Shown one piece after another: positions 1 through 64,000 of a stretch of DNA of 64,000 nt. The stretch comes from Candidatus Melainabacteria bacterium. GTDB lineage: Bacteria > Cyanobacteriota > Vampirovibrionia > Obscuribacterales > Obscuribacteraceae. How positions within the stretch are numbered: the stretch's first letter is position 1; the number at the start of each line of letters is the position of its first letter. The DNA lies in the NCBI GenBank assembly GCA_003963305.1, contig RXJR01000018.1:1-64000 (forward strand). The letters are read 5' to 3'. Made by a program: the position numbers and the translations under genes. The notes under the pieces are model-generated. The model worked only from the letters and a program-made list of their open reading frames with translations. It was not told where the DNA came from and made no database searches.

Positions 1-2
1 CG

Positions 3-920
3 GCGCTTTACGCAGAGGAGCTTGCCGAGCGCGAAGCGGAGCTGCTGAGAGCCAAAAACTACAGCAAGGAGCAAATCGAGGCAGCGGTTAAGTCCAGGGT
101 CAGTCAGGAAGACTTCTTTGAGGGCTTGCTGCGGCATCTGATGGGTTTGAAGACGGAAGTGAACTTGACGTTCGGCGAAATCTTCAACACCGTCGTGCAC
201 GAAGCCGGGCACGCCCTGGGTATCGCCTATGAGCGTTATCTGGGTCGGACCAATGAAATCGTGCGCTTCATTGCAGTAGAGCCGAGGGGGCGCGCCGGTG
301 GTTTGACCTTCAAAACCCCCGACCGTGATGCCTTTGGCAAGACATTGACGCAAGTCGATGCGGATGCTGTTTGTGGCTTCGGTGGCAGTGCGGCGCAGTT
401 GGTTTTCCTGAACGTGAAAGACTCGGGTCCCGACAACGATTTTGAAGTTGTCGGTCAGAATATCTACCGGGCTATCGGGCGCTGGTACGGTTCTGAAAAG
501 TTGGGTCCGATCTCGCTTGGTCAACGCGGCATGACCGCTTCGACCGAGATGGGGACTGCGCAGAAGGACTTGATCGATGCGGAATGCAACCTCAAGACCA
601 AAGTGCTGTATGCAAGAACCTGGTGGATAATGAATCTCTTTATCCGCTCGGAAAGCATCTGGACGATGTTCTGGGAATTGCTGGAAGGCAAGATCATGCG
701 TCAGGACAGATTCGCCGAAATATTCGACCAGGCTATGGCGGAAGTTAAGGCTCATCCTGAGTGGAGCAACGGCGATCTGGACAGCTTGCTTGAAAAGGTC
801 GCCAGGGACCCCTATGGCTGGTCACCCGAGCCGCTGCAAGCTGAGACGCGCGCTTTCATAAAGGCGCGAATCGAGCAACTGCGTCTGCGTTACGAGGCTT
901 TGAACCAGGTCGGTCAGTAA
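3..920 (+). CDS. M41 (FtsH-type) zinc metallopeptidase domain protein, 5' end outside window
   Basis: The frame is open to the left edge, so only the last ~305 residues are visible. The active-site motif HEAGH is encoded at 198-212. It is followed by an FtsH-like block: EPRGRAGGLTF, then a GGSAAQLVF stretch matching the FtsH GGRAAEE region, then SGPDNDFE, where the Asp after Asn (438-440) matches the third zinc ligand of M41 peptidases. Known for the family: ATP-dependent membrane proteolysis. Whether an AAA+ ATPase domain precedes it cannot be seen; the visible upstream part is a charged helical stretch. It opens a forward cluster that also encodes rhomboid, S41 and M50 proteases. Peptidase assignment is firm; substrate is unknown. 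Confidence 0.85.
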   Translation, partial: ALYAEELAEREAELLRAKNYSKEQIEAAVKSRVSQEDFFEGLLRHLMGLKTEVNLTFGEIFNTVVHEAGHALGIAYERYLGRTNEIVRFIAVEPRGRAGGLTFKTPDRDAFGKTLTQVDADAVCGFGGSAAQLVFLNVKDSGPDNDFEVVGQNIYRAIGRWYGSEKLGPISLGQRGMTASTEMGTAQKDLIDAECNLKTKVLYARTWWIMNLFIRSESIWTMFWELLEGKIMRQDRFAEIFDQAMAEVKAHPEWSNGDLDSLLEKVARDPYGWSPEPLQAETRAFIKARIEQLRLRYEALNQVGQ

Positions 921-1018
921 CGCAACTTACTCCATCACGCTTGGCTGACTGTGCCTCTGGTGCAGCACCGAGCGTGGTGGCACCTCAATCTAATAGTGGT
1001 GGATACACCGGAAATACT

Positions 1019-1663
1019 ATGGATACTCAACTTACGAACTTGCAAGCCTTACTCAGATATCCGGCAGTGAAATGGCTTTTGATCCTGAACATCATTCTCT
1101 TCCCGGTTGGGCTTGTGATTGGTGGCGGGGAAGACTTTCGCGCCGTTGGTCTGATTCCATTCAGCTTCATCGAGCAATTGCAGAGCGGACATCTTTTCGA
1201 TTGTTTGACCGGTTTGATTCGACATCAGTTTTTTCATGTCGATATGACCCACCTGTTCGGAAATATGCTCTTTCTGCTGGCGGTCGGATTATCGCTGGAG
1301 TACACGCTTGGAACAAGACGGTTCCTGGCGCTGTATCTTGTCTGCGGTATGCTTTCCGGCATCGGTCTGGTTCTGTTTTCGCCGAATCTGATTTTCCCAC
1401 TCGTGGGTGCATCTGGTGCGATTGCAGGACTGATGGGGGCGACACTCGTCTTGACCAGAGAGCAGCCGCTAGGGGAACTGCCCATTATCCATTTCACTGT
1501 GCGTGCTAAGCACGTCATAGTGGTGTGGTTGCTGTGGCAGTTCGAACTGCTGTTCCAGGCGCTCGGCAATCCGCTGGCCGGGCAGATGGTCGTGCACATC
1601 ACCGGTCTCGCTGCCGGTTACGCCATAGCGTCGTTCTGGAAATCCAGACTGATCGCTGAATAA
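1019..1663 (+). CDS. Rhomboid-family intramembrane serine protease
   Basis: A 214-residue protein with about six hydrophobic helices. It shows the rhomboid signature in order: HxxxN in an early helix (His78, Asn82 in THLFGNM), catalytic Ser132 in GASGAIAG, and catalytic His193 in VVHITG. Family role: cleaves single-pass membrane proteins within the bilayer. The ATG at 1019 is preferred; an in-frame TTG at 941 would add 26 polar residues not expected before the first helix. No strong ribosome site is visible for either. It lies 98 bases after the M41 gene. The last ~36 bases of the gene are imperfectly repeated just after the stop codon. Confidence 0.88.
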   Translation: MDTQLTNLQALLRYPAVKWLLILNIILFPVGLVIGGGEDFRAVGLIPFSFIEQLQSGHLFDCLTGLIRHQFFHVDMTHLFGNMLFLLAVGLSLEYTLGTRRFLALYLVCGMLSGIGLVLFSPNLIFPLVGASGAIAGLMGATLVLTREQPLGELPIIHFTVRAKHVIVVWLLWQFELLFQALGNPLAGQMVVHITGLAAGYAIASFWKSRLIAE

Positions 1664-1672
1664 GTTCCGTGC

Positions 1673-1710
1673 ATGCAGCGTCATTCTGGAATGCCGGAAG
1701 ATCGCTGCAT
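1673..1710 (+). repeat. Inverted repeat in spacer after rhomboid gene
   Basis: Perfect 8-base arms (1673-1680 and 1703-1710) enclose a smaller 5-base inverted repeat, giving a two-tier hairpin. The segment from about 1677 to 1713 also resembles the rhomboid gene's own 3' end (1627-1663), so the hairpin arose within a partial duplication. No T-run follows. Confidence 0.5.
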
Positions 1711-1782
1711 AGTTGCACTACATGCGATGGCATCGTGCTGGCGCGGTGCCTCGTTCTTCAACATCACACATTGGGTACAAAA

Positions 1783-3603
1783 ATGAGAGACTTTTCCGCC
1801 CCGCTCGCAAGAGCACGAGATGCCCTGCAGCAAACTCGATATAAAATGGCTGCCTTCCTTTCCAGTCTGGTGCCTGATCGGCATACGATATTCAAGGCTG
1901 TCATCGTCTTGATGATTGGAACTTACGCACTCTTTCAGCCTTACATGCTGGAATACATCGCGCCGTTTTTCGGGTTGTCGCTGGCTATATTCTCTTTTGC
2001 CCGAACCCGGCGATTTTGGCTTGCGCTTGTGCTGTTTCCGATCGGAACGACTCTGGTGCTGCTGCCATACCTGTTCATGTACAAGGTGGTCATTCCGTCC
2101 TTCTACGAGGCGTCGCTTACCAGCTACAACCAGACCGAGTTTGGTTTGATGATGGTGATGTCAGTGCTGGGCGTGGCCGGACTTTTGCTGACTGTTATGG
2201 TCTTGCATTGGGCGACTGAGCGCCGTAACTTCTGGCTTGGCACGGTCTGGTTGTTTGTCTTGTCATTGTGCGGTGCCTCCTGGTACGCCAACGATAATGA
2301 TGAATTGCGCGCGTGGCAGTTGGCGACCTATGTTGGTGCCAATGTCGAGCGGCTCGAACACGTTCCTGCCACCGTCAATCGCCTGCTTCCCCAGATTTCT
2401 GCAAAGGGTCAGATCAATCTGGACAACCGTTCCAATCTCTATGTACCGGCAGACAAGCCACACCTGTCTCCCGGCGCGGATAAGATGTACTGGTGCTCGC
2501 CGCTCTACTACAAAGACAACCTTGCTTATAACGTGCTGGGCATGGTGCGCGACGTGATTTGCATCGACTCCGATAAGACGGACATGCAGGCGGCCGCAAC
2601 CACTGTTAGCGCTGGACAGGACGGTGTCTATGAGATCCTCAGCCGTTTGCTTGGATTGTACAAATCAAACCCCGGTGATGGCTTTTTCTGGGTCGGCGAT
2701 CAAAGCTTTCTGACGACCGCCGTCTTGAAGCTACGTCACCCGTTCAGCACCAGGGATAGAGTCATCTACACCTACGCACCGGACGGCAGCCGCCACTACC
2801 TGATCACTTATGTGTCACGCTGTCCTTATGCTCTCGGTGCCATGGTGCCTTGTGTCGGCGGCGTCATGGACGTAAGCACAACGAACTGGATACGGGATCT
2901 CAGCATCGAGGAGGCTGAGAAGCTCTATCCGAAAGCAGTGTTCATCTCGTCGGATTTCGCTGCTACCTTGATCAAGGCGTATGCGCAGTTCTACACGGGT
3001 ATCATCAGCAAGAAGTTCAACCAGCAGTCGGCTGGCGTGATGCAAATGAGCTTGGAAGAACGTCCGAAGGAGCTTGCTCCGGAGGATTTCAACCCGGCCC
3101 CGTACATTACCGAGTTCAAGTCTGAGCTGCGTCCTCAACAGATGGCGTCGCTTGAACCGGCGGGCACCAGAGACGGCAAAGCTCTGACTGCGCTGGCAAT
3201 GGTCGACAATTACGGACATTTGCGGATCTTCGAACCGCGTGCCGGAAGTGGACCCGCAATGGCGATCACTTACGCGCACAATGCTGATCCACGGGTCGAT
3301 TGGGGGCACAAGGTCGTCACTGAAGATAGACCGGTAATTGGTGAGGACGACCACATCTATTGGCTGGTATCTGTCGTCAACGACAATCCCCGCCATCCTT
3401 TGTACATCTCGTCTCTCGTAGACAGTGTGCATTTCACGGCTACGGCGATTCACAATGCGCGTGAACTCGATGATTTTCTAAAGCGAGCTGCAAGCGGCAT
3501 CGAACCAGTCGCTGGTGCAGGCGCTTCAGTTCTGCCAAACGTGTCTCCGGCTCCCGCGCCTGATGCATTTCCGCCCGCTGCTATTGCCGCAGCGCCCAAG
3601 TAG
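1783..3603 (+). CDS. Polytopic membrane protein with large C-terminal soluble domain, unknown function
   Basis: I do not recognise a family. From ATG 1783 the protein is 606 residues. The first ~170 residues contain about five hydrophobic segments, with a short linker between the third and fourth. The remainder (~430 residues) is soluble, mixed alpha/beta, with several Cys (CPYALGAMVPC region) and an Ala/Pro-rich tail ending AIAAAPK. An in-frame GTG at 1669 would add 38 residues encoded by the hairpin spacer and is unlikely. Its place between a rhomboid gene and exported proteins suggests an envelope role; that is inference only. Confidence 0.75.
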   Translation: MRDFSAPLARARDALQQTRYKMAAFLSSLVPDRHTIFKAVIVLMIGTYALFQPYMLEYIAPFFGLSLAIFSFARTRRFWLALVLFPIGTTLVLLPYLFMYKVVIPSFYEASLTSYNQTEFGLMMVMSVLGVAGLLLTVMVLHWATERRNFWLGTVWLFVLSLCGASWYANDNDELRAWQLATYVGANVERLEHVPATVNRLLPQISAKGQINLDNRSNLYVPADKPHLSPGADKMYWCSPLYYKDNLAYNVLGMVRDVICIDSDKTDMQAAATTVSAGQDGVYEILSRLLGLYKSNPGDGFFWVGDQSFLTTAVLKLRHPFSTRDRVIYTYAPDGSRHYLITYVSRCPYALGAMVPCVGGVMDVSTTNWIRDLSIEEAEKLYPKAVFISSDFAATLIKAYAQFYTGIISKKFNQQSAGVMQMSLEERPKELAPEDFNPAPYITEFKSELRPQQMASLEPAGTRDGKALTALAMVDNYGHLRIFEPRAGSGPAMAITYAHNADPRVDWGHKVVTEDRPVIGEDDHIYWLVSVVNDNPRHPLYISSLVDSVHFTATAIHNARELDDFLKRAASGIEPVAGAGASVLPNVSPAPAPDAFPPAAIAAAPK

Positions 3604-3605
3604 CC

Positions 3606-3665
3606 ATTAACCTGATGCCGCCTCATCGCGGCATTAACCTTGCGCCGCTCATTGCGGCATCAACC
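3606..3665 (+). repeat. Two tandem hairpin-forming repeats upstream of a lipoprotein gene
   Basis: A 27-base unit (3606-3632) is followed by a 26-base imperfect copy (3633-3658) and the first seven bases of a third. Each copy contains a GCCGC...GCGGC hairpin; in the first it is seven base pairs (3615-3621 with 3628-3634). The pair lies directly before the ribosome site of the gene at 3685. Confidence 0.7.
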
Positions 3666-3684
3666 ATTCATTTGGAGAAAATCC

Positions 3685-3912
3685 ATGAAAGCAAAATTCC
3701 TGATCTTAGCCGTATTGCTTAGCGCTTTGCTGACTGGCTGTGTCGGCGTTCCCGTCGATGTGGGCGTGGGCGTGCGCGTGCCGATGTATCGGCCGTATGG
3801 CCCCTATAATCACTGGCGTCGTCCTTACATTCCGTACCAGCGTTATCCGTTGTACAACGGGTCTCCGTACCCGTATCAGTATCGTCAATACGATAACTTC
3901 CGTCGCTGGTAA
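3685..3912 (+). CDS. Small Tyr/Pro/Arg-rich lipoprotein
   Basis: A 75-residue protein with a classic lipoprotein signal: basic start MKAK, hydrophobic core, and lipobox LTGC with the Cys at residue ~18. The mature part is short and rich in Tyr, Pro and Arg, without a recognisable domain. A GGAG ribosome site sits eight bases upstream of ATG 3685, which rules out the longer start at 3640. Likely anchored in the outer or inner membrane. It shares Tyr-rich character with the next gene, so the two may act together; function unknown. Confidence 0.75.
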   Translation: MKAKFLILAVLLSALLTGCVGVPVDVGVGVRVPMYRPYGPYNHWRRPYIPYQRYPLYNGSPYPYQYRQYDNFRRW

Positions 3913-3944
3913 TCGTCACTCAACCTCAATCTCCGGAGATAGTG

Positions 3945-4424
3945 ATGAATTCATTGAAAACGACGATTCTGCTGACCGCTCTTTGTGTACCCGTGCTTTC
4001 TCTAGCCTGGGAGGGCGACGGGAGCGGGTCCGATCACGAGTATCTCGAGTATCACGAATACTACGAATACCACGAGTATCGTGAGTACAACGGGGATAGC
4101 CAGCAGCCGCAGCAGTACGAGCCCGCACCGATCGCCGAGCCCACTTTGGCGAATCCGTGTTGCGGTCAGAACCAGCTGCGATACCAGTATGTTCAGCCTT
4201 GTTGCGGTCAACACCAGCAGCCATACCAGAACCTACAGCCGTGTTGCAGTCAGAATCAGCAGCGATACCAGTTTGTGCCGCCCATTGGTGAACCGGCACC
4301 GGGTTCCAATCAGCCGCTTTACCAGGATGTGCCGTATCAAGCATACCCGCAACAACAAAGGCAGGGCTATCCGTTCTACGAGCGATATGAGCGTGAGCGC
4401 TGGCACTGCTTTAAACAACGTTGA
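3945..4424 (+). CDS. Exported protein with EYHEY-type and CCGQ-type internal repeats
   Basis: A 159-residue protein with an N-terminal signal peptide (ending near LSLAWEG). After it come a run of Glu-Tyr-His repeats and three copies of a ~19-residue unit beginning PCCGQ/PCCSQ and rich in Gln and Tyr, then a Pro/Gln/Tyr-rich tail. Paired cysteines suggest disulfides or metal binding; the repeat style is that of surface or matrix proteins. GGAG at 3935-3938 gives a six-base spacing to ATG 3945, preferred over GTG 3942. Possibly co-transcribed with the lipoprotein 32 bases upstream. No family recognised. Confidence 0.75.
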   Translation: MNSLKTTILLTALCVPVLSLAWEGDGSGSDHEYLEYHEYYEYHEYREYNGDSQQPQQYEPAPIAEPTLANPCCGQNQLRYQYVQPCCGQHQQPYQNLQPCCSQNQQRYQFVPPIGEPAPGSNQPLYQDVPYQAYPQQQRQGYPFYERYERERWHCFKQR

Positions 4425-4456
4425 GGCCTGACTGACGTTCTGTCTTAACTGAATGT

Positions 4457-4490
4457 GCGAAAGCGAGACGAGCAATAGTCTCGCTTTCGC
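4457..4490 (+). terminator. 13-base-pair perfect hairpin, terminator-like
   Basis: Arms 4457-4469 and 4478-4490 are perfect reverse complements around an eight-base loop. No T-run follows on either strand, so it may be an mRNA 3' stabiliser or Rho-linked end rather than an intrinsic terminator. Confidence 0.55.
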
Positions 4491-4534
4491 CATCAAAAGA
4501 CGAATCCCATAAACTTTCTATACAGGAATTAAAC

Positions 4535-5074
4535 ATGAAGATCACACACTCGATATTTGCTTCACTCGCTCTGTTGCTGCTATTTGTTGCGGCTGCCCGG
4601 GCAGAGGAAGCTGCACAAGCGAATCCGGTTCAAATAGTCACCTCCGCGAACAACTATGCGGAGATGGATCAGATGTCTCTAGCTCTGATACAGCTGTGCC
4701 GGGCCGATGAGTGTAAGTTTGACAAGATTTTGCTCGATAAGGCTGCAAAAGGTTCAACGACCGTCGCCTTTGTGCAGATGAACACCGTGGACAACGCCGA
4801 ATTCGCTGCTCGCATTCACAAGGAACAGCAAGAAACCCTGGAATTCACTCACAATGTCTTGGTTCGTATCTGGCGGGCATTCGCGCGCTGGGCGGGCTGG
4901 GGTGGAGAATACGAACAGGTGCGGTATCCCATCTATGTGTTCAAAGGTTCAGCACTGACTGTCGCTTATAACATCAACGGAGTGGATGACATCAAGAGTT
5001 TCGTCCAGGTAAATTCCGGCGGCGGTAGCGACGAATCAGGCTTAGAGCCGGAAACCCAGACAGAACAACCTTAA
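4535..5074 (+). CDS. Exported thioredoxin-fold-like protein
   Basis: A 179-residue protein with a signal peptide (cleavage near ARAEEA). The body has the order expected for a thioredoxin fold: a beta-strand leading to LCRADEC (a Cys-x4-Cys pair where thioredoxin has CxxC), a helix, a VAFVQMN strand, and YPIYVFKGS, which matches the cis-Pro loop and following strand. The pair is not a standard redox motif, so oxidoreductase activity is uncertain. A 30-residue Trp-rich insert lies before the cis-Pro strand. The C-terminus is acidic. An AGGA ribosome site precedes ATG 4535. It sits directly before the first S41 protease gene. Confidence 0.65.
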   Translation: MKITHSIFASLALLLLFVAAARAEEAAQANPVQIVTSANNYAEMDQMSLALIQLCRADECKFDKILLDKAAKGSTTVAFVQMNTVDNAEFAARIHKEQQETLEFTHNVLVRIWRAFARWAGWGGEYEQVRYPIYVFKGSALTVAYNINGVDDIKSFVQVNSGGGSDESGLEPETQTEQP

Positions 5075-5087
5075 CTTCCGCATTGTT

Positions 5088-5147
5088 GGGATGACGGCAG
5101 CAAAGCTGTTGGGCGATATCTGCTTAAAGCGCTGTTGTCGTTATCCC
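5088..5147 (+). repeat. Imperfect inverted repeat before first S41 gene
   Basis: GGGATGACG-CAG at 5088-5100 can pair with CTG-CG-TATCCC ending at 5147, giving a long interrupted stem in the spacer between the thioredoxin-like and S41 genes. Confidence 0.4.
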
Positions 5148-5194
5148 GCTCACGGATGCTTTTATCCTTTGTTCAACTAATCATTGGAGTTTTT

Positions 5195-6928
5195 ATGAAA
5201 GACGCAGAAAAAAGCGCTTTTCTTCGGTTTTTGCTGCCGGCACTTGTGGCTGGTCGGCGTGCGCTGCGGGGCAACCTCGGAACGGTCTGCCTCCTGATTC
5301 TGGGCGTGACCCTTGTGCTTATGGTAGCGTTTGGAAGGCACGGAACCATTGGGGCATCAGTAACCGCACGTAGTACCACCACAGCACTTCCTGCCATCGC
5401 AAATGTGACCGCGGATTCCCCGGCCAACGCCGCTGCTGACGCCGCTATGTTCGCGGGGTGTGAACCAGCCAACAGGGGCAGTTTCGATGGACATCTTCTC
5501 TATCGCTGCGTGTTTAATTACACAAGGCAAAGAGAGTACTCACTGATCGATGCCGCCGTTGCTGAAAAGTTTGCCGCTGAGTTCGAGCACAAGCACGATC
5601 AGGATGGCATGCTCGACAGCGAAGATGGTACGAAAAATGCTATTGACGAGATGTTGGCCAGTCTTAATCAGCCTCACACCAGGTTCCTCGATGTGAATGG
5701 GGTTCAACAACTGCTTAGTCACATTCGGGGAACCCTGAGCGGTGTCGGGGCGTATGTAATGCAAAAGGGCGTCGAAAGCCGAATCAAGGCGGCAGGCGTT
5801 AATCCGACTCCGGGACAGCTGCTGGCTGCTCAGATAGTAACGCCAGCGAGTGGCGTATACTTTTGGCCCGCACCTCTGCCCGGTGGTCCTGCTGATCGAG
5901 CCGGTGTGCGCAGTGGTGATCACATTTTGAAGATTGGTGGCGAGCCGGTGGAAGGTCATACTTTCTCCGAGGTGAGCCAGCTTCTGCAGGGGGAGGCGGG
6001 AAGCCAGGTTCAAGTCGTCGTAGAGCGCAGGAGTGGAGGCAATACATCTCAGCTATCTCTGCAGATAACCAGAGAGGCAGTGACAGTGCCGATGGTGCAA
6101 ACTGACGACCTGGATGACACTGCACCTGGTACCATAGCGTCGCTTACTCTGACGGCATTTGCGTCGAAAGACTTGCATATCACTTTCGCGCAAAGCCTCT
6201 TCAGGCTCTGTACAGGCATATCATTGCCCGTTAACGCCGGGGGCGGAATCGATTTCCCAACCGACTACGATCCGGAAACAGGCTGTAAGTTGAAAGGACT
6301 TGTGCTCGACTTCCGTAACGACGGTGGAGGCAGAGATGATTTCGCTAAAATCATTCCGCAGTTGTTGATTGACCATGGACCTCTTGTTTCTACATGGGAG
6401 CGTCATGGCAATCAAATAGTCGAAACCAAGTTGGTGCTCGAGCCGAACACCCTGGTGACGGAAATCTTTATCGATGGTGAGCTGAAAAGTGCCACGGGCG
6501 CCGACCGATACATGAATCTGTTACCACGCAATCTTCCGATTGTGGTGCTGATCAACGGACGCAGTGCCAGTGCATCGGAAATGGTGGCGGGTCTTTTGCA
6601 GCGTCATGGTGCAACCATCGTCGGTACGCCTTCTTATGGCAAGGATGTAGGACAGGAAGTGATTCCGCTCGCTTTCGGCACTGCTCTTAAAACCACAGTG
6701 CTCAAGTTCAAGCCTGGCGATGAAGAGCTTGGAGCTGCGATCATGCCTGATGTTGAAGTCGAGCAATCGACTGCATATCTGGATGATCCGATGTCTGTCC
6801 GAGATGCGCAGCTGACCCGAGCTGTCGAGGTGATTCGCAATCGCATTGCGCAGGCTTCGACGGCTTCGAGGCGGGCAGACCAGTTGCGTCAGCAACACAA
6901 AGAACGCGACGCTCGCGCCGCTCTCTAA
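5195..6928 (+). CDS. S41-family PDZ protease (C-terminal processing peptidase type), membrane anchored
   Basis: A 577-residue protein with one N-terminal transmembrane segment (residues ~28-47), so the catalytic part is extracytoplasmic. Residues 89-105 form a CxPxNRGxFDGxxLYxC module shared with the next S41 gene. A PDZ domain spans ~217-292 (GGPADRAGVRSGDHILKI). The S41 core includes LDFRNDGGG, then SASASE with nucleophile Ser459, and SYGKDVGQ with general base Lys483, so the Ser-Lys dyad is intact. The family cleaves C-terminal tails of periplasmic proteins. GGAG at 5185-5188 fixes ATG 5195. A ~45-residue insert (about 340-370) around a Cys pair is unusual. Confidence 0.9.
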   Translation: MKDAEKSAFLRFLLPALVAGRRALRGNLGTVCLLILGVTLVLMVAFGRHGTIGASVTARSTTTALPAIANVTADSPANAAADAAMFAGCEPANRGSFDGHLLYRCVFNYTRQREYSLIDAAVAEKFAAEFEHKHDQDGMLDSEDGTKNAIDEMLASLNQPHTRFLDVNGVQQLLSHIRGTLSGVGAYVMQKGVESRIKAAGVNPTPGQLLAAQIVTPASGVYFWPAPLPGGPADRAGVRSGDHILKIGGEPVEGHTFSEVSQLLQGEAGSQVQVVVERRSGGNTSQLSLQITREAVTVPMVQTDDLDDTAPGTIASLTLTAFASKDLHITFAQSLFRLCTGISLPVNAGGGIDFPTDYDPETGCKLKGLVLDFRNDGGGRDDFAKIIPQLLIDHGPLVSTWERHGNQIVETKLVLEPNTLVTEIFIDGELKSATGADRYMNLLPRNLPIVVLINGRSASASEMVAGLLQRHGATIVGTPSYGKDVGQEVIPLAFGTALKTTVLKFKPGDEELGAAIMPDVEVEQSTAYLDDPMSVRDAQLTRAVEVIRNRIAQASTASRRADQLRQQHKERDARAAL

Positions 6929-6935
6929 TCAACCT

Positions 6936-6985
6936 CCGCCATCGTTTTGCGCGTCACAGCCGTTGCGCGCGCTTAACGATGGCGG
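6936..6985 (+). repeat. 11-base perfect inverted repeat between the two S41 genes
   Basis: Arms 6936-6946 and 6975-6985 are perfect reverse complements, with a GC-rich inner part. It lies in the 83-base spacer between the two S41 genes. No T-run follows. Confidence 0.55.
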
Positions 6986-7011
6986 TTCACTTCCATTAAT
7001 CAGGTAATCTT

Positions 7012-8556
7012 ATGAAGAAACTTTCTCTCGTCAAGAAACATCCGGTGCTGGCAGCCGTAGCGGCTCTAGCTTTCTTTTTCGCTGCGTTTGACTGGTTCAG
7101 TTCTGATGAATGTAGCCCGTCAAATCGTGGACCTTTCGATGGAAAGGTTTTGTACACCTGCACGGTCAAAGCTGTGGCAGATATTCATCGGGGCAACACC
7201 GATCCGCAGGTGCGTCAAGCCTGGCTGGACGTGTGGTTGCATCGCTTTGACAATTCCAATTTGCTCGCTGATGAAACCGGCACGTTGAAGGCTGTGACCG
7301 ACATGCTCATGAGCATGAACGAGCGCTTTGACTATTTCTACACGCCGGCTGAGACTCGCCAGAACAGCATCGACGAAGAGGGGCAGATTGCAGGCATTGG
7401 TGCCAACATTGCTTTCGTTGGCAAAACATCAGCCGCTCTCGAGAAACTGGAGCTTCCGAAATATCCGACATCACAAGCGCGTGCCCTGCTGCGGAAAAAG
7501 TATGGCACTGCAGGTAATGGCGCCCGCTTCGAGAAGATTGTTGTTGCATCCGACCCGGCTCCTGGCACGCCTGCTTATGGAGCTGGATTGAAGGCTGGAG
7601 ACCAGATTCTTGAAATCAACGGTGCCGCGATTGACGCGAGCGCCGACGCCGAGGCTTTGATTGCCAATGTGCGTGGGCCTGAAGGCAGTCGAGTTACCTT
7701 GAAGATATTATCTGGAGCAGAGGGTAAGCAGAGAACTGTGCACCTGGTGCGTCAGATTATCAAGATGCCGGCGGCCAGTGAGAGCGATATCGGCGATGTG
7801 GGTGTGGTGCGTATTGCCGAATTCGACAGTGAAAACACTGCGGCCGACGTTCATGAAGCGGTGGACAAAGCTTGCGGCGTGACAGGAGCGAAGGAGCCCG
7901 AAAAAGGCTGTAAGGCTAACGCGCTCATAATCGATTTGCGCGACAATCCCGGTGGCAGGCTGGATTTGGTGCTCAATGTCGTTCAGCTGTTCGTCGATCA
8001 GGGCAGTCTGGTCACCGTTAACATGCGAAACGGCGATCACACGGACAGTCAGAACTACATCTTGACCGCAAACCAGCTATCCCTGACTCTTCCTGACGGC
8101 ACCGCTCAGCACGTAAAGCGCTGGATTCCGGTGCACTTTCCGCTGGATCGTCCTATCGTCGTGCTGACCAATGAAAATACCGCCAGTGGTGCGGAAGCTC
8201 TGGCTGAAATGCTGCAACGTTACAGGAACGCCATTGTCGTAGGCAGGAGAACGGTTGGTAAGGGTGTGGGGCAATGTCCTGTCGGTTTGCCTTTCGACTA
8301 TTCCCTGTTTCCTATCTGCATGGAGTATTCCATCGACAATAAGTCGGTCGACTGGGTTGGCGTTACTCCGGATGTAGAAGTGGCGGCCGGCGATGGCGCT
8401 TCGGACTTGCAGATGGCCAGAGCCCTCGAGGTTGCTCACAATCCTTCCGCATTCGCTGCAGCGAACAGCAACGTTGATCTGACTTCCATCATGAAACAGC
8501 GTAAGGCTGAGTTCAGTGATGCCCAAGAGAAGATGCGTGCACTGTTGGGTCTTTAG
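7012..8556 (+). CDS. Second S41-family PDZ protease, paralogue of the preceding gene
   Basis: A 514-residue protein with an N-terminal membrane anchor (residues ~11-29). Residues 34-50 repeat the CxPxNRGxFDGxxLYxC module of the upstream paralogue. A PDZ domain lies at ~174-247 (YGAGLKAGDQILEING). The S41 core has IIDLRDNPGG, then NENTASGAE with nucleophile Ser392, and TVGKGVGQ with Lys417; the Ser-Lys dyad is complete. It differs from the first copy by a shorter N-terminus and an extra Cys pair late in the protein (QCPVG...PIC). The two copies are divergent enough to have separate substrates. Next gene follows after 49 bases. Confidence 0.9.
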   Translation: MKKLSLVKKHPVLAAVAALAFFFAAFDWFSSDECSPSNRGPFDGKVLYTCTVKAVADIHRGNTDPQVRQAWLDVWLHRFDNSNLLADETGTLKAVTDMLMSMNERFDYFYTPAETRQNSIDEEGQIAGIGANIAFVGKTSAALEKLELPKYPTSQARALLRKKYGTAGNGARFEKIVVASDPAPGTPAYGAGLKAGDQILEINGAAIDASADAEALIANVRGPEGSRVTLKILSGAEGKQRTVHLVRQIIKMPAASESDIGDVGVVRIAEFDSENTAADVHEAVDKACGVTGAKEPEKGCKANALIIDLRDNPGGRLDLVLNVVQLFVDQGSLVTVNMRNGDHTDSQNYILTANQLSLTLPDGTAQHVKRWIPVHFPLDRPIVVLTNENTASGAEALAEMLQRYRNAIVVGRRTVGKGVGQCPVGLPFDYSLFPICMEYSIDNKSVDWVGVTPDVEVAAGDGASDLQMARALEVAHNPSAFAAANSNVDLTSIMKQRKAEFSDAQEKMRALLGL

Positions 8557-8605
8557 CCGGCTCAGCATTCCCCAAAAATAACTTAGTCCTCAAGCAGGAG
8601 TGTTC

Positions 8606-9025
8606 ATGAAAATAAAAAGTATCCTTGCGTCAATCGTAGTTACGATCATCAGCATCGCCGCGGCCACCGCCTACGGCAAAGATGATGATTACGCGCCCGC
8701 TCACTTCATAACATCGGTGACGAATCAGACCTTCCACCAGGAAGTTTCTGATTCGCAAAAGCCGGTTGTTTTGGACGTTTGCGCTCCTGCCGACTGTGCT
8801 GCTCGTATCGCTGCAACCGAGCGACTGGCGGTGCAGTTTACTGGTCGTGCCAGATTTGTTCAAGCGCCTACAACAGAAAATTCCGCATTAGTGCAGCGCG
8901 TCAATTCGCCCGGGCTCGTCATTCCGACCTATATGGTGAGCATCAACGATGAGTTGTTTATTGTGCGAAAAAATCTAACCGAGGCTGAAGCGAAGGCCTT
9001 CATCGAGTCGGTTATCAGTCCGTAG
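8606..9025 (+). CDS. Exported thioredoxin-like protein
   Basis: A 139-residue protein: signal peptide (residues 1 to ~23), then a compact thioredoxin fold. Visible elements are PVVLDVCAPADC in place of the WCGPC active site (Cys-x4-Cys), a helix, a VQAPTTEN strand, and the cis-Pro loop VIPTYMVS. The widened cysteine spacing argues against classical disulfide exchange. AGGAG at 8595-8599 gives six bases to ATG 8606; the in-frame GTG at 8600 overlaps the ribosome-site spacing. It follows the second S41 protease as the protein at 4535 precedes the first. Confidence 0.78.
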   Translation: MKIKSILASIVVTIISIAAATAYGKDDDYAPAHFITSVTNQTFHQEVSDSQKPVVLDVCAPADCAARIAATERLAVQFTGRARFVQAPTTENSALVQRVNSPGLVIPTYMVSINDELFIVRKNLTEAEAKAFIESVISP

Positions 9026-9142
9026 GTCTGTAAGTCTGGTTGGTACCTGTTCAGTACTGCCACAAGGAAGTGGTGGATTTTTCGTTCTCGCGTCGCAATC
9101 GGACTGCGGCGTTGAGAACCACTTATTAAGAGAGAAAGAGTA

Positions 9143-9979
9143 ATGGAGAAACAAACATATCATGCTGGATTCGAGATGATTGAGGCGAAGGGCTGGCTCA
9201 ATTTCGTGCGCGCTGCTTTGCGAGTCAAAGGAATGACCGTCGTGCCGAGGACATACGAAATTGAGGTGGCGGAAGGACTGGTGAAGTCGGTGATCTATCC
9301 GGATGCTGAGAGAGCCGAATTCACTTATCAGGGTGCTCACCCTTGCGCTGCGAGCATTCGCGGTAGAGACTTCGTCTTCGAATCGGCAGGTGACATCTAC
9401 AAGGAAGATCGCACCACCTGGTACGACTTGCAGGTCATACACGAGGACTCTCCCTTGTATTGCGCCGGCACAGTCATCTTGTCTCGTTTTGACATGTTGG
9501 AAGTGATTGCGCCTTTGATGTGTTACAAGGTCGGGTTCATGCCGGATTCGCGAATTCAAACGATCGCGTATCCAGACCGTTCAACTGGTCTGTGTATTTA
9601 TCAGGATGATGTGTTGTGCGCTTTTAAGAGGTCGGAGGGCGAGTCCGAAAAATGCTGGCAGCTTGTCGTTGCAGAGGAAGCGCCGGAGTTTTTCGAGGGC
9701 AAGGTGCAACGACTGCAGGTGGTTTCTGATCCGAAATCGAAGAACTTCGGTTCTCTTTTGCTGGAAGGAACCGACGGTAACGCGGAGATTCGGGCCGTTT
9801 ACCCAATCGACGGCAGCTCGATTGTGGTTCGCTATGAGCAGGGTGTTTGCCGTCACATCGAGATGACCGGTGCAGATGGGCAAATAACGTGCTACTCGGC
9901 TGTTGCGCCTGGGTTGGCTGTTTGCGACCGCACCGGGCAGGTGATTCCGATGCCGGACTACTCGTACCTCTTTCAGTGA
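9143..9979 (+). CDS. Conserved-looking cytosolic protein of unknown function
   Basis: A 278-residue soluble protein with no signal peptide or membrane segment. Composition is typical of a folded, beta-rich domain protein (many alternating strands such as YEIEVAEGLVKSVIY and AEIRAVYPIDGSSIVVRY). No motif I can name. An A/G-rich ribosome site (AGAGAAAGAG) precedes ATG 9143. It is part of the forward cluster, between the thioredoxin-like gene and short unknown genes. Confidence 0.72.
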   Translation: MEKQTYHAGFEMIEAKGWLNFVRAALRVKGMTVVPRTYEIEVAEGLVKSVIYPDAERAEFTYQGAHPCAASIRGRDFVFESAGDIYKEDRTTWYDLQVIHEDSPLYCAGTVILSRFDMLEVIAPLMCYKVGFMPDSRIQTIAYPDRSTGLCIYQDDVLCAFKRSEGESEKCWQLVVAEEAPEFFEGKVQRLQVVSDPKSKNFGSLLLEGTDGNAEIRAVYPIDGSSIVVRYEQGVCRHIEMTGADGQITCYSAVAPGLAVCDRTGQVIPMPDYSYLFQ

Positions 9980-10095
9980 GCGCTTAGTTAGCCTGGTCTG
10001 ATAGGAGACCGGGGGGAAGCGCTAGAACGGCTTGCTACACTCGCTAGATTCGCTCGTTACAACCACTCGCGTTTGGCTTCGGCTGGGCGCGAGTG
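9979..10095 (+). repeat. Two successive hairpins in spacer
   Basis: The first hairpin pairs 9979-9985 with 10017-10023 and holds an inner GGTCT/AGACC stem (9995-9999 with 10006-10010). The second pairs 10064-10071 with 10088-10095 perfectly over eight bases and is followed by CCTTTT. The second ends 16 bases before the ribosome site of the gene at 10123, so it could act as terminator or leader structure. Confidence 0.55.
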
Positions 10096-10122
10096 CCTTT
10101 TACCAACTTTCGGAGAACTAAA

Positions 10123-10446
10123 ATGCGAAACTTTAAAAAACATCGGCCAGTCCTGACAAATCCAGCCCCCGGCGGTTATTGGGCTGGTGACCTGTGGGTT
10201 TTTCAGGGAAAAATCACGCGCCAGCGAATGCCCGGAGCAAGCTTCCTCTGCAACATGTTTATCGTTGACGAGCAGGGCAAAGTCTGGCTGGCTGTCAGGC
10301 GTTCAGTGCGGACAACAGCCGGTCAAAGCGCTGAATGGTTTGCTGCGCCCGTTGTCACTGGTTCTAAAAACTATCCGAGACGTGCGCCTCAGGATTGGTG
10401 TAAATTCGTTAGCTCATCGCTGGTGATACCGGTATTGCCTGCTTAA
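10123..10446 (+). CDS. Small basic protein, unknown function
   Basis: A 107-residue protein, basic at the start (MRNFKKHRP), without signal peptide or transmembrane helix. Central strands FLCNMFIVDEQGKVWLAVRR suggest one small beta domain. GGAG at 10112-10115 gives seven bases to ATG 10123. No family recognised. Confidence 0.6.
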   Translation: MRNFKKHRPVLTNPAPGGYWAGDLWVFQGKITRQRMPGASFLCNMFIVDEQGKVWLAVRRSVRTTAGQSAEWFAAPVVTGSKNYPRRAPQDWCKFVSSSLVIPVLPA

Positions 10447-10466
10447 CTTTACGCCTCAGAATGTGA

Positions 10467-10526
10467 GCGAGTCGTCGAGACAGCGCCGATTTTGACACAG
10501 TTGAGCGCCTGTGCTCGACGCACTCG
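10467..10526 (+). repeat. Interrupted long inverted repeat
   Basis: CGAGT, GTCGAG and ACAG (10468-10483) pair in order with CTGT, CTCGAC and ACTCG (10509-10526). The hairpin fills the spacer before the gene at 10567. Confidence 0.5.
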
Positions 10527-10566
10527 TTTGGATAACAAAACCTATAACTTTCCAGCAGGAATAACT

Positions 10567-10938
10567 ATGAATGAATTATTGAACGGCTTTCTGGTGGCGT
10601 TTTGCATCGTCGTCATTTACTATCACTGGTTCAAGTTCGAGATGAAGCGGCACTTCGAGGAGGACTTGGAAGCAGTGAAGAAGAAAATCGAAGAGGCGAG
10701 ATTGGCTGTGGCAGGCTCGCCCGACAATAACAACGCCTGCAATCATTTGCTGATGGCGTCCACCATAATGCGACAAATCGACGCGTCTGATTGGCGCACG
10801 GCCACAAGCCTGGACGATTTGCTCGCGCTTCGTCGGCGCCTTGCTCAGTCTCAGGAGGCTGCTATTCTGGCAGTCGCAGCCTGTCGAGGTTGGGTCGGTA
10901 AGATGGGTCCAGAGCCGTCGTACGTCTTCTACGCCTGA
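10567..10938 (+). CDS. Small single-pass membrane protein with cytosolic helical domain
   Basis: A 123-residue protein. Residues ~3-22 (LLNGFLVAFCIVVIYYHWF) form one membrane segment at the extreme N-terminus; the rest is charged and helical (EEDLEAVKKKIEEARLAV), possibly a coiled coil. AGGA precedes ATG 10567. The next gene, an ion channel, starts 24 bases after its stop, so the two are probably co-translated from one mRNA. No family recognised. Confidence 0.62.
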   Translation: MNELLNGFLVAFCIVVIYYHWFKFEMKRHFEEDLEAVKKKIEEARLAVAGSPDNNNACNHLLMASTIMRQIDASDWRTATSLDDLLALRRRLAQSQEAAILAVAACRGWVGKMGPEPSYVFYA

Positions 10939-10962
10939 AGTGCCTGGTTTGTGGGGCTGTCT

Positions 10963-11499
10963 ATGTTTTTTGAAAGGCACCAAAAAATCGGGTGCAGAGC
11001 AGAACGCTGCCTGCATTGTCTCGCGCGGCATCCAGTCGTTTCATCTGTGTGCATACTCTCCTGCCTCACCGTATTCGGTTCGATAGTTTTGTATCGTATC
11101 GAACCGAATACGTTTAAATCGCTAGGTGATGGACTCTGGTTTACTTATATCAGCTTGCTTGGTATCGGATACGGTGACATTGTGCCGCATTCCTGGCAAG
11201 GAAGAGTCGTGGCGGCGCCGCTGCTCTTGTCTGGTATCGTTTGCGTCAGTGTCTTTACTGCGATTGTGGAATTGTTCTTTCTGCGTCCTTTCCTCAAGAT
11301 TGGACCAGACAATCGTTTCTTGCTACAGGAAATTCGGAAGTTGCAAGAAGCGGTCGTAACTGAGCAAGCCAAGCTTCAGGCGCAGCAGGAAGCACAACAG
11401 AGAGATTGGGCACAGTTTCAAGTTCAACAGGTTGAGCTTCAGGCTCAGATTCAAGCACTGATCGTGCTTATCACCAACAACATCGGAGATTCTTTATGA
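10963..11499 (+). CDS. Two-transmembrane potassium-channel-like protein with C-terminal coiled coil
   Basis: A 178-residue protein with two membrane helices (about residues 26-46 and 81-103) flanking a pore loop TYISLLGIGYGDIVP. GIGYGD matches the TVGYGD selectivity filter of K+ channels with Ile for Val and Gly for Thr, so ion selectivity needs caution. The C-terminal ~75 residues are a Gln-rich coiled coil (heptad-like EIRKLQEAV..QAKLQAQQEAQQ), likely a tetramerisation stalk in place of an RCK domain. Start ATG 10963; GTG 10951 is an alternative. Its TGA overlaps the ATG of the M50 protease gene (ATGA), implying translational coupling. Confidence 0.8.
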   Translation: MFFERHQKIGCRAERCLHCLARHPVVSSVCILSCLTVFGSIVLYRIEPNTFKSLGDGLWFTYISLLGIGYGDIVPHSWQGRVVAAPLLLSGIVCVSVFTAIVELFFLRPFLKIGPDNRFLLQEIRKLQEAVVTEQAKLQAQQEAQQRDWAQFQVQQVELQAQIQALIVLITNNIGDSL

Positions 11500-12737
11500 A
11501 TCCATTAGGCATTTTTCGTTCGAAGTTCCCGCCAGTAAAGCAGGTTCTGTCAATCATGCTGGCTATAATCCTGGCCGATTTTCTCTTTGCGTACGCATTC
11601 GGTCAGGTCGTCGCAGCGCTGGTTATCGTCTTTCTGATTATCATCCACGAGGTGGGACACTGGATTCCTGCTCGTATGATGGGGCTGAGCGTCAAGACGT
11701 TTTCGGTCGGCTTCGGCAAAACCATCTACCAGTATCCCAAACCGATATGGGGTACCTATTTTCGGCTCAGCAGCGTTCCTTTAGGTGGGTACATAGTGCC
11801 CGATGACGATGACATGGCGCGCGCGCCAATCTGGAAGCGAGCCGTGTTCATCAGTGGCGGACCGCTTATGAATTTGCTGTGCGCCGTGCTGATTACGTTT
11901 TTCTCCTACACGCTCGTGGGAGAGCCGCAGGCGTTCAAACCTACGGGAAGCGTCATTGCCGAGCTGGACTCGAAAATCACCGCTGCCTATGACAGCGGTC
12001 TTCGCGTTGGCGATGAGTTCGTCAACATCGAAGGGCAGAGGGTTTTCTCTGCCAGGGAGGTCTTCAACGCCCTTCTCGCGCATCAAAGCAGCCCGGTTGC
12101 CGTGGATGTAAAACGCGGCGATCAAGTCATTTCTCTCAAGTTGGATCACGATGCCAACGGTAAGCTCGGGCTGAAGGGTGTTCGGCAGAAGGGTTATGTG
12201 CCTTATGCGCAGGTAGGTGTCTTGACTGCTGCGGTTGATGCAGTCGACAAAACTGCCGAGGCGACTGGAGCTACCCTTGAGTGGCTCGGCAAATTGCTGC
12301 ATATCGTTCCCAGGTCTAACGAGGAGCAAGTGAACGCCGATCAGCTGCAAAGTCTGATTGGTATTGTGCAAACCGGCGGCGAACTCTTCCAGTCAGGACT
12401 GGCTGACTTTCTGGCATTTGCTGCGATTGTCAGTTTGTCTCTGGGGGTGCTCAATTTCTTGCCTTTGCCTGCTCTGGACGGCGGACACTTGCTGTTCCTC
12501 GCAATTGAGAAGATGAGAGGCAAGGCGGTGTCGGTCATGGTTCAACGTTGGTCGAGTTTGGGGACGATCGGATTGCTTTTGCTCGTCACCTTTTATGCTG
12601 CCTACAATGACCTGATCAGACTGGTTGGACCGCACTGGGCCGCGCCAGTAACAGCACTTTTGTTTTGTCTGTTGGTGCGCTACACGGTGCCGTACTCTGT
12701 CCGAATCTCAGTAACGAGGAGGCTGCGCAGAAGTTGA
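11496..12737 (+). CDS. M50 site-2 protease, RseP-like, with PDZ domain
   Basis: A 413-residue integral membrane zinc protease. The zinc motif HEVGH is at residues 51-55 inside the first helix, a PLGGYI loop follows, one PDZ domain lies at ~152-228 (YDSGLRVGDEFVNIEG), and the third ligand is Asp328 in NFLPLPALDGG. Three or four more helices close the protein. The family performs intramembrane cleavage of anti-sigma factors and other single-pass proteins, usually after a first cut by another protease; rhomboid and S41 enzymes encoded nearby could provide that. It is unusual that it overlaps an ion-channel gene rather than sitting in the usual dxr/bamA context. Confidence 0.92.
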   Translation: MNPLGIFRSKFPPVKQVLSIMLAIILADFLFAYAFGQVVAALVIVFLIIIHEVGHWIPARMMGLSVKTFSVGFGKTIYQYPKPIWGTYFRLSSVPLGGYIVPDDDDMARAPIWKRAVFISGGPLMNLLCAVLITFFSYTLVGEPQAFKPTGSVIAELDSKITAAYDSGLRVGDEFVNIEGQRVFSAREVFNALLAHQSSPVAVDVKRGDQVISLKLDHDANGKLGLKGVRQKGYVPYAQVGVLTAAVDAVDKTAEATGATLEWLGKLLHIVPRSNEEQVNADQLQSLIGIVQTGGELFQSGLADFLAFAAIVSLSLGVLNFLPLPALDGGHLLFLAIEKMRGKAVSVMVQRWSSLGTIGLLLLVTFYAAYNDLIRLVGPHWAAPVTALLFCLLVRYTVPYSVRISVTRRLRRS

Positions 12738-12768
12738 GTTGGGTTCTGTAAGTGCAACATCTCTAAAA

Positions 12769-12795
12769 CAATCGGGCAACGAAATTGCCCGATTG
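12769..12795 (+). terminator. 11-base-pair hairpin after the M50 gene
   Basis: Arms 12769-12779 and 12785-12795 pair perfectly around CGAAA. On the plus strand A-residues follow; the T-run (TTTTAGAG) lies on the minus-strand side. Position after the channel-protease pair makes a transcription end plausible. Confidence 0.6.
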
Positions 12796-12916
12796 AAAAC
12801 CTGCTGTTTTCCGAAAGTCCCTTCAATTGTCCCGCTGGCGGTGAGTTCACGTGCCGTCAGTTCATTGGTTTTCAGGCGAACAGCAACACTAAAGTCGCAA
12901 ATCGGAGTTCAAAAAA

Positions 12917-13078
12917 ATGACCAAGAAAGCAAAAAAATCATCTGCAAAATCTTTGAGAGACCTCGGACACACCATGCCTGCGTCGCTCTTGATGCAAAGC
13001 CAGGTGGGCAGATTGCATAAGCTGCGCGCGCAGAGAATTTCAATCAGCAAAATTCAGCGGCGACTGTCGCAATCCTGA
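12917..13078 (+). CDS. Very small basic protein, unknown function
   Basis: A 53-residue open frame beginning MTKKAKKSSAKS and ending RRLSQS. GGAG at 12904-12907 gives nine bases to ATG 12917. It is strongly basic throughout (many Lys and Arg), which suits nucleic-acid or ribosome binding, but length precludes a family call. It overlaps a longer in-frame-shifted open frame (12739-13020) whose composition looks random. Coding status rests on the ribosome site and the Lys/Ala-rich amino-acid pattern. Confidence 0.5.
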   Translation: MTKKAKKSSAKSLRDLGHTMPASLLMQSQVGRLHKLRAQRISISKIQRRLSQS

Positions 13079-13098
13079 GTGGGGTGATTTCGACGTTG

Positions 13099-13127
13099 TC
13101 GCGTGAATCATCTTTAGGGATTCGCGA
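13099..13127 (+). repeat. Hairpin before the zinc-ribbon gene
   Basis: TCGCG-T-GAATC (13099-13109) pairs with GATTCGCGA (13119-13127), leaving one bulged T. Confidence 0.45.
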
Positions 13128-13197
13128 GTCCATTGACTGAATCGAAAGGCAGCTAGAGTCGCACAACCTCGTTCCAACTTACACAAAGGAGTTGATC

Positions 13198-13494
13198 GTG
13201 ATCGTCATATGCAAGCACTGCTTGTTGTCATACGCGCAACAATGCGAGAACTCCGCTTGCCCACATTGCGGCATGGGTGGTGAAGCCAGTTCGCTGATTC
13301 CTCCTGCCGAAGTTACGTGTACACACTGTGGCAAGGTGTCTATAAGAGCATCATTGACCTGGCCGTGCCCGCACTGCCACCAGGGCGAGAATGTTTCGTA
13401 TGGCGTTGCTGGACCACTTGTGGTCTGCCCGCACTGCCTGCATGAATATTCTGCTTTGGGCAAGGGTGCTTGTTGCCCGTTTTGTAAACGATAG
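13198..13494 (+). CDS. Multi-zinc-ribbon protein
   Basis: A 98-residue protein with six CxxC knuckles: CKHC, CPHC, CTHC, CPHC, CPHC and CPFC, enough for three zinc ribbons. Spacing and lack of other sequence suggest a compact metal-bound adaptor that could bind nucleic acid or protein. AAAGGAG at 13185-13191 leaves six bases before GTG 13198; the TTG at 13192 has no spacing, so the GTG start is chosen. No signal peptide, so cytosolic. Confidence 0.75.
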   Translation: MIVICKHCLLSYAQQCENSACPHCGMGGEASSLIPPAEVTCTHCGKVSIRASLTWPCPHCHQGENVSYGVAGPLVVCPHCLHEYSALGKGACCPFCKR

Positions 13495-13776
13495 GCGCAA
13501 GTCGATAGAAAATTAGCCGTGGACCAGGGAAGGTCCTCGCTTTTTACTAATGACCATCAAGGATGCGGTCGCCTGGTAAGCAAGATGCAGGGCTTTGTTG
13601 AATGGTCACGCTTTCATCGTGGTCATTCCAGAGAGTCTTGTTTAGAGTCTTGTGCTGCACTGTATGTGGTGCAAATTTCGGCGAGCGTTGGAGAGACTTC
13701 AGTCTCTTTAGCCGTTCTAATCATAACCGGTGCGAAGAAGCCCCTGGTTGTCTTCGCTATTTACGGAGAGAAATTT
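13495..13776 (+). other. Spacer with a short perfect hairpin, no gene seen
   Basis: The frame of the next gene is open across this stretch, but its translation lacks domain character and the ribosome site at 13765 marks a later start. AGAGAC (13692-13697) and GTCTCT (13702-13707) form a tight hairpin with a four-base loop. CTTGTTTAGAGTCTTG contains a short direct repeat. Confidence 0.5.
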
Positions 13777-14280
13777 ATGAATACATCAAAGTCTTCAAAA
13801 CTCTACCTTCTTCTCAAGTTGATTTGTGCTGGCTTCTTCATCGGCGGTTGCACAGGAGCAGCGCTTCTGCTGGCCGGTGTGTTTCAGGATCCAATCACAG
13901 AGTTGTTCTGCTCCCTTGCTGGTGCTGTCATTTTGCCGACGGTAGTTAATTTCGTTCTTGAAACTCGGCGCTTAGCACAAGAAGCGATCGCAAAGGATCA
14001 AAAGGAAGAGTGCTCTGTCGAAATCGGCGCTCAGCTCGTAGCTTTTCTGGATGAAACCAGCAACGAAATGAGATTTTTGGATACGGAGTTCGAAAGATGG
14101 ATTGCCGAACGTAGCCAGCCGAATGGACAGATTTGCCGTAGCGGTGTGGTTGTTGAATTGTGGGCTTGCGCCGAAGAGTTTCCGGCATGTGAAGTCCATG
14201 CTCGCATCAGCCGTGGCCGCAGTGCCAGGTGGCTAGGCACTTTCAGTGACACTCAGATAGTGGCAATCCTCGCAGAATAG
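13777..14280 (+). CDS. Small membrane protein with C-terminal cytosolic domain
   Basis: A 167-residue protein. Two hydrophobic segments (residues ~9-29 and ~36-58) form a hairpin in the membrane; the remaining ~105 residues are soluble with mixed charge and a WACAEEFPACEVHAR stretch with two Cys. GGAG at 13765-13768 gives eight bases to ATG 13777. No family recognised. It precedes the ABC transmembrane gene and may be in the same transcript. Confidence 0.65.
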   Translation: MNTSKSSKLYLLLKLICAGFFIGGCTGAALLLAGVFQDPITELFCSLAGAVILPTVVNFVLETRRLAQEAIAKDQKEECSVEIGAQLVAFLDETSNEMRFLDTEFERWIAERSQPNGQICRSGVVVELWACAEEFPACEVHARISRGRSARWLGTFSDTQIVAILAE

Positions 14281-14314
14281 CTGTTCGTTGGATGTCCTCT
14301 GGTGATCACTGTTT

Positions 14315-14373
14315 CTGGTTGGCATCGATTGACTGCTGTCTTCGACTGACCGCTGTCTTCGATGCCCGACCAG
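14315..14373 (+). repeat. Long near-perfect inverted repeat before ABC gene
   Basis: CTGGT-T-GGCATCGA (14315-14328) pairs with TCGATGCC-CG-ACCAG (14359-14373). The loop contains a direct repeat of CTGTCTTCGA. Confidence 0.55.
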
Positions 14374-14429
14374 ACAAGACCGGCTCAGCTACGGCTGTAA
14401 GCCTCTCTTTAATTCACTGGAGAACCTCC

Positions 14430-15509
14430 ATGAACATGCTCAAACAATTCCCCTGGAAAAAGCTTTTGAGAGTGGGTAAGCCGTTTTGGGTTTCCGAGAC
14501 GCGCAATGTTGCCTACAAACGCTTTTTCGCGCTGCTGGCTTTGATAGCCGGCCAAACCTTCGTGCTTCTTCTCATCAACAAAACGAATGGAGCATTTTTC
14601 ACCGCTATAGAAAAACACTCGATGTGGGACTACTACCTGTACATGGCTATCTACATAGCTTTGTTAGGACTTAACACCCCGCTGCAAGTGAAGATATCGC
14701 TGACCCGCACGCGACTGGCTCTTTTGTGGCGATCATGGTTATCAAAGAAAACGTTTGCCTCAGCTTGCGCTGAAGATGCAATCGGCAAATTTGCTGACCA
14801 TCCCCAGATCGACCACCCCGAGCAACGTATGACGCAGGACCTTGATTCGTTCTGCAACAGTTTTTTGGGGCTTGTGATCTCGATAATAGAAGCGTCTGCG
14901 CATGTAGTGATATTCTCTGTCGTGCTCTTCCACCTGTCTCCGATACTCTTCTGGACCGATCTGGGTTATGCAACTCTGGGTGTCCTGATTGTCGCTTCGA
15001 TAGGTAAAGAGATGCCGGCATTGAATGATAAGCAATTCGCATCGGAAGCAGCTCTGCGGACGACGCTGGCATTAACGAACGACCCGCACTATCTGCAATC
15101 AGGTACGAGTGCGAGCTTGCACCGTGAAGCATTGTCTCAGCTTGACACCGTAATAAAAACGTTGTTAGGCATTGCGACATTGAACAGCCGTGTGCAGATG
15201 TTCACCACCGGCTTCAATCTGCTGGTGCCGTTGATCCCCGCAATAATTATGGCGCCGATATACTTCCGCGGCGACATCGAATTTGGTGCCATCACTCAAT
15301 CAGTCATGGCATTCACGGTCGTCTTCAATGGAGCAACTCTATTGATCGCCCAATTCGGCGGTATCAGTGCTTTCGCCGCGGTGACAAATCGAGTCGGAGC
15401 GCTGTTGGAAGAACTCGAGTCCGTGACGGACGCCGCAGACGGTGGTTCGATCGTCAAAATCGATCGCGGGGAGTCGGCTGTTCGGGAGGCGAGTGAATGT
15501 CGCGGTTGA
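14430..15509 (+). CDS. ABC transporter transmembrane domain (SbmA/YddA type) lacking an ATPase domain
   Basis: A 359-residue protein with about six membrane segments. DHPEQRMTQDL matches the NPDQR-x-x-x-D signature of the SbmA/BacA and YddA exporter transmembrane family, and the order of helices fits. In full transporters the ATP-binding domain follows at about residue 330; here only ~30 polar residues remain (VGALLEELESV... to SECRG) and no Walker A or signature motif occurs in the rest of the frame or the next 120 bases. It is therefore either an SbmA-like ATPase-free transporter or a truncated exporter. GGAG at 14419-14422 fixes ATG 14430. Confidence 0.75.
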   Translation: MNMLKQFPWKKLLRVGKPFWVSETRNVAYKRFFALLALIAGQTFVLLLINKTNGAFFTAIEKHSMWDYYLYMAIYIALLGLNTPLQVKISLTRTRLALLWRSWLSKKTFASACAEDAIGKFADHPQIDHPEQRMTQDLDSFCNSFLGLVISIIEASAHVVIFSVVLFHLSPILFWTDLGYATLGVLIVASIGKEMPALNDKQFASEAALRTTLALTNDPHYLQSGTSASLHREALSQLDTVIKTLLGIATLNSRVQMFTTGFNLLVPLIPAIIMAPIYFRGDIEFGAITQSVMAFTVVFNGATLLIAQFGGISAFAAVTNRVGALLEELESVTDAADGGSIVKIDRGESAVREASECRG

Positions 15510-15526
15510 GGCCGTGCGATTTATTC

Positions 15527-15580
15527 GAGGCGGTAGCAAGGTCTTTCGACAGTTTGCCGAAGGACTCTGCTTATCGCCTC
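15527..15580 (+). repeat. Hairpin closing the protease locus
   Basis: GAGGCG (15527-15532) pairs with CGCCTC (15575-15580), and inner segments (AGCA/TGCT and GTCTTTCG/CGAAGGAC) pair further. It separates the ABC gene from the paralogue array. Confidence 0.45.
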
Positions 15581-15629
15581 AGCCTAGTCACGCATATTTG
15601 TTCGTTAAATTCAGAAAGGTATTAGTTGT

Positions 15630-16028
15630 ATGAAAACTAACGTTTGGATAGTGACGATTGTTGCCCTGGTTTCTCTTGGTAATCTGGCAGCCTGGTTTCT
15701 TTATACTCCGTCCCATCCGGATAGTGCGGCGATATTCGTCTTTCCACTTTTGTTAGGGATGGGCTGGCTCTATTGTTCATCGTACTTGTTACTGAAAGAG
15801 TCTTCTATTTACGATTCTATTGTCGCCTCTGCGCTTGGGGTTGTCGTCAGCGCAGTTAGTTTCGTTGCTTGGTTTTTTCGTGAGGACTCGTCTGCTGCAA
15901 CATTGGTGCTCGTTACGGCCGTTTTCTCTTTGATCTTTCATCTCGCAGATTTGATTGGCTTTGTTTTCTTCCGACAACTGAGACTGCGGCTGAATGCAAG
16001 TTTGAACGGGCATCGCAATGAACTTTAG
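15630..16028 (+). CDS. Four-helix membrane protein, copy 1 of a local family
   Basis: A 132-residue protein with four hydrophobic segments. The N-terminal part (LVSLGNLAAWFLYTPSHPDS) and the third helix (VVVSAVSFVAWFFREDSSAA) are nearly identical to the protein at 16653, and the DNA is closely similar too, so the duplication is recent. No known domain. It is followed after 67 bases by copy 1 of the second local family, and that order (membrane protein, then soluble protein) recurs. Function unknown. Confidence 0.7.
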   Translation: MKTNVWIVTIVALVSLGNLAAWFLYTPSHPDSAAIFVFPLLLGMGWLYCSSYLLLKESSIYDSIVASALGVVVSAVSFVAWFFREDSSAATLVLVTAVFSLIFHLADLIGFVFFRQLRLRLNASLNGHRNEL

Positions 16029-16046
16029 CACTAATGACGAACTGCT

Positions 16047-16132
16047 GTGTTCTCTCCACATGAATGAATTACGAATCACTTGGTAGGTAACTCTTATGAC
16101 AACATCTAACGAATCAGGTTCTTTAACAACGA
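16047..16132 (+). repeat. 86-base exact repeat (leader and 5' coding) shared with 18134-18219
   Basis: The block runs from the leader through the first 12 codons of the soluble-family gene and is identical to 18134-18219 (offset 2087). Identity of noncoding leader as well as coding bases points to recent duplication or gene conversion. Confidence 0.85.
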
Positions 16133-16539
16133 GCGACTCGAGGCCGATGAAACGGCAAATTGAGCGTATTTTGACAGGTCTTATTTCGAGAGTGGACGGG
16201 ATAGATTCCACCGAACCACTCTCGCAAGTGTCGGTGATTCTGGATGCCGCTTGGAAGATGCTCGATTTGATTGACATCGCTACCATCCGCAGTTCACGCG
16301 GTTCCGTTGAAAAGAATTCGTTGATTATGGGCGACGGAAGTATCCGCGTACCTTCTGGATTCTGGTCACAGGCATCAGTATTTAAGCAGGTCTTCGAAGA
16401 AATCGGTTGCAACTGCAAAATTTCAGACGATGGAACCGTTAGCACCTTGAACTTTGTTGGAAGCAGTTTTGGCTCTGTTCTGCAAGCCGCCCAAAAACTG
16501 ATCGAGCATGCAGTCAAAGTTTTGAAGCAAATGAGCTGA
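16096..16539 (+). CDS. Soluble protein of a local paralogue family, copy 1
   Basis: A 147-residue protein starting MTTSNESGSLTT. It has no signal peptide or membrane helix. A helical part (IERILTGLISRV...ILDAAWKMLDLID) is followed by a strand-rich part around GDGSIRVPSGFW and a C-terminal helix GSVLQAAQKLIEHAV. Copies at 18183 and 18996 share this layout; the latter is about 95% identical, the former diverges in the first third. A leader containing GGTAGG precedes ATG. No database family comes to mind; role unknown, perhaps paired with the upstream membrane protein. Confidence 0.72.
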   Translation: MTTSNESGSLTTSDSRPMKRQIERILTGLISRVDGIDSTEPLSQVSVILDAAWKMLDLIDIATIRSSRGSVEKNSLIMGDGSIRVPSGFWSQASVFKQVFEEIGCNCKISDDGTVSTLNFVGSSFGSVLQAAQKLIEHAVKVLKQMS

Positions 16540-16652
16540 CTCTGATCGATTGACCGTTCTGCAATTAATTTTGTCCATTTTTGAGAATGGCAGCACAAAC
16601 ACATGCTCGAAGAGAGCTTCCTTATGTTTTAAATTCAGAAGGTATCTGTTAT

Positions 16653-17108
16653 ATGAAAACTAGCGTTCGGTTAGTGACATTTATTGCCCTGGTTTCTCTC
16701 GGCAACCTGGTAGCCTGGTTTCTTTATACTCCCTCCCATCCGGATAGCGCGGCGATATTCGTATTCCCGCTCTTGTTCGGGATGGGCTTGCTGAGTCAGT
16801 ACTCACGCCATTATTCATCGTCTTTTCTCCTACAAGAATCTTTTATCGCCTGTGTGCTTGGGTTTGTCGTCAGCGCAGTCAGTTTTGTTGCTTGGTTTTT
16901 TCGTGAAGACTCGTCTGCTGCAACATTGGTGCTCGTTGCGGCCGTTTTCTTTTTGATCTTCAATCTCGCACATTTGATTGCGTTCCTTTTCCCCCCGTTC
17001 CTTTTCTTTCGACAGGAGGTCTCTCGACATCTTCCGCTCGACGTCGATGATTCCACTGGCCGCTTTGGCACCTGGATACCGGGCGACGATGAGGATGATT
17101 GGCGCTAG
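16653..17108 (+). CDS. Four-helix membrane protein, copy 2 of the local family
   Basis: A 151-residue paralogue of the protein at 15630, with conserved first (VSLGNLVAWFLYTPSHPDS) and third helices. It differs by a loop QYSRHYSSSFLLQES and a longer C-terminal tail ending in an acidic patch GDDEDDWR. ATG 16653 aligns with the start of copy 1; the in-frame upstream ATG at 16584 would add unrelated residues. Here the soluble-family partner is separated from it by an LRR gene, as though the LRR gene was inserted into a duplicated pair. Confidence 0.7.
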   Translation: MKTSVRLVTFIALVSLGNLVAWFLYTPSHPDSAAIFVFPLLFGMGLLSQYSRHYSSSFLLQESFIACVLGFVVSAVSFVAWFFREDSSAATLVLVAAVFFLIFNLAHLIAFLFPPFLFFRQEVSRHLPLDVDDSTGRFGTWIPGDDEDDWR

Positions 17109-17258
17109 TGATAAGTTGCCAGTGGCGTAAGCGGCTTGTCGAGTTCTGTTTTCGGCCGAATGACTGTCAGGCAAGACGGCGACGGGTCGCTTGTCTTCCT
17201 AGCCTGCTAGTTACTTGGAATTATCCTATCGCCTAATTCTAATTTGAACGGAGACCGT

Positions 17259-18071
17259 ATGAGGTTCATATCGAATGCTGTTCTGTCCTGCTACTTAAGC
17301 AGCAACCCAGGCCTGACCGAACTGGAAATTGAGGACAGTCCTGGTGTAACGGAACTGCCGGAACTTCCCGACAGTATAACCGAGTTGAGCGTCAAGAATT
17401 GTCCCAATGTCAGGCGGTTGCCGGTGCTGCCGAGGTCACTGAAGAAGTTAACGGTTGCTGACTGCCCATTGCTCAAGATGCTACGAAGGTTGCCGCGTTC
17501 ACTGGAGCATCTTTTCCTTAGTAATTGCATCGGCATCAAAAGGCTTCCAAACCTACCGAGTGGGGTTTCATTTCTGTGGATCATCAATTGCCCTGGTATC
17601 GATCATTTGCCAAGGCTGTCGAGGTCGCTGAAGACTTTATGGGTTAGGGATTGCGGTGGTTTAACAAGCCTGCCATCTCTGCCAAGCTCACTAAGGGCGT
17701 TGAGGGTCAGTGGCATTGCCATGCTCAGTCTTCCGATTCTTCCGCACTCACTCAGATGTTTGGCGATCTTGAACTGCCTCCAAATCGGAGCGTTGCCTCT
17801 GTTGCCGGAAGGGCTGACTAATTTAGAAGTAGTCGATTGTCCCGAGGTTAAGGCACTTCCTGAGTTCCCGCGCTCGCTCAGCGAACTGCAGGTAGAAGGT
17901 TTGCCCATCGAGGCGCTGCCAGCTCTGCCTGAGAGTCTGTATGCATTTGGGCTCATCAGGTGCCCTTTGATAGCGAGTTTACCAACTCTGCCGGGGTCTT
18001 TGGAAGACATTTTGGTACAAGACTGCGCGGCTCTCCAGAAGTCTCATATTACCGTCTGGTTATTTCGATGA
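17259..18071 (+). CDS. Leucine-rich-repeat protein of LPxLPxSL type, copy 1
   Basis: A 270-residue protein made almost wholly of eleven ~21-residue repeats with the pattern LPxLPxSLxxLxVxxCPxLxx. The LPxLPxSL core is that of IpaH/SspH/YopM-type bacterial LRRs, with Cys instead of the usual Asn. There is no signal peptide and no NEL ubiquitin-ligase domain, so it is a bare solenoid with a short N-terminal cap (residues ~1-20). Such proteins bind other proteins. GGAG at 17250-17253 fixes ATG 17259. A second gene of this type lies at 47049. Secretion by a contact-dependent system is possible but nothing nearby supports it. Confidence 0.82.
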   Translation: MRFISNAVLSCYLSSNPGLTELEIEDSPGVTELPELPDSITELSVKNCPNVRRLPVLPRSLKKLTVADCPLLKMLRRLPRSLEHLFLSNCIGIKRLPNLPSGVSFLWIINCPGIDHLPRLSRSLKTLWVRDCGGLTSLPSLPSSLRALRVSGIAMLSLPILPHSLRCLAILNCLQIGALPLLPEGLTNLEVVDCPEVKALPEFPRSLSELQVEGLPIEALPALPESLYAFGLIRCPLIASLPTLPGSLEDILVQDCAALQKSHITVWLFR

Positions 18072-18117
18072 TCTCGGAGGACGCCTGGAGCACTTGAGCT
18101 TCACCGGTTCTCACAAT

Positions 18118-18149
18118 CATGGCGCCATGTGGAGTGTTCTCTCCACATG
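18118..18149 (+). repeat. Overlapping palindrome and 9-base-pair hairpin in leader
   Basis: CATGGCGCCATG (18118-18129) is a perfect 12-base palindrome. CATGTGGAG (18126-18134) pairs perfectly with CTCCACATG (18141-18149) around TGTTCT. The two structures share four bases and are mutually exclusive. The otherwise identical leader at 16047 lacks the left arm. Confidence 0.65.
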
Positions 18150-18182
18150 AATGAATTACGAATCACTTGGTAGGTAACTCTT

Positions 18183-18668
18183 ATGACAACATCTAACGAA
18201 TCAGGTTCTTTAACAACGAACGACTTGCTGCCGCTGACACTGCAAATTGAGCGTACTCTTTTTGTGAATTTGGCAGTTTTGTTAAGTACTCCGTCACCTC
18301 GGATACTGGCTCTGTTGAGCCAAGTCGCAAACATTCTGGATGCCGCTTGGAAGATGCTCAATTTGATTGACACCGCCATCAGCGGCAGTGGTGTTGGTTG
18401 TGTTGAAAAGCGTTGGGTGATTACCCGCGACGGAAGCATCCAAGTACCTTCTGACTTCTGGTCACAGATATCAGTATTTGAGCAGGTCTTCGGAGAAATC
18501 GGTTGCAAATGCACAACTTCAGACGATGGATCCGTTTGCACCTTGAACTTTGCTGGGAGCAGTTTTGGCTCTGTTCTGCAAGCCGCCGAAATACTGATCG
18601 AGCATGCAGTCAGTCTGCACGCATCCCCCCTGCAGAACTCGAACAACTGGCGCAGGCACCGATTCTAA
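18183..18668 (+). CDS. Soluble protein of the local paralogue family, copy 2, with foreign 3' end
   Basis: A 161-residue protein. The first 12 codons equal copy 1; residues ~15-45 diverge (a longer, more hydrophobic helix NLAVLLSTP), and the central GDGSIQVPSDFWSQ and GSVLQAAEILIEHAV parts are conserved. After IEHAV the frame runs into DNA duplicated from upstream of the EF-hand gene at 24.6 kb, adding the odd tail PLQNSNNWRRHRF. The original C-terminus has thus been replaced at a recombination junction near 18625. It may still be functional since the core is complete. Confidence 0.68.
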   Translation: MTTSNESGSLTTNDLLPLTLQIERTLFVNLAVLLSTPSPRILALLSQVANILDAAWKMLNLIDTAISGSGVGCVEKRWVITRDGSIQVPSDFWSQISVFEQVFGEIGCKCTTSDDGSVCTLNFAGSSFGSVLQAAEILIEHAVSLHASPLQNSNNWRRHRF

Positions 18669-18790
18669 CGATGCTCACTTAGGGAGAAGTTCAAGCAAGC
18701 TCACGACGATGCAGCCAGCATTCAAAGAACGCTCGAAACACAAGGATCTCGCAATGCTCTTTCGGAAGTCGAACACGACTGTCACAAGTC
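18626..18790 (+). pseudogene. Stray copy of the EF-hand gene 5' end and its upstream DNA
   Basis: Bases 18626-18687 match the reverse complement of about 24664-24723 (upstream region and GGAG site of the EF-hand gene). Bases 18690-18775 match its early codons: the encoded AHDDAASIQRTLETQG stretch is conserved, while the start codon and the first ~12 codons are deleted. The copy stops abruptly near 18790. It cannot be translated as in the parent. Confidence 0.85.
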
Positions 18791-18799
18791 AGTCTTTGT

Positions 18800-18895
18800 G
18801 CTGAGGCGACAGTATTCTGCTTGCTAGTCAGATTCGACGCAGAATAAAGCCAGCCCATCCCTAACAGGAGCGGGACGTAACTGGTAATTGGTGGT
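18800..18895 (-). pseudogene. Inverted remnant of the four-helix membrane protein gene
   Basis: Translating the minus strand gives PLLLGMGWLYSASNLTSKQ followed by a VASAQ segment, which aligns with PLLLGMGWLYCSSYLLLKE and VASALG of the protein at 15630. Only this middle part is present. It faces away from its neighbours, so an inversion or inverted insertion occurred beside the EF-hand fragment. Confidence 0.75.
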
Positions 18896-18995
18896 TTACC
18901 GTCGCCATGGACAACGCTCAATAACTGACAGGTAACTCTTGTAGTTCAGGCGGCGACGAATGTGAATGGCAACAGTAATTAACTTCGTAGGTCTT

Positions 18996-19448
18996 ATGAC
19001 AACATCTAACGAATCAGGTTCTTTAACAACGAGCGACTCGAAGCCGATGAAACGGCAAATTGAGCGTATTTTGACAGGTCTTATTTCGAGAGTGGAAGGA
19101 ATAGGTTCCACCGAACCACTCTCGCAAGTGTCGGTGATTCTGGATGCCGCTTGGAAAATGCTCGATTTGATTGACACCGCCACCATCCGCAGTTCACGCG
19201 GTTCTGTTGAAAAGAATTGGTTGATTATGGGCGACGGAAGTATCCGCGTACCTTCTGGATTCTGGTCACAGGCATCAGTATTTAAGCTGGTCTTCGAAGA
19301 AATCGGTTGCAACTGCACAATTTCAGACGATGGAACCGTTAGCACCTTGAACTTTGTTGGAAGCAGTTTTGGCTCTGTTTTGCAAGCCGCCCAAAAACTG
19401 ATCGAGCATGCAGTCGAAGTCACATGGAAGGTTCGGAAACACTTATAG
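18996..19448 (+). CDS. Soluble protein of the local paralogue family, copy 3
   Basis: A 150-residue protein nearly identical to copy 1 at 16096 (for example DSKPMKRQIERILTGLISRV and GDGSIRVPSGFWSQ), differing mainly at the last residues (VEVTWKVRKHL instead of VKVLKQMS). ATG 18996 corresponds to the start of the other copies; an upstream in-frame ATG at 18966 adds ten residues and is not conserved. Its leader differs from that of copies 1 and 2. Confidence 0.72.
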   Translation: MTTSNESGSLTTSDSKPMKRQIERILTGLISRVEGIGSTEPLSQVSVILDAAWKMLDLIDTATIRSSRGSVEKNWLIMGDGSIRVPSGFWSQASVFKLVFEEIGCNCTISDDGTVSTLNFVGSSFGSVLQAAQKLIEHAVEVTWKVRKHL

Positions 19449-19827
19449 CGACTTAGTTTGATTCAATTGTTTGAGGAATACTGATGAACATACATTTCAC
19501 TATCTATCTGTGCGATGAGCACAGGAATTGCAAGCCATCGCGCATATGGTTTGATGGTTCGTCGAAAGGGAGCCCGCAAGTTCAAGTACTCCACGCAGCC
19601 GAGAGAGTTCATATCTGCGGAGTTCAATCTTGCAGGTATCCAGCAGAGTGGCGATTGGCGGCGGCGACGGCGACCGCGACGGAAGCGTAAGGAACCTAGC
19701 CGCAGAGATCCTGGATGTCGCTCAGGGGATGATCGCATTAACTGACACCGCCATCATCGGCAGTAGTCTGCAGTCCGCCGAAAAACTGATCGATTATGCA
19801 GCACAGTTTCAAGCAGCACAGCTTTGA
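19449..19827 (+). pseudogene. Degraded remnant region containing a fourth soluble-family fragment
   Basis: In the frame of 19630-19827 the translation includes AAEILDVAQGMIALTDTAI and, after a deletion, SAEKLIDYAA. These match ILDAAWKMLDLIDTATI and AAQKLIEHAV of the full copies, with the strand-rich middle removed. The first half (19484-19640) has short competing frames, one starting MNIHFTIYL, none convincing. A short GC-rich GGCGGCGGCGACGGCGACCG run lies at 19658-19678. I treat the whole as relic DNA. Confidence 0.6.
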
Positions 19828-19899
19828 GGGAAAAGACCGCGGGTGCTCGTAGGTTTGTTCTGAATGCTTTTTTTCAACACTTGTGAAAGCGGAGACCGC

Positions 19900-20262
19900 A
19901 TGCAAAAGAAAATGATTGATGATACGGAGTCTTTCTGGGATCGGTTAGTCCCAAACCTGCTCTATGTCGGTATTTTGCTGACGGCAGTTTATTCGCAGTT
20001 TTTCGGATCGATTGAGACCGAGGAACAGAAGCAATGGCGGAGATTCGCAAAGCAGAATTCGACTGTTGTTGTTGTGTCTGTCTTGCGAGATGGGTTGACC
20101 GGGCGGGAAATCGTTACGGTAAAGGGGAAAGACTCGAATGAAATTTGGACTATCATTGCTGACACGGCGTACATCCAGATCGCGTCGTCTGTAGCAGAAG
20201 GTCAGACCTTGCATGTGAAACAGACAGGCAAGTTTCACAGACTGGTGTTTCTTGGCTCGTAG
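19900..20262 (+). CDS. Single-pass membrane protein, unknown function
   Basis: A 120-residue protein with one membrane segment (LVPNLLYVGILLTAVYSQFF, residues ~15-34) followed by a beta-rich soluble part (TVVVVSVLRDGLTGREIVTV). GCGGAGACCGC precedes ATG 19900; the same GGAGACCG leader occurs before the LRR gene at 17259. The upstream ATG at 19864 lacks a ribosome site. Function unknown. Confidence 0.62.
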   Translation: MQKKMIDDTESFWDRLVPNLLYVGILLTAVYSQFFGSIETEEQKQWRRFAKQNSTVVVVSVLRDGLTGREIVTVKGKDSNEIWTIIADTAYIQIASSVAEGQTLHVKQTGKFHRLVFLGS

Positions 20263-20416
20263 CGTAAGAGCCTCTGATCGATTGACCGTCGGCGCTCTTG
20301 CGCGTCAATGCAACCTGTCAAACGACAAGCTGATGGGTGTCAGTTTTTCGGAGGGCCTTGCTCATCGCAGCTCTACCAATCTCTTAAAACCAACAGCATT
20401 TCCTCTGGAGAGCATC

Positions 20417-20890
20417 ATGCTAAACACCTTCAACATCTTCAACCTACTGTTTTATTCGATTTGCTATGTTCTGGTCTTTCAGCACATGGCTCCTGGCTTC
20501 AGCAATGGTGCTGTTGCCTTCAGACCGGTGAGCTTTTTTCTCAAGTTGCTCTTCGGTGGCTTGATGTATGTCGGAACAACGGTGATTGCTTCAATTGCCT
20601 TATTGGGCGATGTGGTCTGGAGCTTTTCCTCGTTCGTCGTCGACATTATTGACCCGCATAACGCTACACCGTTTCTGGTTGTCGTTCTGGCGAAACCTTT
20701 GATGGTGCAACTTTCGGTCTGGCTGACTCTTTTGCTGGCTGGTCTGATTATGCCGGGAATCATTTACGTTGCGCGTGCCGGAGCCGCCTGGCAGGCATCT
20801 TACGCCTGTAGTGTTCTTTCCCTGGTGTTCCATTTGTTCGTGCTTTTTCAACACGCGCCGGCAGGAGCATATTTCGGTTTCATGAACTGA
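20417..20890 (+). CDS. Four-helix membrane protein, unknown function
   Basis: A 157-residue protein with four clear hydrophobic segments (starting LLFYSICYVLVF, then a LLFGGLMYVGTTVIASIALLG helix, then LLLAGLIMPGIIYV and a C-terminal LVFHLFVLF). GGAG ten bases upstream supports ATG 20417; the frame extends upstream without domain character. An 18-base sequence at 20272-20289 before it recurs at 16540-16557, another trace of local duplication. Not obviously related to the 15630 family. Confidence 0.62.
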   Translation: MLNTFNIFNLLFYSICYVLVFQHMAPGFSNGAVAFRPVSFFLKLLFGGLMYVGTTVIASIALLGDVVWSFSSFVVDIIDPHNATPFLVVVLAKPLMVQLSVWLTLLLAGLIMPGIIYVARAGAAWQASYACSVLSLVFHLFVLFQHAPAGAYFGFMN

Positions 20891-21041
20891 ATTGCAGCTG
20901 CTTTTATTCCATAACATCCGGCAAGGTCGGTGGCGTCAGGCACTACAAGTGGTGCGCGCCCCGCCTTGATTCGCGTCCGCAGTCATTTGCTTCGGCATTT
21001 GACGTTGTTTGGACCCCGGTCAACCTGACAGGAGAAGAGTC

Positions 21042-22403
21042 ATGAATACAGTCATCAACGTCATGGCGCCGCTTGTTGTTGGTGACCCTGCGGGTCTCAA
21101 CAACGCGACGTCCGCGAAAGCATGGAAGGAATTCGACAGACATTTGGCCAAGGCAAAACGCAGAGGCGTTTATGCCGTGACGACTGATGTCTGGTGGGGT
21201 CTTGTAGAAAAGGCTGAGCGTAACTACGACTGGGCCTATTATGACAAGCTTTCCGATCACATCATCCGTGCTGGTTTGAACTGGATTGGCATAATTTCAT
21301 TGCATAAGTGCGGAGGTAATACTGGCGACACTTTCAACGTAAGTCTTCCTGATTGGGTCTGGAGCAAGCTGGCGTCCAAGATCGAATCTGGCAATGTCAA
21401 TGCTGTCAAATATGTCAGCGAACAGGGAAACGCTAGCAATGAGTATGTTTCATGCTGGGCGACGAAACTTGTTCTGGAAGACTACAAAGCGTTTTTCAGC
21501 GCTTTTCAGGAGCATTTTGCCGCGAAGAGGGAGCATATTTGCGAAATCAATATCAGCCTGGGACCAGCCGGAGAACTGCGCTACCCCAGCTACAATCAGC
21601 ACGACAAAAACACCGATTACCCTACTCGCGGGGCGCTTCAGTGCTACAGCGAGTTGGCGCGGCAGTCTTTTGTCGATTACGTGCTGACCAAGTACGGTAC
21701 TGTAAATGGTGCACGGAGTGCCTGGGGTGTGCTAGATAAGATCGAGCCTCCGTGCAACCCCGGTGCATTCTTTGCCGACCGCGGACACATCAATCTTCAA
21801 TACGGTCGAGATTTTTTCGACTGGTATAGAGAATCGCTCCTGGAGCACGGACGGATGGTACTTTCAGCAGCGCTGGAAGTCTTCTCTTCTGAAGGTTCTG
21901 CCTTTGCGGGTATCGATATTGGTGCGAAGTTTCCGGGGGTGCACTGGCGCATGGGACATCTAGACAATGGTCGGCTCATGCTCTCCGATCGGCTGGCTGA
22001 GATGACTGCTGGTTTGATTTCGTCCTATGGCTGGGACGAGGAACAGGTCTATGGCTATAAGGCTGTAATTTCCTTGTTCCGAGAGCTTCAGCAGGAGGGC
22101 ACCCGCGTCGTGCTGCATTTTACTTGCCTGGAATTGGCAAACGGCGAAAACGAATCGCTTGCTTTTCAGCTTGTGCGCTGGATTGGCAAGGAGGCTAACC
22201 GTCAGTTTGTTCCGGTTAAAGGCGAGAATGCGCTCAATTACACGCTGTACGACGCTGCTTCCTGGGGGCGATTGCGGTCTGCTCTCGATTTGTACGAAGG
22301 TCTGACGATTCTTCGTATCTCCGATGCAGTTGGTTCAAATCGCACCGCTCGTCATGAGTTCAGGCGAATGTGTCAACTGGCAAATGTGCCGAAAGCAGCC
22401 TGA
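21042..22403 (+). CDS. Beta-amylase (glycoside hydrolase family 14)
   Basis: A 453-residue enzyme that releases maltose from the non-reducing ends of starch or glycogen. The GH14 landmarks are present: DVWWGLVE near residue 49, GPAGELRYPS with the catalytic acid Glu178 (soybean Glu186), and KGENALNY with the catalytic base Glu395 (soybean Glu380). There is no signal peptide, so it acts on intracellular glycogen or another internal glucan, and no starch-binding domain. Length matches the catalytic domain alone. GGAG lies nine bases before ATG 21042. GH14 is mainly known from plants and a few bacilli, so its presence here may reflect transfer. No other glucan gene adjoins it. Confidence 0.93.
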   Translation: MNTVINVMAPLVVGDPAGLNNATSAKAWKEFDRHLAKAKRRGVYAVTTDVWWGLVEKAERNYDWAYYDKLSDHIIRAGLNWIGIISLHKCGGNTGDTFNVSLPDWVWSKLASKIESGNVNAVKYVSEQGNASNEYVSCWATKLVLEDYKAFFSAFQEHFAAKREHICEINISLGPAGELRYPSYNQHDKNTDYPTRGALQCYSELARQSFVDYVLTKYGTVNGARSAWGVLDKIEPPCNPGAFFADRGHINLQYGRDFFDWYRESLLEHGRMVLSAALEVFSSEGSAFAGIDIGAKFPGVHWRMGHLDNGRLMLSDRLAEMTAGLISSYGWDEEQVYGYKAVISLFRELQQEGTRVVLHFTCLELANGENESLAFQLVRWIGKEANRQFVPVKGENALNYTLYDAASWGRLRSALDLYEGLTILRISDAVGSNRTARHEFRRMCQLANVPKAA

Positions 22404-22648
22404 GGTTGCGGGTTGCAGACAATGGATGTCTGCAACCGGAGCCTTTCCGATGCTTGGAATTTCTTTTTTGGCGCTGGCTATACTATATGTTGTAAGAATA
22501 ATGGGGCGTTGTTGGCTTTTGGGTTTGGCGCTTGCGTAGCGCGGTTTGGATTTGACTTTTGGGTTTTGACGCTTGCGTCGCGGCGTTCGAGTTGCCTTAC
22601 TTTGATGTGATTAAATTGGTGCGTGATCTGACAGGGGAGACTACTTAA
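22404..22648 (+). other. Spacer with paired short hairpin repeats
   Basis: Two approximate direct repeats, each with CTTTTGGGTTT followed by a CGCTTGCGT hairpin core, lie at about 22516-22548 and 22556-22586. In the second, GACGC and GCGTC pair around TT. No gene seen. Confidence 0.45.
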
Positions 22649-23227
22649 TTGCCTATTTGCGTGCATTTGACGTCCGAAAAGAACGTTCGTCGCATATTGC
22701 GCCAGGGCATTAAGGCAACGTCGTTGCGAACCGGTGGAAAGGGCATTTTTTGCATGCCGGTTCTGCCTGACTATTATGCGTCCCATCAGTGGATTCGTGA
22801 ACTGAGGCGGCGCCAGTCAACCATAGTTGCAGTAGACTTCCGCTTGCCGCCGGATGAGATGGTGCTGGTAGGACACTTCGCTGCACCTCATGCTGAAGTG
22901 TCTATTTCAGAAGCCTCCAAGATCATAATGTCGGTCGATGATCCGATGGGCTATGAGATTTTATTGCCCAGGTCTGTCAGCAAGGATGAAATCCACAAGG
23001 TACGAGCCGTTTCGCAGGTGATTGGCTGGCGATATTCGCCCAAGGCTAAAGGGCAGCGCCCGTTCTGTACTTGCAAGTTCTGCATCGGTGGAGAATATGG
23101 CGCGAACAAATTGCGGCAGCGGCTCGGCACGCGCGGTAGTAAGGTGCTTTCGCGGGAGGATGAACAAGTTCTTCTGGAGGACGGAGCGTCTTTCGTCGAA
23201 GGTGCTGGAGATTTTGATGCGAGCTGA
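22649..23227 (+). CDS. Protein with possible ADP-ribosyltransferase-like N-terminus and Cys cluster
   Basis: A 192-residue soluble protein. The opening VHLTSEKNVRRILRQGIKA resembles the H-[LI]-T-x3-N-x3-I-L-x2-G-[IL] start of ART-fold proteins such as Tpt1 and DarT-like families; that is a resemblance only. A later CTCKFCIGGEYG cluster could bind metal. Start is TTG at 22649, ten bases after AGGGGAGA. It follows beta-amylase by 245 bases and faces the EF-hand gene across a bidirectional terminator. Alternative: an unrelated conserved protein. Enzymatic function not established. Confidence 0.6.
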   Translation: MPICVHLTSEKNVRRILRQGIKATSLRTGGKGIFCMPVLPDYYASHQWIRELRRRQSTIVAVDFRLPPDEMVLVGHFAAPHAEVSISEASKIIMSVDDPMGYEILLPRSVSKDEIHKVRAVSQVIGWRYSPKAKGQRPFCTCKFCIGGEYGANKLRQRLGTRGSKVLSREDEQVLLEDGASFVEGAGDFDAS

Positions 23228-23268
23228 GCGTTGAGACCAAGCTTGGTTTGTGCAGATTTTTAACGACA

Positions 23269-23298
23269 AAACAACCGGCGCATGTACGCCGGTTGTTT
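23269..23298. terminator. Bidirectional terminator between convergent genes
   Basis: Twelve-base perfect arms (23269-23280 and 23287-23298) around CATGTA. AAAC precedes and GTTT follows, giving short T-runs in both directions. Confidence 0.85.
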
Positions 23299-23333
23299 CG
23301 TTGGTTGCACAAACCTTTGGTGTCGACTCGATA

Positions 23334-24653
23334 TTAGGCGCTGAGTAGCTGACCGAGATTCTCAGGGATATTGAGTGTTACGCCACCCTTGAGGGCGGTT
23401 TTGGGCTTACCATGTTCGTCCAGATTGGCTTGTTTCAAAGCTTCGGTGACTCGCTTTACGGCCAGGAAATCCGCATCTGTGTGTCCTGTTTCCTTCAGCA
23501 GGCGTTCTGCGACCTGGTAGTAGCCCTCACCGCTTCTTGGTTTGAGTGTTTCAGCAAGGTGCTTGCTGGCTTCGTTAGGCGAGCCGTCTGCCGGAGGCAC
23601 AGCTCCTGTTTTCTGCTCTAACTGGTGCTGCTGGTCGTGAACGCGACGTTCCTCAGCTGCTGTTCGCTGGGCGGCTTCTGCTTTCTGTTGCAACTCGTCT
23701 TGTTTTGTCTTGTCTTCTTTCGCGATATCTTCTTCGGTCTTCGGCTTTTCTGGTCCAACGAAAGGCTTATATGTCTTGTCCCAATCTTGCTTCATCTTCA
23801 TGACGCCGACTTCATCGTCACCGTAGCCGGTGCCTTTGGCCAGGCTCTGTTCTGTGATCTTGTCCCGCTGAAAGGTATGGTGTTCGGCTATATTTTTGGT
23901 GCCGTCGGCATTCTTGTCCCACTTGTCGTGCAGGTCTTGAACAACGCCTATTTGCTCTGTTGTGAAGCTTGAGTTGATTGCATTTTTGTCATTTGATTTT
24001 GCCTCTTTGAGGAAGCCTTCGATTTCCGGCATTGTCATGCCGTCACCATTCTTGTCGATGCTGTGGAAAAGCCTGCCGCCGTCTGCCATAAGAGCTTTAA
24101 CGCGTGCGGCATTGTGATCTTTGCTGTCCGATTCTTCTTTCTCGGTCTGGGCCTTGGCCTGATCTTCTGCCTGTTTCTTTTCTTGTTGAACCAGTTTGTC
24201 GTGATTCTCTCTGGATAGCGCCTGATATGTGTCAGCGCGCGAAATGCCCTTCCCGTCGACGTCGAGCAGGCGCTGGGTGCTGTCGAAGTTTTTAGATACT
24301 GTTTCGGTCATTGCCGCTGTAAATGGATCGTCTTTGGCGTTCTTTTGTGCAGCTTCTGCAATTTTTTGCACGGTGGCTTTGTCGACGCTGACTCCGCCAT
24401 TTGAATAATCTTTCATATGCTCGTCGAGGAAGGCAATTTGCAAGCTCGGTAGGATGGCGGCTTTGTCGTCAGTCTTTTCGGTCAGCTTAGTTGTCAATTC
24501 GGCTTGATAAGCTGGATCATTTTTGTGTTTTTTGAGATCGTGTTCGACTTCCGAAAGAGCATTGTGAGATCCTTGTGTTTCAAGCGTTCTTTGAATGCTG
24601 GCTGCATCGTCGTGAGCTTGCTGGGTCTGATCTTCAATGTTTGCTTTTGCCAT
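23334..24653 (-). CDS. EF-hand calcium-binding protein with charged helical regions
   Basis: A 439-residue protein, very rich in Lys, Asp, Glu and Gln. One canonical EF-hand loop is DKNGDGMTMPEIE (residues ~218-230) and a second, weaker one is DKNADGTKNIAE (~258-269); DVDGKGISRAD near residue 136 is a third candidate. Long coiled-coil-like stretches separate them. The C-terminal ~70 residues (GYYQVAERLLKETGHTD to LNIPENL) look like a LysM-type or peptidoglycan-associated domain. No signal peptide. GGAG lies eight bases before ATG. Part of its 5' end has been copied to 18.7 kb. Confidence 0.78.
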   Translation of the reverse strand: MAKANIEDQTQQAHDDAASIQRTLETQGSHNALSEVEHDLKKHKNDPAYQAELTTKLTEKTDDKAAILPSLQIAFLDEHMKDYSNGGVSVDKATVQKIAEAAQKNAKDDPFTAAMTETVSKNFDSTQRLLDVDGKGISRADTYQALSRENHDKLVQQEKKQAEDQAKAQTEKEESDSKDHNAARVKALMADGGRLFHSIDKNGDGMTMPEIEGFLKEAKSNDKNAINSSFTTEQIGVVQDLHDKWDKNADGTKNIAEHHTFQRDKITEQSLAKGTGYGDDEVGVMKMKQDWDKTYKPFVGPEKPKTEEDIAKEDKTKQDELQQKAEAAQRTAAEERRVHDQQHQLEQKTGAVPPADGSPNEASKHLAETLKPRSGEGYYQVAERLLKETGHTDADFLAVKRVTEALKQANLDEHGKPKTALKGGVTLNIPENLGQLLSA

Positions 24654-24937
24654 TTCAACTTCTCCCTAAGTGAGCATCGTTAGAATCGGTGCCTGCGCCA
24701 GTTGTTCGGGTTCTGCAGGGGGTATGAGAGCAGACTAAGACTGACTTGTGGCAGAGCTGTGGTCATCCGGGAGTGGGGACAAAAAGTTTTGTGCAATCCA
24801 TTTATAGGCGAATCTGTGTGGCGAATCTGGTTGGAACATTCCAATGGAATGCGTTTTTCAGGACGATCACCGTTTTGACACAACACTTGGTTTTAATTGG
24901 AGCCATCTGAACGTGTGACCAATGAGACGAGGAAGGA
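24654..24937 (+). other. Divergent promoter region
   Basis: Separates the EF-hand gene (minus) from the glycine-zipper gene (plus). The part next to the EF-hand gene (24664-24723) is the parent of the duplicated segment at 18.6 kb. TTGACA at 24875-24880 is a possible -35 element toward the plus strand, without a good -10 match. Confidence 0.4.
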
Positions 24938-25885
24938 ATGATGGACGGAGCCGGCAGACACGAAGCTTCTCATCACGCTCACAAGGAGCATCATCATCAC
25001 CACGCTACTCACCATGCCGCTCACAACAGCGATAAATTTGACAGTGATGTCTATGCTGCGCATGATGCTTGGGCTGCGTGGAAGAGTCATGATCCTGCCG
25101 CATGGGATGCGGCTCTAGATCTGCGAGATAAGATCAGTCCTAAGGCCTGGCGCCATGCCATGCATGAAATCGATCTGGAAGAAGCTGCTCAAAAGAAGAA
25201 GCACGCAGAGCACTTGCCTCAAGTGAGTATTCAGAATAACGAACGTGTCGCCCTGGGTGGAGCAAGTTCGCGTGTGCCATCCGGCAGAAATTACTATGAA
25301 GGCTCTCAAGTGCCTGGCTATTACGAGGGTGCGCAGCAGCGCGCACAGGGCAACCGCACTTACGTCGAGCAGCACTCGGGTAGTGAGTACAGCTATCAAA
25401 CCAATCATTACCGAACACCGAATTCGCCCGTGGACGAAAGTTACAGATACGAGCGGAACGTCGTACCGCAGACGCGTAGCTATTCGCAAAATGATGTTTA
25501 TCAATATGATGCACAGCCTCGTAGCTACTATCCGTCGCGGAATTTCAGTTACTATCCTGATCAGAATTATGGTTATCGTGACCAGGATTACCGCTACTAT
25601 CCGCAAAACTCCGGCAACTACGGCTATGACCAATATCCTGGCAACTACGGATACGGTAACTATGGCTACGGAGGATACGGTAACTATGGTTATGGTCGGC
25701 AGAATGTCGGAGCCTGGTTAGGTCCTGTCATCGGTGGCAGTGCCGGTGCTCTCTTTGACCGTCATAATCGCTGGCGAGGAACAGTCATAGGAAGTGCTCT
25801 CGGTAGCGTCCTTGGGTCTGTGATCCAGGATGTCAGTCAGGGCGGCTTTGGAACAGGCTATGGAGGCTATGGAATCTACTATTGA
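24938..25885 (+). CDS. His-rich, Tyr/Gly-rich protein with C-terminal glycine zipper
   Basis: A 315-residue protein in three parts. Residues 1-28 are His-rich (HHAHKEHHHHHATHH), a likely metal-binding tail. Residues ~30-75 form a charged helical domain (DAWAAWKSHDPAAWDAAL). From ~100 to 255 it is low-complexity, rich in Tyr, Gly, Asn and Gln, with NYGYGNYGYGGYG repeats. The last ~60 residues hold a glycine zipper (GPVIGGSAGALFD and GSALGSVLGSVI), as in outer-membrane-inserting Gly-zipper proteins. No signal peptide is visible. Role unknown; the tail suggests membrane association or assembly. Confidence 0.7.
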   Translation: MMDGAGRHEASHHAHKEHHHHHATHHAAHNSDKFDSDVYAAHDAWAAWKSHDPAAWDAALDLRDKISPKAWRHAMHEIDLEEAAQKKKHAEHLPQVSIQNNERVALGGASSRVPSGRNYYEGSQVPGYYEGAQQRAQGNRTYVEQHSGSEYSYQTNHYRTPNSPVDESYRYERNVVPQTRSYSQNDVYQYDAQPRSYYPSRNFSYYPDQNYGYRDQDYRYYPQNSGNYGYDQYPGNYGYGNYGYGGYGNYGYGRQNVGAWLGPVIGGSAGALFDRHNRWRGTVIGSALGSVLGSVIQDVSQGGFGTGYGGYGIYY

Positions 25886-26164
25886 GAGATGGTGTTGGAC
25901 ACGGTGGCAGGCGAGTTCCCTCTGACATGCGATTCTCGATGCACTGATTGTCCTTAAAACACGCTATTTCCGGTCAAATTCTCGACTGATGCCTTGCAGG
26001 GGACATCGGTCGAGATTTGACTTTTGAGCATTTCTGGAAACTAGTTCACAGCATTTTGCCAATCAAACGGCGGAGTTTGATATCTTCGAGGCGATACAAT
26101 GTATTCGAATCGGAAACCTTGCTGCTCGCCCCCAAATTAAAAGATCTGTTGTCATAGGAAATCG
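25886..26164 (+). other. Promoter-containing spacer before an orphan response regulator
   Basis: No open frame with coding character. The stretch includes TCGAGATTTGACTTTTGAGC and several AT-rich segments near 26050-26150 that could hold the promoter of the regulator gene, but no consensus pair is convincing. Confidence 0.35.
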
Positions 26165-26842
26165 ATGGCCAAGATTCTCTTTGTCGATGATGATGTCGAA
26201 CTAACTGCAACTGTGACTCATTCGCTGCGAATGGAGAAGCACAATGTGGAAATCGCTCATGACGGCGCCGATGGGCTGGAGCTGATGCTGTTATCCAGCT
26301 ACGATTTGATTATTCTGGACTGGATGTTGCCCGGTTTGTCGGGCATTGAGGCTTGTCGCACTTACAGGGATAAGGGCGGCAAGACGCCTATCATCATGCT
26401 TACCGGGCGCGGCAATGAACAAGATAAAGTACAGGGGCTTGTAACCGGGGCAGACGATTATCTCGTCAAGCCTTTCAGCATGCGGGAGTTAATTGCCCGA
26501 ATCGGTGCGCTTTTGCGGCGTCCGGCTTCGTTCGCACCGATGGTTTTAAAGGTGGGCGATATTGAAATGGACCTGGGTAGTCATCAGGTCACGAAAAATG
26601 GCCAGCTTCTCGACTTGCGTCCGATTGACTTTGCCTTGTTGGAATTTTTCATGCGGCATACCAACGAGGTCTTTAGTACGGAGTTCATACTGCGCAGGGT
26701 CTGGTCAACTGATGATGCTGGAAGTCCCGATGCTCTTAGAACCGCATTGAAACGTCTGCGCAAGCAGATTGACGGCGAGGATGCGACTACTTCGATGATC
26801 GAAAACATTCCTCGGGTCGGTTATCGCATGAAACGTTCGTAG
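26165..26842 (+). CDS. OmpR-family response regulator (orphan)
   Basis: A 225-residue two-domain regulator. The receiver has the acidic pocket VDDD, phospho-acceptor Asp52 in IILDWMLPG, a conserved Thr (MLTGRG) and Lys (VKPF). The C-terminal winged helix ends with the recognition region RTALKRLRKQID and the hairpin VGYRMKRS. It acts as a transcription factor on phosphorylation. No kinase gene adjoins it; the kinase at 27762-28991 has its own regulator. The two might still cross-talk. Confidence 0.92.
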   Translation: MAKILFVDDDVELTATVTHSLRMEKHNVEIAHDGADGLELMLLSSYDLIILDWMLPGLSGIEACRTYRDKGGKTPIIMLTGRGNEQDKVQGLVTGADDYLVKPFSMRELIARIGALLRRPASFAPMVLKVGDIEMDLGSHQVTKNGQLLDLRPIDFALLEFFMRHTNEVFSTEFILRRVWSTDDAGSPDALRTALKRLRKQIDGEDATTSMIENIPRVGYRMKRS

Positions 26843-26947
26843 GTCGTACATGAAAAGGAAACGCTGACAGGTTAGCGTTTGTTCGTTGTTCGCATCTGCC
26901 AGACTTGATAGATTCTTTTTAGTTTTTCCACAAATTGAAGGCAAATT

Positions 26948-27643
26948 ATGCGCCAAATTTCTCTAGTTGTCCTCGCTGTTGTCTCAGCGATGTCCATTGA
27001 TCATGGTTTTGCGCTGGCTGATGAAAAGCTGCCGACCTCTCATCAAGGTAGTGTTTCTAAGCAGGCACCAGTCTGGCAAGCAGAGCAGTGGGTGTTAAAC
27101 AAGACTTCACCCTGGTTACTGCCTGGAGACGATTTAAAACAAAAGAAAAATCACAAAGGACCAGTTCGCACGTTCGCTAAAGCTGCTGGAAAGGGAGTCG
27201 CTAAAGAGCTGGGAACGAGTGCTAAGAAAATGTCGCAGGATATGGTCTTCGTGTTTTCGGCGCAGGACATCAATCCCTACGAAAAGAAGGGACCGCCCCT
27301 CAACAGATCCGCCATTGTATTAAAGTTCACTCTTGTCGATGGTAGCAGCTGTTATCTTCGCCGTTTTCCAGACGGAAGCTATGCAATCGAAGATGGTTTT
27401 GCCGACGGAACAGTTTTGCTTCCAGAAGCAGACAAGAGTTACCTTGTTAAATATCCCAACGGAGCGAAGGGCCGCCTGGTTAGAAAAGGAAGCACAACCA
27501 TCGTCCATCGTCCGGACAAGACAACTACAACCATTTCAAAAACTGCCTCAGGTGGTTACACGGTGCGAAACAGCGAGCTTGGATATATGGGCTCGGCACG
27601 TCCAGATCGCACTGGCGTCCATTACGAGCTGTGTGAATGGTAG
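26948..27643 (+). CDS. Exported protein, unknown function
   Basis: A 231-residue protein with a signal peptide (residues 1 to ~24, cleavage near ALADE). The mature part has a basic helical stretch (KAAGKGVAKELGTSAKK), then a beta-rich C-terminus with repeats of the form RRFPDGSYAI, KYPNGAKGRLV and HRPDKTTTTI, resembling short beta-hairpin (YD/MORN-like) repeats. It begins 105 bases after the orphan regulator and could be its target. No named family. Confidence 0.68.
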   Translation: MRQISLVVLAVVSAMSIDHGFALADEKLPTSHQGSVSKQAPVWQAEQWVLNKTSPWLLPGDDLKQKKNHKGPVRTFAKAAGKGVAKELGTSAKKMSQDMVFVFSAQDINPYEKKGPPLNRSAIVLKFTLVDGSSCYLRRFPDGSYAIEDGFADGTVLLPEADKSYLVKYPNGAKGRLVRKGSTTIVHRPDKTTTTISKTASGGYTVRNSELGYMGSARPDRTGVHYELCEW

Positions 27644-27761
27644 CTCTTGATTTTTTTGCTCTTAATGTATGGCACCACGGATAATACCATGGTCGTAGTG
27701 ATATCCTCAGTTGAATCTAGAAGACGAAGCCGCGTTGTGAGTATGGCGCTGGAGTTTTTGG

Positions 27762-28991
27762 TTAGCTGCGCATCGGCAAGGAAATGGTGAACACCGTGCC
27801 CTCATCTACCTTGCTGTGCACTTCCATTTTGCCTTTATGCGCATCGACAATAGCCTTGACGATGGAAAGCCCCAGCCCGACCCCACCAGCCTGTCTCGAT
27901 CTGGATTTATCAACTCGGTAAAAGCGGTCGAAAATTCGTGGCAGGCTCTCAGACGGAATGCCTATGCCGGTATCGGCAACTTTCAATTTGGCGAAGCGTT
28001 GCGTACTTTCAACCGAAATCTCTACTGAGCCGCCTGGTTCGGTGTAGCGCAGAGCGTTTTGCAGAAGATTGGTGACAAGTCGCTTCAAAGATTCGGGATC
28101 GCCGTAAATCGGTGCACTTTGAATCGTCGTGCCTTTCAGCTCTACGCCTTTTGCTTTGAATAATTCGTCGAACTCTTCCAGAAGATTTTTCACGAGCTTG
28201 TCGAAATCGAGCGGAACACGCTTTGTTTCAAGCTGCGGGCTCTCCATCTTAGACAGCAGCATCAGATCTTGCACTAATTTCCCCATTCGCTCGGTGGCGC
28301 GAGATATGACAGACAGCCGGTTTTCAGCTGGTTCATTGCTTTCGATGTCGACTTCCATCGCTTCCGCGTTGGCTTGAATGATCGTGATCGGCGTACTTAA
28401 TTCATGACCGGCGTCAGTCATGAAACGGCGCAACACCAACAAGCTGTCTTCCAGTGGTTGCGCGGCTTTGCTCGAAAACAGATATCCGGCTACACCCAGC
28501 GCGAACAGCAAGAACGGCGCCACAGATGCCATGGTCATAGCAAACTGAACCGTTGTTTGATCTCGATGCTTCAGTGATAATTCGACTTGCAGATATCCGA
28601 CGCACTGACCTTCGTAGACAAGAGGTGTCGAGTGAGCGAAGAAGGCGTGATGATTGACTTGCACTTCGCCCTCTTGCCTGTACAGAACGGGAATACCGGC
28701 TGGTCCGTGCTCTTCGATCACTTTGCCTTCGTTGCTGAAAATTTGAATCGTCGGCAGCGCTTTAAATGGATGTTTTCGGAATGTCGATGCCCATTCGTGC
28801 AAGCTCGGTGTGCCGCCGTTTAGCGCGATTGCAGGAACGATTTCGGATACGAGGGCATCTACTTCTTCTTTTATCAATGCGCTCAAACCGGCATGAAATA
28901 AACCGATCGCGCAGAATGTCGACAAAGCATAGACCAGTGTCGTCAAACATATGAACCAGAAAGTTAGGCGCCAGCGCAGGCTGGAAAACAT
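27762..28991 (-). CDS. Membrane sensor histidine kinase
   Basis: A 409-residue kinase. Two membrane helices (about 10-32 and 152-172) bracket a ~120-residue extracytoplasmic sensor with several His (VNHHAFFAH). The dimerisation helix has phospho-acceptor His196 in DAGHELSTPI. The ATPase domain shows N-box NLLQNALRYT, G1 DTGIGIP and G2 GVGLGLSIV. Its ATG overlaps the regulator's stop codon (TAATG at 28989-28993), so translation is coupled. It should phosphorylate the regulator encoded directly upstream. The stimulus is unknown. Confidence 0.92.
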   Translation of the reverse strand: MFSSLRWRLTFWFICLTTLVYALSTFCAIGLFHAGLSALIKEEVDALVSEIVPAIALNGGTPSLHEWASTFRKHPFKALPTIQIFSNEGKVIEEHGPAGIPVLYRQEGEVQVNHHAFFAHSTPLVYEGQCVGYLQVELSLKHRDQTTVQFAMTMASVAPFLLFALGVAGYLFSSKAAQPLEDSLLVLRRFMTDAGHELSTPITIIQANAEAMEVDIESNEPAENRLSVISRATERMGKLVQDLMLLSKMESPQLETKRVPLDFDKLVKNLLEEFDELFKAKGVELKGTTIQSAPIYGDPESLKRLVTNLLQNALRYTEPGGSVEISVESTQRFAKLKVADTGIGIPSESLPRIFDRFYRVDKSRSRQAGGVGLGLSIVKAIVDAHKGKMEVHSKVDEGTVFTISLPMRS

Positions 28992-29668
28992 TATTGAGGA
29001 GACTCTATCTTATAGCCGACACCATGCACGGTGCGGATGAACGACTCTTTTCCTTCACCACCAAGTTTCTTTCTCAGAATCTTGATATACGTTCTGATCG
29101 TATCAGAAGATGCGAGTGTGTCAGAAGCCCAAACCCGGTCGAGTATCGCCTCGGCGCTGAACACCTGGTTGGGGTGGCGCATGAAAAACTCGAGTAAGCT
29201 GAACTCTCGGGGAACGAAATGGATTTCCTCTCCATTTAGATGTACGGTTCGTGCAACGACATCTAAAACTAGATTGCCGACCCTCAATTCTCTGCTCGTC
29301 GGCTGAGTGTGTCTGCGCAAGAGGGCTCGGATGCGTGCTGATAATTCTTTGAGGTGGAAAGGTTTGGTCAAGTAGTCGTCGGCGCCTGCATCCAGGCCCG
29401 CCTCTTTCTCCTCAACGCTGTTTTTGGCGGTCAGCATGAGGATGGGAGTCGATCCCCCTTCCTCTCGAAAGCGCTTGCAAACCTCCATACCGTTTACACC
29501 CGGAATCATCAGGTCAAGCACTATGGCGTCGAACTTATAAACCTTGAGCCTTTCGAGGGCTTCTATTCCATTGTCTACAAGTTCGACGAGGTATTGCTCG
29601 CGGCTGAGCCAGTCTCGGATGGGAATAGAAAGGTCGTGCTCGTCTTCAACTACTAATATTTTCGTCAT
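28991..29668 (-). CDS. OmpR-family response regulator paired with the histidine kinase
   Basis: A 225-residue regulator with receiver motifs VEDE, Asp52 in IVLDLMIPG, MLTAKN and TKPF, and a C-terminal winged helix containing SSDTIRTYIKILRKKL and the terminal wing GVGYKIES. It precedes and overlaps the kinase gene by one base. About 40% similar in layout to the orphan regulator at 26165, with which it may share ancestry. Confidence 0.93.
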   Translation of the reverse strand: MTKILVVEDEHDLSIPIRDWLSREQYLVELVDNGIEALERLKVYKFDAIVLDLMIPGVNGMEVCKRFREEGGSTPILMLTAKNSVEEKEAGLDAGADDYLTKPFHLKELSARIRALLRRHTQPTSRELRVGNLVLDVVARTVHLNGEEIHFVPREFSLLEFFMRHPNQVFSAEAILDRVWASDTLASSDTIRTYIKILRKKLGGEGKESFIRTVHGVGYKIESPQ

Positions 29669-29915
29669 GCGGGTCTCGTTGAACTTGTCAATAACGCTGC
29701 TACATTCTATCCGTAATGTGTGTAGCTTTTATGAAGGCTAACCCTCGACAACGTTGTCTTGAGAATACTTTTCGGTTAACCGGTTTACCTATCTTTTACA
29801 TCAAAATGCATTTCGGCTCACGAAAGCTACACGATGTCAGAACTAATATGAAACTACGAACCGACGAGGTCGGAGATTTCTAAAGTTACACTAAAACACT
29901 GATGGAGAGTCAATC

Positions 29916-30104
29916 ATGAATAAAGCAATCGCATCTTTGATCGTACTTGCAGCTGTAGCCGTTACTTCACCTGCATTCGCTAAGCCATCGCCGGCGGCGG
30001 CACCTGCTAAGGGCGCTAAAATCACTACAACCAAGTCTACATCAAAGGTTGTAGCACCCGTCAAACATAAACAGTCGAAGAATATGATCAAGAAAACAAA
30101 ATAG
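29916..30104 (+). CDS. Small exported basic protein
   Basis: A 62-residue protein with a clear signal peptide (MNKAIASLIVLAAVAVTSPAFA, cut before KPSP). The ~40-residue mature part is Ala/Pro-rich, then Lys-rich, ending IKKTK. GGAG precedes ATG at seven to nine bases. Similar short Lys-rich exported peptides are found next to envelope stress genes, but function is unknown. Divergent from the two-component operon, so it may be a target. Confidence 0.75.
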   Translation: MNKAIASLIVLAAVAVTSPAFAKPSPAAAPAKGAKITTTKSTSKVVAPVKHKQSKNMIKKTK

Positions 30105-30487
30105 ATCTTGCTTAAATCGAAATTTATGGAGGGCGGTGATACCGATGGTATTGCTGCTCTCCGGCTTGTATTTATGCGGATCTGTATCCTCTCTATGATT
30201 TGTAATTATTGAAGTATTTAACGCACTGAGGTCACTGTATATGATACCAGTGTAATCTTTGATTTTATACATTTATTGTCAGTTCTATTGCCTTTATTGA
30301 CGACTTGACCTGAGGGGTTTCTGTCAGCTTCGCGTAAGGTTCGGTCCTACTCAGGGTTTCGAAGAGTTCGATTTTTGTTTGCATACGTGAAACATGTTCA
30401 AACTTACGCTCGCTGTAAGGATGGTGTAAATGTCGACGCGTATGCTCACCGGAGTAAGTTGGTAGTGTGCGGGGTTGTAGACGATAT
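30105..30487 (+). other. Spacer with a 16-base-pair hairpin
   Basis: Bases 30128-30143 pair with 30147-30162 around a three-base loop (twelve Watson-Crick and four G-U pairs), probably ending the small exported gene's mRNA. The remaining ~320 bases show no coding frame; direct matches to promoter consensus are weak. Confidence 0.6.
30128..30162 (+). terminator. Long RNA hairpin after small exported gene
   Basis: Sixteen consecutive pairs with loop GAT when transcribed from the plus strand; G-U pairs show it is built for RNA on this strand. A weak T-containing tract (TTGTATTTAT) follows. Confidence 0.65.
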
Positions 30488-31936
30488 ATGACGGGCGAAG
30501 CGGGATCGGGCAGCAGTTCTTCCAAAGCGGCGACGTTGACACCAGTCGACGAAGCGGTTGTCAGGAAGCAGGAGGATGAGTTGCTGGCGTTGGAAGCCGA
30601 GGTCTGCTCTCACGGCGACACTGTTCACTACGCAAAGCGTCCGCAGTTTTTTGAAACTTGTGACGGCAGTTATCTCTACGATGGCGCAGCCACCCCATAT
30701 CTCGATTTGCAGATGTGGTACTCAGCAGTGAACCTCGGATACGCCAATCCGCGGGTCAATGATGCTCTTAAAAACCAGATTGATAAGTTGCCGCAGCTCG
30801 CTTGTCAATACCTGCACAAGGAAAAGGTCCACCTGGCTGACATCATCGTAAAGGGCATCAAGCGCAATTTCGGCGAGAAAGGACGAGTTCACTTTAACGT
30901 CGGCGGCGCTCAAGCAGTTGAAGACGCGCTCAAGCTGGTTCGAAAGACAACCGGAAAGAGCCGCATGTACGCCTTCGAAGGTGGATACCACGGACGCACG
31001 CTGGCTGCCTCCGCCATCACTTCTTCTTATAGATATCGCGAAAACTATGGTGAGTTCGGCGATCGTGCTGAGTTCATTCCGTTCCCTTATTGCTTCCGTT
31101 GTCCGTACGGTAAGCAAAAAGAGACTTGCGGAATGTATTGCGTAGAGCAATTTGAGCGCAAGTTCGAACATGAATACACCGGTGCCCACAATCCGAAGAC
31201 TAACAAGTCGGAATTTGGTGCTTTCTTTGTGGAAGTCATTCAGGGTACAGGCGGTTATGTAGTGCCTCCGAAGGGTTATTTCGAAAGGCTCGCCAAGATT
31301 TGCAAAGAGCATGGCATCATGATCGTCGACGATGAAATTCAGATGGGCTTCTTCCGCACCGGTAAGCTCTGGGCTTCTGAAAACTTCAACATCACTCCCG
31401 ACATCATGGTCTTCGGAAAGGCTCTCACCAACGGGCTTAACCCACTTTCGGGAATCTGGGCGAAAGAGGAATATATCAGTCCTGATAAATTCGGTCCTGG
31501 TTCGACGCACTCGACATTCTCTTCGAACAGTCTCGGAACCGCTTGCGGTCTCGAAGTCATGAAGATCTTCGAAGAAGGCGATTACGAAAGAACGGTCAAC
31601 GAAAAGGGTGCTTACTTCCTGAAGCTTCTTAAGGACTTGCAGAAAAAGCATCCTGAAATCGGCGACGTTGATGGAATGGGCTTGGCGCTCAGAATGGAAA
31701 TGTGCCAGGGGCACGACAGTTACACGCCGAACCGCGAACTGGCTGACAAAATGTTCCAGCGCGGTTTGATGGGCAACCTCGTATTGAATGGAAAGAAAAT
31801 GGGACTGGTGCTCGATATTGGTGGTTACTACAAAAACGTAGTCACCCTGGCACCATCGTTGGAGATCACTTATCCAGAAATGGATCTCGCGCACGACTTG
31901 CTTGATTTACTTATCACTGAATGTAAGAAAGGCTAA
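30488..31936 (+). CDS. Class III PLP-dependent aminotransferase
   Basis: A 482-residue enzyme of the acetylornithine/4-aminobutyrate aminotransferase class. Visible motifs: NVGGAQAVEDALKLVRK, the aromatic YHGRTLAAS, IVDDEIQMGFFRTG with the PLP-nitrogen-contacting Asp, and VFGKALTNG with the Schiff-base Lys. A Cys cluster CFRCPYGKQKETCGMYC (about residues 203-219) is the CYRCPFG-type insert known from some archaeal and bacterial members. Amino donor unknown. ATG 30488 is preferred; GTG 30467 would add seven residues. The HAD phosphatase gene follows after two bases, so they form an operon. Confidence 0.88.
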   Translation: MTGEAGSGSSSSKAATLTPVDEAVVRKQEDELLALEAEVCSHGDTVHYAKRPQFFETCDGSYLYDGAATPYLDLQMWYSAVNLGYANPRVNDALKNQIDKLPQLACQYLHKEKVHLADIIVKGIKRNFGEKGRVHFNVGGAQAVEDALKLVRKTTGKSRMYAFEGGYHGRTLAASAITSSYRYRENYGEFGDRAEFIPFPYCFRCPYGKQKETCGMYCVEQFERKFEHEYTGAHNPKTNKSEFGAFFVEVIQGTGGYVVPPKGYFERLAKICKEHGIMIVDDEIQMGFFRTGKLWASENFNITPDIMVFGKALTNGLNPLSGIWAKEEYISPDKFGPGSTHSTFSSNSLGTACGLEVMKIFEEGDYERTVNEKGAYFLKLLKDLQKKHPEIGDVDGMGLALRMEMCQGHDSYTPNRELADKMFQRGLMGNLVLNGKKMGLVLDIGGYYKNVVTLAPSLEITYPEMDLAHDLLDLLITECKKG

Positions 31937-31938
31937 TC

Positions 31939-32637
31939 ATGAGTTCTTCAATTGACGTTTATTGCGATTTCGATGGCACTATCACCAGGGGTGATACCAT
32001 TGACGTGCTGTTGGAAGAGTTGGCAGATCCCGCCTGGCATGCAATTGAAGAGCGCTGGGTGCGTGGCGAAATCGGCTCACGCGAATGTATGGCATTGCAA
32101 GTGCCGCTGATTCGTGGTGGCTGGGATGGTGTCGTCAAAGTTTTGGATAAAGTCAAAATTGATCCGACGTTTCCGAAATTCGCCAACTGGTGCCGTCAAA
32201 ATGGCGTTGCCTTGAGGATTGTCAGCGACGGCATCGACCGCGTCATTCATCATATTTTGAAGCGCGAAAACATTCACGTTGATAATGTCTGGGCTAACCA
32301 CCTCGTCGAAGACGAAGATAAGAACTTGCAGCTGACATTCCCTCATGCTCCACAGGTGCTTGGTTGCGGGTCTGGTCTGTGCAAGTGCCGCATTCTCGAG
32401 AATGGTTCGAGCCGTCCGCTCAAAGTTGTAATCGGCGACGGAAGAAGTGATTTCTGCTGGTCAGCTGAAGCCGACCTCGTCTTCGCTAAAACCAAGTTGC
32501 TCAGCCATTGCAAGCAAAACAACATCGCCTGCGTCGCTTATGAAGACTTCTATCTGATCAGAAACGTTCTGGAAGAGAAGCTTGCAGAAGCTGGCGTTGC
32601 CGTTCCGAACCTCAAGCCGGTCATCTCTTATTCTTAA
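31939..32637 (+). CDS. HAD-IB phosphatase, MtnX-like
   Basis: A 232-residue phosphatase. Motif I is DFDGTIT with the nucleophile Asp13, motif II is IVSDG, and motif IV is IGDGRSDFC. The DTIDVLLEE...GEIGSRECM cap is typical of proteins annotated as MtnX-like HAD-IB phosphatases, which act on phosphorylated metabolites related to phosphoserine or methionine salvage. Translation is probably coupled to the aminotransferase two bases upstream. A transamination-dephosphorylation step in amino-acid synthesis is a plausible joint role; substrate is not shown by sequence. Confidence 0.82.
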   Translation: MSSSIDVYCDFDGTITRGDTIDVLLEELADPAWHAIEERWVRGEIGSRECMALQVPLIRGGWDGVVKVLDKVKIDPTFPKFANWCRQNGVALRIVSDGIDRVIHHILKRENIHVDNVWANHLVEDEDKNLQLTFPHAPQVLGCGSGLCKCRILENGSSRPLKVVIGDGRSDFCWSAEADLVFAKTKLLSHCKQNNIACVAYEDFYLIRNVLEEKLAEAGVAVPNLKPVISYS

Positions 32638-32753
32638 GCTGATCCAGCTTCTGTATGGATTCACCGCCGCTTAAGGCAAATCACCAACGGACCCGATTTC
32701 CATGCGTATCTGCGCTCGTTAGAGTTCGTTAGCTTCGCGCCAGGTTGGTTGGA

Positions 32754-34583
32754 TTATTTGCCCGGCAGGTTTTGAGCGCTGGTTTCAAGTGAACCCATAG
32801 GCGCGGCTGCATGCAGACCGGCTTCCTGACCACTCGGAGTGGCTGCGAGAGCCTCAGGTACTTGCTGTGAACCAGCGGCGACTTGCTGAGTTGCTTCTGT
32901 TGCATGTGGAGTATTTGCGGCTACTTTGGTGTGGTCTGCGGCGCCGTGGTGTGGTGCGTGATGAGCTGGTGCTTGAGCGACGTGTTGTGTGTGTGGCGCG
33001 GAGTGGTGGGCTACGTGTGAAGTGGCGTGTGATGCGGAATTGTGAGCAACATGAGAGGCTGCGTGCGACGGATCCGCGCTGGCGAGTTGGGCATGATTGC
33101 CACCGCCGCTCATATCAAGATGCTGTCCGGGATGTATGAGGCTTGGATTGGAGCCGATTACTTCGGTGTTGTTGTGATACAGCTCGCCCCAGTGCTGGCC
33201 GCCGCCGAGATGAGATTTGGAGATATCCCAGAGGTTGTCGCCAGGTTGAACTGTGTAGTTGGAAGCGAGTTCTTGTCCGCCACCACCGGGCAACTGCAGT
33301 TCAGTGCCTGGGTGAATCAAAGTAGGATCGCCGCCAATAATGTCATGGTTGAGCTGGTAGATTTCTTGCCACTTCAAGCCATCACCTAAGTGATGTTGGG
33401 CAATATCCCAGAGATTGTCGCCCGGTTTGACGGTGTAGGTCGTTGTTGCTTCAGCGCCCTGTTCTGGTGCAGCTTGAGTTGTATCTGCTACCTGGTCCCC
33501 AGCGGGTTGCGCGGCATCTGGAGCTTGCGGATCTGAGGTGACTTGATCTACTACATGTTCGACGCGTGTGTGTGGATGACCGAGCAATGTTCCGCGGTCG
33601 GCTGCGGCATCAGCTGCTGGTTGTGGTGCGGCGGCGTGTTGTTCAATTGGTGCTGCGTGTTCCGGTAAATGGTTGACTACCGTGTCTTTCGCCATGTTGC
33701 CGCCAACCGGGTGGTGTGGCGCGATCTGGTGAGTGAGCGGATGAATGACGGTCGGCTGTGGTGTCACATTTGATGGCACCTGGATGGCGCTATTTTGCAT
33801 AGCGTTGAATCCACCCATTGTTGGACGGAATATAGCCTGGCCGTTATCCATGGCAAGATATTGCGGCGTGACAATGCCGTCGCGCACATGAGAAGTTGCA
33901 GACTCAAGGCCAGCCGGCGCTTGTTCATATTGGGCGCCGCCGTCTGAATATCCCGACGTGTTGAGGGCGCTGCTGGTGCTGTCACCAAATTCGGATGAGT
34001 GGAACTTGAGTTCGCCGCCATTGAAAGCTGTGGAACCATCTTTGGGCAGCAGATCGGCAAATCCGCCACCGCCATCGTCCATAGTGAAGATGGGTGCGTC
34101 GTCAGGGATAAGAGAAATGTCGATGCCCAGGTGCTCTCCCGCGCTGTGCAACGCGCTGGCTGCTCCTTCCAGATGAGCCGTGAGGAATGACGCATCTAAT
34201 CCGCCGATCAAGTCTTGAACCGGCGCGAAGAATGACGATAAAGCTTCGAAGAATGAACTGATTAAGCCGATGTGCCCCGGCATTTTCATAATCATCTGAA
34301 TGATTGGAGAAATAGCCTGGTTTCCAACCTGTTGAGCCGCCGCCATAGCGTGCTGCTCTCCGCCGGGTACCACGGCTTGCAGAGAAGCCGCTTCAGTGCC
34401 GGTACCGAAGCCAACGTGGGGCAGATGCATCTCACCACCACTGGGTTGAACCCACTGGTGCGCCGCTTTCACATCGATAGTGGAGGTCAGCTGTGTCTGC
34501 ACATGCTGCGCCACGTCGCCTATTTGGCGAGGTGTGTCAGATGTTTGGAGGGCGTCGCCCACTACATTTGGCGATGAACGCAT
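32754..34583 (-). CDS. Large protein with two LysM domains and a His/Ala-rich tail
   Basis: A 609-residue protein. The first ~370 residues are low in recognisable motifs, Gln/Ala/Pro/His-rich, with a hydrophobic stretch ([17 protein letters not shown]). Two LysM repeats follow at about 385-434 ([18 protein letters not shown]) and 443-493 ([18 protein letters not shown]), each closing with LIHPG. LysM binds peptidoglycan or chitin-like glycans. The tail (~500-590) is rich in His-Ala-Ser repeats. There is no signal peptide, so export would need another route. It faces the HAD gene convergently. Confidence 0.8.
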
Positions 34584-34682
34584 ATTTTGAGATCACACTG
34601 CCGTAGTAAGAAGGAGCAAGAGATTTCATATTATTAATGTAGGTCAAGGACGATGTCAAGTTAAACCCAGCCGTCCAATTGG

Positions 34683-35777
34683 TCACAGGTGACGCTTAAC
34701 CGGCAATCCAAGCTCGTTCCACTCATTCATGCCGCCCGTTAATATTTTGACGTTTTTGAAACCGGCTTCGGAGAGAATCTTGGCTGCTGTCTTGGCTCTT
34801 CCGCCCATTTTGCAGATAGAGATGATTTCGCTTGCCTTCAGGTGCTCGATTTCGCTGTGACGCTCGCTAATGCTGCCGACAGGAATGTGAATGATGCCGG
34901 GCAAATGACCCAGCACATCGGTCAGTTCTCTTTGTTCGCGTACATCGAGGAGCACGGGATTGCGACCGGTATCGATCATCTCCTTGAGCTCGTGCGAGTG
35001 TATGTAAGGCACGTCGGCCGAGCAGGCGCCGGCTGACAGAGTGCCCTGTACTTCACAGGCAGAGATGCCTTCGGGAATTTTGACGGCGTTGGCGTCGCGC
35101 GTACAGGCGCAGTTGGCTTTCAGCACTTCCTTCATCCATTCGGCCGGTCCAAGCTTAAGCTCTTCGACGAATTTCACATATTCGCTCTGCGTGCGGGGTT
35201 TGAGAAATGGGTTTCGCGTCTTCTGCTCAGCCAGGGAGGAAGGGCGGCGGTTTCGATATTCATGACCGGGATAAACGACCAGCTGTTCTGGCAATTCCAT
35301 AATGTGCTGCAAGCTTTCCCAGTGCTCTCCAGGGTCGCCACCCGGCAGGTCGGCTCGACCGGCTCCGCCGTCGTCCAGGAACAGCGCGTCGCCTGTGATG
35401 ATGCGGTCAGGAAAAACGAGACAGAATGAGTCGCGGGTGTGCCCTGGTGTGTAGAGGACTTTGACCGTCGTGCCGTTGAGTTTGAGTTCGCTGTCGGGAT
35501 TGAGGCGATCAGTGATTTCGCGCGGCTGCCCCAACTGGTGCATGACATAAGCGCAATTGGTCAGGTCTTTTAGCTTGGCGCCTGCTGAGAGGTGGTCTGC
35601 ATGCGTGTGTGTGTCGATTACTTTGGTCAGTTTTAATTTCTTCTCGTCCAGCATCTTTATGTATTTGTCGACCGAACACAGCACCGGGTCAACGAGCCAC
35701 GCTTCGCCTGTTTTGGGTGAAGCCACCAGATATGTTTGACAGCCGCCTGAATTCAGTTGTTCGAAGATCAAATCCAT
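34683..35777 (-). CDS. Persulfide dioxygenase-rhodanese fusion
   Basis: A 364-residue fusion. Residues 1 to ~230 form a metallo-beta-lactamase fold with THTHADHLSAG, a second His in YTPGHTRDS, Asp in GDALFLDD and YPGHEY, matching ETHE1/BlhB-type persulfide dioxygenases (non-heme Fe). Residues ~265-364 are a rhodanese domain with catalytic Cys in SICKMGGRA. Such proteins (CstB and ETHE1-rhodanese fusions) oxidise persulfides and detoxify sulfide. GGAG six bases upstream fixes ATG at 35777; the GTG at 35789 overlaps the ribosome site. Alone in its transcript, apparently. Confidence 0.88.
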   Translation of the reverse strand: MDLIFEQLNSGGCQTYLVASPKTGEAWLVDPVLCSVDKYIKMLDEKKLKLTKVIDTHTHADHLSAGAKLKDLTNCAYVMHQLGQPREITDRLNPDSELKLNGTTVKVLYTPGHTRDSFCLVFPDRIITGDALFLDDGGAGRADLPGGDPGEHWESLQHIMELPEQLVVYPGHEYRNRRPSSLAEQKTRNPFLKPRTQSEYVKFVEELKLGPAEWMKEVLKANCACTRDANAVKIPEGISACEVQGTLSAGACSADVPYIHSHELKEMIDTGRNPVLLDVREQRELTDVLGHLPGIIHIPVGSISERHSEIEHLKASEIISICKMGGRAKTAAKILSEAGFKNVKILTGGMNEWNELGLPVKRHL

Positions 35778-35800
35778 TTTTTGCTCCACGCTTGTGAATT

Positions 35801-35822
35801 GATGCCACCTCTTAAGTGGCAG
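35801..35822. repeat. Short inverted repeat upstream of persulfide dioxygenase gene
   Basis: TGCCAC and GTGGCA flank a seven-base centre. Lying ~25 bases upstream of the ATG in the divergent spacer, it could be an operator or a leader hairpin. Confidence 0.35.
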
Positions 35823-35987
35823 TGCCTCGGGATTGTGGATACCTCATGACGTCCTAATCCACCCCTGAATACACTAGCCGAAGTTCAGTGAAATTACTAT
35901 GCACTCTACAAGAACAAGCCCCTACTGCCGCTTTTGCAGAGCCGGTAACCTGAGAGAATCCATCCTTCTATCTATGGACAAACTAAT

Positions 35988-37766
35988 ATGCCTAAGAAAG
36001 ATTTCCGGCAAATGCCACAGCGCGTCGCTTACAGCAGTGGGAGAGAGCCCGCCACTGCTGCCATGCTTTCAGTGATTCCTGGGCTCGGTCAGTTCTACAA
36101 CGGTCAAAGTGTGAAAGGTTTCTTGTTCATGGACGTTGCAGCCGTGAACGCTTTGCTTTTATTGATTGTTTTATTTGCTGAGCCGTTGGCTACAGGTCTG
36201 CGCAATCTGTTGACTGGAAATCACATGCGCCCGAATGATGGGATTTTGCAAGCCCTGGCGAGCGCGCATTTAGGTACGCCTTTCTCGATTGTGCTCGTTT
36301 CGATGATTTTGCTCTTCGTAGGTTTTGCTGTTCGCGATGCATATGATTATGCCCGCGGCGAAAAGCTGAAACCGATTTACGCTGATTCGGCCTTGCATCT
36401 TTCTGAGGCAGCGAGCGGCTCTTACTTGTTTCACTTTGCGGCGATGATTTCTTGCGCGGTTTTTGCGCTTTTCTTCTTGATACCAAAGCCAGAGGTGCAG
36501 CAAGTTACTGAAATTGAGTTCACAGATCCTCTGCCAAAAGATATTGAGCCAGTGCATGCAAAGAAGTTTTCCAGCGAATCATCGTCTGCCAGGCATCGCG
36601 AGACGAAGGCTGAAAAGCCGACTCCGCCGAACAGCACAGCCAGCAGCGCACACTCTCAGGCTGCGCAGAGGCAAGTACAAAATGCTCCAAAGGAGATTCG
36701 TCCGGCAAAGCCTGAATTGAAAGAATCACCGGTAAAGCAACCTTCGAAGGAAGCGCCGCCGAAGCAGATCGTGAAAGAAGCGCCCAAGCAGATTGTGAAA
36801 GAAGCGCCCAAGCAGATTGTGAAAGAAGCGCCGGCAAAAGGCGAACCTGCACCAGTCGTGAAGCCTATCCCCATCGTCAAACCGGTGGCTGCGCCACCAA
36901 AGGTGAATCCAGTTCCGGTACCTTTGCCACAATCGGTGGCACCAAAAGCGGTGACACCGAATTCTGCTGTTGCTCCTGCGCCAATTCATACGAAGGCACC
37001 TGCGACTGCGTCAGCGCCGCCTCTGCCATTCTTGGCTATGGCGCCACAGTCACTCGCTACGATTGGGCCCGCTCCCATGGCATTGAATCGACCGCAGACT
37101 TCGACTGCAGTTGGCACACCGATGCCTGCTGAGGCAAAACGAAGAAGTTCGTCGAGCGCCGCAGGAAACGGACCTCCGGCGCCTGTAAATTCGATTTCCA
37201 GTAGCACTGATTCCGGGACGCCCACACCTGTGCCGGGTGCGCACACAAGTACACCCGGGCATTCGCCTAACGCCGATTCGGGAGCCAGACCAACAAAAAT
37301 TGCTGCGGTAGCACCGATTGGTGGTGGCAGTGTGGTGCCTGCAGTTGGTCCCGCTAAAACTGGACCCGTTGGTCCTGGTCCCGCTGGGCCGAGCAGTCAA
37401 CCGCGCATAGATTCTCAAGGACTGAATCCCGCCGCTGGACACGGACAGGGTCTCGACAATGTCGGAAAAAGCCCTGAATTTGGACCATACATGGCAGAAC
37501 TTCAGCGCCGCATCAAGCGAAATTGGCAACCGCCAAAAGATCGAGATTCCCGGCAAGTTGTTGTTGAGTTCACGATTTTCAAGAGCGGAGAATTGGGCGC
37601 TGTGCGGCTGGCGCGGTCATCTGGTTTGAGTGCGAATGACCAGGCTGCCATCAGTGCAATTCGTGCAGCGGCACCATTCATGCCACTACCAAAATATTCT
37701 GAAGACTCGGTAGACATCCAATTCACTTTTGACTATCGAGTTTTTGCAGGTCATGCGAGTTTCTGA
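35988..37766 (+). CDS. Membrane protein with Pro-rich region and TonB-type C-terminal domain
   Basis: A 592-residue protein. The N-terminus resembles a TM2-like module (PGLGQFYNGQSVKGFLFMD) with three or four membrane helices up to ~170. Then comes a ~310-residue Pro/Ala/Lys-rich spacer with three 24-base repeats encoding KQIVKEAP. The last ~90 residues are a TonB C-terminal domain (YMAELQRRIKRNWQPP, VVVEFTIFKSGELGAV, AAISAIRAAAPFMPLP). That build can span the periplasm and transfer energy or act as a Tol/TonB-like partner. No ExbB/ExbD genes adjoin. The multi-helix front end is not the usual single TonB anchor. Confidence 0.85.
   Translation: MPKKDFRQMPQRVAYSSGREPATAAMLSVIPGLGQFYNGQSVKGFLFMDVAAVNALLLLIVLFAEPLATGLRNLLTGNHMRPNDGILQALASAHLGTPFSIVLVSMILLFVGFAVRDAYDYARGEKLKPIYADSALHLSEAASGSYLFHFAAMISCAVFALFFLIPKPEVQQVTEIEFTDPLPKDIEPVHAKKFSSESSSARHRETKAEKPTPPNSTASSAHSQAAQRQVQNAPKEIRPAKPELKESPVKQPSKEAPPKQIVKEAPKQIVKEAPKQIVKEAPAKGEPAPVVKPIPIVKPVAAPPKVNPVPVPLPQSVAPKAVTPNSAVAPAPIHTKAPATASAPPLPFLAMAPQSLATIGPAPMALNRPQTSTAVGTPMPAEAKRRSSSSAAGNGPPAPVNSISSSTDSGTPTPVPGAHTSTPGHSPNADSGARPTKIAAVAPIGGGSVVPAVGPAKTGPVGPGPAGPSSQPRIDSQGLNPAAGHGQGLDNVGKSPEFGPYMAELQRRIKRNWQPPKDRDSRQVVVEFTIFKSGELGAVRLARSSGLSANDQAAISAIRAAAPFMPLPKYSEDSVDIQFTFDYRVFAGHASF
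36760..36831 (+). repeat. Three 24-base coding tandem repeats
   Basis: Units at 36760-36783, 36784-36807 and 36808-36831 encode KQIVKEAP; the last two are identical. Confidence 0.9.
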
Positions 37767-38011
37767 TCGCTCTGAAATTCACGTGGTGTCAAGCCCTCGA
37801 AAAAAGGGAGGCTGTGCTCTGAAGTTCCCATAAAATCAGTCTCTTGATAAAGTCAGGCTGATATCCTCTTCACACAATTCGAGCAAGCGTCAGTTATTCT
37901 CTACAGAATAATTTGACGTTTGCTCTTTGTTACTGCAAACTGTACGTGGTACTACTGCTGGTGACGACTCGATATCCACTGTATATCGACCCTGTTAGAA
38001 AGGTGGCATCT
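37767..38011 (+). other. Spacer after TonB-type gene
   Basis: The frame of the next gene is open upstream to 37913, but the ribosome site GAAAGGTGG near 38000 marks ATG 38012. No inverted repeat or second gene seen. Confidence 0.4.
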
Positions 38012-38488
38012 ATGGCTGTTATTACATCTGCCCGAGTCAGTGCAGCACTCGGAGTTGTTCAAGCGCGCGGAAGTAACAGAGCAAACGTTGGGCTCGACAA
38101 AGGGATGATGAGGGGCTTCGCAGACAAAGTCGTGCACCTCGAACACAAACGCTTGACCACTGCAGGCACGCTCAGCGGCGCCAGGCGTCCCTATTTCTTC
38201 ATCAATCCGCTGACTGCAGATGAAAAACCTGCTGTGCGTCCTAACCGACGCGGAAGCATTTCCAAACTGCGGAAGCTGGAAAAGCGCGGGCTCTGGCTGA
38301 CGGGATTGGTTGCGGCAATAGCTTCGGGATTCTCAGCGCTGGGGCGGTTCAGGCTATTCAGATCTTACGACGATCAAATCCGTTGTTCGATGCGTAAGTC
38401 CATTTCGCAAAAGCAATCTATCGCTCAGCGGCGACGCAAAGTGTTGGGCGCGAGTCAATCTAACGTTTTGGATTTTCGTCCGCTTTAG
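38012..38488 (+). CDS. Small basic protein with one hydrophobic segment, unknown function
   Basis: A 158-residue, strongly basic protein (many Arg and Lys, e.g. RRGSISKLRKLEKRG and QRRRKVLG). One hydrophobic segment (LWLTGLVAAIASGFSALG, about 94-111) may span the membrane. AAAGGTGG precedes ATG 38012. Its 3' end overlaps the convergent TPR gene by 29 bases, which is unusual in this loosely packed region and leaves the exact end or the reality of one gene open to doubt. Confidence 0.5.
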   Translation: MAVITSARVSAALGVVQARGSNRANVGLDKGMMRGFADKVVHLEHKRLTTAGTLSGARRPYFFINPLTADEKPAVRPNRRGSISKLRKLEKRGLWLTGLVAAIASGFSALGRFRLFRSYDDQIRCSMRKSISQKQSIAQRRRKVLGASQSNVLDFRPL

Positions 38489-39203
38489 GTCGTCCAAACA
38501 TGCTGATGCAGCGAGCTTTATCCAGCCTGGCGCGCTTTTCGAACAGGTGTTCAGCCACTTGGACCTTGCCGGTGATCTGGTAGACAGGCGCCAGGCGGTC
38601 GGCAATACGCAACTGCATGCTGACGTCTTTCCGTATTCCGGCTTCTACAAAGGCGTCTTCGTAGAACTGTTCCGCCATGACGAATTGTCCTCTATCAGCC
38701 AGTCTTTCTGCCCGACTGAAGTTGATGAATGTCATTGGCATTCCTGTTGTCAGCCGTTCTAGTTTTTTCTCCAAGCGCTCTGCCACTGCGTCTTCATTCT
38801 GGTTGCGCAAGAAAACAGAATAGTCCCAGAGAAAGAACATGTAGTCGTTGAATCCAATCGAATTGTGCGCCATGCGTAGCGATATCCATATTTCGTAGAT
38901 TTGTTTGTAGACCATTGCCGCTACATCAGGCTTGCCCATTAAGATGTTGATGAACGCAACTTCGTTGAGTGCGCTGGCATAAGCGGGCATATCTTTGCGA
39001 TCTTTTGCTTTCGTCGCAATCTTGTCTATGTGGCGTTTAGCGAGGGTGAAATCACGTTTTACTAAGGCTGTTTTCGCTAATGCACGCTGCCCCCAGCGAT
39101 TTCTGTCGAGAGGGCTCAGTATCGGCTTTGGTGGCAGATCTATGGACAGACGCTCAAAGGAGATACGATGCGTTGTGCTGCCGATGCACTCGTAGCTATA
39201 CAT
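38460..39203 (-). CDS. TPR-like helical protein
   Basis: A 247-residue all-helical protein with degenerate ~34-residue repeats (ALAKTALVKRDFTLAKRHIDKIA; SRAERLADRGQFVMAEQFYEDAFVEAG; LAPVYQITGKVQVAEHLFEKR), a tetratricopeptide-type scaffold for protein binding. The ATG at 39203 has GAGG eight bases upstream; TTG 39230 is an alternative. No signal peptide. Function unknown. Confidence 0.72.
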   Translation of the reverse strand: MYSYECIGSTTHRISFERLSIDLPPKPILSPLDRNRWGQRALAKTALVKRDFTLAKRHIDKIATKAKDRKDMPAYASALNEVAFINILMGKPDVAAMVYKQIYEIWISLRMAHNSIGFNDYMFFLWDYSVFLRNQNEDAVAERLEKKLERLTTGMPMTFINFSRAERLADRGQFVMAEQFYEDAFVEAGIRKDVSMQLRIADRLAPVYQITGKVQVAEHLFEKRARLDKARCISMFGRPKADENPKR

Positions 39204-39313
39204 GGGAACAACCTCGGATTGGTAAGACAAACACTTGTTGGAGTGAAGTGATTGTCGTTCCAGTCCGAGGTTTATGACATGGGAAAAACCCTGAGTACGA
39301 TGTTCCGAGAAAA

Positions 39314-39655
39314 CTACATCATTCTCGTGCTGACGTCACGGATATCAAATTGAGTTTTTTGCAGGTCAGAGTAGGTTCGGTCCAAGCTCTGGCACAGGTC
39401 ATTGATTTGGCGCTGTGAGCTGCCGTCATTATTGATTCTTCTGAGATCGTCAACTTGTTTTTGCAGGTCGTCTTTCGTGCGCAGTAGATCGGATTCTTTT
39501 ACGAGCAGATCGCGCTTGCGCTGTTGCAACTTGTTCAAAGTTACTGGGTCTGAGATGACAGCCATGGCTGCTGGTTCAACGAATGCACTAACAGTGATCG
39601 TTACGAGCAAACCGGCTACAAGTCTTTTGATGATTTGGTTCGAGTTGTTTTTCAT
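39314..39655 (-). CDS. Small exported coiled-coil protein
   Basis: A 113-residue protein. Signal peptide (residues ~12-32, ending PAAMAV), then a single ~75-residue coiled coil with heptads (LNKLQQRKRDLLVKESDLLRTKDDLQKQVDDLRR). AGGAGG lies upstream of its ATG (on the minus strand at about 39664). Likely periplasmic, oligomeric. Family not recognised. Confidence 0.75.
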   Translation of the reverse strand: MKNNSNQIIKRLVAGLLVTITVSAFVEPAAMAVISDPVTLNKLQQRKRDLLVKESDLLRTKDDLQKQVDDLRRINNDGSSQRQINDLCQSLDRTYSDLQKTQFDIRDVSTRMM

Positions 39656-39757
39656 AATTGCCTGCCTCCTTCAGGATGAATACAGAGTACATTCTGAAAT
39701 GGACTTGCTGAAGAGCCACTTTTGTGTTTTGATACCAGTCCACTTGGAGAAATGGCT

Positions 39758-41293
39758 ATGGATTTTCTCGTAAATCTGGACCCAAATGCGACCACTCCCA
39801 TGCACCGCCAGATCTATGAAGAGATCCGGCGGGCGATACTTTCGGGGCGCTTGTCAGCCGGACACAAAATGCCTTCGACCAGGGCTTTAAGCCAATCCCT
39901 TGGCATTTCCAGAGCCACCGTGACAATGAGTTATGAGTATCTTCTAAGCGAGGGATACTTTGAATCGCTTACTGGGTCGGGCACTTACGTCTCGAGGCAG
40001 ATTCCGGAAGATCTCATGCATGTGGATCACGAGCTGTCGAGCGACGCTTCCACCGAGTTGCATGACGCTGCCGAGCCGATCATTCCAGTGCAGCACAAGA
40101 GGTTATCGTGGTACGGGCAAACGCTGGCCTCGCGCAATTGGCTTGATTTTCCAGATATCGAACCGCCGATACAGTTCAGCTTTGGACGCCCGGACTTAGA
40201 CGAGTTTCCTATGCGCGTCTGGTCTCAGTTGATAAGCAAGTATCTAAATCAGCGCGATCTGAGCTCACTAGATTGTCCAACTCGTTCTAAAGGGCATCTT
40301 CCACTGCGTCAGGCGCTAGCGGGCTATCTGGCACGGGCAAGAGCCTTTCAGTGCGACCCTGAGCGCATCGTTATAGTGAATGGTTCGCAGCAGGCAATTG
40401 CTCTTGTTGCGCGCATTCTTGTAGATAGAGATGATTATGCGGCAATTGAGGAACCTGGCTATCTGGGCGCACAGAAGGCTTTGATGGCTGCTGGTGCGAA
40501 TTTGCTTCCGATTCCTGTCGACCATGCCGGATTGCGCGTTGAAGATTTGAAGCGACGTTTTGATGCGCGGTCGGGATTGTCGGCCAAGCTTGTCTATGTG
40601 ACGCCGTCGCATCAATATCCGACCGGTGTTGCCCTGGCGTTGCCCCGGCGGCTGGAACTGTTGAAGTGGGCGGCTCGCACAGGCACCTATATTATTGAGG
40701 ACGATTATGACAGTGAATACCGTTATAAAGGACGTCCTATTCCTGCACTGGCTGGCTTGGACAAGTATGGTTCCGTCATCTACATAGGCACCTTTTCCAA
40801 GGTGTTATTTCCCGCGATGCGCCTCGGTTATATCGTACTACCTGAGAATCTTGTTGATGTGTTCGCTCGCGGAAAGTGGCTTGTTGACAGGCACTCCGCC
40901 TTGCTCGACCAACAGGTATTGACAGAGTTTATTAGTGCGGGGCATCTGGAGCGTCATATTCGCAAAATGCGTGGACTGTATGAAAGACGGCGAAAACTCT
41001 TCGTAGACAAGCTGAAAGAGACTTTTGGCAATCGCATCTCAATACTGGGGGATAATGCCGGCATTAACGTGCTGGTGCGTTTTAATACCGAATGCGGTGA
41101 CGAAGAACTGGTGGAGCGTGCCATGCAGCAAGGTGTTGGATTGTCTAGCACAAGGAAATACTACATCGGACAGCATCGACCAAACGAATTTTTGCTCAAT
41201 TATGGCGGGTTGAAGGATGAGGACTTGCTAGAGGGAATTCGCGTGATTGCATCGATTCTGGATGAGAGCGGAGCGATGTCTGCACCTGTTTAA
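39758..41293 (+). CDS. MocR-type regulator: GntR winged helix fused to PLP aminotransferase domain
   Basis: A 511-residue fusion. Residues ~8-75 are a GntR winged helix (IYEEIRRAILSGRL, MPSTRALSQSLGISRATV, LTGSGTYV). Residues ~110-500 are a fold-type I aminotransferase domain with NGSQQAIAL, TPSHQYPTG, EDDYDSEY and the PLP Lys in GTFSKVLFP. Members such as GabR and PdxR sense PLP or an amino-acid adduct and regulate the neighbouring metabolic gene. Likely neighbours for control are few here: carbonic anhydrase follows. GGAG gives eight bases to ATG 39758. Confidence 0.92.
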   Translation: MDFLVNLDPNATTPMHRQIYEEIRRAILSGRLSAGHKMPSTRALSQSLGISRATVTMSYEYLLSEGYFESLTGSGTYVSRQIPEDLMHVDHELSSDASTELHDAAEPIIPVQHKRLSWYGQTLASRNWLDFPDIEPPIQFSFGRPDLDEFPMRVWSQLISKYLNQRDLSSLDCPTRSKGHLPLRQALAGYLARARAFQCDPERIVIVNGSQQAIALVARILVDRDDYAAIEEPGYLGAQKALMAAGANLLPIPVDHAGLRVEDLKRRFDARSGLSAKLVYVTPSHQYPTGVALALPRRLELLKWAARTGTYIIEDDYDSEYRYKGRPIPALAGLDKYGSVIYIGTFSKVLFPAMRLGYIVLPENLVDVFARGKWLVDRHSALLDQQVLTEFISAGHLERHIRKMRGLYERRRKLFVDKLKETFGNRISILGDNAGINVLVRFNTECGDEELVERAMQQGVGLSSTRKYYIGQHRPNEFLLNYGGLKDEDLLEGIRVIASILDESGAMSAPV

Positions 41294-41407
41294 ATTTGAC
41301 ATATTTGGCTTAAGCCGATGTCATCTTTTGTGTTGCGGCTTAAGAAGCAGTCATTAGCGGCTTTGGCGCATTTTGCAGTAAACTTAAATGCTTTCCGAGG
41401 TTCACAA

Positions 41408-42079
41408 ATGCTGAAGCTACTTCCTGGTCTCCATCAATTCAAATCTGAGATCCATGCGCAGAACGAGAAATTCTTCGAGCGTTTGGCGTCCGGGCAGTCA
41501 CCAGACGCTGTTTTCATCACTTGCTCCGATTCGCGAGTGGTGCCGGATTTGATTACGCAGACCGACCCCGGCACTCTGTTCGTCATCCGCAATGCCGGCA
41601 ACATTGTGCCTGCCTACTCTTCAGAATCTGACAGCCCCGCTGAAGAGGCAACGATCGAGTATGCGGTTAGTCAACTCAACGTGAAAGAAATTATCGTATG
41701 CGGTCACTCAGGCTGTGGTGCCATGAGCGGCCTACTGCAGATGGACAAGCTCGATGCAATGCCAGCCGTAAAGAAGTGGCTCAAGCACACCGAAAGAACG
41801 CTCGATATTATTGCTACCGACTATTGTGATTTAGATTGGGATTGCAAAGTCAGTGCCGCGATTCAGGTAAATGTTCTCGTGCAACTGGAGCATTTGCGCA
41901 CCCTGCCATGCATAGCCAAACGAGTTATGTCGCGTGAAATTGAGTTGCACGGCTGGGTCTACGACATTGAAAGCGGCGAAGTCTACATCTTCGATCCAAT
42001 TGACGAAGAGTTCAAAGCGCCCGTTAAAACTGTTGAAGGATTTGATCTGAATTCTGGACGAACATTTTCGAATAAGTAA
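41408..42079 (+). CDS. Beta-class carbonic anhydrase
   Basis: A 223-residue enzyme that interconverts CO2 and bicarbonate. Zinc ligands Cys39, His100 and Cys103 (ITCSDSR and CGHSGCG) and the Asp41-Arg43 dyad are all present, as is RNAGNIVP. Length and motif spacing are normal for the bacterial/cyanobacterial type. GAGG is seven bases before ATG 41408; the frame extends upstream to 41318 without a ribosome site. It follows the MocR gene by 114 bases on the same strand. Confidence 0.95.
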   Translation: MLKLLPGLHQFKSEIHAQNEKFFERLASGQSPDAVFITCSDSRVVPDLITQTDPGTLFVIRNAGNIVPAYSSESDSPAEEATIEYAVSQLNVKEIIVCGHSGCGAMSGLLQMDKLDAMPAVKKWLKHTERTLDIIATDYCDLDWDCKVSAAIQVNVLVQLEHLRTLPCIAKRVMSREIELHGWVYDIESGEVYIFDPIDEEFKAPVKTVEGFDLNSGRTFSNK

Positions 42080-42335
42080 GCTTTTCGCAAGTGGTATCCG
42101 TAGATAAATCATCTTAGTCCCGACTTGTTCATCAGGGTTTACCCTATGTCGGCCGTTTCTGTGTGTTGCGACAATGCGGAGAGTGGCAAGTAACATCTGA
42201 AGAGCGTTGCGAGCCGAAGTAGCTTCAGGTCGCTGTCAGAACCTAATAAACTGTCAGAACCTAAGACTGTAGAACCCATGACTGTTAGTTAAATGATGAG
42301 TGCAAGTCGCTGTGCGGCATTGTAGAGGTTTTTGT
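42080..42335 (+). other. Spacer with a tandem CTGTCAGAACCTAA repeat
   Basis: CTGTCAGAACCTAA occurs at 42233-42246 and 42251-42264, followed by a degenerate third copy (ACTGTAGAACC). Located ~70-100 bases upstream of the next ATG, it could be a regulator-binding array or simple drift. No gene seen. Confidence 0.5.
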
Positions 42336-42707
42336 ATGAAAAAGAATCGTGTTTCGGTGGCTATTTTAGCCGCTATGGCTGTTGGTGGAATTGTTCAGAA
42401 CGCCTCGCACGCGCAAGGTGGAGTCATGATGCCGGAGCATCGCGTTGCCCCCGCTTTTCACGCAGTGCCTACCACTAACACTGTCAGGTCTGAAGCTGCA
42501 ACAACTCAATCTGCCGCCAGATCTGATAAGCCGATGCCAGTGCCTTCTATTCGCCCTTCTGCAACTGGTCGGGTTGTGCATGTTCAGGAATTCAAGCCAT
42601 TCGTGACTACTGCTCCTGCAGTGAATGTTGCTCCAGATGTAGCCCCTACGGCACTAAGAACACCCGCCCCAATGGGTATGGGTGGCTTTGCGCCGCCAGC
42701 TAAGTAG
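42336..42707 (+). CDS. Small exported Pro/Ala/Thr-rich protein
   Basis: A 123-residue protein with a signal peptide (MKKNRVSVAILAAMAVGGIV, cut near SHAQGG). The mature part is unstructured-looking, rich in Ala, Pro, Thr and Val, with a Met/Gly tail (PMGMGGFAPPAK). GAGG precedes ATG 42336. Function unknown. Confidence 0.68.
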   Translation: MKKNRVSVAILAAMAVGGIVQNASHAQGGVMMPEHRVAPAFHAVPTTNTVRSEAATTQSAARSDKPMPVPSIRPSATGRVVHVQEFKPFVTTAPAVNVAPDVAPTALRTPAPMGMGGFAPPAK

Positions 42708-42811
42708 GTCAGGGCGTTCGTAATCACCGGTCATTCGTAATCGGGCATCCTGCTTTGAACTTCGTTTTGCGGCTTCGGGCTGATTCGGAATGATTCGCGA
42801 AGGTATAAACA

Positions 42812-43987
42812 ATGAGTGCAAGCGAAGGAATCTTGAAGAAATCGGCGAAGCTGGTGCCATTAAATATAGTGGCGCCAGCTTCGCCATTTTGTAACGCGCC
42901 CGAATCAGCCCAGTCGCCACAATCTAAACCTGAAAAGACCGCGCCTTATCCGTGGATTCTGAGCCCCGCTATTGATTTGTTCTTCTGTTGCGGTGGATTG
43001 CTCTGGATCATTTTTTTAGCAAATGCGCTGGCTAAATCGAGTCTGCCTGCAGCCAATACTGGTCTGATTTTGCTTGGTATAGCTGGTATCCACTTGCTGA
43101 GCGAAACACATACAGCTGCGACTCTTGAGCGACTTCACCAGAGCGAGCCGACCCGGAAAGCGTTGAGCAATTTTGGCTTGATTGCCTCTGCGGTATGTGT
43201 CGTACTGGCCATCGCTTCTCTTGTTACGCCAGGGCTTCCGGCAATTTTTGCCAAAATTTATTTGATTTGGATTGTGCAGCATTTCATGGCTCAAACCTAC
43301 GGGATAGCCCTGATTTACTGCTACAAACGAAATTATTTTATGAACATGTGGGAAAAGAGGATATTCAAATTTGCCATTGACGCCACGATTGTCTACGGAA
43401 TCCTGAAGCAATTCGCCTTCAAGGAATGGTCAATGGATAAGTTTATCGGGCAAACGTTGCCCTTCTGGGGACCGCTGCCACAGCCGATTTTCATGTTGTC
43501 TGACTGGGCTTTGAAAATAGCAATTTTGGCTTTTGTTGGAATGATAGTTGCGAAGTTCGTTCGCGAGCGCAAAATGTTTCCACTGCCGGCTGTGCTATTG
43601 ACAGCAACTGGAATCGCAATATTCACTCTGCCTCGCAGTGTTACAACCAGCCTCTGGGTGTATGTGCCGGCGTTCTTTCATGGATGCCAGTACCTGGTTG
43701 TTTCGGTCTCGTACTTCTTGAAAGAACGTGGTCTGCCTGAGAACGTTGCTACAAGTGAGGTCAGAAAGCTTCTGCTCACGCCAGTGACGTTGAAGTATTT
43801 TGCCACTTTATTCATCGTCGGTGTATTCATCTACGGTGGGGTGCCAGGTTTATTGCAAGATTTCGGCTTCGATTATAAGGTCGCTTTTGCAAGCATATTC
43901 TGTGTGATCAACTTCCATCACTTCCTCATCGACGCGGCAATCTGGCGTCTTCGTGACCCTCGTTTGCGGAATCTTTTGATCGCTTGA
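42812..43987 (+). CDS. Polytopic membrane protein with conserved-looking His motifs
   Basis: A 391-residue protein with about eight to nine membrane helices after a ~45-residue polar start. Histidines lie in or near helices: LLSETHTAATLE, WIVQHFMAQTYG, PAFFHGCQYL and NFHHFLIDAAIWRLRDP. The last motif (FHHF-x-D-x3-W-[KR]) and the preceding H-x3-Q resemble di-metal membrane oxygenases such as Brp/Blh carotene dioxygenases and relatives, but the match is by pattern only. No neighbours of the same pathway. The N-terminal Pro-rich stretch repeats APASPF-type wording on both sides of an unusual inverted repeat (GCGAAGCTGG...CCAGCTTCGCC, 42842-42883). Confidence 0.7.
   Translation: MSASEGILKKSAKLVPLNIVAPASPFCNAPESAQSPQSKPEKTAPYPWILSPAIDLFFCCGGLLWIIFLANALAKSSLPAANTGLILLGIAGIHLLSETHTAATLERLHQSEPTRKALSNFGLIASAVCVVLAIASLVTPGLPAIFAKIYLIWIVQHFMAQTYGIALIYCYKRNYFMNMWEKRIFKFAIDATIVYGILKQFAFKEWSMDKFIGQTLPFWGPLPQPIFMLSDWALKIAILAFVGMIVAKFVRERKMFPLPAVLLTATGIAIFTLPRSVTTSLWVYVPAFFHGCQYLVVSVSYFLKERGLPENVATSEVRKLLLTPVTLKYFATLFIVGVFIYGGVPGLLQDFGFDYKVAFASIFCVINFHHFLIDAAIWRLRDPRLRNLLIA
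42842..42884. repeat. Inverted repeat inside 5' coding region
   Basis: GGCGAAGCTGG-TGCCA at 42842-42859 and TGGCGCCAGCTTCGCC at 42870-42885 are near-perfect reverse complements (12-base core). In mRNA they form a strong hairpin within the first 25 codons of the membrane protein gene. Confidence 0.7.
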
Positions 43988-44012
43988 TCAGATTTGCCCT
44001 TATCCTTCGACG

Positions 44013-44092
44013 GACCTCCTTAACTACTCCTTTACCGAACCCCCTTCAACCGTTTCTTTGTCGGACTTCTTTTAACCACTCCTTAATTGAAT
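44013..44092 (+). repeat. Three degenerate ~26-base pyrimidine-rich repeats
   Basis: Units at 44013-44040, 44041-44065 and 44066-44092 share the pattern CCTT-AAC-ACT/GTT-CTTT-CGGA/GAA. They fill the spacer between the membrane protein gene and the next small gene. Confidence 0.5.
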
Positions 44093-44136
44093 CCTGCAAT
44101 TATCTTGCTTGGTAGGGTTCCTCGAGGAGGGGAAAT

Positions 44137-44481
44137 ATGACAGTCCTAATTGGAAGCTGGGAATTCGAGGGTCCGTTCAGTAAGACGAACGAACTGCGCT
44201 CTGAACCTGGTTTGTGTGCAATTTTGCACGTCGCCAACGACAACATGGAACTGGTAGACATTGAAGAGACAGACTCGGTAAAAAAGTACATCGAGAAGCA
44301 TAAGACGTACCATTTTTCAGAGCGCATGCCCACTGAAAAGTTTGCAGTCGCCGTTTACTATTGTTCAGATCTGACTTCTTCGCTGCGTGCGGGACTCATT
44401 GATGAGGTTTTGAAAGAGTTCGATAAATCAATCGAGGAGCAGTGGGTAACTTACCCTGAGTCGCTTTCTCTGGCAATTTAA
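44137..44481 (+). CDS. Small protein resembling degenerate GIY-YIG-like domain
   Basis: A 114-residue soluble protein with a strong ribosome site (GAGGAGGGG) before ATG 44137. WEFEGPFSKTNELRSEPGLCAIL and LVDIEETDSVKKYIEKH follow the layout of small GIY-YIG-like proteins (a strand with PGVY, then a vGEs-xxVk-R-xxxH stretch). Key catalytic Tyr and Arg are not evident, so nuclease activity is unlikely. This reading is inference; otherwise unknown. Confidence 0.6.
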   Translation: MTVLIGSWEFEGPFSKTNELRSEPGLCAILHVANDNMELVDIEETDSVKKYIEKHKTYHFSERMPTEKFAVAVYYCSDLTSSLRAGLIDEVLKEFDKSIEEQWVTYPESLSLAI

Positions 44482-44512
44482 GGCAGTCTGGGCTCAATGC
44501 ATCGCGACAGTT

Positions 44513-44824
44513 TTGCTTGTCAAAAATAAGTTAACAACCGTGCCTAAACTCGAAGATGTCGGTATGAGTGAGGGCGTAATGGAAGTTTCAGATTCTAGGC
44601 GGAGCGGCGGTTCTCTTGAATTACCGGAGAGCACGAGCAGGCTGGGTGCGGTTCTCAAAAAAGCAAACTCATTTGTTGTTCCGACGTCAAAAATTGTCGA
44701 AGGCGGCGAGCTATATAAGTGTGAACCGATGCCATTTTCGGTACAAGCTTGCGACCGGAGATGCAACTGCAGACAACCAAGTCCAGTCAAAATATTCGCT
44801 GTAAAAAGGCGAAACCAGCTTTGA
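44513..44824 (+). CDS. Possible small protein, uncertain
   Basis: A frame of up to 103 residues beginning at TTG 44513, GTG 44540 or ATG 44564. None has a good ribosome site. The translation is soluble, mildly basic, with four Cys near the end (YKCEPMPFSVQACDRRCNC). Listed because it fills the gap between two credible genes; may be non-coding. Confidence 0.3.
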   Translation: MLVKNKLTTVPKLEDVGMSEGVMEVSDSRRSGGSLELPESTSRLGAVLKKANSFVVPTSKIVEGGELYKCEPMPFSVQACDRRCNCRQPSPVKIFAVKRRNQL

Positions 44825-44872
44825 GCGGAGAAGATTCCTCTTTTCTTTTGTCAGCGCTAAGGATGTTTCAAT

Positions 44873-45400
44873 TCAGGTTTTGTATGAGCTGTAGTGTTGC
44901 TCTACAACGGTGGCTATCAAATGGTTTAACTGATGATCTGATTCTAGTGTCCTCAGAAGTGTCAGCGCCGCTCTTGAGTTTTTGAGCCATCCAAGTAATT
45001 GAATTGCTTGTTTAGCCTCGTTCAGATCGTGCGCGAGCAGCATTTCGCATAGGTTGGCATATCCAATCGACGAAGCAATCTGTTTAAGGGCATCTTTGGC
45101 TCGATGCACCGAGAGGTGTCCGGGACCATTTTCGATATTCTCCAGAAGTGCGCTGACTATCACTTGTCTCCATTTCGGTGAAGATTGTGCCATTGATACT
45201 GAGTATTCCAGCATGGGAAGTTCGATTTGTCGTTGTTTCAACGCGAACGGCATTTTGCTCTGCGCAGAAAAAGAGCTCAGATTTTTTTGTCGCATCTGTA
45301 TCATTGTCTGATGGTAGTGTTGCTCGTAAGATGGTGCGACGCCGTTCTGAAGCGGTTCTTCGTGGTACGGTATGAGCGATAAATAGCTGCTTTGATACAT
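44873..45400 (-). CDS. Helical protein with HEAT-like C-terminal part
   Basis: A 175-residue protein from ATG 45400 (TTG 45436 would add 12 residues). The first ~70 residues are Gln/Tyr-rich and unpatterned; the rest consists of helix pairs such as WRQVIVSALLENIE, AKDALKQIASSIGYANLCEMLL and AKQAIQLLGWLKNSRAALTLLRTLES, similar to HEAT-type repeats. Likely a protein-binding helical domain. No neighbours in operon. Confidence 0.6.
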   Translation of the reverse strand: MYQSSYLSLIPYHEEPLQNGVAPSYEQHYHQTMIQMRQKNLSSFSAQSKMPFALKQRQIELPMLEYSVSMAQSSPKWRQVIVSALLENIENGPGHLSVHRAKDALKQIASSIGYANLCEMLLAHDLNEAKQAIQLLGWLKNSRAALTLLRTLESDHQLNHLIATVVEQHYSSYKT

Positions 45401-46397
45401 TTGTCTTTTTTCAACCCTAGCGTTTTCAATAATCAATATGAGAGGGCCGCGAAGAGCGTGTCGTCGAGCAACAAAACGTGGAGCGCAAGCGTTGCGCTTA
45501 TAAAATGGTGCGCCAGCTTTTGCAGGCTTCGTTCAGGGCGCAAGGCAATTTCGACTGCATATGTTATAGCTTTTGAACATAACATCTTCATGACAAAGCT
45601 GTGGAATCAAGTGCAGATCACAGTTGAGTTGGTTTACGGTTTTTGCAAGCTTCACAACCTTTAGATTGGGTTCGTAGATTGAAAAACCTTTTCAGCTCAA
45701 ATGTTTCTCTTTTCATAGTAAATAACGTTCGCATGCCGGATTAGAGAAACCGCGAGCTGTGCGAATCTGTAAGTAAGTTAGTTGAATGAAGATGCACGAA
45801 TCTGTAAGTAATTTAGTTGAATGAAGATGCATGAATTTGTAAGTAATTCAGGTGGTTTAGTTCGATTTACCCTCACATTTTGTTCTCGATGGGTTTCGAA
45901 TTGAGTTTTTGGGTATCCCCTCAATTCCATGAAGTGCTTCCCAGGGGCTTCTTTTGACCGGTTTTGCAGAGTGCCTGTCTAGTTCAATTCCTGATTTGAC
46001 CGTTGTGTTCAAAACTGCTAGCAATGGGTATCAAGACAAATCACCGTTTTTAACCCGGAGCCGCAACAACAAACCGCACTAAGACTCGAGCTCAACGAAG
46101 AAAAGCCTGACGATCTTTCAAGGCCCAGCCATGGTCAACGTTATGATCGGACGGTACCTTTCACGCTCGCGATACTTCTTTGAGTCGCAGTCTGTGTCTT
46201 GAGCGCTTCTCAAGTTGCTTTTGTCGTACCAAAATTGTCATTTGTGAGTCACTTCTATGTCGACTTTTCAATCAAGATCAACCCATCGAGAATGACACGA
46301 ACCGAAGCGAAGTCACCATTCGTGTTACGTAGTTGCGTTTCACTTGTGCAAGGCACCGCACGGCAGACTACAACCCCCACACGGAAAGGGAAACAGT
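45401..46397 (+). other. ~1 kb stretch without convincing gene; contains 35-base tandem repeats
   Basis: Open frames here are short and lack ribosome sites or protein-like composition. It holds an AGCGCAA-GCG-TTGCGCT hairpin near 45483-45499, the tandem repeat at 45762-45855, and GAAGTGCTTCCCAGGGGCTTC (hairpin) near 45931. A 23-codon frame at 46131 with weak ribosome site is not supported. Confidence 0.5.
45762..45855 (+). repeat. 35-base tandem repeat, 2.7 copies
   Basis: Units at 45762-45796 and 45797-45831 differ at one position; a partial third copy runs to 45855. Each carries CTGTAAGTAA and TTAGTTGAATGAAGATGCA. Confidence 0.9.
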
Positions 46398-46619
46398 TTG
46401 ATCAGAATTCTCCTGTTGTCGGCAATATGGCCGACAGCCATCGCCATTATGGTGGGGTTGGGTTACGCGACCCAGACCTTCTCCCAGATCATGGGTGGTA
46501 GCGAGTCCTGGTATGCGACTTGGGCTCTTCTGACGATGCTGACCTGTGACATGATGGTTTTTGTCGTTGCTCTGTATGCAGCGATCTATCTACTCTTCCG
46601 ACTCTTCGATTTCGACTGA
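46398..46619 (+). CDS. Small two-helix membrane protein
   Basis: A 73-residue protein starting at TTG 46398 with AAAGGG seven bases upstream. Two hydrophobic segments (residues ~2-22, LLLSAIWPTAIAIMVGLGY, and ~41-68, LLTMLTCDMMVFVVALYAAIYLLF) span almost the whole protein. First of a run of small genes (46398-48196) that includes the second LRR gene. Function unknown. Confidence 0.6.
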   Translation: MIRILLLSAIWPTAIAIMVGLGYATQTFSQIMGGSESWYATWALLTMLTCDMMVFVVALYAAIYLLFRLFDFD

Positions 46620-46726
46620 GTGCGACCTGTATGTCTTACGAGACCGCCGAGCATAGAACAACGTCTCTGGTGGTTGTAACCATCACATAATCCAACGTCC
46701 AACAATCGATCCAAGAGGAAAATGAA

Positions 46727-46921
46727 ATGTCGACCAAGAATGACACCGTCTACTTGATCACTAGGGAACCGAGGCTGCTGATCTTCATCTGTGATGCGAA
46801 AACCAATCTTCGCGATTTTGAACACATGATCGTCACCGATCAGATCGAGGCAGATGGTGCTGGCAATCTCATCAAGCTCGATACTGGAGAGGTGGTCGGA
46901 CGGTACATTGTCCGCGCCTGA
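46727..46921 (+). CDS. Small acidic protein, unknown function
   Basis: A 64-residue protein with GAGG upstream of ATG 46727. Beta-rich composition (VYLITREPRLLIFICD, GRYIVRA). Might be a small folded domain. No family recognised. Confidence 0.62.
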   Translation: MSTKNDTVYLITREPRLLIFICDAKTNLRDFEHMIVTDQIEADGAGNLIKLDTGEVVGRYIVRA

Positions 46922-46949
46922 CACCTCTCTGAGGGCTCAGTCTGGGCTT

Positions 46950-46968
46950 GGAGTCCTCATCTGACTCC
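46950..46968 (+). repeat. Hairpin before second LRR gene
   Basis: GGAGTC (46950-46955) and GACTCC (46963-46968) pair around a seven-base loop. Confidence 0.45.
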
Positions 46969-47048
46969 TCAACCGAGATTGTAAACGGTTCAAACCTGTT
47001 GCTGTCTATCAGAGAGATGGCGACTCAAACGTGAAAGGGATCATTAGC

Positions 47049-47567
47049 ATGCGCTTCGAAACGTCTGAGCAAGTGGCAGCGTTCTTCTGGAATTACCCCG
47101 GACTGACGCACCTTGAACTGAAGGACTGCCCGGCCAGTCTTACGAGCCTACCCGAGTTGCCAGTCACGCTGACCAGGCTGTTTGTAATTTCCTGCCCTGG
47201 CTTGACGAGCCTGCTCGAGCTGCCGAGCATGTTGACCACCCTCTGGGTCTCAAAATGTCCTGGTCTGACCAGACTGTGCGAGCTGCCGAGCAGTTTGACC
47301 AGCCTGAGCATATCCGACTGCGCTGGTCTTGCGACTGTGCCCAGTCTGCCGAGCTCGTTGATCGATCTGTCGATCATCAAATGTCCCGGACTTCCGAACC
47401 TGCCGAAGCTGCCGGATGCTTTGACCGAGCTATCGGTCATCGAGTGTCTGGGTCTGAAGAACCTGCCCGAGCTGCCGAACTCTTTGACCAAGCTGTGGGT
47501 CTTCGGCTGCCCTCTCATTGGGGCTCGTGGTGTGAGGGTGGGTGGGCTTTCGATCATGTTCCGTTAA
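47049..47567 (+). CDS. Leucine-rich-repeat protein of LPxLPxSL type, copy 2
   Basis: A 172-residue relative of the protein at 17259, beginning MRFETSEQ (compare MRFISNAV). After a short cap it has six ~21-residue repeats, LPxLPxSLxxLxVxxCPGLxx, then a short tail GARGVRVGGLSIMFR. No signal peptide or catalytic domain. AAAGGG precedes ATG 47049; GTG 47031 is an in-frame alternative. The DNA just after the stop (GCGGAGACCGCACA) resembles the GGAGACCG leader of copy 1, perhaps a relic of a following gene. Confidence 0.8.
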   Translation: MRFETSEQVAAFFWNYPGLTHLELKDCPASLTSLPELPVTLTRLFVISCPGLTSLLELPSMLTTLWVSKCPGLTRLCELPSSLTSLSISDCAGLATVPSLPSSLIDLSIIKCPGLPNLPKLPDALTELSVIECLGLKNLPELPNSLTKLWVFGCPLIGARGVRVGGLSIMFR

Positions 47568-47944
47568 CGCGGAGACCGCACACGCGATCGCCCTGGTAAT
47601 CGCATCGTCGCTCTGCTCCAGGGAGCATTGCGCCGACCATTGGCGCCGGAGCGCTGCTGGCTCTCGTCGAAACGCTCTTTCCGTCGGAAGACTGAAAAAT
47701 AGCCTGACCTGATTTGAGTTGGTGCCCGGACCGTGCCTGCGAAGGTGCGCTCCGGGTGCCAATTTCATGAAGGACTCGTTCAAGTGTAGTGCTTGGCACC
47801 ATCAGTGATGGCGTGAGAGTTAACCCTTACACAAGATTTGATGCGTTTCATCTGCAAGAAAGAAATTGCAACACAACGGTTCAACGGGAACAAGTCATCC
47901 GACCGAACCCTCTAAGTGTTTGTTACCCCGATGGAAAGAATGAA
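47568..47944 (+). other. Stretch without convincing gene
   Basis: Overlapping frames on both strands exist but none has a ribosome site and protein-like composition. The frame of the next gene is open from 47789; its upstream part looks random. Confidence 0.4.
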
Positions 47945-48196
47945 ATGTCATCGTTTGCACCCAATGCAGATTTACTAAGGCTGACGCTTGATTTGTGGAA
48001 TGAAGCTGAGGTTGAACATGTTGATGTTAAACACGCTGACTGTCCTGCTTGCTGGAAGGCATACATGGCGAACTTGCTGTGGAAGAAGGTGACCGGGCTG
48101 TTGGCACCTACGAGCTATTACGAAGAGCACAGGCGCGCTGCTCGGCAGCTTCAGAGTGTTCGTGTATTGCGCACAGCGACGACTAAAGCTGCTTGA
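47945..48196 (+). CDS. Small protein with CPAC motif
   Basis: An 83-residue protein, helical, with one CPAC motif (KHADCPACWKAYMANLLW), which might bind metal or form a disulfide. GGAAAG about seven bases before ATG 47945 supports the start over 47789. Basic C-terminal helix (EEHRRAARQLQSVRVLR). Function unknown. Confidence 0.55.
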   Translation: MSSFAPNADLLRLTLDLWNEAEVEHVDVKHADCPACWKAYMANLLWKKVTGLLAPTSYYEEHRRAARQLQSVRVLRTATTKAA

Positions 48197-48322
48197 GCGA
48201 TCTTGAATCGAAACTGGCTTGAATACTACGTTTTGACGTGCTGGTCTACCGGTTGATCCGGCACTAATTTCTTAATTTCGTATTTTATACTATACAATGT
48301 AGCATACGTGGGAAAAGAGAAA

Positions 48323-48362
48323 GGGAGGAAAAGTTCTTGGTTGTGCCAAGGCTTTTCCTCCC
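48323..48362 (-). terminator. Strong terminator for the minus-strand GC-rich genes
   Basis: Arms 48323-48333 and 48352-48362 pair over 11 bases; an inner CTTGG/CCAAG stem extends it. On the minus strand TTTCTCTTTT follows the hairpin. Confidence 0.85.
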
Positions 48363-48427
48363 TCGAAGTCAAATCAGAGTGCCAGGTTGTTTACGCGAAT
48401 CGTCGGGATCTCCTGGCAGTGTCGCGC

Positions 48428-48814
48428 CTACTTGTACCAGAGGGCTCCGTGGCGAATCTCCTTGCCCCAGATGGAGCGCTCGCCTTCGACCATCTGCATC
48501 GCCTGGTTGAGCAGGTCGAAGCAGTGGTTGATCTTCTGGTCGGCGCGGGCAATCAGCGCGATTTCGCTCGGCGTGAGCGTGTGCGTCGCCGGGTCGTCGG
48601 TCAGCTTCGGTTCCATCTGCTGCAGAGCGTGGCCGGCGCTGGAGAGCATCTCGACGGCGTCCGCGACCATCAGGTCGACGCAGGCGGTGATGTCCGGAGC
48701 GACCGGGAACTTGTTGGCCGCCGGGCAGATGTCGGAGGTGATTTCGTCTGCACGCTTGATGGCAGACTGGACTCGCGAACGCAACGCGTTGATGGTGTAT
48801 TTGTTGAGTAGCAT
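48428..48814 (-). CDS. Small helical protein in GC-rich island
   Basis: A 128-residue protein, mostly helical (INALRSRVQSAIKRADEITSD; SEIALIARADQKINHCFDLLNQAMQMVEGE). No signal peptide or named domain. Local GC is clearly higher than in flanking genes. A terminator 66 bases downstream supports a real minus-strand transcript. The plus-strand frame over the same bases is judged a shadow. Upstream, a similar GC-rich gene runs in the same direction, so the two may have arrived together. Confidence 0.62.
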   Translation of the reverse strand: MLLNKYTINALRSRVQSAIKRADEITSDICPAANKFPVAPDITACVDLMVADAVEMLSSAGHALQQMEPKLTDDPATHTLTPSEIALIARADQKINHCFDLLNQAMQMVEGERSIWGKEIRHGALWYK

Positions 48815-48918
48815 ATGATTCTCGCAAAAAGCGGTGGTCTCCGAATTTTGGTGTAGAGACCACCAGGGTTAACGATAGCGCCGTTTGTTACAGCGACTGC
48901 ATGCGACTGCAGCCACTG

Positions 48919-49509
48919 TTATCGACGGCGGGGACTGGGATTCTGCAACGACAGCGACTTGCCGTCGAAGAAATACGAGAGGGTCTCGCGCAAAACGTTT
49001 TCGCCGAAAACAAGCCAGCGCTTCGAGAAGCGTTGGGCATGAACGACACTGCCAGGCTTCATCGCCACCAGGGCGATCGAAGCCCCGCCAACGAACGGCA
49101 CGTAGTCGGTGACGCCGCGGGCGATGATTTCGAACTTGTCCGCCGAATATTCGACGGAGGAATAGCCGCCGCTGCCGAGGTCGAAGAGGCAGAGCGCCCC
49201 GTCTTTGTCGTTGGCGCTTTCGGGAATCAGTTCGAAGAAGCCGTCTCTTCCGAGACGCACGGAAGCGCGCAGGATGACGATGCGGTTGCCTTCGAACTTC
49301 ACGTCACCATTGCCGAGCCCGATGCGGATCAGCTCGGTGGTGACGTTGACCTTCATGTCCGCGTCCAGGTACAGCGCCCGAAGTTCAGCGTGAACGGAGA
49401 TTCCGTCCTGCGACTGGTTCGGGCAGTGATCCTTGACGTAGACCATTCCTGGTGCGGTGCCAAGAGCTGATATGAACTGGCGCTCGACTTGCATGCTAAG
49501 GCATTTCAT
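48919..49509 (-). CDS. Unknown soluble protein in GC-rich island
   Basis: A 196-residue protein starting MKCLSMQVERQ, with AAAGGAG six bases before ATG 49509, one of the best ribosome sites in the window. Beta-rich body (VKFEGNRIVILRASVRLGRDGFFELIPE; EIIARGVTDYVPFVGGASIALVAM), no signal peptide. High GC third positions unlike neighbours suggest foreign origin. It lies 104 bases upstream of the helical gene in the same direction; together they look like an acquired two-gene unit. Confidence 0.68.
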   Translation of the reverse strand: MKCLSMQVERQFISALGTAPGMVYVKDHCPNQSQDGISVHAELRALYLDADMKVNVTTELIRIGLGNGDVKFEGNRIVILRASVRLGRDGFFELIPESANDKDGALCLFDLGSGGYSSVEYSADKFEIIARGVTDYVPFVGGASIALVAMKPGSVVHAQRFSKRWLVFGENVLRETLSYFFDGKSLSLQNPSPRRR

Positions 49510-50267
49510 GATGCACTCCTTTCGCGGATGGCATCGTTTCATTTGGCCGACTGTGCACCGCAATTGGTGCCACAGTTGACGTGAGCTGCACTAAGATAGC
49601 CTCATCTGACAGTGATAACTAAGCTCTGCAAGGCGCTCTTCCGAAGGGTAATCTCCACTGCAACATCGAGTGATGCCTGCTGCAGTATCGGAAGAGCGGA
49701 TTCGCGTGCGGTGCGGTTGCGAGAGCCTTATTAACGCTGAAGAGAAATGAGTGCCCTTTTCTAACCGATTCGCCTCGGGCAAAAAAGCATTTGTAATGGG
49801 CGGCGCAGGGGCGGCATACGCTCCTGTGCGTCACAGGGCTTGCTCCCTTATAAACTAAGAGCCTATAAGTAAGTGACTTTTAACAGTGATCTAGTTGCGC
49901 GAACTAGGCTTTTAACTTACTTATGCAATTTGAGTTTTTGGAACCAACCGCGCAAAAGTCCGTCCCTGTTTGGAATTGGGGCACAATCTGGTGGTGGTCG
50001 CGTGTTCGTACGACCAATGTTGCTCAGGAAATTGAGCCTGGTTTGTTGTAAACAGCTTCATGAAGTTGAAGAGTGGGCACCCTGGCTTGTTTTAGCAGTT
50101 CCCTTTACAAGACTGGTTACAATACTTAAAGATGTCAGGTGGGTTCGCGTAGCACGACAGCTTGTAAGCGTTCATCCTTTCGCAAGCAAGCGCAAGGTAT
50201 GAGGTTCGCGCTCGCTCGTGCGAGGTAAGAGCATTTAAAATTGCCTGGGGTGCTGTGAAAAGGACTT
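49510..50267 (+). other. ~750-base stretch without convincing gene, with two inverted repeats
   Basis: The only sizeable frame (49873-50202) has no ribosome site and overlaps an inverted repeat. CGCTCTTCCGA (49634-49644) and TCGGAAGAGCG (49688-49698) are perfect 11-base arms. A second, nested inverted repeat lies at 49863-49926. Confidence 0.5.
49863..49926. repeat. Nested inverted repeat
   Basis: Outer arms ATAAGTAAG and CTTACTTAT lie near 49864 and 49916; the centre CTAGTT-GCGCG-AACTAG is a perfect hairpin. The arrangement is symmetric over ~60 bases and might be a recombination or protein-binding site. Confidence 0.6.
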
Positions 50268-50867
50268 ATGAAAAGAAAGCCGGGAAGTGGGTCAGGAAAA
50301 AACGCAAAGGGCACTAACCCAGGTGCACTAAAGTCGCGCAGTGCGACTGTGAAGCCCACGCAAGCTCAGGATATCCCCGGAAAAATTGTGCCGAGCAAGC
50401 TGGCCGATTATCTTGAGATTATTACGATTGCAGTTTTTCAGGCTGGAACCAGCTGGGCTATGGTGCGAAAAAAATGGCCGAACTTTCGCAAGGCTTTTGC
50501 TGAATTTGACCCGACCGCTGTTTCGAAGTTCGACCAGACTGACATTGATCGCCTTATGCAAGATACAGGTATTCTGCGAAGTGAGAAGAAAATCCGCGGC
50601 ACAATAGACAACGCTTCCGCTCTACTAGCATTAGATTCGAAGTATGGGAGTTTTCAGAGTTACCTGCGTTCTTTCGATGGTTATGACCAGCTCAGTGCCG
50701 ATCTGCAAAAACGTTTTAAATATCTGGGCGAAATGAGTGTTTATTATTTTCTTTTCCGCGTATCCGAAAAAGTGCCACCCTTTGAACCCTGGATTTTGAC
50801 TATTGAAGGCGATCATCCGCGAATGCGCGAGATGGTAGAGAAGGCGGCAGCGGAGGACACTCGTTGA
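50268..50867 (+). CDS. DNA-3-methyladenine glycosylase I-like protein
   Basis: A 199-residue protein. The core LEIITIAVFQAGTSWAMVRKKWPNF..AFAEFDP..VSKF and IDRLMQDTGILRSEKKIRGTIDNA aligns with the Tag family (FxxGQQAGLSWxxVLKKRxNFRxAF; LLxDxGIIRNRxKIxAxIxNA). The helix-hairpin-helix region is present, but the zinc-binding Cys/His ends of E. coli Tag are not evident, and the N-terminus is a Lys/Gly-rich tail. Likely repairs alkylated DNA; activity depends on the retained Glu/Trp. AAAGGA precedes ATG. Convergent with the kinase gene. Confidence 0.8.
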   Translation: MKRKPGSGSGKNAKGTNPGALKSRSATVKPTQAQDIPGKIVPSKLADYLEIITIAVFQAGTSWAMVRKKWPNFRKAFAEFDPTAVSKFDQTDIDRLMQDTGILRSEKKIRGTIDNASALLALDSKYGSFQSYLRSFDGYDQLSADLQKRFKYLGEMSVYYFLFRVSEKVPPFEPWILTIEGDHPRMREMVEKAAAEDTR

Positions 50868-50884
50868 TGGCTTACAGGGCTAAA

Positions 50885-51544
50885 TTAGTTTATGACCACT
50901 ATCCTGTTTGCGCGCGATTTTGTAGATTCGATCAATTTGGCATTCGGTAGATCGGTGCTCTCCATTTTGGCTAGAGCTTCTTCTGCGTTCCGCCCACCCG
51001 CCTGGTGTCTCGCTGTGAGTCTCGGAATAAGTAAGTCTATACTCGAGTCGATGTACCAGATTTCGTCAAATAATTCTGGTAATTCGTTCCACGGAGACTC
51101 GTTCATGAGCAGATAGTTGCCTTCCGAGACAATGATTCTGTGCTGCGGCAGAATTTCTATGCCGTTTTCTATCGACGCCTCGATTGATCTATCGAAAAGT
51201 GGGGCAAAAACTGACTTTGAGCTTTCGTTTCGCAACATTCTGATCAACTCAACATAGCCTGAAGCGTCGAAAGTCGCGGGAATTCCCTTCAGTGGTTTTA
51301 AACCCTTTTCGTCCAGTGTTTCGTTGGAATAGTGATACCCGTCCATAGGAACGACTATTGCAGTCCCCGGTGCTACCGTCTCGTTGATGTGTTCTACAAG
51401 TTGCGCTGAAAAGGTGCTCTTGCCGGACGCTGGTGAGCCTGTCAAACCGAGAAGATATCGACCCTGTTTCTTTGCGCTCAACTGCAAAAGGATCTGCGCA
51501 TAGTGTTGTACGGTTTCAGGGTGAGCGGCGTTCAATTGTTTCAT
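50885..51544 (-). CDS. P-loop kinase, uridine kinase/FrcK-like
   Basis: A 219-residue kinase with Walker A GSPASGKST (residues ~36-44), substrate-side PMDGYHYSNE, and IVSEGNYLLM as the Walker B-like strand. MDGYH and EGNYLL are typical of the YggC/FrcK/uridine-kinase-like family, which phosphorylates sugars or nucleosides. LTARHQAGGRNAEEA is the lid region. Substrate not determined by sequence. It ends 17 bases from the glycosylase gene, convergently. Confidence 0.85.
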   Translation of the reverse strand: MKQLNAAHPETVQHYAQILLQLSAKKQGRYLLGLTGSPASGKSTFSAQLVEHINETVAPGTAIVVPMDGYHYSNETLDEKGLKPLKGIPATFDASGYVELIRMLRNESSKSVFAPLFDRSIEASIENGIEILPQHRIIVSEGNYLLMNESPWNELPELFDEIWYIDSSIDLLIPRLTARHQAGGRNAEEALAKMESTDLPNAKLIESTKSRANRIVVIN

Positions 51545-51553
51545 GATTGAAGA

Positions 51554-52492
51554 CTACGGAGGTCCGTCCAGGTTAGGAGTGAGTGGTGTAAATGTACTAC
51601 TGGACTGCCACTCGACATTGTTAGGAAGAAACAGGTTCAAGCCGAGCCCGCGAAACTGTGATGAAAACACTGATGACCCGCCGTATGGGCTGCCGTAGCC
51701 GAACGGAGAGCTGTAGACCAATGGTGCGCCGAGTCCCAGTCCGCCACCGAGTCCGAGTCCTAAACCGAGCCCTGGGTAAGCAAATGGAGCTCCGAATCCG
51801 AGACCGGGATAGGCAAACGGTCCGCCACCATAACCGAGACCCGGATAACCTAACGGACCTCCGCCTATGCCAAATGGCTGCACTCCATAGCTGAACGGCG
51901 CAGTTGCGCCACCGAATGGCGCGCCCGGAATGCCAAATGGTGCAGCACCGACTACTGGTGCATTGCCGTATCCACCGTAGGGCGAGAAGCCATAAGGAGA
52001 GCCGAAAGGCGAGAAGCCGTATGGAGAGTATCCGAACGGAGAGTATCCGTAGGGGTTGGGCGTGAGTAGATTGAGTCTGAAGTTTCGGCCGAGGTTGATG
52101 CCGATGTTGTTATACGGCGGAGCGACTAGCGGCACGGGCGGCGCAAAGGCGTTGAAAGGCTGCCCGAATGAGTTGAATCCGGGTGTTTGAATGAAGTTGA
52201 TTGGGGGTTCGCTATAAACTTCGAGGTTGCTGAAGTTTTGTCGAACCCCGCCTGGCGCGTCCCGATCGATCATCGGAACGATATGACCCCTGGGGTCTAC
52301 GGGGACACCGACATTCGAAAGATCGATATTGATATTCTTGGGTGGTGTCGCGGGTGGTGTCGGCGTCGTCTCCTCCATAAACGTGTTGCCGGACTCATCT
52401 CTGATATCTTGCCCGGCAGCAAAAGACGGCTGCACCAGCGTATTGAGAGCAAATGACAGCAGTCCGATATAAAGGAGTTTTTTCATTATCAT
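51554..52492 (-). CDS. Exported Gly/Pro/Tyr-rich repeat protein
   Basis: A 312-residue protein with a signal peptide (MKKLLYIGLLSFALNTLVQP, cut near SFAAGQ). The centre is built from GYSPFGYSPYGFSPFG and GLGYGGGPFAYPGLGFG repeats, i.e. glycine-, proline- and aromatic-rich low complexity as in surface or matrix proteins. Its ATG overlaps the TGA of the upstream gene (ATGA, 52489-52492), so the two are translationally coupled. Confidence 0.75.
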   Translation of the reverse strand: MIMKKLLYIGLLSFALNTLVQPSFAAGQDIRDESGNTFMEETTPTPPATPPKNINIDLSNVGVPVDPRGHIVPMIDRDAPGGVRQNFSNLEVYSEPPINFIQTPGFNSFGQPFNAFAPPVPLVAPPYNNIGINLGRNFRLNLLTPNPYGYSPFGYSPYGFSPFGSPYGFSPYGGYGNAPVVGAAPFGIPGAPFGGATAPFSYGVQPFGIGGGPLGYPGLGYGGGPFAYPGLGFGAPFAYPGLGLGLGLGGGLGLGAPLVYSSPFGYGSPYGGSSVFSSQFRGLGLNLFLPNNVEWQSSSTFTPLTPNLDGPP

Positions 52493-53661
52493 TTTGATTG
52501 TGAGGAGGTATCGCCGGTTTCAGTAGCTGATGTTGTGCTGCCTGACGTGGTTGCCGATTCTGCCGTGCCTGCGGTAGTCGTGGATCCGATGCTCGATGGA
52601 GTTGGGGACTCGCTTGTGCCAGTTGAAACATTAGTTGTCGGAGCGGATGTAGTCGAACTGGTTGTATTGGATGTAGTCGAGCCGGTCGTGCTGGATGTTG
52701 TCGAGCCGGTTGTACTGGATGTGGTGGAGCCGGTCGTACTGGATGTGGTCGAACCGGTCGTGCTGGATGTGGTTGAGCCAGTCGTGCTGGATGTGGTCGA
52801 GCCGGTTGTGCTGGATGTAGCACCAGTGCCTGATGTGTTTGTCGAAGCCGTGACGACACCGTTGTTGAAATCGTGCAGTTTCGCAATCAGCGTATTCATC
52901 GGGTCGATTGAGTCTGACGGCAATTTGCAACTGACGGTTTTGGAAATCCCCATTTTGGTGGCTGTCACATCAGCGGTCGCACCTTCAGGGTTATTTGGTT
53001 GCAGGCGGGACTGCACAATCGTCACCCACATTTTGGCGTGCACTTTCAAACCTTTGATGTTGTTCACAGCTATTGACCCATCCGGCTGCTCTAAAACATC
53101 GAATGACACTAACTTGTCCAGACTGAGCTGGTCTACATCATTGTTGTCGATGGTTTTGACGAACTTGTCCGCCAGATTCAGTTGAAAGCGATTTCCTTGA
53201 ACTAGCTTACAAAGTCCAATTTGCTGCACTCCCGACTCTTTGAAAGCGTCGGCAACTTTAGGCGTAAGTTCGCTGAAGTCAATCACCCGGTAAACTTTAG
53301 CGAGCGATGCTAAGTCGTTTGATAATTCGGCATCTTCTGAGCCGTTGGTTTTGTAGTGCTCTTCGGATTTTTTGAAGGCGTCGGCAGCGTCGATGTACTT
53401 TCCATTTTTCTGATAACACTCGCCTAATCTTTTCCAGCTCAATGGCAGGGCGGGATCGCGTTCACCGCAAAACTCAGCTTCGGCAACAGCTTTTAGCCAG
53501 GTCTGCTCAGCTTTGTTGTAGTCGCCGGCATCAAGCGCCTTTTGGCCTGACTGGCTCAATCGTTCCCACTTTGGACACTCCGCATGTGCAGCGGAAAAGC
53601 TTGCTGCTGAAAAGCTCGATGCCAACAGAAAAACACTCAGGGCGGCAACTTTGTTCTTCAT
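52489..53661 (-). CDS. Exported TPR protein with SSTTGSTT tail repeats
   Basis: A 390-residue protein. Signal peptide (cut near HAECP), then two or three TPR-like helix pairs (ALDAGDYNKAEQTWLKAVAEA; YQKNGKYIDAADAFKKSEEH), a ~120-residue beta-rich domain, and a Ser/Thr/Gly tail with seven copies of an eight-residue repeat followed by TSAPTTNVST-type sequence. The tail may be a flexible, possibly glycosylated, surface linker. Coupled to the Gly-rich exported protein downstream. Confidence 0.78.
   Translation of the reverse strand: MKNKVAALSVFLLASSFSAASFSAAHAECPKWERLSQSGQKALDAGDYNKAEQTWLKAVAEAEFCGERDPALPLSWKRLGECYQKNGKYIDAADAFKKSEEHYKTNGSEDAELSNDLASLAKVYRVIDFSELTPKVADAFKESGVQQIGLCKLVQGNRFQLNLADKFVKTIDNNDVDQLSLDKLVSFDVLEQPDGSIAVNNIKGLKVHAKMWVTIVQSRLQPNNPEGATADVTATKMGISKTVSCKLPSDSIDPMNTLIAKLHDFNNGVVTASTNTSGTGATSSTTGSTTSSTTGSTTSSTTGSTTSSTTGSTTSSTTGSTTSSTTGSTTSNTTSSTTSAPTTNVSTGTSESPTPSSIGSTTTAGTAESATTSGSTTSATETGDTSSQSK
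52645..52812. repeat. Seven 24-base coding tandem repeats
   Basis: Consecutive 24-base units from 52645 to 52812 encode the SSTTGSTT-type tail on the minus strand, with synonymous variation between units. Confidence 0.92.
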
Positions 53662-53797
53662 AGGTCCTCTAGTAAGGCGACGGTATTATTAGAATGTCCA
53701 TCTTGAATACCCTGAAGAAAAGCGCTATCTGTTGGATATTCGAGTTCAAGCCAGTATCATATGTGTCAGTATTAATGATAGATCAACCGGTCGGCTG

Positions 53798-55267
53798 ATG
53801 AGAGATTACATTCTTCTTTATATCAATGGAAAGGAACACCGCATACGCGGTGAGGAAGCCTTTATTCCAATAACGGACTATCTGCGCTACAACCAGGGCG
53901 CTTGCGGCACCAAAGTTGTTTGTGCCGAAGGTGATTGCGGCGCATGCACGGCTTTGATCGGGCGTCTTGGCGACGGCGACGGTGCGGTTGATGGAGGTAC
54001 CGATGCTGGTCTTGTGTACCGTGCTATCAATTCGTGCATTCAATTTGTCTACCAGTTGGATTGCACGCATGTGATTACGATCGAAGGCTTGAAGTTGGAC
54101 GAACAGTTGAATGCTGTTCAACAGTCGTTTGTAGATTGTCACGGCGCCCAGTGTGGATACTGTACGCCCGGCTTCATCGTTTCGCTTTGCGGAATGTACA
54201 ACCGACGTTCTCCCGTTGATTTGCAAACAGTCAAAGAGGAATTGACTGGCAATCTTTGCCGATGCACGGGCTATGAGTCAATTATGAAATCGGCGCTTGC
54301 TATTGATGAAGCCAGGTTGTTCAAAGCCGATCAGCAATATCCGCCCGCCGAAATGATTGAAGCTTTTAAAGAACATCGCGGCAGTCCGATATTGATAAAG
54401 GCTGGTGAGAGAACGTTTTGCAACCCCGTCAGCATCAGCGATGCGACCAGATTCAAGGCTGAGCATCCTGGCGCTGTCATCGTATCTGGTGGCACTGATG
54501 TGTCTGTCAATATCAACAAACGCGGCTTCTCCCCGGCGCATGTGTTGTCAACTTCAAATCTGCCTGATTTGACCGAGATCGTTGTGCGAGACAATGTGCT
54601 GGAAGTCGGTGCACGAGCCAGCTTACGCGATCTCGAACTTTTCGTCACCGATTTGATTCCGGAGTTTTTCAAAGTTCTCTCGGTTTTCGGCTCGCCCCAG
54701 ATTCGATGTGCTGGAACGATCGCCGGAAACATTGCCAATGCCTCGCCGATCGGCGATACGCTGCCGTTTTTGTTTGTCGCTGACGCCGAAATCGAAGTCA
54801 CAGGAACCAGCGGCTCTCGACGCATCAAAATGAACGACCTCTACGTAGGCTATAAAACTTTGACGCTGAAAGCCGACGAATTGATTACGAGAATCTTCAT
54901 TCCTGTTCCTGAAAAGTCAGATTCGCTCAAGATCTACAAGGTTTCAAAAAGAGAGCAGCTCGATATTTCTTCTTTCGGCGCCGCCATTCGATTGAAGCGC
55001 GACAACAACAACAAAATTTCAGACGTAAGAATCGCATATGGTGGCATAGCGGCCACGGTCGTGCGTATGAAGAAAACGGAAGCGTTTTTGGAAGGTAAAG
55101 AGTTTGCTCTGAGCACCTTTAAAGAGGCTGGTGCAGTCGCCAGAAGCGAGATTACACCCCTTTCTGATGTGCGCGGTAGCAGCGATTTTAGATATCAACT
55201 TGCAGAAAACATATTGCTCAAGTTCTTTTACGAAACGTCTGATGAGAGGGAATTGGCATGTCTGTAG
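53798..55267 (+). CDS. xdhA: Xanthine dehydrogenase small subunit (2Fe-2S and FAD domains)
   Basis: A 489-residue subunit. Two 2Fe-2S clusters: plant-ferredoxin type (CGTKVVCAEGDCGAC) and the second type (GAQCGYCTPGF...NLCRCTGY). The FAD domain from ~200 includes the VSGGTDVSV and GTIAGNIANASPIGD segments. It passes electrons from the molybdenum subunit to NAD+ or another acceptor in purine breakdown. ATG 53798 matches the usual short N-terminus; an upstream frame to 53732 adds nothing conserved. The large-subunit gene overlaps its last 10 bases. Confidence 0.93.
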   Translation: MRDYILLYINGKEHRIRGEEAFIPITDYLRYNQGACGTKVVCAEGDCGACTALIGRLGDGDGAVDGGTDAGLVYRAINSCIQFVYQLDCTHVITIEGLKLDEQLNAVQQSFVDCHGAQCGYCTPGFIVSLCGMYNRRSPVDLQTVKEELTGNLCRCTGYESIMKSALAIDEARLFKADQQYPPAEMIEAFKEHRGSPILIKAGERTFCNPVSISDATRFKAEHPGAVIVSGGTDVSVNINKRGFSPAHVLSTSNLPDLTEIVVRDNVLEVGARASLRDLELFVTDLIPEFFKVLSVFGSPQIRCAGTIAGNIANASPIGDTLPFLFVADAEIEVTGTSGSRRIKMNDLYVGYKTLTLKADELITRIFIPVPEKSDSLKIYKVSKREQLDISSFGAAIRLKRDNNNKISDVRIAYGGIAATVVRMKKTEAFLEGKEFALSTFKEAGAVARSEITPLSDVRGSSDFRYQLAENILLKFFYETSDERELACL

Positions 55268-57642
55268 TCGGCAAAGATATTCCGCACGATTCTGCTGTCG
55301 GTCACGTCACAGGCGAGTCGATTTATATCGATGACATGCCTTTTCAGAAGAACGAGCTGGTTGTCGATTATGTAGGCAGTCCTGTTGCTTATGGCAAAAT
55401 CAAATCTGTTGATTACAGTGAAGCAGAAAAAATTCCGGGTGTTGTTGGCGTCTATACATACAAAGACCTGGGCGGAATCAACCTTTTCGGACCAATTTTG
55501 CAGGATGAGGTCTTGCTCTGCGAGGATCATTGCTCATTTATTGGTGAGCCAATTGTTGTCATCGCCGCTGAAAACTATCAGGCTTTGAAGTTGGCTAAAA
55601 AGGCGGTCAAGCTCGATATTGAAGAGCTTAAGCCGATTTTGACAATCGATGAGGCTAAAGCGCAGAAAGCATTCATCGACAAGACCTATTCGATCAAGCG
55701 CGGAGACATCGCCACTGCCTTCAAGAACGCAGAACACATCATTGAAGGAACACTGATCACGGGTGGACAGGATCACTTCTCGCTGGAGTCTCAGGCAGCA
55801 ATCGTCTATCCCGGCGAGCACAATCAGATCGTTATCCACTCATCCACTCAGGCACCGAGCGAGGTGCAGCAAGTAGCGGCAAGAGTGCTCGGCTTGCAAC
55901 AAAATCAGGTTGTTTGCATCACCAAGCGCATGGGCGGCGGCTTCGGCGGCAAAGAGACTCAGGCTACGCACCCCGCGGTGATGGCGGGATTGGTAGCGCT
56001 GAAGACGAAGCGACCGGCTCGCATTATTTATTCGATCGACGACGACATGAAGTTCACGGGCAAGCGTCACCCGTTTCAGAACGACTACAAAGTTGCATTC
56101 GATTCAGAAGGAAGAATTCAGGCCCTGGAAGCCTATCTGTACACAGACGGTGGCGCCGCTAACGACCTGTCGACGGCGGTTTTGGGACGCGCCTTGACTC
56201 ATTCAGATAATGCTTATTTTGTTCCGAACATGGAAGTATACGGATATATCTGCAAGACGAATTTTCCGCCAAACACTGCATTCCGCGGCTTTGGTGGTCC
56301 GCAGGGCTGCATATTGATCGAGAACATCATGGAAGAAATAGCTGCCTATCTAGATATGGACGGCTTCGAAGTGCGTTCGAAAAATTGCTATGGCATCAAC
56401 GATCGCAATATCACTCATTACGGTCAGTTGGTGGAAAACAATACGCTGCCCAAAATCTTTGATGAACTGCGTGAGACTTCTGACTACAAGGCTCGCCTGG
56501 AGCAGGTCAGGGAATTCAATGCAAAATCTCGCACACACCTGAAAGGTATTTCCTTTACGGCTGTGAAATTTGGAATCTCTTTCACAAACAAGTTCTTGAA
56601 TCAAGCTAACGCTCTCGTGAACATCTATCTGGACGGCACCATTCAAGTTTCAACCGGTGCGACTGAGATGGGTCAGGGCGTCAACACCAATATTCAACAG
56701 CTCGTGGCCGGCGAGTTTTCCATCGATCATAAAAACGTCATCGTCATGGCGACGTCTACCGAAAAGAACAACAACACGTCTGCGACGGCGGCCTCTTCTG
56801 CGACCGACTTGAATGGCAGCGCGGCGGTAAATGCCTGTCAAAAGCTGAAACAGACTCTCGCTGAGTGCGCGGCAGGATACTTCTCAAGCAAAGAGGTCGG
56901 CATCGGAAATTATCCAGAAAAGATAGTTTTCGAGGATGGTTTTGTTTTCGATTCGCGCAGACCACAAAATCGTCTCACCTTCCCCGAGCTTGTAGTCATG
57001 GCTTATCGTGAGCGCCGCAGTCTTGGTGAGCGTGGTCATTATTTGACTAAAGGTATTGATTTCGATTGGAGTGTTGGGCAGGGAAATCCGTTTCTGTACT
57101 ACACAAATGGATGTGCCGTTTCTGAGGTATTGATCGACCGTTTCACAGGGCAGATGAAAGTCGAACGTGCCGACCTGCTCATGGATGTCGGTAAACCGAT
57201 TAACCCTGGTATTACCCGTGGGCAGATCGTGGGCGCATATGTTCAGGGGCTCGGTTGGGCGAGTATGGAGGAGCTGAAATATACCGATAAAGGCGCTCTT
57301 CTGGCTCATTCGCCTACTACGTACAAGATCCCGAATATCCACGATGTGCCACCAGTTTTGAATGTCGATATTATTGAGAATGACGCCAATACCGTTAACG
57401 TGCGAGGTACCAAGGCTGTTGGTGAGCCGCCTTTCGTGCTTGGCATTTCAGTGTGGACGGCAGTAAAACATGCGCTTTCGTTTGTCTCGAATGACGAGAT
57501 ACCGCGCTTGAATTTGCCTGCCACCAATGAGCAAATACTTTCTCGGTTGACTCATTATCAGAGTCAATCCAAGAACGCGGATCCGAAACAAGGCAAGACG
57601 AAACAACCCAAAAAGGACAGAGCCGCCGCACTGGCGCCCTGA
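55258..57642 (+). CDS. xdhB: Xanthine dehydrogenase molybdopterin-binding large subunit
   Basis: A 794-residue subunit. Molybdopterin motifs: GGGFGGKE, TAFRGFGGPQG, GATEMGQGVNT and GEPPFVLG with the catalytic Glu. QDHFSLE matches the purine-binding Glu region of xanthine oxidases and the Arg in TAFRGFG the second substrate contact, so xanthine or hypoxanthine is the likely substrate rather than an aldehyde. A Lys/Pro-rich tail (~25 residues) is extra. Overlap with xdhA implies coupled translation. Confidence 0.94.
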   Translation: MSVVGKDIPHDSAVGHVTGESIYIDDMPFQKNELVVDYVGSPVAYGKIKSVDYSEAEKIPGVVGVYTYKDLGGINLFGPILQDEVLLCEDHCSFIGEPIVVIAAENYQALKLAKKAVKLDIEELKPILTIDEAKAQKAFIDKTYSIKRGDIATAFKNAEHIIEGTLITGGQDHFSLESQAAIVYPGEHNQIVIHSSTQAPSEVQQVAARVLGLQQNQVVCITKRMGGGFGGKETQATHPAVMAGLVALKTKRPARIIYSIDDDMKFTGKRHPFQNDYKVAFDSEGRIQALEAYLYTDGGAANDLSTAVLGRALTHSDNAYFVPNMEVYGYICKTNFPPNTAFRGFGGPQGCILIENIMEEIAAYLDMDGFEVRSKNCYGINDRNITHYGQLVENNTLPKIFDELRETSDYKARLEQVREFNAKSRTHLKGISFTAVKFGISFTNKFLNQANALVNIYLDGTIQVSTGATEMGQGVNTNIQQLVAGEFSIDHKNVIVMATSTEKNNNTSATAASSATDLNGSAAVNACQKLKQTLAECAAGYFSSKEVGIGNYPEKIVFEDGFVFDSRRPQNRLTFPELVVMAYRERRSLGERGHYLTKGIDFDWSVGQGNPFLYYTNGCAVSEVLIDRFTGQMKVERADLLMDVGKPINPGITRGQIVGAYVQGLGWASMEELKYTDKGALLAHSPTTYKIPNIHDVPPVLNVDIIENDANTVNVRGTKAVGEPPFVLGISVWTAVKHALSFVSNDEIPRLNLPATNEQILSRLTHYQSQSKNADPKQGKTKQPKKDRAAALAP

Positions 57643-57649
57643 TTTTAAC

Positions 57650-58489
57650 TTGATTACCTACTACGAAAAAATGAACGATTTGCTGCTGGAGAATACTCCA
57701 TTCGTCAGCGTGACTGTTGTTGACGCTATCGGTAGCGTGCCTAATGAGATCGGTGCGAAGATGCTCGTTACTGATGAAGGGCTTTACTTTGGCACCATCG
57801 GCGGTGGAAAAGTTGAGACAAAAGCGATTGCTGAAGCACAGAAAATGCTCAAGCCGGAGAATGATCTCAAGCATGACAACAACTCCAGGAGCGCTTTTGC
57901 CAGTTGGGCTCTTGATAAAGATCTGGGCATGACTTGTGGTGGCTCAGTAAAAGTTTTTTTCGAAGCGCACAATACAAATCCCTGGCGTATCACCATATTT
58001 GGTGCTGGTCATTGCGCCAATGCTCTGATAAACATTCTCAAAAATCTTGATTGTCGCATTACTTGCATCGATCCTCGGAAGGAGTGGCTGGACAAGCTGC
58101 CGCAGAGCTCGAAACTGGCGAAAGTTCTTTCGTCTGACATGCCTTCCAAGGTTGATACTATCCACGACGACTCGTTTGTCGTGTTGCTCACCATGGGTCA
58201 TGCGACCGACAAGCCTATCCTTTTGAATCTGCTCAGGCGTTATCCCGGCAAAAAGTTTCCTTACATCGGTGTAATCGGTAGCAAAGCTAAGGCGGCAATT
58301 CTTGTGAAAGATTTAGTTGCCGCGAACATGCCCGCCTCGCATGCCAACCTCTATCACTGCCCGATGGGCTTGCCAATTGGCAGCAATCATCCACAGGAGA
58401 TAGCGATCAGTATCGCTGGGCAGCTTTTGCAAGAAAGAGATAAACTAAGAAAGCCCCCTACCGTAGAGCTAGCAGATTCAGTCAGTTGA
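57650..58489 (+). CDS. xdhC: XdhC-type molybdenum cofactor insertion protein
   Basis: A 279-residue accessory protein that binds Moco, sulfurates it with a desulfurase, and inserts it into XdhB. The N-terminal domain has VTVVDAIGSVPNEIGAKMLV and GTIGGGKVE; the C-terminal Rossmann domain begins ITIFGAGHCANAL and includes YIGVIGSKAKA and PMGLPIG. Start TTG 57650, seven bases after the xdhB stop, gives the usual N-terminal helix; ATG 57671 is an alternative. No Moco-biosynthesis genes adjoin. Confidence 0.9.
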   Translation: MITYYEKMNDLLLENTPFVSVTVVDAIGSVPNEIGAKMLVTDEGLYFGTIGGGKVETKAIAEAQKMLKPENDLKHDNNSRSAFASWALDKDLGMTCGGSVKVFFEAHNTNPWRITIFGAGHCANALINILKNLDCRITCIDPRKEWLDKLPQSSKLAKVLSSDMPSKVDTIHDDSFVVLLTMGHATDKPILLNLLRRYPGKKFPYIGVIGSKAKAAILVKDLVAANMPASHANLYHCPMGLPIGSNHPQEIAISIAGQLLQERDKLRKPPTVELADSVS

Positions 58490-58490
58490 G

Positions 58491-59228
58491 ATGAGCGTTA
58501 GTCTGAAATCGCCGGTGATGATTAGTTCGAACAATAGATTTGTCGCCGCCTTCGTGTTGGCACTTTTGAACCTGCCAGGAATTGGGTTTTGCACACCGTC
58601 GCCGGCAGCGCCCATTGCTGATTCGACTTTTATTCGCGAGGTTGTTCCCAAAAACGCGGCGCAGCTGAAGGCGAAAATCGGTGAGCTGGATGTAATAATT
58701 CAAGCGAATCCGAAAGTAGCGAAGAATTACGCATTGCGTGGCACTGCCTATAACACTCTGGGTGAGCATGGTATGGCACTGTTGGACTATAACCGCGCAA
58801 TCAAGCTGGAGCCAAAGAAACAACAGTGGTACGAGGAGCGTTCGCACGTTTATTTTCGGCTCTTGCGCACTAACGACGCTGTTAACGACCTGACTAAAGC
58901 GCTGGAGCTGGGGCCCGGTTCAGCCAAGATTTATCTGGCTCGAGCTCGTGGATATGAGCTGTTGCACGACTACGCGAAAGCGCTTGCCGATGCTGATAAA
59001 GCAGTGAAAATGGCACCAAAAAATTCGGACGCTTACGTGATGCGCGCCAATTCGAATTCACGTTTGGGCAACATGGAACAGTGTGTTGCTGACTGCACCG
59101 CGGCGATAGCAATCAAGCCGCAGAAGGCTGAAGTTTATTACACGCGCGGAAAAGCTTATGCTCAGCTGCAGAAGAAGGATCAGGCGGATGCTGATCTGCT
59201 GCAAGCTCAGAAGATGGGATTGCAATAA
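58491..59228 (+). CDS. Exported or anchored TPR protein
   Basis: A 245-residue protein. A hydrophobic N-terminal segment (FVAAFVLALLNLPGIGFC, residues ~17-34) serves as signal or anchor; the Cys may be a lipobox-like site (IGFC). Four to five TPR units follow (ALRGTAYNTLGEHGMALLDYNRAIKLEP and four more). The ATG starts one base after the xdhC stop, so it may be translated with the xanthine dehydrogenase operon, though no functional link is evident. Confidence 0.82.
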   Translation: MSVSLKSPVMISSNNRFVAAFVLALLNLPGIGFCTPSPAAPIADSTFIREVVPKNAAQLKAKIGELDVIIQANPKVAKNYALRGTAYNTLGEHGMALLDYNRAIKLEPKKQQWYEERSHVYFRLLRTNDAVNDLTKALELGPGSAKIYLARARGYELLHDYAKALADADKAVKMAPKNSDAYVMRANSNSRLGNMEQCVADCTAAIAIKPQKAEVYYTRGKAYAQLQKKDQADADLLQAQKMGLQ

Positions 59229-59262
59229 CTGCGAATCGGCGATGTTCGTCTAACGCAGTGAA

Positions 59263-60435
59263 CTACTGCTTTCGCGAGGGGATGACGATTGGGAATCCGA
59301 GATCGTCAAAAGAGTCGTCCAGACTCATGCGATGGCTTTCCGCATGCTTCAATGCGTCTATCGCCTGGTTTGTCGAAATCAGTTGGTGGCGCAGCAGAAA
59401 TTGACAGCGCAGCGCCGACAGCAACGTCGCTTCCGAAATTACACCAGACAACACGAGCATTTTTCCAATTACTGAAGGGTATTTCGTGCTCAAGGCGATG
59501 GCGTGCTGGATGTCGTTATCATCGACAAGCCCGCACATTTTCAGCAATTCGCCCAGCCGGATTGTGTTGTCCGAGTTTGCTCGCTCTGTCTGGTCGGTGC
59601 GACCCGTTATCGAGAAGCTGTAGAGCGTGTCAGTTGCGCTGTGCAGCGACAGGCTTCCATCGCAAACAAGTTTCTGCAAATTCAAAGCGAGTTCAAGTAC
59701 AGACTGACTGAGCAAGCCCAACTCAATCAAAATTTCGCCGAATGGCTTTTGCTTTGTAATGCCGTACTCCAGCGCATTCAAAATGTCGGATTCGTTGAGT
59801 ATGCCTGAAAGCATCAGCAACTCGCCGAGTCTGATTTGCTTTTGACTGGCCTTGTCGGCGCCACTGGTGCCAAGAGCTTTATTGGCAGCGGATTTTTCCG
59901 GGTTCGGGTTGAGTGTTCTCAATGCCTGGCTGTAAGTAATACGCTCGGCTCGAAATGCCTTTTGCACTTCCAGCGCACCGTCGACTGTTTCCTGGGTTAG
60001 AACGCCCATCAAGACCAGCATTCGCCCGATCGGTTGCGCCGTTTCATAGCTCGCTCTTTGCGCGAGGTCGAGCTGTTCTTGTGTAATCAAGCTGGAATCT
60101 AGAAGCAGGGTGCCCAGCCTGCTGGCTGAAGCGGATGTCTGGGTGCCTGTGAATCCTGCCGCGAGCAATGCATCGCCCAGGTCGAGCTGCCGCACGCGCA
60201 TCAACTTATAAGCTTCAATGGCTGTTGGCAAGGGCAATCCCTTGTTCTTTATCAGCGACTGCAGTTCGAGTGCCGTGTTTAGCTCGTCTTGCGTCAAATA
60301 ACCGTAGAGAACCAGGGCGCGACCAAGTGGCAGCGCGACCTCGCCGGCCATGCGGATAGCCTCGTTCAACTGATCTCTCTGTACGATTCCAAGGGCTTGA
60401 AGCATTTCGCCAAGCCGCAGCTCTTTGTCCGCCAT
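59263..60435 (-). CDS. Protein with four MshEN-like (GspE N-terminal) modules
   Basis: A 390-residue soluble protein composed of four tandem modules, each with two copies of the RLGxxLxxxGxxxxxxLxxAL pattern. Module starts are LRLGEMLQALG, SRLGTLLLDSS, IRLGELLMLSG and IRLGELLKMCG, each followed ~30 residues later by a G-R/E/K-x-LVxxGxLT/S segment. This is the MshEN motif, which in type II/IV secretion ATPases binds cyclic di-GMP, but no ATPase domain follows. The protein may be a stand-alone second-messenger reader. GGGAGG lies four bases before ATG 60435. Confidence 0.82.
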   Translation of the reverse strand: MADKELRLGEMLQALGIVQRDQLNEAIRMAGEVALPLGRALVLYGYLTQDELNTALELQSLIKNKGLPLPTAIEAYKLMRVRQLDLGDALLAAGFTGTQTSASASRLGTLLLDSSLITQEQLDLAQRASYETAQPIGRMLVLMGVLTQETVDGALEVQKAFRAERITYSQALRTLNPNPEKSAANKALGTSGADKASQKQIRLGELLMLSGILNESDILNALEYGITKQKPFGEILIELGLLSQSVLELALNLQKLVCDGSLSLHSATDTLYSFSITGRTDQTERANSDNTIRLGELLKMCGLVDDNDIQHAIALSTKYPSVIGKMLVLSGVISEATLLSALRCQFLLRHQLISTNQAIDALKHAESHRMSLDDSFDDLGFPIVIPSRKQ

Positions 60436-60540
60436 CCCGCCTCCCGGCACGGGGAATGTTAAGTTCAACCTCAGTCGGTCGAGCAATCCTCCAAGATTGT
60501 ACCCGCTTGAGGTGCCGAGCTTTCCCTTTGTTTCAGTAAA

Positions 60541-61071
60541 CTATTTGCCGAGGAAAGTGCGCACTCTGTCACGCAGATCGGGCATTCCGGCTTGCTGCAC
60601 TTGCTGCTGATGGTAGCGGTTTACTGCATCAGCGTTGGTCTTTGATTGCAATTCTTTGACCTTCATGAGGTCTTTGACCGAATCGTTGTTTCTTCCGAGA
60701 TTCTTAAAGACCCTGGCGCGGAAGCTATAGAGGAAGTCGACACTTGGATCGAGCGCAATTGCCTTATCGATGCTTTCAAGAGCGTGATCCCAATCATCTT
60801 TCTGTGCGTAAGCGAGAGCCTCACGTGCGTTGGTGGAGACACGATCGCCTACACTTTGAGCCGCAACGGGAGGTTTTGTGAATTTGCTGTTGGGGAGCGA
60901 AATAGTGGGCGCCGGTGTTTCCATAGGATTCGAGTTAGGCATCATCTTGTTCCAGTCGGACGGTTTCGACATTACTGGACCGGCGTCTGTTTGACCGCGC
61001 GGTGACTGTGCCGATGCCGACGCAATCGCGGTGATGGATACCAGTATTACGGCAACGATGGCTGTTTTCAT
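60541..61071 (-). CDS. Exported protein with a TPR-like domain
   Basis: A 176-residue protein with a signal peptide (MKTAIVAVILVSITAIASASA). A Pro/Ser/Asn-rich linker (to ~75) leads to one or two TPR helices (EALAYAQKDDWDHALESIDKAIALDPSV; SFRARVFKNLGRNNDSVKDLMKV). AAAGGA precedes the ATG. Likely periplasmic or membrane-associated; function unknown. Confidence 0.78.
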   Translation of the reverse strand: MKTAIVAVILVSITAIASASAQSPRGQTDAGPVMSKPSDWNKMMPNSNPMETPAPTISLPNSKFTKPPVAAQSVGDRVSTNAREALAYAQKDDWDHALESIDKAIALDPSVDFLYSFRARVFKNLGRNNDSVKDLMKVKELQSKTNADAVNRYHQQQVQQAGMPDLRDRVRTFLGK

Positions 61072-61165
61072 GGACGTTCCTTTGATGGAGTTTCATATGG
61101 ATCTGATTTAGGCTCTGCTACCGTATATGATACTGCTGAACTTGGTGATGGGCGCACTGGAATCG

Positions 61166-61624
61166 TTAGTCTTCGTCTTCGCACCAGAGCAAGCCTATGT
61201 TCTTATCATCTATTGCGACGATTCCAGAGTCAAAAGTTGCATTGGTAATGGACTTATACGATCCGATCGAAACAAGCCCACCGCTCTCCGGTTTGAAGTC
61301 GGCGTTCGAGTAAAATTGTGCTTTGTCGGAAAACAGATCGAAAAACGAGCGCATCATCGCCCTGGCCAAGCCGATCTCCATACATTCATACTGATACGCC
61401 ATATCCTTGTGCAAAATAGATGTGAGCAGGCGTTCTGCATCATATTTCTTCAGGCATTTCCAATCTGAATCGAGTTTCTTATGATTCAGTTCGGAAACGA
61501 ATTCGTCTATAGCCGCTATGTCGGATGTTTTAGGGAAGTCGCTTCGATCGCGAATTTCAAAATGCACCAGTCCGGCGTCACGTTTTGCAAGATTGTCACG
61601 TATCTGCGTTTGCTTGTCTGACAT
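61166..61624 (-). CDS. Small soluble protein, unknown function
   Basis: A 152-residue protein starting MSDKQTQIRDNL (GGGGC upstream; TTG 61636 would add four residues). Mixed alpha/beta composition with Cys and Trp but no recognisable motif. No signal peptide. It lies between the exported TPR gene and the LTXXQ gene on the same strand, with gaps of ~95 and ~130 bases, so not clearly an operon. Confidence 0.6.
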   Translation of the reverse strand: MSDKQTQIRDNLAKRDAGLVHFEIRDRSDFPKTSDIAAIDEFVSELNHKKLDSDWKCLKKYDAERLLTSILHKDMAYQYECMEIGLARAMMRSFFDLFSDKAQFYSNADFKPESGGLVSIGSYKSITNATFDSGIVAIDDKNIGLLWCEDED

Positions 61625-61755
61625 CGATTGCCCCAAATCGCAAAATCCACTTTTCTCACATTGTAAACGCTTCCGCGCAAACCGGGAATGGTGTGGTGGG
61701 ACTACGTTGTGCGCCGAACTGGTGTTGATTTTGAAGTCGCTGCTAGAACTCGATT

Positions 61756-62271
61756 TTAACGGTCGGGTCTGCCGCCCGGTCCCCCTGGTCCTCCGGGTCC
61801 GCCCGGGCCGCCTGGACCGAATCCGAAGCCCGGACCGAAACCGGGACCTCCACGATCCCCGTCGAGTCCTAAGAACCTGCGCATAGTCGAGCGTTTCAGC
61901 TTTTTGCGTTGCTGTGGTGTCAGGGTTTCGGCAAATGCAAGAGCATGTTCGAGCATCGCATCGCCCATCTTGAGCTTGTGCTCTTGCAGTTTCTTGTGCG
62001 CATCCTTGACCTTGTTTTTATCGAGATCTTCTTTCATCAATTCGCGCATCATGTGCTTAAAGAGTTGTCCTCCCTCTGCCATCATCCGCATGCCTTCGCT
62101 CATACCGTCGGCTTTGAGTTCGGCTATTCGTTCGACCTGCTCGTCGGTCAGCTCGAGGTCGTGCAGCATTTCTGCTCCGAAGTGACCGAAGGGTCCATGT
62201 CCGTGGCGTCCACCGGGTCCACCTGGTCCGTAGTGTTTGCCCCCGAACTTACCACCTGAAAATGGAAACAT
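61756..62271 (-). CDS. LTXXQ (Spy/CpxP-like) protein with Gly/Pro/His-rich ends
   Basis: A 171-residue protein. A Gly/His/Pro-rich start (RHGHGPFGHFG), a helical core with ELTDEQVERIAELK and a second TLTPQQRKKLK (both the LTxxQ signature of Spy/CpxP), and a GPGGPGGPGG tail. Such proteins bind metals or misfolded proteins in the periplasm, but here no signal peptide is visible, so it may be cytosolic or exported otherwise. GGAGG four to five bases before ATG. Divergent from a His-rich MarR gene, with shared control region. Confidence 0.75.
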   Translation of the reverse strand: MFPFSGGKFGGKHYGPGGPGGRHGHGPFGHFGAEMLHDLELTDEQVERIAELKADGMSEGMRMMAEGGQLFKHMMRELMKEDLDKNKVKDAHKKLQEHKLKMGDAMLEHALAFAETLTPQQRKKLKRSTMRRFLGLDGDRGGPGFGPGFGFGPGGPGGPGGPGGPGGRPDR

Positions 62272-62395
62272 AAGTCCTCCAATCGCCAGTAATGGCGACA
62301 GTCTTGAATATATTTAGTGTTTAGGGTATTTTTAATGTATGCACCTCATTGTGAGGCGCCTCACTAATTACTGAGTCTACTCACTAATATTCCCA
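62272..62395. promoter_or_regulatory. Shared control region with palindromic MarR operator candidates
   Basis: GTGAGGCGCCTCAC (62351-62364) is a perfect 14-base palindrome. CTCACTAAT occurs at 62360-62368 and again at 62380-62388. Upstream AT-rich DNA (62306-62340) could hold promoters. Position just before the GTG start of the MarR gene suits autoregulation and repression of the LTXXQ gene. Confidence 0.65.
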
Positions 62396-63178
62396 GTGTC
62401 AAGCGGCAGAAAAATAAAAAAGCAGGGGCGCAACGAGCACGGGCGGGGGGATGAGCCGCACGGTGAGCATGGGCGTGGCGCACATGGCGAACACGGACAT
62501 GGTGAGCGCGGGCGCGATGAGCACGGTCATGGTGAACACGGACATGGTGAGCACGGGCATGGTGAGCGCGGGCGCGATGAGCACGGTCATGGTGAACACG
62601 GACATGGTGCGCACGGACATGGTGAGCACGGGCGTGGCGAACACGGGCACGGTGAACATTCGCGAAAGGGAATGCGAGGATTCTTTCCGCCGCATGATGG
62701 TACCCCAGCAGAAAATGCAATGGCGGCTTTGATGATGACTGCCAAAATGATTCATCGGTTCGGCGAATCCAGAATTGCGCAGAATAAGCAGTACAGCAAG
62801 TTATCTGGCCCCCGCATGGGCGTGTTGTTTATTGTGCATCACACGGGTGGTATCAGGATGGGTGACCTGGCTGCCAGATTGAATGTGGCACCACGCACGG
62901 TGACTGACTTGGTCGATGGTCTCGAACGTGATGGCTTCCTCCATCGGGTTCCAGACCCGCGCGATCGGCGTGCTTCGCTTCTTGAGCTCTCGGACTTTGC
63001 GAAGAAAGATTTTGACCGAATATCGGCTATGAGGAAAGCTTTCGTCGAAGAAATATTCTCGCCTTTGAGCAACGAAGAGAAAGAGGCACTGATTGCGCTA
63101 TTGAGTAAATTGCAGGAAGGTCCGATTCGAGATTTGTTGAATGGCAGCGCCGATGCTGATCAGCCGACGACTGATTAG
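62396..63178 (+). CDS. MarR-family regulator with long His-rich N-terminal repeat
   Basis: A 260-residue protein. Residues ~10-90 consist of HGxGEHG-type repeats (His, Gly, Glu, Arg), encoded by a 60-base-period DNA repeat; such tails bind Ni, Cu or Zn. Residues ~105-245 are a MarR winged helix: GPRMGVLFIVHHTGG, LAARLNVAPRTVTDLVDGLERDGFLHRVPDPRDRR, and C-terminal dimer helices. Together with the LTXXQ gene it suggests metal or envelope stress control. GTG 62396 starts the reading; no classical ribosome site is visible because the operator region adjoins. Confidence 0.82.
   Translation: MSSGRKIKKQGRNEHGRGDEPHGEHGRGAHGEHGHGERGRDEHGHGEHGHGEHGHGERGRDEHGHGEHGHGAHGHGEHGRGEHGHGEHSRKGMRGFFPPHDGTPAENAMAALMMTAKMIHRFGESRIAQNKQYSKLSGPRMGVLFIVHHTGGIRMGDLAARLNVAPRTVTDLVDGLERDGFLHRVPDPRDRRASLLELSDFAKKDFDRISAMRKAFVEEIFSPLSNEEKEALIALLSKLQEGPIRDLLNGSADADQPTTD
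62498..62609 (+). repeat. 60-base-period coding repeat of His-rich segment
   Basis: Bases 62498-62549 are identical to 62558-62609. Shorter ~15-base units (GAGCACGGGCATGGT-like) continue on both sides. Confidence 0.88.
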
Positions 63179-63222
63179 GATGGCTGCCGTCGATCCTTCT
63201 GCTCAGATGTCTTCGTAGTCAA

Positions 63223-63242
63223 TTGACAATCAATATTGTCAT
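63223..63242. promoter_or_regulatory. Palindrome upstream of GNAT gene
   Basis: TTGACAAT-CAA-TATTGTCA pattern: TGACAAT (63224-63230) and ATTGTCA (63235-63241) pair perfectly. TTGACA also fits a -35 box. Two ATTTGACG copies follow at about 63252 and 63263. Confidence 0.5.
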
Positions 63243-63312
63243 CGCGCTTGGTATTTGACGCTAATTTGACGTGATACCAGTAATTCTAAAGATTGAGCGA
63301 GGACTATGGACT

Positions 63313-63843
63313 ATGCAAACAATAGAGATAGATTTAAAAATCAGACGACTTACTCACGACGACTTCGAGGACGCTTACAGCTTAGTCCGCGACATATACG
63401 CGTCGACGGACATGATGTGCCAACCGTTCGACGAGAAATATCCCGATTTCGAATCATTTGAACGCGATTTGAATGAGCACGATGCGACAGAAGGCGCATT
63501 CTTTCTGGTCGCGCAGACGTCTCACGGGTTAGCGGGCTATGTCACTGTCAAACCAGTTTCTGCTGCGAAGCTTGCGCATACCGCTTACTTGAACATGGGC
63601 GTGAGTGAGAATTCTCGCCGCAAAGCGGTCGGCAGAGCACTCTTATCTGCGGCTTTATCTCAGATTGTAGCCGACGGTAAAATCGAGATTCTATATCTGA
63701 ATGTTCGAGCCGATAATTTTGCTGCGGTTAAGCTCTATCTGTCAGAAAAGTTCGAAGTCATCGCTGAACTCGAGAAGGATACAAAGATTGGCGACCGCTA
63801 TTACACGGGTCTTTTGATGCGGCGATTTATCATCAATTCCTGA
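63313..63843 (+). CDS. GNAT-family N-acetyltransferase
   Basis: A 176-residue enzyme. Strands and helices of the GNAT fold are visible: IRRLTHDDFEDAYSLVRDIY at the start, LAGYVTVKP, the acetyl-CoA loop VSENSRRKAVGRALLSAAL (R-x4-G-R-A), and ILYLNVRADNFAAVKLYLSEKFEV typical of RimI-like proteins. Substrate unknown. GAGGA ten bases before ATG 63313. A strong terminator follows ~40 bases after the stop. Confidence 0.88.
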   Translation: MQTIEIDLKIRRLTHDDFEDAYSLVRDIYASTDMMCQPFDEKYPDFESFERDLNEHDATEGAFFLVAQTSHGLAGYVTVKPVSAAKLAHTAYLNMGVSENSRRKAVGRALLSAALSQIVADGKIEILYLNVRADNFAAVKLYLSEKFEVIAELEKDTKIGDRYYTGLLMRRFIINS

Positions 63844-63880
63844 GTGGTCTGCTTGACGAACTAAGTAGTCTTATTACCGA

Positions 63881-63906
63881 AAAGAGCCTGGTTGCCCAGG
63901 CTCTTT
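63881..63906 (+). terminator. Strong intrinsic terminator after GNAT gene
   Basis: Arms 63881-63891 and 63896-63906 pair perfectly over 11 bases around TTGC, ending in CTCTTTCC; AAAG on the other side makes it usable in both directions. Confidence 0.85.
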
Positions 63907-64000
63907 CCAGTTGTTAGTTCGTATCAGTGCGGGTTTCCAGTGTCAAACACTAATTGTTGTCGTGCTTGGTTTCGCTGTTTACCAGAGTAGTGTCTCCACC

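Follow-up and report, generated by a model that had tools for sequence, protein, structure and literature searches.

We describe a locus at the start of a contig from an Obscuribacterales-type genome (positions 3-15509 of the window, by which we mean the whole 64,000-nucleotide stretch analysed), in which five protease genes lie together on the forward strand: the end of an FtsH-like M41 gene, a rhomboid, two S41/PDZ proteases and an RseP-like M50 protease. Such genes cluster in related genomes, particular protease sub-families are co-inherited with a membrane protein that we call G3, and relatives carry fusions of intramembrane-protease, thioredoxin-like and S41 domains. Based on these gene associations, we propose with moderate confidence that the locus is an instance of a lineage-specific module for envelope and membrane-protein turnover, resembling rhomboid-FtsH quality control. 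All cluster genes are on the forward strand with short gaps, and they also encode two exported thioredoxin-like proteins, an ion channel and an SbmA-like ABC membrane domain:

3..920, +, FtsH-G, M41 domain of an FtsH-like AAA protease, 5' part missing (PF01434, 4.7e-16; HEAGH, NDF)
941..1663, +, rhomboid intramembrane serine protease (PF01694, 3.7e-23; GASG, HITG)
1669..3603, +, G3, the cluster marker, a membrane protein with TM helices at the N-terminus and a large soluble domain
3685..3912, +, small lipoprotein-like exported protein (signal/LTGC motif; no Pfam match)
3942..4424, +, Cys/Gln-rich repeat protein, exported (signal-like N-terminus; no Pfam match)
4535..5074, +, TRX1, thioredoxin-like exported protein, CRADEC (homology to the middle domain of CPBP-Trx-S41)
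5135..6928, +, S41a, membrane-anchored PDZ/S41 serine protease (PF03572, 8.1e-25; S41 motifs)
7012..8556, +, S41b, second PDZ/S41 protease (PF03572, 3.2e-31)
8600..9025, +, TRX2, thioredoxin-like exported protein, CAPADC (PF00085, 2.2e-4, just under cut-off)
9143..9979, +, soluble protein of 278 aa (no Pfam match)
10951..11499, +, two-TM GYG-type ion channel (PF07885, 1.5e-13; GYG)
11496..12737, +, M50 RseP-type site-2 protease with one PDZ domain (PF02163, 3.5e-49; HEVGH, LDGG)
14292..15509, +, ABC2, SbmA/BacA-like ABC transmembrane domain, no ATPase (PF06472, 1.8e-16; PF05992, 5.6e-9)

The set of five proteases claimed by a sequence-only reading of this DNA is real, since M41, rhomboid, M50 and both S41 plus PDZ assignments exceed their Pfam cut-offs, and the catalytic motifs it claimed are present in all five. 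Its ion channel is borne out by Ion_trans_2 and the GYG motif, and the end of the channel gene and the start of the M50 gene share 4 bases. The ABC transmembrane domain likewise holds: the 405-aa ABC2 matches ABC_membrane_2 and SbmA_BacA above cut-off and has no ABC_tran match. The label "intramembrane or periplasmic" does not extend to the M41 gene. This gene is truncated by the contig start and its complete relatives are AAA+M41 proteins of ~770 aa, so it is of FtsH type, with an active site predicted to face the cytosol.

FtsH-G is 68-85% identical to its homologues in G3 clusters. The FtsH architecture is seen in a homologue carrying PF00004 and PF01434 (L068), in the HEAGH and NDF motifs of the window gene and in two N-terminal TM segments of the G012 homologue, while a full-length relative (L132) scores 351 bits against a cut-off of 600 for the curated FtsH model TIGR01241. 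FtsH-G is present in 8/50 family genomes, every one of which has G3, and nine of its ten copies lie inside a G3 cluster, a count that takes the G000 copy on contig C40 as in-cluster by inferred contig order; C40 (L087) carries the N-terminal half of FtsH-G and a second copy. In the window, FtsH-G and the rhomboid gene are 20 bases apart (3-1663), and rhomboid-FtsH adjacency also occurs at L118 and L119. Identity between the rhomboids of the window and of G012 is no more than 29%, and other family rhomboids score higher against the window protein than those of G012 and G053 do; orthology with these two is not supported.

G3, which starts at GTG 1669 or ATG 1783, was found in 23 of the 50 family genomes and in 0/385 other genomes of the phylum. 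Searches of Pfam (member by member), NCBIfam and PDB profiles returned chance-level matches only and revealed no relatives of G3, and its predicted structure is poor (pLDDT 44). One member of the G3 family matches PepSY weakly (0.12).

The S41 and thioredoxin-like genes connect the window to a fusion protein. Seven relatives combine a CAAX-type intramembrane protease (CPBP), a thioredoxin-like domain and S41 in one protein, and G3 is present in all seven; the CPBP part exceeds the PF02517 cut-off and contains EExxxR. TRX1 matches this fusion (E 1.9e-10 in L129, 1.3e-9 in L124), and S41a, starting at TTG 5135 or ATG 5195, falls in a 100/99 clade with G3-cluster S41s and the CPBP-Trx-S41 fusions. 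By homology, TRX1-S41a is the split version of the fusion. S41b falls among general S41s, where its placement is weak. Both S41 proteases carry the catalytic motifs (SASASE/TASGAE plus GK..GQ) and exceed the Pfam S41 cut-off, but they lie below that of the prc model TIGR00225 (161 and 156 bits, respectively, vs 218.6). The thioredoxin likeness seen in the sequence-only reading stands for TRX2, which is near threshold for PF00085 (21.6 vs 23.5 bits), and for TRX1 through the fusion, TRX1 itself having no Pfam match and a poor predicted structure (pLDDT 43); both proteins have C-x4-C and not the CxxC of thioredoxins. The window M50 forms a 98/96 clade with the cluster M50s of G060:C106 and G063:C105, and two more M50 genes occur elsewhere in the same genome.

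Overlapping gene sets are clustered, mostly on a single strand, in six genera, the window's and five others. The sequence-only reading had named scattered genes in relatives, with no conserved adjacency, as the observation that would count against a set; this objection fails, since the same sub-families are clustered around G3 in those five genera. Gene order and protease type differ between clusters (PATA-G3-ABC2-[CPBP-Trx-S41]-M50-FtsH-S41 in G063:C105, G3-RHOM-CPBP-S41-PATA-FtsH in G012:C112), in some relatives CPBP or M50 stands in for the rhomboid, and sister clusters also carry patatin, SDR and ECH genes. The M41, S41a and M50 of the window belong to clades that occur nowhere but in G3 clusters or in genomes with G3, and genera g1 and g13 show an all-or-none pattern, each genome holding every tested marker gene or none. 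The G3 loci carry 35 protease genes in 469 kb and the control stretches 3 in 399 kb, although G3 loci from one genus are not independent and statistics on locus counts therefore overstate significance. FtsH, S41, M50 or CPBP lies within the stretch read at only 13 of 30 G3 loci, and contig ends account for some gaps.

This joint gain, loss and occasional fusion of protease genes as one set around G3 suggests a dedicated, so far undescribed apparatus that takes membrane proteins apart or processes them. More tentatively, the modular, co-inherited multi-protease complex around G3 could be a new envelope machine, forming one disassembly line for membrane proteins. It is possible, and equally tentative, that in this complex an interchangeable rhomboid, CPBP or M50 acts together with the S41/PDZ proteases, assisted by thioredoxin-like proteins, and the special AAA+M41 protease. 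An intramembrane protease, whether rhomboid, CPBP/Rce1 or M50, would recognise and nick membrane or exported proteins inside the membrane, and the PDZ/S41 protease anchored in the membrane, together with its thioredoxin-like C-x4-C partner, would do so from the periplasm. FtsH-G would then extract the membrane-embedded remainder and degrade it in the cytoplasm, and G3 is the putative scaffold, substrate or receptor dedicated to this process. Import of the resulting peptides may fall to the SbmA-like membrane domain, and accompanying lipid may be a target of the patatin, SDR and ECH genes found in sister clusters. Overall, the process would be a quality control or turnover in the rhomboid-FtsH style with more proteases gathered at one site.

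Few partners or substrates are established for the rhomboid and CPBP proteases of bacteria, and only a handful of cases connect intramembrane proteases with FtsH. The cluster and the CPBP-Trx-S41 fusion, both natural and neither found described in a literature search, open partnerships among intramembrane, periplasmic and AAA proteases to direct testing. The host lineage is an uncultured, non-photosynthetic sister group of cyanobacteria whose envelope biology is almost undescribed.

The sequence-only reading cast the locus as regulated intramembrane proteolysis, in which a first cut by S41 or rhomboid and a second by M50 release a signal from a membrane-bound regulator, perhaps G3; we consider this unlikely. 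A PDZ serine protease with an M50 is a classic site-1/site-2 pairing. As in RseP/sigma-E systems, PDZ-bearing serine proteases accompany a PDZ-containing M50, which exceeds the cut-off of the RIP metalloprotease RseP model TIGR00054 (201 bits vs 147.55), and the intramembrane protease type is swapped from cluster to cluster, apparently with a cut retained. However, the genes scanned in the window and G012 clusters yielded neither a sigma or anti-sigma factor nor a membrane-bound regulator, and a sigma/anti-sigma cascade was rejected on this ground. Unlike RseP/sigma-E, the cluster has S41 and not S1 (DegS) proteases, and AAA+M41, patatin and SDR are ill-suited to a simple signal relay. The regulators adjoining most relatives' clusters are cytosolic MocR-type pairs. 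What survives of the proposed cascade is that its proteases form a real set, as clusters and fusions in relatives attest; the staged control of a membrane signal is not supported.

Rather improbable is a role in maturation or sorting of exported proteins, with rhomboid and CPBP serving as rhombosortase or myxosortase on tagged surface proteins and S41 trimming tails. The clusters share with such sorting systems a rhomboid or CPBP intramembrane protease, the window encodes exported repeat proteins, the best NCBIfam match of its rhomboid is rhombosortase (TIGR03902), and the CPBP part of the fusion matches MroQ/myxosortase models. Yet these scores are far below the curated cut-offs (41.4 bits vs 84; 30.9 vs 100 for NF040914), and membership of either family was rejected; the window rhomboid also falls under the GlpG cut-off. 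FtsH-type proteases are not known as members of these systems, and we know of none that includes S41 partners or the CPBP-Trx-S41 fusion.

We give still less credence to nutrient or signal salvage, in which the proteases generate peptides and the SbmA-like domain imports them. The short, ATPase-less form of ABC2 tracks G3, being restricted to G3 genomes (11/11), and on C40 the FtsH copies have an amino-acid permease as a neighbour; but ABC2 scores 18.6 bits against a cut-off of 492 for the curated SbmA equivalog PRK11098, the permease was found in one genome only, and patatin and SDR are left unaccounted for. That the genes share no function and met by chance or hitch-hiking in protease-rich genomes and gene-dense regions is hardly credible: S41 and FtsH paralogues are numerous in the family and gene order is not fixed, but 0/20,000 random placements of the 3 M50, 20 S41, 3 rhomboid and 8 M41 BLAST matches in 7.48 Mb gave such a grouping (expectation ~4e-6 in the genome, from counts that may overlook distant family members), and the cluster-specific clades, the domain fusion and the joint presence or absence of markers within g1 and g13 argue against it.

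The turnover module that we favour can be set against known arrangements. Pairs of an AAA+M41 gene beside an M50 occur family-wide (L070, L072, L074, L076, L079, L082, L084); unlike the window genes, they are not linked to G3 or S41 and belong to a different FtsH clade. The window M50 also lies outside their group, and assignment to the canonical FtsH-M50 pair was rejected on the separate FtsH clade. Tandem PDZ/S41 genes also stand beside Bat/VWA/MoxR-type genes (L071, L073, L080, L083, L085), but these are of other clades than S41a, which led us to reject this match too, and the stretch read around them holds neither an intramembrane protease nor G3. A functional precedent for turnover is Bacillus subtilis YqgP-FtsH, in which a rhomboid and FtsH are proposed to cooperate on multi-spanning membrane proteins (PMC7231995). 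The window likewise has a rhomboid gene adjacent to that of an FtsH-type AAA protease; unlike YqgP-FtsH, its cluster adds S41/PDZ proteases, M50 or CPBP, thioredoxin-like partners, G3 and ABC2, and in some relatives CPBP or M50 takes the place of the rhomboid.

All five protease genes between window positions 3 and 15,509 lie on the forward strand, as the sequence-only reading had it, and Pfam confirmed their classes (M41, rhomboid, two S41 with PDZ, and M50) together with a two-TM ion channel and an ABC_membrane_2/SbmA-like domain. The catalytic residues reported as visible are borne out, with motifs intact in 5/5 proteases. The M41 and rhomboid genes are 20 bases apart, the ion channel and M50 genes overlap by 4 bases, and random placement of the genome's matches (3 M50, 20 S41, 3 rhomboid, 8 M41) gives a chance expectation of ~4e-6 for the grouping. 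The window covers the first 64 kb of contig G000:C18 (318 kb; genome 7.48 Mb, 44 contigs), whose start truncates the M41 gene. A 4.5 kb contig of the same genome, C40, encodes an amino-acid permease and copies of FtsH-G, the AAA+M41 protease sub-family of this cluster:

L087, 2-4536: FtsH-G N-terminal half, degraded copy and C-terminal M41 end

The second M41 end on C40 is 86% identical and broken off at approximately the point equivalent to that in the window M41. C40 is probably the other side of the contig break, and we infer that the copies arose by tandem duplication, at which the assembly broke.

Further genes were observed in the window:

15630-16028 and 16581-17108: two paralogous small membrane proteins, interleaved with the following paralogues
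16096-16539, 18183-18668 and 18966-19448: three paralogous genes of 147-161 aa, the first-scanned without a Pfam match
17244-18071 and 47031-47567: leucine-rich-repeat proteins (LRR_4); the repeats are regular and LP-rich, and no further domain is present
21009-22403: gene of glycoside hydrolase family 14, beta-amylase type (PF01373, 2.6e-86)

Between the rhomboid and S41a, the first S41 gene, lies G3 (1669-3603), which combines TM helices with a soluble domain for which no known relative was found. G3 occurs in 23/50 family genomes (12/24 genera) and in none of 385 other sampled genomes of the phylum. Predicted structures of G3 and of the thioredoxin-like TRX1 (4535-5074) are both poor. In three genera G3 is adjoined by X513, a His/Met-rich exported, beta-barrel-like protein of no Pfam family:

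L068, 15668-17209, reverse strand: X513
L134, 7018-8463, forward strand: X513

Gene neighbourhoods of 30 G3 genes were compared over stretches of at most 20 kb, with several contigs extended. FtsH-like, S41, M50 or CPBP genes are present at 13 of these loci (ten genomes, six genera), mostly on a single strand, and absent from the stretch covered at the other 17, in part because contigs end. In transcription order, relatives' clusters read:

G063:C105: MocR pair, patatin, F10, X513, G3, ABC2 (SbmA/BacA-like), CPBP-Trx-S41 fusion, M50, FtsH, S41, SDR
G040:C51: MocR pair, F8, SDR, patatin, F10, X513, G3, GH30, ABC2, fusion, FtsH, FtsH, S41
G012:C112: MocR pair, G3, X513, rhomboid, CPBP, S41, SDR/ECH, patatin, FtsH-G
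G053 and G054: MocR pair, F8, G3, rhomboid, SDR, FtsH-G
G017:C260: G3, patatin, S41, M50, S41

Orthology of the window rhomboid to those of G012, G053 and G054 was not demonstrable. G3 loci carry 35 FtsH, S41, M50 and rhomboid genes per 469 kb, compared with 3 per 399 kb in same-family control stretches (p = 6e-7, an overstatement since loci of one genus are not independent). Separate from the cluster, FtsH-M50 gene pairs are conserved family-wide (L072, L074, L076, L079, L082, L084, L086) beside BtpA-like and DUF4388-like genes, as are tandem S41 pairs (L071, L073, L080, L083, L085) beside BatA/VWA/MoxR-type genes, the neighbours being named by eye in both cases.

In G040 and G063 the fusion is one open frame of 1037-1108 aa, joining a CPBP/Rce1-like intramembrane protease (EExxxR), a Trx-like domain (C-x4-C), PDZ and S41. 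Further copies occur in G012, G042, G043 and G053, and in G054 by match length; 7/7 fusion-bearing genomes have G3. Triple fusions of CPBP, Trx-like (C-x4-C) and PDZ/S41 are located as follows:

L129, 2409-5522, reverse strand: triple fusion
L124, 4601-7927, reverse strand: triple fusion
L248, 929-3916, reverse strand: triple fusion
L249, 4101-7088, reverse strand: triple fusion
L188, 8396-11269, reverse strand: triple fusion
L243, 9853-13113, reverse strand: triple fusion

TRX1 is similar to the fusion's middle domain (E 1.9e-10), and S41a is 33-36% identical to its S41 part; the window's TRX1-S41a pair is therefore this fusion in split form. The CPBP gene of G012:C112, 26 bases ahead of the cluster S41, is a split form of its other joint.

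The set is co-inherited. Trees place the window M41 within a 100/100 clade of FtsH-G proteins, S41a (5135-6928) within a 100/99 clade and M50 (11496-12737) within a 98/96 clade; placement of S41b (7012-8556) is weak. The M41 and M50 clades comprise G3-cluster proteins with one exception, the FtsH-G of G061, which sits beside M50 on a separate 14 kb contig of a G3-bearing genome. The S41a clade comprises only proteins of G3-bearing genomes, some of its fusions being encoded at a distance of 60 kb or on different contigs. FtsH-G is found in 8/50 genomes, 8/8 with G3, and 9/10 copies are in a G3 cluster, counting that on C40 by inferred contig order. The M41 alignment, run against genomes of 84,980 species, recovered seven loci only, all in the non-photosynthetic branch of the cyanobacterial phylum. 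Named records closest to the window FtsH-like gene come from Candidatus Obscuribacter phosphatis, Candidatus Obscuribacterales and Melainabacteria MAGs, which probably puts the window's genome in this branch too. A short, ATPase-less ABC2 is encoded in 11 genomes, 11/11 with G3. In genus g13, G3, fusion and short ABC2 occur together in three species and are all missing from three others; the two sister species in the window's genus, g1, lack G3, FtsH-G and short ABC2. Completeness of the genomes without the set is 77-93%, which leaves single absences uncertain. In genus g11, fusion and short ABC2 lie 60-110 kb off or on separate contigs.

Clustering, co-inheritance and fusion are established here, and the function of these genes we infer. 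The elements that stay constant are G3, an AAA+M41 and/or S41/PDZ protease and, in most cases, a single intramembrane protease of a catalytic type (rhomboid, CPBP or M50) that is swapped between clusters. These fit a unit for turnover or quality control: substrates would be nicked in the membrane and periplasm before FtsH-G extracts and degrades the remainder. Lipid may be handled as well, a hint given by the patatin and SDR/ECH genes of sister clusters. The staged proteolysis cascade controlling a membrane signal, as originally proposed, is possible but gained no support: the genes scanned in the window and G012 clusters include no sigma factor, anti-sigma factor or membrane regulator. No description of the protease cluster was found in the literature searched. 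Among tested systems, YqgP-FtsH of B. subtilis is the nearest precedent for turnover or quality control of the kind inferred: there the rhomboid YqgP cleaves MgtE and serves as an adaptor for FtsH (PMC7231995).
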